20,054 nt of DNA from a virus, in IMG/VR virus record IMGVR_UViG_3300007076_000256, positions 1 to 20,054 of that record, one strand, 5' to 3'. Every line of letters begins with the position of its first letter. The first letter of the stretch is position 1. Below are positions 1 through 20,054 of this stretch, piece after piece. A program made the translations under genes and the position numbers. The notes below the pieces were generated by a model that was given only the letters and a program-made list of their open reading frames with translations, searched no databases and was not told where the DNA came from.

Positions 1-836
1 CCCGTTGGTAGCGAAACTGTCCCACTTATATTCGTCAAATTCCAAGTACCTGATTGCGTGACGGGGATCGAACTTTGATCGGATGCAATGGCGATAGGTA
101 ATGAAGCCTCCATTGCTTTCTGGCCAAAGGATGGAAACATAGAAGTAAAAGTCGAGTCAAGCAAGAGAGTGGCGAGAGTTGCTTGGGTTGCGGCACCAGT
201 TGGAAGACTAATAGCTCCGTTAATATTATTAATGTTCCATGTCCCGGACTGGGAAGCTGGAACAGCGCTTTGATCAGATGCAATGACAACAGGTGTTGAG
301 GCCGCCATTCCCTTTTGCCCGAGCGCATTAATGCGCGCCTTAAAAGTATTATCGAGAAGAAGGGTCGAGACAGTTGATTCTGTGGCTGCGCCACTTGGAA
401 GGGGCAGCGACGCTGCACTGATTGGCACAGCAGTTGCGCGAAGCTGCGCGTCGGTTAGGGGGCCTGTTACGGCAACACTTCCGCTTATACCAACGGTACC
501 GTCTACGGTTAACGAGTTGCCTCCGTCTTGCACATTAACGGCGCTCGCGCCTGCGGCATTGGTAACGGTAACACTGGCTGCGCTTATATTTACATTCAGG
601 GATCCATCTGCATTAGGTAAAAGTGGGTTACTGCCGTCTGGTCGGACGATTGCAATATTATCGCCGTCACTTGCACTGATCTCGACGGCGAGCTCTGCGT
701 TATCTATGATAACGTGGCCAGCGGTACCGCCTTCTACGCTTACTTTAAGGGCGCCCGAATCAGAGGCAATTAACTCGCCATTCTCTCCGGCTATTTGAAC
801 AATTCTATCAAGATTCTTTAGAATATTGGAAGACAT
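1..836 (-). CDS. Repeat-containing fibre-like virion protein (C-terminus cut by window edge)
   Basis: An open minus-strand frame begins at the ATG at 836 and stays open to base 1, giving 278 codons without a stop, so the C-terminus is missing. Residues 1-142 are Gly/Ser/Thr/Val-rich with short beta-like stretches. From residue 143 there are tandem modules of 67 and 65 residues (143-209 and 210-274) and the start of a third. Each module holds S-L-P...G-A-A-T, an L-L-L-D-x-T-F stretch, G-Q-K-x-M, I-A-S-D-Q-S and Q-S-G-T-W-N. I recognise these I-A-S-D-Q-S and Q-S-G-T-W modules from phage and virome structural proteins; their exact role is not known to me. It follows the tailspike gene on the same strand, so a fibre or adhesin role is an inference. 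The start has no clear Shine-Dalgarno site; a perfect TATAAT lies 8 nt upstream. Confidence 0.75.
   Translation of the reverse strand, partial: MSSNILKNLDRIVQIAGENGELIASDSGALKVSVEGGTAGHVIIDNAELAVEISASDGDNIAIVRPDGSNPLLPNADGSLNVNISAASVTVTNAAGASAVNVQDGGNSLTVDGTVGISGSVAVTGPLTDAQLRATAVPISAASLPLPSGAATESTVSTLLLDNTFKARINALGQKGMAASTPVVIASDQSAVPASQSGTWNINNINGAISLPTGAATQATLATLLLDSTFTSMFPSFGQKAMEASLPIAIASDQSSIPVTQSGTWNLTNISGTVSLPT
15..410 (-). repeat. Two tandem protein-coding modules of about 200 bp
   Basis: Within the fibre-like gene, module one (410-210, 67 codons) and module two (209-15, 65 codons) align over their whole length, and a third begins at 14. The two-codon difference is near the module start (S-L-P-L-P-S-G against S-L-P-T-G). 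The protein motifs are better conserved than the DNA, so the duplication is old and under selection. The total number of copies cannot be told because the window ends. Confidence 0.8.
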
Positions 837-873
837 CTAGGCCTATTATAGCCTAGGCATAGCAGAAATGCAA
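837..873 (-). promoter_or_regulatory. Candidate leaderless promoter with hairpin before the fibre-like gene
   Basis: On the minus strand TTGCAT (873-868), 17 nt, a perfect TATAAT (850-845) and 8 nt precede the ATG at 836, so transcription would start at about the start codon. The -10 box lies in a dyad: CTAGG (837-841) pairs with CCTAG (852-856), with one bulged base, and CTAT pairs with ATAG around it. The -35 box matches the consensus at only three of six positions. The spacing and the perfect -10 are direct observations; promoter activity is inferred. Confidence 0.45.
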
Positions 874-877
874 ATGG

Positions 878-3115
878 CTAGGCAACTAGGTTGCTAAGCT
901 TCTGATTATTCACGCCGGTAGAGGTATCGGATAGAGGCGTAATGTTACTACGAATATTATTATGGTCGACAAGGTTGTTATCGCAAACTCCGGTATTGTC
1001 TTCCAGTTTAATGCCAGTAGTGGCGTTGTCTACGCGATTGCTAGTCACAGCGCAGTCCTGACAGGCGCTCAGGCGAATGCCGGTGGTAGCCGTTCTCACG
1101 AGGTTACCCACGATTACAACGTTAGTCGGGACCGTCGCGCTACCATCAACCCATATGCCGCTTGTGGTATCAAATACCGTGTTACCGTTTACGGTCACGT
1201 CATCGCTATCATCATAAACGCGAATGCCGCGTGGAGCAAAGTTAACGGTGTTACCAACACAACTTACCCGTTGGCTATTATCGATACCGATAGCATCGCT
1301 GTTGTTTACTGTTCGGATATCGTTTCCACAGATTGCGCTATCCGCTCCATTGTTCAAATAAATTCCTTGCTGGTCAATACGCTCTAATGTATTATCATTG
1401 ATGCGGACGTTATTTCCACCCGAGATATTGCTGACAATTCCCCATGAGCAATCCACAATTGTGTTATCGCAGGCAGAACCATCTTTCATGTTCGCCAAGA
1501 TTCCGAAGCCGCTTGACCCGCTGATACAACTGCGAATGTCGTTGCCTTCAACGCTATTTTGGTAGCCGCCGTTAACTTGAATGCCCTGTCCGGTGGGGCG
1601 ATAGAGAATTTCATTGTCTCTAACCCTAGTGCGCGTTACATTGTGCGCGCCGGCATCCAGTACGATTGCACCATCTCCTTTGCCGCCTTGGATAAAGTTT
1701 CCTTCTACAAGACCTCCATATGCATTGACACCTAAGAGAATCGCGGCCTGTGGGGTCGTGCCTGTGCTGCTATTGTTGTTAGAATAGATCTTGCATCCAC
1801 GAACAATAGGAGTCATCGCCGCTCGGCAAGCTATCGCACGACAGCCGTCTAGATTCGAAATGGTAACGCGTTCTATGAGAGTGTCAAAAGTAGCTACCAT
1901 GCTAATGCCATCAGTAGCGGTCCCTGTGAGAGCCACGTCTTCGCCTTCAATATTGAGATCCCTAATCTCTAGATGATCGCTGTAGCGCGCTAAGATAATT
2001 TGTTCGTAGGTGCCTGCGGGCTCTAGCTGTAAATTCTCTAAGCGATTAAATTTGTTTGCACTAGGATTATCTAGCAATCCTCCGGTAAAGCCCATCGGAG
2101 CGGGGTTTACCAAAGTGATCTCGCCCGTCCCCCCATTACCATTAGCCGATGCACGAGCCGTAAAGCCTTCTTTATACCCTGTCACACTATCGGTACCTAC
2201 AATAAAAAGAGTATCGCCGGTGCCTACTTGTCCCGCTGCAGCTGCTGTCGTGGTAAACACGCTGGTCGCGCCGCGACTAAAATTATTTAAAGGCTGGTCG
2301 ACAAGGTCGCTAGTACCGGCAAACTCGATCATAGCCCCGGTTCCACCGCCGGTAGCGGTAAGGCGTGTGGCGCGTCCTGCGCCGCGAATCGTTACGTTAT
2401 TGATGCTGCTAAAAACAACCCCATCGTCTAAATCATAAAGACCTTGCGAGAGTTGAATGATACCGCCACCAGAAGAGTGCACGGCAGACACTAAATCCTG
2501 AAGGCGATCTTTATCAGCAGTCGTGCCCGTTGGTTGCAGTGTTACGATATTGAATCCTACTTGGAGCTGATCTCCGGTGAGACTGACCTGTCCGTAGGTT
2601 CCACTTACATCGACGTGCATTCCCGCGGATACGCCACTTTTATTAGCGGTAATATCTAGCTGGGATACAAAAGGCTGAGAGGTAAAGGCGCCATAGTAAC
2701 TTTGATCCGCGCTTGCATTAGCAAACGTGAGATTGAGATCTGCGATGTTCCCGATTATTAATCCCTGGTCATCGGTTGGGATAATAAAGCCCTGAATAGT
2801 CCCGGTTTTACTAGCAAGCTCAATTATGTTGTCATCGGCGCTCCAATAAGAGGTCGCGTCGCTGCTGCCACGGCGAGCCTGTAGAAAAAGATCACTCATG
2901 TTATTAAGCTGTAGCAAGATGCTACCGTCTGTCACGAGGGCATTATCAGTCTGGAATTGGAACCCGATTGCGCTAGCGCCATCAGCTTCGTCTGTCCGTA
3001 CCGCGTTGCCGTCTAGATGGAAGTCTTGCGTAGCAGTGTGATTGCCGAGGTCATCGCCAACGGTAGTTGGGGTTAGCAGGTCTAGATTAATCTGCTTAAA
3101 AACATTGGTTGCCAC
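878..3115 (-). CDS. Phage tailspike with right-handed beta-helix (pectin-lyase-like fold)
   Basis: 745 aa with a GTG start; AGGAG lies just upstream and no in-frame ATG fits better. Residues 1-190 form a separate, beta-rich N-terminal region, probably the virion attachment part. From about residue 200 the sequence has the hallmarks of a pectin-lyase-like parallel beta-helix. There is an entry segment G-G-G-I-I-Q-L-S-Q-G-L-Y-D-L (residues 216-229), then V-T-I-R-G-A-G, then many rungs with G-N-x-I or D-N-x-I turns (such as V-E-G-N-D-I, I-C-G-N-D-I and V-N-G-N-T-V) up to the C-terminus. Such proteins are usually receptor-binding tailspikes that bind or cut surface polysaccharide. I cannot identify catalytic residues, so enzyme activity is open. 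It follows the 107-aa gene by 12 nt in the structural block. Confidence 0.85.
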   Translation of the reverse strand: MATNVFKQINLDLLTPTTVGDDLGNHTATQDFHLDGNAVRTDEADGASAIGFQFQTDNALVTDGSILLQLNNMSDLFLQARRGSSDATSYWSADDNIIELASKTGTIQGFIIPTDDQGLIIGNIADLNLTFANASADQSYYGAFTSQPFVSQLDITANKSGVSAGMHVDVSGTYGQVSLTGDQLQVGFNIVTLQPTGTTADKDRLQDLVSAVHSSGGGIIQLSQGLYDLDDGVVFSSINNVTIRGAGRATRLTATGGGTGAMIEFAGTSDLVDQPLNNFSRGATSVFTTTAAAAGQVGTGDTLFIVGTDSVTGYKEGFTARASANGNGGTGEITLVNPAPMGFTGGLLDNPSANKFNRLENLQLEPAGTYEQIILARYSDHLEIRDLNIEGEDVALTGTATDGISMVATFDTLIERVTISNLDGCRAIACRAAMTPIVRGCKIYSNNNSSTGTTPQAAILLGVNAYGGLVEGNFIQGGKGDGAIVLDAGAHNVTRTRVRDNEILYRPTGQGIQVNGGYQNSVEGNDIRSCISGSSGFGILANMKDGSACDNTIVDCSWGIVSNISGGNNVRINDNTLERIDQQGIYLNNGADSAICGNDIRTVNNSDAIGIDNSQRVSCVGNTVNFAPRGIRVYDDSDDVTVNGNTVFDTTSGIWVDGSATVPTNVVIVGNLVRTATTGIRLSACQDCAVTSNRVDNATTGIKLEDNTGVCDNNLVDHNNIRSNITPLSDTSTGVNNQKLSNLVA

Positions 3116-3127
3116 TAGGGACTCCTA

Positions 3128-3451
3128 TTAGCCTTGCATGACGACGCGAGTCGCAGCACTGGCAGGGACGATAATACGGACATATTTTGACATTAACCCG
3201 ATTACATTCCACTGAACCGAACCCCCGGCAACATCTGCGGCCGTGGTAGCGGTAGTTATGTCGGAAAAGCTTGCCGAGACATTCTCATCACTGGCCTGTA
3301 GCTTGATATTGCCCCCAGCGTTTGCGCCATAGTGAACTACTATGAAAGCATCTTTTATGTTGGTAACGTCTACGGCCAAGCTAACGGCACTGGTAGTTTC
3401 CAATAACGTTCTATTTTGGTCTATTTTGGGTTGTCCTAAAATCTCGGGCAT
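3128..3451 (-). CDS. Small beta-rich virion protein, decoration-like
   Basis: 107 aa, with the ATG at 3451 preceded by AAGGAG at good spacing; the site overlaps the end of the portal gene. The sequence is beta-rich and acidic. It holds F-I-V-V-H-Y-G-A-N-A-G-G-N-I-K-L-Q-A-S-D-E-N around residue 40, an S-F-S-D-I-T-T-A-T-T-A-A-D stretch, and a C-terminal Y-V-R-I-I-V-P strand. This layout recalls small phage structural proteins of unknown function that lie near head or tail genes. It sits between portal and tailspike. A head-decoration or connector role is inferred from position and composition only, and no family was recognised with certainty. Confidence 0.7.
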   Translation of the reverse strand: MPEILGQPKIDQNRTLLETTSAVSLAVDVTNIKDAFIVVHYGANAGGNIKLQASDENVSASFSDITTATTAADVAGGSVQWNVIGLMSKYVRIIVPASAATRVVMQG

Positions 3452-3455
3452 TTAA

Positions 3456-5360
3456 TTACTCCTTGGGAGCTGTGCTAGGCGGTTGGATTGCTCCAGGACC
3501 ACTAGACATAGCGGGATTTCCTTCACTTTGAGAAGGCTTTTGTTTATTCTGTTCCGGGGACATTTGCATAGGCGGTTGTTGCTGCGCTAAAAGGGCCTGG
3601 TGCTCGGCAATATGCTCCAATGTTGGGCTAAGAATCGCAACATTCTCCCGAATTTCCGGGTCGCTAGTAACGGTGCTATGCTCTAAAATGTGCAATTCAT
3701 GATTATCAATTGAGAGAGCGCGGGGTTTCTTACCCGCCATAAGCATCTCATTTTCCTTACGAATTCCCATCATTTGTGCGTGCGGACCCTCCGTCATCAC
3801 TTCCAAGTTACCAGTTTTATAGACCTCTAGATATTGCATGGCGTTAACTTGGTTATACTGTAAGAGGCTATTGGCCGCGTCGGTGCGACCGGCAAGGGTC
3901 TTCATAACTGGATTGCCCATGTCAACGACTACTCTATGGATGTCTGCCAGGTCTTCGCCTTTAAATGTTTGTAGATAGGTGCTGTTGTTTTTTCCGCTAA
4001 TGAGCGCGACGCGTGGGGTGCTGGCATAGTCTTGAAGATTTTGGATGACCATGGTAGCGCTGTCCTCTAGCATCTGGACGTAGCTAAGCTGAAGGGCCTG
4101 AGCAAATTGAATGGCCATTGTCTGGACAAGCGCCACGCTGTTTGCGCTGCGGAGATTGCTCTCAGGTTCGCCCCGGGCTGCACTATTAATCCCCGAGAGG
4201 GTTTCCATTTTTTGCTCTAAAACTGCAATCAGGTTATAGAGTTCTACTGGCGTAGCAGTTAACTGAAGAGGCTCAGGCTTGCCGGCTTTGGGATCGAACT
4301 CTACAAGGTTAAGACCGCCGGCAAGACGGCTTACTGTGAGACCGGCTCCGCGGGGCATGGCAATATTTTGGACGCCAAAGGTAGCGTTATTGGTTAGCGC
4401 TACGCTATAGAGCTTGTCTATGGCTTCTTGGAGAGGGACGAGATCAAAGGTATTGCTATAGCCGTAAATGTAGTCTTCCATCTCTCCCGCGCTCATGCGG
4501 ATCACGGGAAGGCTGCGGTAAGGAAGCGGGCCGTCAAATAAGAGAATGCCTCCTTCCGTGAACTCCAATATTCTTCCCTGTGGCATGGCCGGGGTAGGCT
4601 TATGATAAAAGCACCATTTATTTATGAGTTCATTTGTAGGGCTGTCGTAGAAGCGACGAATAACGAAATCGGTTAAAAATCCCTGGAACTCGCTATAGCT
4701 CTCTTGAATTACTTCTTCTTTTGTCTCTTCGGAGAGACCCGCCTGGCTGGCGATCTCAAACTTATTAGCTCTCTTGCGAAGCAAGATCCACTCGTCACAA
4801 TTAGCTTTGCGGTAGTGAATATCTCTTATGACATCGAAAGTGCTATAGGATCCAAACTCAAGGTCTCCTTCATAGATAATAGCACCAGTCTCAGGATGTC
4901 GACCGTATTCCTTGCCGCCGCTTGGGTTCCATCCCCCGTATAAAAACCCTTCTCCATAGCGGATCGCCAGGTCCGCAGTCTCGGCCTGGTAACGTTCTAA
5001 CTTTTCCACGCGGCTATAGTAGTCTAAAAGGCCGCTAGCGATGGTGGTTTGCGCCATGGACTTATAGTCTGTGTTAATGGCCTTTGGGTCATAGGCGGGG
5101 CGTTGGTTTACGAGAAGGCTCTTGCGATGGTCTATGAGATTTCTAAAGTGGTTTACGTTTATGTTAACATACTGGCCCAGGTTACCGCTTCGGGAGAGGC
5201 TACCGCGTTTGAAGGCACTTTTATTAGTGAAATTATAGACCTTGCGTAGCAGCTCTGTGCGCCCCGTTTCATGCAGGTAGCGATAATATCGCTCCTTACG
5301 CAGAACTAACTCGTCAATAAGATCGTAGGCCGGCAATGATGCAAAATACTTGTCTGACAA
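3456..5360 (-). CDS. Portal protein
   Basis: 634 aa with a TTG start, chosen because GGGAG lies 6 nt upstream. The protein would form the ring at one head vertex through which DNA enters and leaves. Support comes from its length, its position directly after TerL, and its pattern. There is an N-terminal helical part with Y-V-N-I-N-V-N-H-F-R-N-L and L-L-V-N-Q-R-P-A-Y. A middle alpha/beta wing follows, then a long helical segment with L-Q-E-A-I-D-K-L-Y-S-V-A (about residue 310) and the E-Q-K-M-E-T-L-S-G-I-N region (about 390) typical of phage portals. The last 50 residues are rich in Gln, Pro and Ser and are probably disordered. No catalytic function is expected. I could not place it in a specific portal subfamily. 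Confidence 0.82.
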   Translation of the reverse strand: MSDKYFASLPAYDLIDELVLRKERYYRYLHETGRTELLRKVYNFTNKSAFKRGSLSRSGNLGQYVNINVNHFRNLIDHRKSLLVNQRPAYDPKAINTDYKSMAQTTIASGLLDYYSRVEKLERYQAETADLAIRYGEGFLYGGWNPSGGKEYGRHPETGAIIYEGDLEFGSYSTFDVIRDIHYRKANCDEWILLRKRANKFEIASQAGLSEETKEEVIQESYSEFQGFLTDFVIRRFYDSPTNELINKWCFYHKPTPAMPQGRILEFTEGGILLFDGPLPYRSLPVIRMSAGEMEDYIYGYSNTFDLVPLQEAIDKLYSVALTNNATFGVQNIAMPRGAGLTVSRLAGGLNLVEFDPKAGKPEPLQLTATPVELYNLIAVLEQKMETLSGINSAARGEPESNLRSANSVALVQTMAIQFAQALQLSYVQMLEDSATMVIQNLQDYASTPRVALISGKNNSTYLQTFKGEDLADIHRVVVDMGNPVMKTLAGRTDAANSLLQYNQVNAMQYLEVYKTGNLEVMTEGPHAQMMGIRKENEMLMAGKKPRALSIDNHELHILEHSTVTSDPEIRENVAILSPTLEHIAEHQALLAQQQPPMQMSPEQNKQKPSQSEGNPAMSSGPGAIQPPSTAPKE

Positions 5361-5371
5361 TGAAGACTCCC

Positions 5372-5393
5372 AGGGAGCACGACGGCGCTCCCT
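5372..5393 (-). other. Hairpin between TerL and portal genes
   Basis: A perfect 7-bp stem (AGGGAGC with GCTCCCT) and an 8-nt loop start at the TerL stop codon and end just before the portal Shine-Dalgarno site. No T-run follows on the minus strand, so it is not a classic intrinsic terminator. It could be an mRNA stability or processing element that sets the TerL-to-portal ratio, which is an inference. Confidence 0.5.
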
Positions 5394-6796
5394 TATTCTG
5401 TTCCCTCAAAGATCCCACTCATGTCTTCTAAAGCAATCTCAAGCTCTTTCCGGTCCTTAGCTGCCTGCTTAGTTCTTCCCGGCTCTGCGATGGGATCGCC
5501 GCCATAGAGGTCAATGTTTCTAATTAGATACATAAGCATAGCAAAGTGATCGAAATGGCCATAGGCGGCGGAGCGCCCGAAGCGTTTGCGATGCTTATCC
5601 CAAACGCCATAGCGAAGGCAGCCTATGGTTTTGGGGCAGGTTTTGGGATTTACCTTAATGCGGCCTTCTTTTACCATTACTCGGACCTGATCTACCATGG
5701 CCTTTAGCTCATCTTTCCCCGTGGGAACAAAATGGAGCCCATGGAGGCTACCTAAATCTTGCAACAGTAGGGGATTATCATTGTCTGCGACACGGCGATA
5801 GGGTTCTAGCCCTTCCCAAATGGCTTTCTCGTGCTTTCTAACCATATCCCGCAGTGCGATGGTGGTCATAGCTGGCCCGTTAATAGAGTCTTCTTGCTCT
5901 AGATAGAAGACTCTTGTGAGGCGGTCGTACCAGCCGAAACCAATGGCCGTGAGGTCTACTTTCGTTCCCAGGTCCATGGCTACGTAACGATGCAATTGCT
6001 TAAAGTAGGCAGGGCGAGATAGCTCGACTTCATGCTCGGGGGACCACTCTGGGCAAAGACTGAGGCTCTCGTCTGTGACATGGCGGCAATAGTATTCGCG
6101 CAGGCGCTCGGTTTCAGTAAGACACTCTTCGAGAAGAACCTTTTTTTGCGCTGGAGAGAGCATAGTGTTATCGTCGATTGTCAAGAGAATATAACTACCC
6201 TCTGCGAGAGCTTTTGGCAGGAAGGTTGTCGTAAGAGGATGTGCGGGAGTGGACGGTGGCGTGGAAATCATAATAACCCGTGCGCCGGGACGAGTCGCTG
6301 TCATCGGGGTCACAACGCTACTGTATAGATAGTCTAACTTGTCTATGAAACCGGCTTCCTCAAAAACATAGAGGTCTGCGTTGTTACCGCGGCCAGCCTC
6401 AGGATTAACGTCTAGGCCAATAAGCTGGATTTCAGCTCCGTTATGGGGAAAGGTATAGGTAAGCTCACTTACTTTCCAGCGGGGTTTGAGTTCTTCGGGG
6501 CAATCGGCAAGAATCATCTCGAAAGCTGGGATGGCAAATTTTTTGAGGCCGGTTTTGGTACTGCTGGCATAAAAGATGCGAGGCAGGGGGTTCTGGCACG
6601 TGAGGGCCCACTCTACGCACTTAAGGGCGGCCCAAAAAGTCTTGCCTGTGCGACGAGAGCAATCTCCGTAAAAAAGCAAACTCTTAGATTGTCGAAAGGC
6701 TTCTTCTATAAGGCGCTGATGGGGTTTGAGTTTGTAGCGCAGATCGCCTCGATACCAGCTAAGTTCGCGAGCTTCTTTTTTGCTATAACGAGGCAT
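5393..6796 (-). CDS. terL: Terminase large subunit (TerL)
   Basis: 467 aa, the packaging motor that cuts concatemeric DNA and pumps it into the prohead. The ATPase domain shows a Walker A-like G-D-C-S-R-R-T-G-K-T at residues 44-53. A Walker B-like L-Y-V-F-E-E-A-G-F lies near 142-150, with Glu where Asp is more usual, and the coupling motif I-S-T-P-P near 178. The nuclease domain starts with Y-V-A-M-D-L-G-T-K-V-D-L-T-A (about 271-284, Asp275). Further acidic residues lie at V-A-D-N-D-N (337-341) and H-F-D-H-F (about 414-418), consistent with the RNase H-like nuclease of terminases. The length is normal. The ATG at 6796 has a weak Shine-Dalgarno site and lies 6 nt after the preceding gene. Confidence 0.93.
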   Translation of the reverse strand: MPRYSKKEARELSWYRGDLRYKLKPHQRLIEEAFRQSKSLLFYGDCSRRTGKTFWAALKCVEWALTCQNPLPRIFYASSTKTGLKKFAIPAFEMILADCPEELKPRWKVSELTYTFPHNGAEIQLIGLDVNPEAGRGNNADLYVFEEAGFIDKLDYLYSSVVTPMTATRPGARVIMISTPPSTPAHPLTTTFLPKALAEGSYILLTIDDNTMLSPAQKKVLLEECLTETERLREYYCRHVTDESLSLCPEWSPEHEVELSRPAYFKQLHRYVAMDLGTKVDLTAIGFGWYDRLTRVFYLEQEDSINGPAMTTIALRDMVRKHEKAIWEGLEPYRRVADNDNPLLLQDLGSLHGLHFVPTGKDELKAMVDQVRVMVKEGRIKVNPKTCPKTIGCLRYGVWDKHRKRFGRSAAYGHFDHFAMLMYLIRNIDLYGGDPIAEPGRTKQAAKDRKELEIALEDMSGIFEGTE

Positions 6797-6802
6797 TTGG
6801 GA

Positions 6803-7063
6803 TTAGCCTACAGGGTCGTTATCGTCGTCGGAAGCATAACGAAGCAGGTCCTCGCTCTTGATTCGTTTGCCAAGCGGGCGGCGACCGCTAGACGAAGGCT
6901 TAATCTTTTCTGCGAGAATGGCAATAATTTTGACAAGGGTTTCCATGCGAGAGATGTCTTCGACCGCTAAGAGCTTGTCGCCGGCCATCTTTTCGAGGGC
7001 ATCTATCTGGGTTTCGACTAAACGGTGTAACCGTCTAGCTGTCTTGAGGTAATCCGAGTCCAT
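6803..7063 (-). CDS. Small helical protein, candidate terminase small subunit
   Basis: 86 aa, highly charged and predicted helical. It has an N-terminal helix (D-Y-L-K-T-A-R-R-L-H-R-L-V-E-T-Q-I-D-A-L), a second helix with a Leu/Ile pattern, then a basic and acidic tail (R-R-P-L-G-K-R-I-K and D-D-D-N-D). Its place directly upstream of TerL on the same strand is where small terminase subunits usually lie. A helical oligomer with a charged tail would fit DNA recognition and TerL binding. No clear helix-turn-helix is seen, so the role rests on position. The start lies 29 nt inside the preceding membrane-protein gene. Confidence 0.6.
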   Translation of the reverse strand: MDSDYLKTARRLHRLVETQIDALEKMAGDKLLAVEDISRMETLVKIIAILAEKIKPSSSGRRPLGKRIKSEDLLRYASDDDNDPVG

Positions 7064-7382
7064 CGCTACTTAATCCTTGCAAGAGCTTTACTTTCGAGAG
7101 TTCTGTTTCGGCGGTCGCGACTCTCTCCGCGAGAGCTTGGTAGGCCTCAGCGAACGCCTTGGCGTTCGCCGTGGAGACATCTTTACCGCGAGCGCGGGTC
7201 CAATGGCGGAAGTTATAGGCGCCCAAGACCGTTAGGAGGGCTGCGGCTTCAGTTAGCGAGATACTTGTTGAAAAAGCCATTTTAATAAGGACCACAATAA
7301 CAGCAATATTTGAGAGAGAGGCAAGGCCGTCTTCGTCGAGGAGGCGCAGGAAGTTAGCTATTTGCAGTAGGCGAGCTTTCAT
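7035..7382 (-). CDS. Small membrane protein of the packaging block
   Basis: 115 aa from the ATG at 7382; a TTG nine bases upstream is also in frame, but GAGG lies 9 nt before the ATG. One or two hydrophobic segments (about residues 25-60, with S-N-I-A-V-I-V-V-L-I-K-M-A and A-A-A-L-L-T-V-L-G-A-Y) are followed by a basic stretch. A helical, probably coiled-coil C-terminus (A-F-A-E-A-Y-Q-A-L-A-E-R-V-A-T-A-E-T-E-L) ends the protein. Proteins like this next to terminase genes are common in phages and mostly unnamed. A holin-like or virion-membrane role is possible but not shown. It overlaps both neighbours. Confidence 0.65.
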   Translation of the reverse strand: MKARLLQIANFLRLLDEDGLASLSNIAVIVVLIKMAFSTSISLTEAAALLTVLGAYNFRHWTRARGKDVSTANAKAFAEAYQALAERVATAETELSKVKLLQGLSSDGLGLPQDS

Positions 7383-7653
7383 TTGTCGCAACCTCTACAA
7401 CAGGTTCTTGCATGGGAATGACTTCAAGGCTATCGACGGCAGCCACTTGATCGGCAATAGCTTGCTGTTCCGCGAGGGTATGTTTTGTACTGGCAATCAA
7501 GACCTCATAAAAATGCTTTAGCGAAGCGATATCCATGGCATCGCGTCCGCTGAAAAAGCCTCTGCGGAGCAACCTTTGTGTGGTCTTATAGCCGTTTAGC
7601 ATCTTAGTTAAATCATTGATAATATTCTGGGTTGTGGGGGACTTGGTAACCAA
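7354..7653 (-). CDS. First gene of the structural block, unknown function
   Basis: 99 aa if started at the TTG at 7653. The frame also opens with a GTG at 7662, but AAGGAG overlaps that GTG and lies 7 nt before the TTG, so the TTG is preferred. The protein is helical and soluble, with no Cys and an acidic, Ser/Thr/Pro-rich C-terminal tail. A basic R-L-L-R-R-G segment lies near residue 28. No family was recognised. It overlaps the membrane-protein gene by 29 nt. It would be the first translated gene on a transcript from the 7691-7720 promoter. Confidence 0.65.
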   Translation of the reverse strand: MVTKSPTTQNIINDLTKMLNGYKTTQRLLRRGFFSGRDAMDIASLKHFYEVLIASTKHTLAEQQAIADQVAAVDSLEVIPMQEPVVEVATNESSPTANS

Positions 7654-7679
7654 AGTTGACACTCCTTTTAGGATTATGG

Positions 7680-7716
7680 TAACTTTAGTTAAGTTAGCAC
7701 AAGCCCTATAGGCTTG
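7680..7716. promoter_or_regulatory. Two adjacent 17-bp dyads, operator-like
   Basis: TAACTT-5 nt-AAGTTA (7680-7696) and CAAGCC-5 nt-GGCTTG (7700-7716) are perfect 6-5-6 inverted repeats with centres 20 bp apart, about two helical turns. One covers the leftward -10 box; the other fills the spacer and touches the leftward -35 box. Their sequences differ, so they may bind two regulators, or one may be an RNA hairpin. Confidence 0.5.
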
Positions 7717-7720
7717 TCAA
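7685..7720 (+). promoter_or_regulatory. Candidate leaderless promoter of the 7721 gene
   Basis: TTAGTT (7685-7690, poor -35), an 18-nt spacer, TAGGCT (7709-7714) and 6 nt lead to the ATG at 7721. The 15 bases from TAGGCT through ATG match 12 of 15 with those before the gene at 18131 (TAGGCTTnTCnnATG). The gene has no clear Shine-Dalgarno site. Confidence 0.4.
7691..7720 (-). promoter_or_regulatory. Candidate promoter of the leftward structural operon
   Basis: On the minus strand a perfect TTGACA (7720-7715), an 18-nt spacer and TAACTT (7696-7691, TAnnnT) would start transcription near 7684. That leaves a leader of about 30 nt with an AAGGAG site before the TTG start at 7653. This is an ordinary leadered layout, unlike the other promoters here. 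It overlaps the candidate rightward promoter at 7685-7720. Confidence 0.5.
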
Positions 7721-8008
7721 ATGGGCATGAAAAACAGATACTTAAAAAAGAAAGCGCTTCCCAGGAATCATCAATGGCAATGGGATTTTGACTATGTCGA
7801 GAGGCTCTCCGCCAAGGAAAAGGAATTTTTGAACCAATTTGTAGCAGAATACTATGATGCAAGTTTTAAAGAAGATAAGCCCCTTCACAAGGGCACGAGG
7901 CTGCGAAGAGAGTGTTATCGTAGAAAAAATCGCCAGAATAAGGACGTGCAGTCTATTCTAGACTGCGGGGGACGGATGGATCGAGTGGATAAGAAAGAAA
8001 AAGCTTAG
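7721..8008 (+). CDS. Small basic phage protein, conserved-hypothetical type
   Basis: 95 aa, strongly basic, with Y-V-E-R-L-S-A-K-E-K-E-F-L-N-Q-F near residues 26-41, then E-Y-Y-D-A-S-F-K and a Lys/Arg-rich C-terminal half (R-R-E-C-Y-R-R-K-N-R-Q-N-K-D). I recall a phage family of unknown function with this Y-V-x-x-L-S-x-x-E-K-x-[FW]-L-N-x-F pattern. Nucleic-acid binding is plausible from charge. It is the only plus-strand gene in the left 18 kb. It faces the exonuclease gene, with stop codons overlapping by 4 nt (8005-8008). A second in-frame ATG at 7727 is possible, but the promoter spacing favours 7721. Confidence 0.72.
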   Translation: MGMKNRYLKKKALPRNHQWQWDFDYVERLSAKEKEFLNQFVAEYYDASFKEDKPLHKGTRLRRECYRRKNRQNKDVQSILDCGGRMDRVDKKEKA

Positions 8009-8745
8009 CTACTAGCCAACTCGAAGGTATGCGCGCAGCTGTAACATTGCATTCTTTGTTTCTTTCCCGTTCGCGTCACCCTAAAACCGTATTTACGCGT
8101 TAGCTTGCTGGCACAGCTGGGGCAAGCCTCTTGCCCGGTGTTGGCAATAACTGCGCGGCTGGCCTTGATGGTGACATAGGGAGCAATTCTTTTCCATACC
8201 TCGTATAGCTTTTGAACGTCGCGTTTGCAATAGCGAACCATTTTTTTCAGCGCGAGCGCGGAGTGCTTATCTATAATATCTATCCAGTCCTGAAAAGCCA
8301 TTTTATCTTTTCCGCTGCCAGTAAGGAGTTTGCTCATGTATTCTAGACTGCTACTGGTGACATAAAAATGCTTTTTAATCTGCTTGCGAGTGTCTTCGCT
8401 AGTTGGCCATGAGATAGGAGGCTGACGGTGCAGCAAGCGCTGAGTGTTTATCTGCTTAATGTCGAAGCTATCACTATTCTGCCCGATGACAACATCCGCG
8501 CTCTCTATAACTTTCGCAAAGTCATTTATCATTTTACTGGAATCTTGTTTGGCCAGATTCCATTGCAGAGAATAAATCTTAGGGGAATGCTGCCAACGAT
8601 AAGCTATGCAGATAATATCAAACTTCTGGCCCTCGACAATTTGATCATGTCGTAGGACTTGCTTGCCGGTTCGCCAGATCCACGCCTTAACGGGTGTCGT
8701 CTCTACGTCAAAAAAGAGTATACGGGGTTTTTTGTTTGTATCCAT
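8005..8745 (-). CDS. DEDD-family 3'-5' exonuclease with C-terminal zinc ribbon
   Basis: 246 aa from the ATG at 8745, which has AGAGGA 9 nt upstream; a longer frame to 8790 would run into the preceding gene. The RNase H-like exonuclease core is complete. Exo I is F-F-D-V-E-T-T with Asp13 and Glu15. Exo II is V-I-G-Q-N-S-D-S-F-D-I with Asn90 and Asp95. Exo III is M-V-R-Y-C-K-R-D-V with Tyr172 and Asp176. A C-terminal zinc ribbon uses C208-x2-C211 and C234-x2-C237 around K-Y-G-F-R-V-T-R-T-G-K-K-Q-R. This exonuclease plus ribbon architecture is one I know from many phage genomes. It probably degrades or processes DNA or RNA ends during replication or recombination; the substrate is unknown. It is the last gene of the leftward replication block. 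Confidence 0.85.
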   Translation of the reverse strand: MDTNKKPRILFFDVETTPVKAWIWRTGKQVLRHDQIVEGQKFDIICIAYRWQHSPKIYSLQWNLAKQDSSKMINDFAKVIESADVVIGQNSDSFDIKQINTQRLLHRQPPISWPTSEDTRKQIKKHFYVTSSSLEYMSKLLTGSGKDKMAFQDWIDIIDKHSALALKKMVRYCKRDVQKLYEVWKRIAPYVTIKASRAVIANTGQEACPSCASKLTRKYGFRVTRTGKKQRMQCYSCAHTFELASS

Positions 8746-8746
8746 A

Positions 8747-9925
8747 TTAGCGTATCCTCTTAAAGTATCGCATACCATTGCGGATGTCAACTTGCAAACG
8801 GCCGAGGACGCGGAGGCCGTCTATAGAAGAGAGATATTCTTGGTTTATGGGTATGCTCTGGCCTTCCATCTCAAAAAGTGCTACGAGCTTAGCTTCGCTC
8901 ATTTCATCTCCATACGAGAACTTGGTCATAATGTTCTGCATGAGACTTTCATCCTTGTGCTTTATAGTCGTCCCGAAAGCGCTAAGGAGATTTGGCTCCA
9001 AAGCCTTGAATAAGGCTTTGGCGAGAGAGACATCCTCACCTAGGATAATTCTTTCATTATTGCGACAGGCAGAAAGGAGCATGGAGACCTTGAGAATATT
9101 TGCTAGCTTGCGGCCCATGTAGGCATGGAAGATACCATCGCTATTTCGATGCTCAGAGAGCCAATGGTTGATTTCATCGACTAGGCTGTCTAGCTCCGCC
9201 TGGGCGCCGTTCATAACTATGAACTCTCCTTCCAAGAGAGAGATTCTTTTCATTTCGTCTCGGAGCTGCGCTAGCAGCTCCTGGTCTACCTGCGGGAAGC
9301 GGGAAAGGCGGGGGCTAAACAGGTCTTCGTGGCAAAAAATGGTGCGCCCCGTGAAGCCTATTCCGGCGGTATCGATGAGGCGCGTGCGCTGGATCCAGTT
9401 TGGGGTAGTACATCCCAGTAGCGTAAGCTGGGGACTCATTATCTCGGTTTTGCCGTCTTTGATAAGAGTCTTTGTCCAAAGTTGCCCGGGACGGCGAGAG
9501 TCATAGAAATCAATCAGTAAGTCTATGATGTCCCCGCCGCCGATGTCCTTGATAAAGAGTCCAAGCTCGCTACTGTAGGTAAAGAGGCAGGAAGTGCCCG
9601 TGCGGAAACCTTTTTCGTCATAAGAACGTTTCATCTCTTTAATCAAGGCTGCTGGCGTTAAGACATTGCTGCTACGAATGGGTTGATTTGGCAGGCCTTC
9701 CAAGAGCCATTCAGTTGCCCTCTCTGCGACTGTTGTCTTGCCGCTACCGGCGCCGCCTACAAGAACCACATAAAGATTAGGATAGATTCTGCCAAGAATC
9801 TGACCATTATACCAACAGCGACGTTCCAGGAGCGCGGAGACGCATGCGAGGAAAGCCCAGCTAGTATAGAGAGAGCTCCATTTGTAATCGGAAAGGAGCT
9901 TATTCCATTTTTCGAGAAGTGTCAT
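8747..9925 (-). CDS. P-loop ATPase, DUF3987-like (putative replicative helicase-type)
   Basis: 392 aa. The P-loop V-L-V-G-G-A-G-S-G-K-T-T lies at residues 54-65, after a P-N-L-Y-V-V strand that I associate with DUF3987-type ATPases. An acidic strand Y-S-S-E-L-G-L-F-I (about 116-124) would serve as Walker B. A polar segment L-L-G-C-T-T-P-N-W-I (about 168) resembles sensor 1, followed by a G-F-T-G-R segment with a possible arginine finger. No primase domain is fused to it. In phages such proteins sit beside DNA polymerase and are thought to act in replication initiation or unwinding. Helicase activity is inferred. Its ATG overlaps the stop of the 53-aa gene (ATGA), so the two are probably translationally coupled. 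Confidence 0.75.
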   Translation of the reverse strand: MTLLEKWNKLLSDYKWSSLYTSWAFLACVSALLERRCWYNGQILGRIYPNLYVVLVGGAGSGKTTVAERATEWLLEGLPNQPIRSSNVLTPAALIKEMKRSYDEKGFRTGTSCLFTYSSELGLFIKDIGGGDIIDLLIDFYDSRRPGQLWTKTLIKDGKTEIMSPQLTLLGCTTPNWIQRTRLIDTAGIGFTGRTIFCHEDLFSPRLSRFPQVDQELLAQLRDEMKRISLLEGEFIVMNGAQAELDSLVDEINHWLSEHRNSDGIFHAYMGRKLANILKVSMLLSACRNNERIILGEDVSLAKALFKALEPNLLSAFGTTIKHKDESLMQNIMTKFSYGDEMSEAKLVALFEMEGQSIPINQEYLSSIDGLRVLGRLQVDIRNGMRYFKRIR

Positions 9926-10083
9926 AATTGCAATAGCAGGTCCTTTAATCGCAAGAGTTCTTCCAGCGTGAGAATCACACAGCTTCCGCTGCCATCGCGG
10001 AGATGAAATTCCTGGTTCTCGCCAAAAGGAATAAATTGAATGGTTGCTTCGTCGCCTAGTGGCGTCTTGTCATAGGGAATCAT
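9922..10083 (-). CDS. 53-aa protein between polymerase and ATPase genes
   Basis: A short minus-strand frame from the ATG at 10083 to the TGA at 9922 encodes 53 aa. Both ends are ATGA overlaps: with the polymerase stop at 10080-10082 and with the ATPase start at 9925. That double overlap is the main evidence that it is real. The sequence begins M-I-P-Y-D-K-T-P-L-G-D-E and holds two probable beta strands (T-I-Q-F-I-P-F and E-F-H-L-R-D). It ends in an amphipathic Leu-rich helix (L-T-L-E-E-L-L-R-L-K-D-L-L). There is no membrane segment. It could be an accessory factor of the polymerase or ATPase. I know no family. Confidence 0.72.
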   Translation of the reverse strand: MIPYDKTPLGDEATIQFIPFGENQEFHLRDGSGSCVILTLEELLRLKDLLLQL

Positions 10084-12398
10084 TTAATATCTCTCCAATT
10101 TGGGCCGGTTTTTATATCGACAGTGAAAGCGCAGCGTTCATAGCGCCCGCAGGGGAAGGTTATTTCAGATATCGTTTTATTAATTAGGACTTTCAGTTCT
10201 GGTATGCTCTCGCGATGACACTCTAGGAGCAAGGCATCATGGATCTGATTAAGGACGTTGAACTCCGGGACATTTTCGGCGGCTACGAGGCGTAGCCAAA
10301 GCATGTTAACGCAGTCTGCTACTACTGTGGGAGGGACATAGGCTAGAGCTTCTTGGACAAGCTTTATTCGGCTGTAGTAGTCATAGTAGTTTCCATAGAA
10401 CCGCCTTTTGCGGCCTTGGGGGGTCGAGATAGTTTTTGTCTTGATAAGTTCTGCTTGCGTGCGTTTGTGCCAGTCTTTTATGCCCGGGTAGAGCTTGAAA
10501 TAAAGATCAAAGATTCTCTCGGCTTCGGTAAGGTCCATCCCGGCCTCGACTGCAAACTTTTTAGGTTGCATGCCATAGTTAAGGCCGTTGTTGGCGGCTT
10601 TGCCTTTTTTGCGAAAGGGGTTAGTGTCCGCGTCAAAGCCCTCTGTTTCGCGGATGTTAAAGCCTGCGATTGCGCTTCCCGTTAGGCTATGCAAGTCGCC
10701 GCCAGGCTGGTCCATAGCGGTTAGCATCTTGTCTTCTCCACTGAGCCACGCGACTACGTGAGGGTCTGCGGCTTTGAAGTCAAGGCTTAAGAGCACCCAG
10801 TCCGGGTGACTGGGAATGATGATGTGGCGAAAGCTTTTTGGAATATTTTGAATGTTAAAGCCAGTACCCCAGGGAGTGGCTTGGCTAGAGAAACGGCTCG
10901 TAACGGTTCCGCCACCGCCGCTATCCTTCTCATCGGCTCCTTCGCTTGTATCCTTGCCGCCTGTAAGGTTAATGCTGGTATGGAGGCGACCATCTGAGTC
11001 TAGCTTTACGTAGGCATAGCTAGTAAGGAGCTTTGCTGCGGAACGGAAGGCGAGAAGCTCTCCGGGAAGCGCGCTCTTGTTGCCTTGCTTGGCTTGAATC
11101 TTCTTGAGTGCTTTTTTGTCGGTAGTCTCGACACCTTCTTTGCCCGCTTTACTGCGTTTGCGAGGCAAACGAATGCCGGCCTGTTTGAGAAGGGCTTGTA
11201 CCTGTTTGGTAGAGCTTGGGCGAAAAATCTGAGGTTTTTCTATGCGCTCGTAGACAGGAAAGCCTAATTTTTTAATAGATGTTAGGGTGGGGGAAATGCG
11301 ACAGGCAATAAAGTTCCCCTCTAGGTCTTTTGTAAAGTATTTACTACCCGGGCGGATCTTTCCTTTGCGAAGCAAATGCTGGACTTTTGGAGGAAGCTGG
11401 GGTGTGTAGATAGCCTGCATTTTGAAAAAGGTTTCTCTTACCTGGGCGATAAGCGAAGCTTTCATTTCGGCGAGGGCCTGGTGGTCTACTACAAGGCCGC
11501 GAATGCAGAGATTGAGGACTTCTTTGCTGAGGGGCATGAGGTGGCCGTAGTAAAAGGCCCGGCGAGAGTCTTCGGCAAGAAGGGTGTCTAGTACATCGCG
11601 TATGGCAAGGGTGCGGGTAGCGTCTTTAGCGTTGTACTCGAAGAGGCTATCTGTTGCGACCCAGCTTTTTTGATCTTTCCAGGGATCGCAGAACAAGTAT
11701 AAGCGGGCTAAGTCGCGAAGCGACTTAGGGGCTTCTGGATTCCATAGATGTGCCATTATCATTGTATCGATAATGTCTCCATTTGGGGTAAGCCCTAGCC
11801 GTGCTAGCCACAGGCAATCGAAGATATAGTTTTGAAATATCCAGGTACAATTAGGTTTTGCGAAGAGAAGCGCGAGCTGTGTCCAAAAAAACTCTTCTTC
11901 TTCGGGGGACCATGCACTCTCCGTTCCGATCATGAGGGGCATAGAGTAGCCGTGATATGTTTCACTTCCGCTGCGGTAGGCAAAGCCTATGGCACTGATC
12001 TCTTCTTCATAGAGTTCTATATCTAGGCTTATATTAGACTGCGATTGCAAGATCGCGAAGAGATTTTCTAGGTCATCAAAGGTACGCAGTACCTTTGTGG
12101 TTTCTTGGAAACGAGTGTAGGGCTCTTTTAAACCGATAGCCTTAGCCTTAGCGATTGCGGTCTGGATGAAAAGTTCGTTAATTGGGTCTTGGAAGAGGGT
12201 ACTCGGTTCGGGGCAGTGGATAAGGATAGTGCTGAAGGGTTGTTCTAAGAGGTAGCAGTGATCTTTATCGCGGTCTACGATTAGATTTATGTGGCCGCTT
12301 TGTGGGCTGGTGGTAAAGCTAAAGTCGCTGTCGCGAAGGCCGGCTGCGCGGAGCCAGGGGGTTAGGAGATGAGTGTTAGGGGCTACTATATAGAACAC
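10080..12398 (-). CDS. polA: Family A DNA polymerase with 3'-5' proofreading domain
   Basis: 772 aa with a GTG start; no 5'-3' nuclease domain. The proofreading exonuclease is intact: S-L-D-I-E-L (Asp126, Glu128), F-Q-N-Y-I-F-D (Asn190, Asp194) and Y-N-A-K-D-A (Tyr255, Asp259). In the polymerase domain, motif A reads L-D-F-K-A-A-D-P-H (Asp540), motif B R-K-K-G-K-A-A-N-N-G-L-N-Y-G (Arg596, Lys600, Tyr608) and motif C Q-I-H-D-A (Asp721). Both catalytic aspartates and the nucleotide-binding Arg and Lys are kept. Three positions depart from E. coli Pol I: Glu710 becomes Asp545, Phe762 becomes Asn604, and Glu883 becomes Ala722. It should be the replicative polymerase of this phage. It lies in one operon with ssDNA-binding, annealing and ATPase genes. 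Confidence 0.93.
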   Translation of the reverse strand: MFYIVAPNTHLLTPWLRAAGLRDSDFSFTTSPQSGHINLIVDRDKDHCYLLEQPFSTILIHCPEPSTLFQDPINELFIQTAIAKAKAIGLKEPYTRFQETTKVLRTFDDLENLFAILQSQSNISLDIELYEEEISAIGFAYRSGSETYHGYSMPLMIGTESAWSPEEEEFFWTQLALLFAKPNCTWIFQNYIFDCLWLARLGLTPNGDIIDTMIMAHLWNPEAPKSLRDLARLYLFCDPWKDQKSWVATDSLFEYNAKDATRTLAIRDVLDTLLAEDSRRAFYYGHLMPLSKEVLNLCIRGLVVDHQALAEMKASLIAQVRETFFKMQAIYTPQLPPKVQHLLRKGKIRPGSKYFTKDLEGNFIACRISPTLTSIKKLGFPVYERIEKPQIFRPSSTKQVQALLKQAGIRLPRKRSKAGKEGVETTDKKALKKIQAKQGNKSALPGELLAFRSAAKLLTSYAYVKLDSDGRLHTSINLTGGKDTSEGADEKDSGGGGTVTSRFSSQATPWGTGFNIQNIPKSFRHIIIPSHPDWVLLSLDFKAADPHVVAWLSGEDKMLTAMDQPGGDLHSLTGSAIAGFNIRETEGFDADTNPFRKKGKAANNGLNYGMQPKKFAVEAGMDLTEAERIFDLYFKLYPGIKDWHKRTQAELIKTKTISTPQGRKRRFYGNYYDYYSRIKLVQEALAYVPPTVVADCVNMLWLRLVAAENVPEFNVLNQIHDALLLECHRESIPELKVLINKTISEITFPCGRYERCAFTVDIKTGPNWRDIK

Positions 12399-12409
12399 TT
12401 GGTCTCTTT

Positions 12410-12425
12410 TTATGCCCCTCTAGGG
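12410..12425. repeat. Short imperfect C4/G4 palindrome before polA
   Basis: GCCCCTCTAGGGGAG holds a CCCCT/AGGGG inverted repeat with a 2-nt centre. It is the third dyad in the 95-nt gap between the ssDNA-binding candidate and the polymerase. It lies 12 nt before the polymerase start, so it could affect translation of that gene. Confidence 0.4.
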
Positions 12426-12428
12426 GAG

Positions 12429-12461
12429 GGACACCCGGTAAGGGGGATTAACCGGGTGTCC
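12429..12461. repeat. Perfect 11-bp hairpin in the leader of polA
   Basis: GGACACCCGGT (12429-12439) pairs perfectly with ACCGGGTGTCC (12451-12461) around an 11-nt loop. The loop carries five adjacent Gs on the plus strand (Cs in the mRNA). No T-run follows on either strand, so termination is unlikely. It may be a regulatory RNA structure, an mRNA-processing site or part of a replication origin. Confidence 0.7.
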
Positions 12462-12478
12462 TCGGGGGAAAGCACAGG

Positions 12479-12497
12479 GTAATTGCGGAGCAATTAC
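12479..12497. repeat. Perfect 8-bp hairpin over the end of the ssDNA-binding gene
   Basis: GTAATTGC (12479-12486), a 3-nt loop and GCAATTAC (12490-12497) form a perfect tight dyad that includes the TAA stop at 12494-12496. It is followed within 20 nt by the larger hairpin at 12429-12461. It might protect the 3' end of the upstream mRNA. No T-run is present. Confidence 0.65.
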
Positions 12498-13033
12498 TGG
12501 ACTGTGCTAATACGCTTAATGATATTCTTTTCGCCGTCTGAACCATCGCGACGGGTAAAGGTCTCAACATCAACGTCTGCGAGAACGGTTACGCCCTCTA
12601 GATTAAGGGCTTCATAGTTTCCGCCCACGTTAATGCCAATTGCGGCTGGAACGCTGCCATACTCGTCGGCTTCAGCGGATGTGTCTGGCGCCCAAGTCAT
12701 GGTGTGAAGCGCAGTTTCATCGTTAATACCGGCTGATTGGCCTAGTACTTTGAGGAAGCGCTGGGTCACACTACTGTTCTTGACAGTGCTATCCTTAGCG
12801 CGGAATAGGACGAGTGAGGCGCCCGTTAGACCACGATTTTCTGCATCTGCGTGGACGAGAAAAATTTCTGCTTTGAATTTTCCAGTGGAGCCCATCTGGC
12901 GCGCGCTAATGCGTTTTACGGTCATCGCGTAGCGACCTGGCTTGGCGAGCTCACGTTCTCTTTTTGGAGCTTCGGCGGAGAGGGCTGCTATCTCTTCAGC
13001 CGAGAGTTGTGGATCTTGGAATGAGTAGTTCAT
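12494..13033 (-). CDS. DUF669-like putative ssDNA-binding protein
   Basis: 179 aa. After an acidic N-terminus (A-E-E-I-A-A-L-S-A-E-A) comes a beta-rich core. It opens with L-A-K-P-G-R-Y-A-M-T-V-K-R-I-S-A-R (about residues 29-45), a strand pair K-F-K-A-E-I-F-L-V-H-A, and a segment T-Q-R-F-L-K-V-L-G-Q-S-A-G-I. It ends V-T-V-L-A-D-V-D-V-E-T-F. This order (P-G-x-Y entry strand, middle helix, late L-A-x-V strand) resembles phage DUF669 proteins. Those lie in recombination modules beside Sak4-like ATPases and are thought to bind ssDNA. Here too the Sak4-like gene is just upstream. The ATG at 13033 overlaps the preceding stop (ATGA), and AGGA lies about 11 nt upstream. The assignment is probable rather than certain. 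Confidence 0.7.
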   Translation of the reverse strand: MNYSFQDPQLSAEEIAALSAEAPKRERELAKPGRYAMTVKRISARQMGSTGKFKAEIFLVHADAENRGLTGASLVLFRAKDSTVKNSSVTQRFLKVLGQSAGINDETALHTMTWAPDTSAEADEYGSVPAAIGINVGGNYEALNLEGVTVLADVDVETFTRRDGSDGEKNIIKRISTVQ

Positions 13034-13272
13034 TTTCTTTTGTTTCCTTTTTTCTTTTTGTGTGCTTTATTGCACTCTGAAACCTTAACAGGTTTCTCTG
13101 GAACTTGCAAGGTTTTTTCGTAGAGCGCCCAAAAATAATTACAGATTTTTGTTTCGTGGTTGTAGGGAGCACTTGAAAAATATGATTGCCACTCTTCAGG
13201 ATATGCAACGTGGCGATAGCAACTGTCTTTGAGGGGACAATTTTCGCCGGAGCGCAAGGTAATATCAGGCAT
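13030..13272 (-). CDS. 80-aa Cys-containing phage protein
   Basis: 80 aa from the ATG at 13272. A longer frame to 13353 has no site for initiation and would overlap the 32-aa gene in another frame, so I prefer 13272, where TAATG joins the two genes. The pattern N-C-P-L-K-D-S-C-Y-R-H-V-A-Y-P, then W-Q-S-Y-F, then K-I-C-N-Y-F-W recalls small phage proteins with C-x5-C...C and a conserved Q-S-Y-F. A metal site is possible, with a fourth ligand from His or the later C-N-K. The C-terminus is very basic (H-K-K-K-K-G-N-K-R-K). It lies between the Sak4-like and DUF669-like genes, so a role near recombination is suggested by context only. Confidence 0.65.
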   Translation of the reverse strand: MPDITLRSGENCPLKDSCYRHVAYPEEWQSYFSSAPYNHETKICNYFWALYEKTLQVPEKPVKVSECNKAHKKKKGNKRK

Positions 13273-13370
13273 TATTTCTTTCTCTTTGTTCGGATTAAAT
13301 AACTGGTAAAATTGTCGGACAATATACCTACAAGAAGTGCCGTAAGTACACATTCAAAAAATAAATCCAT
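13272..13370 (-). CDS. 32-aa single-pass membrane peptide
   Basis: ATG at 13370 to TAA at 13272. It begins inside the stop of the Sak4-like gene (TAATG), with GGAG 8 nt upstream, and ends in another TAATG with the next gene. The peptide begins M-D-L-F-F-E and continues with a hydrophobic C-V-L-T-A-L-L-V-G-I-L segment. It ends in R-T-K-R-K-K, giving one short membrane helix with a positive, probably cytoplasmic end. The function is unknown. The good ribosome site and the two overlaps make a real gene more likely than chance. Confidence 0.62.
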   Translation of the reverse strand: MDLFFECVLTALLVGILSDNFTSYLIRTKRKK

Positions 13371-14086
13371 TATTTTTTCTCCGTCATAACGCGGCCGTCG
13401 AAGACACTTAGGTCAAGGACTTTTAGATTGCCGAGAGCGTCAACAAACTCTGGGGCGACAAAGCTATTAGTAGCTATCCGTTCACTTTTCTTTGCCTTTA
13501 CAACGTATTTACCGCCGGAAAAGGCAAGATATTGCACATCGGTCATACGGCGTGGGAGACCGTTAATAAAGCTCCCGCGGCCTGCGGCGGCGAGAACTTC
13601 CTTGCCCTCGAGATCTTTACTTTTTTCTACGTGGCAGTTAACGATAACGTTACAGGGAAGTTTATGCAGGCGTTTGAAGTAAAGTTCGTTGCAGAGATTG
13701 CGAATGTAATCCCAGCCCTCATAACTAAGCTTGCCATCGATTGGGATTTTTCCTTTTACTTTTGCGTGTTCTTCGGCTAGTTCGTTAAAGACGCTGATGG
13801 TATCGACTACGATGGTTTGATAAGGGCAATCCTTTAAAAGAGAGTCTGCGAATCGGATCGCACTTTCGACATCGGTATAAGTGTCAAAGTCTATGAGTGC
13901 CTTTTGTGCCGCTGGAAGGCTATCGGCAAGGATTTTCATTTTACCGTCGAAATCAAAGAAGTAAACGCGGCCCCAACGGGTGGCATCGGCTGCGCGAAGG
14001 CTTTTGCCGGTTCCAGTGTCTCCGATTTGAAGGAGACGGAGAGGAAGCGGTTGCTGGGAAGATACGTCTGCAAGTTTAATTGGCAT
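13370..14086 (-). CDS. Sak4-like RecA-fold ATPase (phage recombination)
   Basis: 238 aa. Walker A is I-G-D-T-G-T-G-K-S at residues 21-29 and Walker B is Q-T-I-V-V-D-T-I-S at 90-98. R-V-Y-F-F-D-F-D-G-K follows the first helix, as in the phage nucleotide-binding AAA_24/Sak4 type. The polar segment N-V-I-V-N-C-H-V-E-K (about 145-155) resembles the sensor region, followed by G-R-G-S-F-I-N-G-L-P-R-R-M. Proteins of this type act in single-strand annealing or strand exchange with a partner SSB. Here a DUF669-like gene is two small genes downstream and a PD-(D/E)XK nuclease is directly upstream. GGAG lies 6 nt before the ATG. The assignment to Sak4 against other RecA-like groups is by pattern only. 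Confidence 0.8.
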   Translation of the reverse strand: MPIKLADVSSQQPLPLRLLQIGDTGTGKSLRAADATRWGRVYFFDFDGKMKILADSLPAAQKALIDFDTYTDVESAIRFADSLLKDCPYQTIVVDTISVFNELAEEHAKVKGKIPIDGKLSYEGWDYIRNLCNELYFKRLHKLPCNVIVNCHVEKSKDLEGKEVLAAAGRGSFINGLPRRMTDVQYLAFSGGKYVVKAKKSERIATNSFVAPEFVDALGNLKVLDLSVFDGRVMTEKK

Positions 14087-14088
14087 TG

Positions 14089-14775
14089 TTACTCCGTTTC
14101 AAATATATTTTTCTCTAGCCATGGCCACCCTAGCTTTGAGAGTCTAGTCCAGTATAGGCCTTTGAAAGTTTGAAGGCAAGATAAAAATGCATGGAAGCAA
14201 AAATCTAGGTGCTCGTAATGAAAGACCTTTCCCTTTTCGGGCTGATGGCGGGGCAGATGGATGGCGCAATAGCCTTCTACCGGTTCGAGAGGGTGCAGTT
14301 CGTTGTAGGCTTGCCTGTAGGCAGCGAGTTGCCAGCCGGTGGTGGGAGATAGCATGCGGCCAGTTTTGAGATCCCCCAGGATCCTACGGATCCGGCCGTC
14401 AAAGGCGGTATGTTCTAGGAGCATGTCCACTCTACCGGCGAAGCCATACTGCGAACTGTGTACTGGAAACTCTACGTCTACAATCTTTAGATTGTTTGCC
14501 GCCAAGAGAGTGGAAAGAGCGTCTAGCTCGGGGAGTTTGTTATCTAGGCCATGTTTAAATTTATCTTCGAGGGCTCGTGCGATTGTGGTTCCGTGGTCCG
14601 CTGCGGTTAAGGACTTGTCATCGATTTCCTCTGCGGGGGTGCGGATGAACCATCGTTTGAGTTCGATTGGGATAATGTGTGCTAGCACACTGGTAACGCT
14701 AATGTAGTTAGCGCCGTCGCTATCCGTGTACCAGCGCCAATCGTTTTTATCCTTATCTTGGCAGGTGAGACTCAT
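14089..14775 (-). CDS. PD-(D/E)XK nuclease, RecB/Cas4-like
   Basis: 228 aa. The nuclease core is readable in order: A-D-H-G-T (His61), V-D-V-E-F-P-V (Glu102), G-F-A-G-R-V-D-M-L (Asp117), I-L-G-D-L-K-T-G-R (Asp135, Lys137) and W-Q-L-A-A-Y (Gln149). This is the RecB-type arrangement with the Q-x3-Y motif. No four-Cys iron-sulfur cluster of the Cas4/AddB type is present. The enzyme probably resects DNA ends to feed the annealing ATPase next to it, with 2 nt between the genes. The ATG at 14775 overlaps the stop of the 56-aa gene (ATGA). Confidence 0.85.
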   Translation of the reverse strand: MSLTCQDKDKNDWRWYTDSDGANYISVTSVLAHIIPIELKRWFIRTPAEEIDDKSLTAADHGTTIARALEDKFKHGLDNKLPELDALSTLLAANNLKIVDVEFPVHSSQYGFAGRVDMLLEHTAFDGRIRRILGDLKTGRMLSPTTGWQLAAYRQAYNELHPLEPVEGYCAIHLPRHQPEKGKVFHYEHLDFCFHAFLSCLQTFKGLYWTRLSKLGWPWLEKNIFETE

Positions 14776-14942
14776 ACCTTTGGGGTTTCCTGTAGAACTT
14801 GTTCCAGGAGGCTAACTTTTTTCTTCTTTTTCTGCCCGGCGCGGCGAGAGATAGCTTCCCGAGCCGCACGCCTCTCGGTGACGAAGCTGCTTGCATTTTC
14901 GGGAGAGAAGGGCTTGGATAAATTGTTTTGAGCTTCACTCAT
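14772..14942 (-). CDS. 56-aa basic protein upstream of the nuclease
   Basis: ATG at 14942 with AAGGAGG about 10 nt upstream, and TGA overlapping the nuclease start at 14775 (ATGA). A 61-aa frame nearby (14753-14938) is in another phase and lacks such a site. The peptide has S-K-P-F-S-P-E-N-A near residue 9, R-R-A-A-R-E-A-I-S-R-R-A-G-Q, a run of five Lys, and a C-terminal amphipathic helix (V-S-L-L-E-Q-V-L-Q-E). P-F-[ST]-x-E-N-A followed by a basic stretch recalls short basic phage proteins thought to bind DNA. No structure-based evidence exists here. Confidence 0.72.
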   Translation of the reverse strand: MSEAQNNLSKPFSPENASSFVTERRAAREAISRRAGQKKKKKVSLLEQVLQETPKV

Positions 14943-15231
14943 TTTTTTTTCTTCCTCCTTGGGCCCGATAGAGCCAAAGGTCGAGAATTTCCGTTAGGCG
15001 AGAGGTAAATACGACGAGGCTCGCGTGGTGCCAGTCTTCGTGATCTTGGTTGGGCGTTGCAACGACTGTTGCCGTTGCGATGTTTAGCTCATTGAAAGCG
15101 AGAATTAAGTTAGTTAATTGGACTTGATCCCAGGCGCTTTTAAAGAAATCTAAGTCTAGGTGATCTGCCGTAACGGCCTCAGCAATAACTTTGTCTTTAT
15201 CGATTAGGGTTTTGTAGTTTGGCTTCTTCAT
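14935..15231 (-). CDS. 98-aa protein of unknown function
   Basis: The ATG at 15231 overlaps the stop of the preceding gene (ATGA), with GAGG about 6 nt upstream. The protein looks soluble and mixed alpha/beta. It has a helix (D-F-F-K-S-A-W-D-Q-V-Q-L-T-N-L-I-L-A-F), a strand (A-T-A-T-V-V-A-T), and a helix ending L-T-E-I-L-D-L-W-L-Y. It has no Cys and a basic C-terminus. I do not recognise a family. Its place in the coupled gene string before the nuclease suggests it is expressed with the recombination genes. Confidence 0.65.
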   Translation of the reverse strand: MKKPNYKTLIDKDKVIAEAVTADHLDLDFFKSAWDQVQLTNLILAFNELNIATATVVATPNQDHEDWHHASLVVFTSRLTEILDLWLYRAQGGRKKNE

Positions 15232-15656
15232 TTTATCCTCGTATGATTAGACTCTCCGTGGCGGAAGTAGGCGCAGAAAGTGTCATGTGCGGCGTTGGTT
15301 AGAGAGACGGTTCCGCTTCGGACTGCGCTGTGAAGCATGGCGCTGCAGGTGCAGTATTTAAGCTCTTTTCTTTCTTTAATAGGGAGAGAATTAAATAAAA
15401 GTTTTAACCAGGATTTTGAGACCGAGTCTTTTATACTAATATTTCCATACTTACAAAAATAAATCGATCCTTGATCGATAAATTCGACGATAACCATTTC
15501 GCCAATGATATTATCTGAGATAAAGCTGCTATGGCTAGGAAAATACATACCGGGCAAATTCGGACTTAATATAAAGCCATTTAGAATCAGGGCTTTTTTT
15601 TCCGGGAAAGTAAAGGTATCTCCCGGCTTTAGACTATCGATTTGTTGAGAGGTCAT
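15228..15656 (-). CDS. CxC/HDxFC protein, copy A
   Basis: 142 aa. The C-terminal 35 residues hold Y-C-T-C-S-A-M-L, then A-A-H-D-T-F-C-A, a likely Cys/His metal site. The same C-x-C-S-A-x-L ... H-D-x-F-C pattern ends the protein at 16846-17154. The similarity seems to reach upstream: M-V-I-V-E-F-I-D...I-Y-F-C...S-V-S-K here against E-T-I-V-E-L-I-E...L-Y-Y-V...A-L-S-K there. The N-terminal half is beta-rich with S-L-K-P-G-D-T-F-T-F-P near residue 8, a possible SH3-like barrel entry. No family was recognised. The ATG overlaps the stop of the 39-aa TM gene. Confidence 0.7.
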   Translation of the reverse strand: MTSQQIDSLKPGDTFTFPEKKALILNGFILSPNLPGMYFPSHSSFISDNIIGEMVIVEFIDQGSIYFCKYGNISIKDSVSKSWLKLLFNSLPIKERKELKYCTCSAMLHSAVRSGTVSLTNAAHDTFCAYFRHGESNHTRIK

Positions 15657-15772
15657 AGAAGCCCCAAAAGATGCGCGAGTTTGTAGCCGGTCAAAACGGC
15701 GCCACCTAAAACAATTAACATAATTGCGATAAAGAAATATAACTCTGCCATTTCACGAATAAAGTTTTTCAT
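15653..15772 (-). CDS. 39-aa single-pass membrane peptide
   Basis: ATG at 15772 with AAGGGG upstream, TGA at 15653. Both ends overlap the neighbours as ATGA. The sequence begins M-K-N-F-I-R-E-M-A and continues as one hydrophobic helix (L-Y-F-F-I-A-I-M-L-I-V-L-G-G-A-V-L), then T-G-Y-K-L-A-H-L-L-G. The positive N-terminus suggests it faces the cytoplasm. It could be a small holin, antiholin, spanin part or superinfection factor. Nothing in the sequence decides this. Confidence 0.7.
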   Translation of the reverse strand: MKNFIREMAELYFFIAIMLIVLGGAVLTGYKLAHLLGLL

Positions 15773-15966
15773 ATTTTCCCCTTGTTGTAGGGCCAATTAG
15801 CGGGCCTTGGGCTGATCTTATCGAGCTCTTCTAGCTCGATGAGGCTTTCCGCGAGCATGGAGTCTATTTCTTTTTGTACTCGCGCTTCGTCCTCGCATTC
15901 CGGGCAAAAGAAACTTGTGAGAAGGGGCTTTAGAGGGCAATTATGCTTTTGGCATTTGTCTGGCAT
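15769..15966 (-). CDS. 65-aa Cys-rich protein, putative metal binder
   Basis: 65 aa from the ATG at 15966, 1 nt after the stop of the preceding gene; a longer frame to 16017 has no ribosome site before it. The N-terminal half carries K-C-Q-K-H-N-C-P-L-K-P and S-F-F-C-P-E-C-E-D-E, i.e. C-x4-C and C-x2-C, a probable zinc site. An acidic helix follows (Q-K-E-I-D-S-M-L-A-E-S-L-I-E-L-E-E-L-D). I do not recognise a family. A small zinc-binding adaptor or regulator is an inference. Confidence 0.62.
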   Translation of the reverse strand: MPDKCQKHNCPLKPLLTSFFCPECEDEARVQKEIDSMLAESLIELEELDKISPRPANWPYNKGKI

Positions 15967-15967
15967 G

Positions 15968-16342
15968 TTAGTGGACACTCTGGCCTGTGCCGATGTGATC
16001 TCCCTCCAAAAAAACATTTGGATCGTTTAGATTAAGGGTTATGACGCTGGCCGCTTGCACGCAGAGACTAGTTTTGTGGAGTTGGGGGCCGAAATGTGGG
16101 CCTGAGACTTCTTTAAATAGAATGCCGTTTGGGGTGCAGCCGCCGACTTCCCGGCCAGTGAAGAGATAGATGCCGCTGGTGGAGCTAAAGACCTTCTTCA
16201 TTGGGTCATCGGTTGGGAAGGTGCTGCGCGCGGGAGCGTCGTCGCTAGGCATGCGGAGGGTCATTAGGACCGCTATGGCGATAATCCAGAGCATGATTGC
16301 CGTGGCCGCGAGAAAAGCATCTAGAGGGCGTGAGAAGTTCAT
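15968..16342 (-). CDS. Membrane-anchored protein of unknown function
   Basis: 124 aa. After M-N-F-S-R-P-L-D comes one hydrophobic helix (F-L-A-A-T-A-I-M-L-W-I-I-A-I-A-V-L-M-T-L, residues 10-29). A soluble domain of about 90 residues follows, with two Cys (G-G-C-T-P and S-L-C-V-Q), so the bulk may be outside the cytoplasm. The start has no Shine-Dalgarno site. A TTGACA/CATGCT promoter ends 6 nt before the ATG, and this gene is the first after a 42-nt gap, the start of a probable separate transcript. Function unknown. Confidence 0.68.
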   Translation of the reverse strand: MNFSRPLDAFLAATAIMLWIIAIAVLMTLRMPSDDAPARSTFPTDDPMKKVFSSTSGIYLFTGREVGGCTPNGILFKEVSGPHFGPQLHKTSLCVQAASVITLNLNDPNVFLEGDHIGTGQSVH

Positions 16343-16378
16343 GAATTAAGCATGACACAGGGCCGGGGGTTCTGTCAA
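16343..16378 (-). promoter_or_regulatory. Candidate leaderless promoter before 15968-16342
   Basis: TTGACA (16378-16373), 18 nt, CATGCT (16354-16349), 6 nt, then the ATG at 16342. A perfect -35 box and a correctly spaced -10-like box put the transcript start at about the start codon. There is no ribosome-binding site. It fills nearly the whole gap after the uracil glycosylase gene. Confidence 0.5.
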
Positions 16379-16384
16379 GAAGTT

Positions 16385-16846
16385 TTATGAGGCGAGTTCT
16401 TGCGCGAGACGGGCAAAGCTCGCTCGCCAGGCGGCTAGCTCTCGGCGGCGCCTGCGGAGGACGTAGGCAGGGTGGTAAAAGAAGGAGACTATTTTAGGCA
16501 TCTTTAGGAAGTGAAGCGGCCATTTTTGTATTGCCTCTCTGGCGGTGCGCCCTAGGCAAATGAGAATCCGCGGCTGCGCCAGTAAGAAGTGTGCTATTAG
16601 CTCGTCTTGGTAGAGGGCTATTTCATCGGGAGTGGGGGTTCGGTTGTTGGCCGGGCGGAAGTTTATGGTATTTGCGAAGAGACATTCATTATCGGAAAAG
16701 CCTGCGTCTGAAAGGGCGCGGCGGAGAAGTTGCCCGGATGAGCCTATAAAAGGACGGCCGAGGGAGGCCTCTAGGCGACCGGGGGCTTCTCCTATGAGCA
16801 TGATAAGGGCCGGAGAGGGGCCTTCGGGGTGGACAAACTTTTCCAT
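16385..16846 (-). CDS. Uracil-DNA glycosylase, family 4-like, without Fe-S cysteines
   Basis: 153 aa from the ATG at 16846, chosen because it overlaps the preceding stop (TGATG) with AAGG upstream. Motifs of family 4 glycosylases are present: G-E-A-P-G-R-L-E-A-S-L-G-R-P-F-I-G (residues 19-35), A-N-T-I-N-F-R-P-A-N-N-R-T-P-T-P-D-E (58-75) and F-Y-H-P-A-Y-V-L-R (123-131). It would remove uracil from DNA. The four Cys that hold the 4Fe-4S cluster in this family are absent: there is no N-terminal Cys pair. The position of the usual Cys in the N-V-V-K-C-R-P-P motif is Phe here, and a Tyr stands where the last is expected. It is shorter than usual (about 190-220 aa). It lies near an HD nucleotide hydrolase. 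Confidence 0.85.
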   Translation of the reverse strand: MEKFVHPEGPSPALIMLIGEAPGRLEASLGRPFIGSSGQLLRRALSDAGFSDNECLFANTINFRPANNRTPTPDEIALYQDELIAHFLLAQPRILICLGRTAREAIQKWPLHFLKMPKIVSFFYHPAYVLRRRRRELAAWRASFARLAQELAS

Positions 16847-17154
16847 CAGAGAACCTTTAGGGTAGTGAGGGGACAAAAGCTATCGTGAGGTTTTTCGTCT
16901 AGAAGCATTGCACGGGTCATGAGTTTGGCAGAGCACTTGCAGAGACGTGAAGCGCGAGCCTCACGGATTGTGTCTATGGAGTTCTTGGAGAGCGCTCGGT
17001 CATAGGTCGGCGAGTTTACGTAGTAAAGAAGATCATTCTCGATAAGCTCCACTATCGTTTCCGCAGGAAACGGCCACCATAGGCGGGGTAGACCGTAGGA
17101 TTGTTGTTCTTGGTCGCTAGGGATTCGGAAGAGAAAGAAATGCCTCTTTGCCAT
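16846..17154 (-). CDS. CxC/HDxFC protein, copy B
   Basis: 102 aa from the ATG at 17154, 1 nt after the TAG of the HD gene; an upstream in-frame ATG at 17190 would lie inside that gene. The C-terminus holds L-C-K-C-S-A-K-L, then K-P-H-D-S-F-C-P, matching the protein at 15228-15656. The N-terminal part is rich in aromatics (H-F-F-L-F-R-I-P, R-L-W-W-P-F-P). An E-T-I-V-E-L-I-E segment aligns with the other copy. A Cys/His metal site is probable. The function is unknown. Confidence 0.7.
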   Translation of the reverse strand: MAKRHFFLFRIPSDQEQQSYGLPRLWWPFPAETIVELIENDLLYYVNSPTYDRALSKNSIDTIREARASRLCKCSAKLMTRAMLLDEKPHDSFCPLTTLKVL

Positions 17155-17155
17155 T

Positions 17156-17683
17156 CTAGGCTCTAGTAAGATTGTATTCCATGAGTTCAAGCCACAGCTT
17201 TTGGGGGTCTCGGTAGCGCTGTGGGAATTTGCGCTTGCTATAGAGGCGCATGGCTTCGATCATGGTTTTTTCTTCGACAAGGGCTTCGTTATCAGCTTGC
17301 TTGACGAGTGGGTCTAAGAGAGTCGGTAAATTGTATTCTTCCATGAGACGAGTAAAGTGAAAGGCTTCAATGGCTTCGATTTGATTACAGGAATGTTTAA
17401 CGTGGCTGGGGATATCCCCGATTACAACTTCGGCTGCATCATGGAGAAGAGCCTGAAGGCGCTGGGAGCGGTCGCCGCCTCTGTCTCGTACGATTTCATA
17501 GACGCGAATGGAGTGGGTAAGCACGTCAAGGCATCCGGCTGAGCCAGCGAAGCGATTGATGTGGTTGAGACTGAAGGCAATTGCTTCGAGGGGAAGCCTA
17601 GCAATGTTGAATGCATCGCCGGGAACGGGAGGAACCAAGAGATGGACGAAGTGTTTGCGGTTATTAGATAGTTTCTTTTCCAT
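17156..17683 (-). CDS. HD-domain nucleotide hydrolase, YfdR/YfbR-like
   Basis: 175 aa. The HD fold motifs are L-T-H-S-I-R (His57), A-L-L-H-D-A-A-E-V-V-I-G-D-I-P-S (His81, Asp82, Glu85, Asp90) and L-V-K-Q-A-D-N-E-A (Asp131). Upstream, F-S-L-N-H-I-N-R-F-A-G corresponds to the R-F-x-G part of the phage YfdR-type family. Such enzymes hydrolyse deoxynucleoside mono- or triphosphates and may adjust nucleotide pools for phage replication. The exact substrate cannot be told. It has no Shine-Dalgarno site. A TTGGCA/TAAGCT promoter inside the end of the zinc-ribbon gene is placed for a leaderless start. Confidence 0.83.
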   Translation of the reverse strand: MEKKLSNNRKHFVHLLVPPVPGDAFNIARLPLEAIAFSLNHINRFAGSAGCLDVLTHSIRVYEIVRDRGGDRSQRLQALLHDAAEVVIGDIPSHVKHSCNQIEAIEAFHFTRLMEEYNLPTLLDPLVKQADNEALVEEKTMIEAMRLYSKRKFPQRYRDPQKLWLELMEYNLTRA

Positions 17684-17718
17684 ACCGAGAGCTTACCGCG
17701 AAAAAGAGACGTTGCCAA
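17684..17718 (-). promoter_or_regulatory. Candidate leaderless promoter of the HD gene
   Basis: TTGGCA (17718-17713), exactly 17 nt, TAAGCT (17695-17690), 6 nt, then the ATG at 17683. The -10 box overlaps the stop codon of the zinc-ribbon gene. The same -10 box with the same 17-nt and 6-nt spacings occurs before 18075. Confidence 0.5.
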
Positions 17719-17914
17719 GGATTTTTTTATCCATGTCGGTTAGCTTGTCCTTGGCGACACCCCGGCGGCCATTGGTGGCGACTACCGTTTGGCGACAGTA
17801 GCCACAAGATAGACAGAGATGTTGGAGGGTGGTCATATAGCGAGTGTGGGCTAGGGGGCGGATCCAGTTTGTGCCGTTACAGTACGGGCACCATGTTTTG
17901 CGGGATATTACCAT
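17693..17914 (-). CDS. Zinc-ribbon-like small protein
   Basis: 73 aa with W-C-P-Y-C-N-G-T near residue 9 and L-C-L-S-C-G-Y-C-R near residue 34, so C-x2-C and C-x2-C-x2-C; a zinc ribbon is likely. The C-terminal half is basic (N-G-R-R-G-V-A-K-D-K). Similar small phage proteins often bind nucleic acid or act as transcription factors, but no specific family was recognised. The ATG at 17914 lies inside the end of the 55-aa membrane gene, which overlaps by 7 nt in another frame. Confidence 0.75.
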   Translation of the reverse strand: MVISRKTWCPYCNGTNWIRPLAHTRYMTTLQHLCLSCGYCRQTVVATNGRRGVAKDKLTDMDKKILGNVSFSR

Positions 17915-18075
17915 AAGATCGCCGCGAGAAAAAGGAAAGAAAAGACTGCATGGATTTTCCAGGTTATTCTGGCATAGTCTAGTGCATTTTCTGCGGTGAC
18001 TGCGCCGAAGAGGCTAAGAGCGCTGCTGAGGGAAGAGATAAAGAGGCCGAGGGCGTAGAGTTTGTATGGGTCCAT
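17908..18075 (-). CDS. 55-aa two-pass membrane peptide, first gene of the leftward block
   Basis: ATG at 18075 to TAA at 17908; it overlaps the zinc-ribbon start by 7 nt. Two hydrophobic segments are seen: A-L-G-L-F-I-S-S-L-S-S-A-L-S-L-F-G-A-V (about residues 8-26) and H-A-V-F-S-F-L-F-L-A-A-I-L-W at the end. A short acidic and aromatic loop (E-N-A-L-D-Y-A-R-I-T-W-K) joins them. A TTGACA/TAAGCT promoter ends 6 nt before the ATG and there is no Shine-Dalgarno site. Possibly a holin-like or superinfection-exclusion membrane peptide, which is not shown. Confidence 0.7.
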   Translation of the reverse strand: MDPYKLYALGLFISSLSSALSLFGAVTAENALDYARITWKIHAVFSFLFLAAILW

Positions 18076-18110
18076 GGAAAGAGCTTAACAAATGCTTGCG
18101 GGAGTGTCAA
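18076..18110 (-). promoter_or_regulatory. Leaderless promoter candidate for the leftward replication block
   Basis: TTGACA (18110-18105), 17 nt, TAAGCT (18087-18082), 6 nt, then the ATG at 18075. It overlaps by 15 bp the opposite promoter for the gene at 18131. Divergent start codons are only 55 bp apart, so bound polymerase on one would block the other. Confidence 0.58.
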
Positions 18111-18130
18111 GTTTATGATAGGCTTTTCGG
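18096..18130 (+). promoter_or_regulatory. Leaderless promoter candidate for the rightward cassette
   Basis: TTGCGG (18096-18101), 17 nt, TAGGCT (18119-18124), 6 nt, then the ATG at 18131. The -35 box is weak. The -10 box and its distance to the ATG repeat those before 7721. No Shine-Dalgarno site is present. Confidence 0.45.
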
Positions 18131-18355
18131 ATGGTGTTTAAGAAGCAAAAGAAGAACCCGAGCTATAAGTTTGAGATTGGGTATAAGCTTATCCTTCTTA
18201 ATAGCAGTCTTTTCCATCAGTCCCTGTATCAAGTTTTGGATGAGGGCGAGGCTCTGGTGGATGTTAACGATGATCTATGGATTCGGCTGGAAGATGACGG
18301 CGTTTTTAGTACGTATGCTAAAATCAAAAAATTGGAGACAAAATGGTCACACTAA
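18131..18355 (+). CDS. 74-aa protein of unknown function, first gene of rightward cassette
   Basis: 74 aa with a basic N-terminus (F-K-K-Q-K-K-N-P-S-Y-K) and then a beta-rich acidic part (L-D-E-G-E-A-L-V-D-V-N-D-D-L-W-I-R-L-E-D-D-G). It has no Cys and no membrane segment. The start codon fits the leaderless promoter ahead of it. The end overlaps the next start by 13 nt. I do not recognise a family. Its coupling to the following two genes suggests the three act together or are at least expressed together. Confidence 0.65.
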   Translation: MVFKKQKKNPSYKFEIGYKLILLNSSLFHQSLYQVLDEGEALVDVNDDLWIRLEDDGVFSTYAKIKKLETKWSH

Positions 18356-18591
18356 AGGCTCTTAGGAAAGCGCGAGGCCACTTTGTGGTTTTACAGATTA
18401 AAGATCATGTTATCGGTGGCGCAGATATAGATCCGGTTTTTATAGAAGTAAATGGATGGCTTTCGGTTGTTGATGAGGAAGAAGGCGTCGTCCAGCTTCT
18501 TCATTGGGTCTCTAGTGAGAACCGTGATGACGATGAGGGAAGTCTAATTCTTATCCCGGCTATTGTGCGGTTGCGGGTACTGGGGGAATGA
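18343..18591 (+). CDS. 82-aa beta-rich protein of unknown function
   Basis: 82 aa; GGAG lies about 6 nt before the ATG. The pattern F-V-V-L-Q-I-K-D-H-V-I-G-G, F-I-E-V-N-G-W-L-S-V-V-D-E-E, L-L-H-W-V-S and I-L-I-P-A-I-V-R-L-R-V-L suggests five short strands, a small barrel. It is acidic in the middle (E-N-R-D-D-D-E-G). No family was recognised. Its TGA overlaps the ATG of the metzincin-like gene, so translation is probably coupled. Confidence 0.68.
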   Translation: MVTLKALRKARGHFVVLQIKDHVIGGADIDPVFIEVNGWLSVVDEEEGVVQLLHWVSSENRDDDEGSLILIPAIVRLRVLGE

Positions 18592-19016
18592 AACTTTTTC
18601 TATTTTTGAGCCCTATAGCCATTTGGCTATATCTGGTCTTCAGTCCGCCACAGTTTGGAACGACCCCTTTTGAGGAGACTACTATTATTGAGGCGATCCT
18701 TGATTTCGGGAATTGTTCTCTGGTTCCCGCGGAGGCTCAACGAAGGCTGAAAGAGCTTTCTAGTGTGATTGTCCTCCACGAGGACCTCTATCGCTTTCCT
18801 GCTTTTCGTCCGCCGAATAATGAGCTACAGATCTGTGGCGTCACGTTCTATCTAGGGAAGCCTATCATTGCCTTAAACACTAACCCTCTTGCTTTTGAAG
18901 CATGCTTTTGGTTTGGCGAGCAAGACTATCAACGGACTATTCGCCACGAGATGCTCCATGTCGCGGGGTTAGACCATGGAAAGCTATTCTCTCGCATTCT
19001 CCGTGAATGTGAATAA
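18588..19016 (+). CDS. Exported metzincin-like metallopeptidase
   Basis: 142 aa. The N-terminus is a hydrophobic signal or anchor (M-K-L-F-L-F-L-S-P-I-A-I-W-L-Y-L-V-F). Near the C-terminus lies R-H-E-M-L-H-V-A-G-L-D-H, an exact H-E-x-x-H-x-x-G-x-x-H zinc motif of metzincins: three His ligands and the catalytic Glu. Four Cys (F-G-N-C, L-Q-I-C, F-E-A-C and R-E-C) would fit two disulfides outside the cytoplasm. No Met follows the motif, so the usual Met-turn is missing. The protein is far smaller than typical metzincins. It may cut a cell-envelope or extracellular protein. Its N-terminal Met overlaps the preceding stop (ATGA). Confidence 0.75.
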   Translation: MKLFLFLSPIAIWLYLVFSPPQFGTTPFEETTIIEAILDFGNCSLVPAEAQRRLKELSSVIVLHEDLYRFPAFRPPNNELQICGVTFYLGKPIIALNTNPLAFEACFWFGEQDYQRTIRHEMLHVAGLDHGKLFSRILRECE

Positions 19017-19178
19017 TCACGCCTACTTAGCGATTAATAAGCCAAAAACAGCTCTTTTCCTTGTAATTTCATGCGCTTAAAGATTAATTATTAATTTCTG
19101 CTAGACCCCCACCCCCCTTCTCTCAGTATTTTTTTTATTGACACGGCCTACCCCCTTATGTGAAAATAAATAATTAAG
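19017..19178 (+). other. 162-bp intergenic region with C-runs, T-tract and a TTGACA box
   Basis: After the metzincin-like gene the DNA becomes AT-rich, with an ATTAAT-type repeat near 19083-19095. It then holds CCCCCACCCCCC (about 19105-19116), an eight-T tract (about 19130) and TTGACA (19138-19143). The TTGACA with GAAAAT 18 nt on is a fair promoter for the next gene. No clear stem precedes the T-tract, so a terminator cannot be supported. No RNA gene is seen. Confidence 0.5.
19138..19167 (+). promoter_or_regulatory. Candidate promoter of the RHH gene
   Basis: A perfect TTGACA (19138-19143), 18 nt, then GAAAAT (4 of 6 to consensus), with the ATG at 19179 about 11 nt beyond. The -10 is only fair and no strong Shine-Dalgarno site is present. 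Confidence 0.35.
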
Positions 19179-19679
19179 ATGGAAAAAGATAAAAAACTCA
19201 AGCAAATCAAGTCAGTTAGCCTTTCACCAGAGCGAATCGAAATTATTAATCGCTTCTGTAAAGAAAACGACTGTAGTTTCAGTGCTGCCATCAACATGGC
19301 TTTTGATGCCTTTCTCAAGCTTCCTCCTGAATCTCGCCCAACAAAACGCGGAAAGCTTTCTCCCGCATCCCTCCGCAGGAAACAAGATAATGCCATGGCC
19401 AGATGGGATAACTTTTGCATCCTCCACGGAGAGACCCTTACTACCCGATTTTTTGGCCCTCGCGTGCTTTGCGCCGAACGGGGAATATTGTGGAATATAG
19501 TGGACAGTGATCCCCGGCAATTTATTGAAGATCGAAAACTTTTTTGGAAGCTCAATTATTCTGGGTTAAGTTTACCCGAAGATTTAATCATAGAATTATC
19601 AGCTGGTCATCCGGAGTTTTTCATCGAAAGTCAAGCCTACATCAACGGCACTCCCGGAAAATGGGAGGAGGAATTATGA
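19179..19679 (+). CDS. Ribbon-helix-helix-like protein with unknown C-terminal part
   Basis: 166 aa. Residues 10-47 show a ribbon-helix-helix pattern. There is a strand K-S-V-S-L-S-P, a helix E-R-I-E-I-I-N-R-F-C-K-E-N, a short turn with D-C-S-F, and a second helix S-A-A-I-N-M-A-F-D-A-F-L. Such domains bind DNA as dimers and often repress transcription. A basic linker (R-P-T-K-R-G-K, then S-L-R-R-K-Q) leads to a C-terminal part of about 90 residues with aromatic-rich segments that I do not recognise. It could regulate the divergent promoters nearby. Its stop overlaps the next start (ATGA). Confidence 0.65.
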   Translation: MEKDKKLKQIKSVSLSPERIEIINRFCKENDCSFSAAINMAFDAFLKLPPESRPTKRGKLSPASLRRKQDNAMARWDNFCILHGETLTTRFFGPRVLCAERGILWNIVDSDPRQFIEDRKLFWKLNYSGLSLPEDLIIELSAGHPEFFIESQAYINGTPGKWEEEL

Positions 19680-20054
19680 AGAAAAAACTATACGAATTAA
19701 CCCCAGAGCATGAAGCCCAACTAAAGCCATGGGCCGATAAATGGACTAAGATTATACTTAATACGGATGCCATGACGGAAGATGATAAAGTGAAGTTTAA
19801 GGAAGCTATGGATGGTTTATATGCTGCCGCCAATTTACCCGTTCCAAAAACTATTATACACGTACAAAGTCCTTTTGTGGCTATTATGGCCGGCGTTCTT
19901 GCCACTTGTCTTATAGAAGAGCAACAAAAAAATAAAATAAACGTCGCCATGAGATCCGCGACAGAGGCCGCGACAAGGGCCGCGACAGGGGACGCGACAA
20001 GGGCCGCGACATGGGCCGCGACAGGGGACGCGACAAGGGCCGCGACAGACTTAA
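19676..20054 (+). CDS. Repeat-tailed protein, DUF6745-like start (partial)
   Basis: ATG at 19676, overlapping the RHH stop; the frame is open to the window end, so the C-terminus is missing. The first 90 residues have L-T-P-E-H-E-A-Q-L, W-A-D-K-W, then L-Y-A-A-A-N-L-P-V-P-K-T-I-I-H-V-Q-S-P-F-V-A. This layout recalls bacterial and phage proteins with L-T-P-E-Q-E ... P-P-x-x-V-V-W-x-x-S-P followed by a four-residue helical repeat (the N-terminus of DUF6745-type proteins). From residue 95 the four-residue repeat A-T-x-[AD] begins. Function unknown. The assignment is from memory of the pattern and is tentative. Confidence 0.7.
   Translation, partial: MKKKLYELTPEHEAQLKPWADKWTKIILNTDAMTEDDKVKFKEAMDGLYAAANLPVPKTIIHVQSPFVAIMAGVLATCLIEEQQKNKINVAMRSATEAATRAATGDATRAATWAATGDATRAATDL
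19958..20054 (+). repeat. 12-bp coding tandem repeats (seven full units and a partial)
   Basis: Units start at 19958 and every 12 bp on, each GCGACA followed by [A/G/T]GGG[C/A]C or GAGGCC. They encode A-T-[E/R/G/W]-[A/D]. Near-identical units such as ACAGGGGAC and ACAAGGGCC alternate, suggesting recent slippage or unequal recombination. The repeat runs to the end of the window. Confidence 0.9.

What the first reader, a model, noticed from the sequence alone, without database searches (positions are those of the whole stretch)
837..18130. A recurrent -10/6-8 nt/ATG arrangement before six genes that lack Shine-Dalgarno sites
Seen: genes starting at 836, 7721, 16342, 17683, 18075 and 18131 have a TAnnnT-type or related box (TATAAT, TAGGCT, CATGCT, TAAGCT, TAAGCT, TAGGCT) ending 6-8 nt before ATG. 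A TTG-type -35 lies 17-18 nt further up in five of the six; at 7721 it is weak. Many other genes have clear AGGAG-like sites. Two sub-motifs recur: TAGGCTTnTCnnATG and TAAGCTCTnnnnATGGA. Established: leaderless starts are common in Actinobacteria and Deinococcus. Inference: this phage mixes leaderless early genes with leadered late genes, and its host reads leaderless mRNA well.
Basis: partly seen in the sequence, partly recalled or inferred. Interest (0 to 1): 0.75.

Follow-up and report, generated by a model that had tools for sequence, protein, structure and literature searches.

The report
Phage genes started without mRNA leaders
Several genes of this uncultured phage, and of many related phages, have a promoter placed exactly so that the messenger RNA should begin at the start codon itself, a known but uncommon way of starting a gene that seems more frequent in environmental phages than the single textbook cases suggest.

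Summary
The observation mostly holds. The boxes and spacings are as described at 836, 16342, 17683, 18075 and 18131. At 7721 the box is inside an inverted repeat and a better promoter lies 35 nt upstream, so that site is doubtful. These starts have weak Shine-Dalgarno pairing. The same 6-nt peak appears in about 1,800 starts of phages sharing the portal protein (24 against 4 per gap) and in samples of IMG/VR. It matches proven leaderless transcripts (PY54 cro and cI; lambda cI). One small gene family keeps the arrangement in five diverged phages. Best explanation: ordinary host-sigma70 promoters that give leaderless mRNAs, often at compact divergent promoters. The early-leaderless/late-leadered scheme is not supported, and the host is unidentified; the pattern does not point to Actinobacteria or Deinococcus. 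A new member of a known kind; its apparent breadth across phages is the interesting part. No 5'-end data were available.

The parts
868..873 (-). -35 TTGCAT of the promoter before the gene at 836
845..850 (-). -10 TATAAT, 8 nt before ATG at 836 (first gene of a structural pair that continues in the other half of the genome)
7709..7714 (+). TAGGCT box 6 nt before ATG at 7721; no -35; doubtful as a promoter
   Evidence: overlaps inverted repeat 7699-7717 (sequence printed)
7656..7685 (+). competing promoter TTGACA-18-TAACTT for gene 7721, leaving a leader of about 29 nt without SD
16373..16378 (-). -35 TTGACA of the promoter before gene 16342
16349..16354 (-). -10 CATGCT, 6 nt before ATG at 16342
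15968..16342 (-). predicted leaderless gene, 124 aa, N-terminal hydrophobic segment
17713..17718 (-). -35 TTGGCA of the promoter before gene 17683
17690..17695 (-). -10 TAAGCT, 6 nt before ATG at 17683; its TAA is also the stop codon of the upstream ORF 17693-17914
17156..17683 (-). predicted leaderless gene, HD/YfbR-like deoxynucleotidase, 175 aa
18105..18110 (-). -35 TTGACA of the promoter before gene 18075
18082..18087 (-). -10 TAAGCT, 6 nt before ATG at 18075
17908..18075 (-). predicted leaderless gene, 55-aa hydrophobic (membrane-type) protein
18096..18101 (+). -35 TTGCGG of the divergent promoter before gene 18131; the two promoters overlap within the 55-nt intergenic region
18119..18124 (+). 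-10 TAGGCT, 6 nt before ATG at 18131
18131..18355 (+). predicted leaderless gene, 74 aa, unknown function

Best explanation
The boxes are -10 elements of ordinary sigma70-type promoters read by the host RNA polymerase (no RNA polymerase gene was seen in the phage). Because the -10 ends 6 nt before the ATG, transcription should start at or within about 2 nt of the A of the start codon. The mRNA would then be leaderless and translated by direct recognition of the 5'-terminal AUG. This holds well for 16342, 17683, 18075 and 18131, probably for 836 (8-nt gap), and is doubtful for 7721. The arrangement packs a promoter into a very short space: two divergent promoters in 55 nt between 18075 and 18131, and a promoter overlapping the upstream stop codon at 17683. 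Shown: sequence elements, spacing statistics, weak SD, recurrence in relatives. Inferred: the transcription start, translation of the leaderless mRNA, and the compactness rationale.
For: Exact 6-nt enrichment in the completed genome. A further case at 22349 in the unseen half. Weak SD at these starts. Portal-sharing relatives: gap 6 has 24 starts against 4.04 per gap, Poisson P about 1e-11, the -35 at 17 nt, and SD in only 4 of 29 such starts against 1,084 of 1,777. IMG/VR samples: TTGACA-17-TATAAT followed by an ORF-opening ATG at gap 6 or 7 in 21 and 15 cases against 2.7 per other gap; for TTGACA-17-TANGCT 7 and 4 against 0.9. Positive controls: lambda cI gap 6, PY54 cro gap 6, PY54 cI gap 5, while SD-led lambda cro has gap 24; both PY54 mRNAs were shown leaderless by RACE (PMC4488713). 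Conserved case: five diverged homologs of a small protein (38-65% identity) all keep a TTG-type -35 and a -10 ending 5-6 nt before ATG. In-frame stops lie within four codons upstream at 836, 7721, 16342, 17683, 18075 and 18131, so translation cannot start further up, and no SD-preceded start near the N-terminus replaces the called one at 836, 16342, 17683 and 18075.
Against: No 5'-end data. Gene starts come from a home-made caller and have no close homologs to confirm N-termini. 18131 has a weak promoter score (6/12); 22349 has no in-frame stop within 40 nt upstream and an AAGGAA next to its ATG. Most of the nearest full-length relatives show no gap 5-8 hit under the strict rule. With gap 6 a TA[AG] box is an in-frame stop codon, which could bias start calling; gaps 3 and 9 are not raised, which argues against that artefact.
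Confidence: 0.8

Rival explanations
1. Some boxes are chance matches, and the genes are translated from longer mRNAs made from upstream promoters, by coupling to the upstream gene or by SD-independent initiation.
For: 7721 has a stronger promoter 35 nt upstream; 17683 directly follows an upstream ORF whose stop codon lies in the box; 6796 carries TAGGCT 8 nt before ATG without a good -35, probably by chance.
Against: The 6-nt peak with a paired -35 at 17 nt is far above chance in the genome, in relatives and in viral contigs at large; 18075 and 18131 are divergent and have no room for a leader.
Confidence: 0.15
2. The start codons are misassigned: the true starts lie downstream and are SD-led, so the promoters give normal short leaders.
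For: 18131 has a GTG at codon 43 and 7721 a TTG at codon 37 with SD-like sequence.
Against: No SD-preceded alternative near the N-terminus at 836, 16342, 17683 or 18075; using the alternatives at 18131 or 7721 would discard more than a third of those small proteins. Coding signal begins at the called starts of 836, 16342, 18075 and 18131, less clearly at 17683, 7721 and 22349.
Confidence: 0.07
3. The arrangement is a host signature: the phage infects a leaderless-rich host (Actinobacteria or Deinococcus).
For: Such hosts use TANNNT boxes about 12 bp upstream of starts in some 20-40% of genes (PMC3160421; PMC12340547).
Against: The closest named relative by capsid, portal and terminase is a phage from Silvanigrella; related portals sit in contigs binned as Bacteroidia, Gammaproteobacteria and Clostridia; the same spacing is in lambda and PY54. 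Most genes here have SD sites.
Confidence: 0.15

Closest known systems
Lambda cI from PRM
   Same: -10 ends exactly 6 nt before ATG, no SD, host sigma70
   Different: Single regulator gene of a temperate phage; here several genes, none a recognisable repressor
PY54 cI/cro divergent leaderless pair (PMC4488713)
   Same: Two divergent genes, -10 ending 5 and 6 nt before ATG; leaderless by RACE
   Different: Repressor switch with mapped operator; the 18075/18131 pair encodes small unknown proteins
TA-led leaderless genes of bacteria (Zheng 2011, PMC3160421)
   Same: TANNNT about 12 bp upstream of the start with SD missing
   Different: Cellular genomes; here phage, with well-matched -35 elements
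-10 region adjacent to ORF in Deinococcus-Thermus (PMC12340547)
   Same: -10 directly before the ORF gives leaderless mRNA
   Different: There the -10 motif alone can suffice; here the -35 is usually well matched and the host is unknown

Membership tests
Leaderless gene with sigma70-type promoter | -10 box ending about 6 nt before the start codon | tested here: met
   5 of 6 named sites at exactly 6 nt, 836 at 8 nt; enrichment P about 4e-6
Leaderless gene with sigma70-type promoter | -35 element 16-18 nt upstream | tested here: met
   met at 836, 16342, 17683, 18075 and weakly at 18131; not at 7721
Leaderless gene with sigma70-type promoter | No Shine-Dalgarno site before the start | tested here: met
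   mean -2.0 against -5.5 kcal/mol, p = 0.001
Leaderless gene with sigma70-type promoter | Transcript 5' end at the start codon | not testable with these tools
   no RNA data
Deinococcus-Thermus type -10-adjacent ORF | Host in Deinococcus-Thermus and promoter usable without -35 | tested here: inconclusive
   host not identified; most sites do have a -35
Early-leaderless/late-leadered phage programme | Leaderless starts confined to early genes | tested here: not met
   836 heads structural-type genes, the small plus-strand cluster is mostly SD-led; timing itself not measured

The most novel reading that the evidence does not exclude
Leaderless sigma70 promoters are a widespread, selected architecture in uncultured tailed phages, concentrated at divergent promoters, small accessory genes and mobile endonuclease genes, and largely independent of host group.
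Probability: 0.5. Interest if true: 0.6.

Novelty: new member of a known kind. Interest (0 to 1): 0.42.

Why it matters
If leaderless starts are common in environmental phages, gene callers that rely on SD sites will misplace or miss such starts, and phage promoters can be found by looking directly upstream of ATGs. It also makes testable whether phages gain from leaderless mRNA when initiation factors or ribosomes change during infection, or simply from compact divergent promoters.

Tried and rejected
7721 as a firm case: rejected as doubtful (better promoter upstream, box in an inverted repeat, no -35). 6796 (TAGGCT 8 nt before ATG): probably chance, no good -35. Stop-codon artefact (in-frame TAA/TAG inside the box forcing the ORF start): gaps 3 and 9 are not raised, gap 6 is. 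Searching relatives for narrow motifs gave little, and nine near relatives showed almost no strict hits; the signal appeared only in the larger portal family and with a general sigma70 rule. Host search through capsid in bacterial genomes found nothing; through portal found only binned contigs of mixed groups. Perfect-consensus comparison in 143 gammaproteobacterial genomes gave 3 against 1, too few to judge whether the pattern is phage-specific. No Rfam RNA or tRNA in the window.

Full report
What the window is. The window is a 20,054-nt virus record. A second record, IMGVR_UViG_3300050513_000160 (40,203 nt), matches it at 100% in two pieces that are circularly permuted relative to each other. 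Together they give a closed circle of 40,248 nt. The phage has a P22-type portal, terminase, DNA polymerase A, a DUF3987 primase, a Sak4-like protein, an exonuclease, a uracil-DNA glycosylase and an HD-domain protein. I saw no RNA polymerase or integrase among the proteins examined, so transcription probably depends on the host enzyme (inference; not every protein of the second half was scanned against families).

Checking the observation. All six boxes and their distances are as stated. Four of 62 starts have the -10 ending exactly 6 nt before ATG, against 2 of 1,188 other ATGs, P about 4e-6. 836 has gap 8 with a perfect TATAAT. 18131 (TTGCGG-17-TAGGCT) is below the cut-off but is the divergent partner of 18075. 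7721 is doubtful: its box has no -35 and overlaps an inverted repeat, and TTGACA-18-TAACTT lies upstream with its -10 ending 35 nt from that ATG.

Shine-Dalgarno. Pairing energy with the anti-SD sequence averages -2.0 for the seven candidates against -5.5 kcal/mol for the other starts, p = 0.001.

Start codons. At 836, 7721, 16342, 17683, 18075 and 18131 an in-frame stop lies within four codons upstream, so translation cannot start further up. No SD-preceded alternative start near the N-terminus was found for 836, 16342, 17683 or 18075.

Relatives. Contigs sharing the portal protein (and the capsid relatives) gave 1,806 distinct starts. Gap 6 holds 24 strong promoters against 4.04 per gap elsewhere, P about 1e-11; the -35 is at 17 nt; only 4 of 29 such starts (gap 6 or 7) have SD against 1,084 of 1,777 others. 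Such genes have a divergent upstream neighbour in 14 of 32 cases against 170 of 1,803 for all genes. One small gene family has five diverged homologs in the loci held, and all have the arrangement, with the -10 ending 5 or 6 nt before ATG (the script preferred ATGs with a promoter, a mild bias). Among the leaderless-type genes, one is a GIY-YIG endonuclease by Pfam and two more have weak HNH or NUMOD3 matches.

Viruses at large. With the selecting sites removed, the same contigs still show gap 6 as raised, but only weakly (8 against 2.9, P = 0.01). The contigs with the TANGCT box range from 32% to 67% GC.

Controls. The same promoter elements (allowing one mismatch in TTG) put lambda cI at gap 6, PY54 cro at gap 6 and PY54 cI at gap 5, and SD-led lambda cro at gap 24. 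PY54 cI and cro mRNAs were shown leaderless by RACE (PMC4488713); lambda cI is a standard leaderless mRNA.

Mechanism. Host sigma70 polymerase starts at or next to the A of ATG, and the ribosome initiates on the 5'-terminal AUG. This allows overlapping divergent promoters in 55 nt at 18075/18131 and a promoter running over the end of the upstream gene at 17683.

Host. Capsid, portal and terminase are nearest, among named phages, to a phage found with Silvanigrella. Related portals occur in contigs binned with Bacteroidia, Gammaproteobacteria and Clostridia. The host of this phage is not known, and the pattern does not identify it.

Novelty. Leaderless genes and their -10 spacing are known (PMC3160421, PMC12340547), also in phages as single cases. 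I found no paper in the held library that reports the pattern across environmental phages, but that library lacks most subscription journals.

Noticed in passing
window 18588-19016 and L014:16358-16825: Two small proteins with an N-terminal hydrophobic segment and a zinc-protease motif HExxHxxGxxH (HEMLHVAGLDH, HELLHIAGFAH); no Pfam or PHROG match.
   Followed up: partly
window 7653-7721: Divergent promoters TTGACA-18-TAACTT on both strands with overlapping, nearly symmetric -10 regions, plus an inverted repeat ACAAGCC-CTATA-GGCTTGT; looks like an operator region.
   Followed up: partly
window 836-860: The -10 of gene 836 lies between inverted arms CTAGGC and GCCTAG, as at 7721 the box overlaps an inverted repeat; possible common regulator.
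   Followed up: no
window 19138-19179: TTGACA-18-GAAAAT whose -10-like box ends 11 nt before an ATG without SD: a possible very short leader.
   Followed up: no
L111, L112/L141, L120, L125, L135: Small unknown protein family (VPMI..TFDE) with a conserved leaderless-type promoter in five diverged phages.
   Followed up: partly
window 19957-20054: Short tandem repeats in the gene starting at 19676, coding for an ATRAATGDA-like repeat.
   Followed up: no
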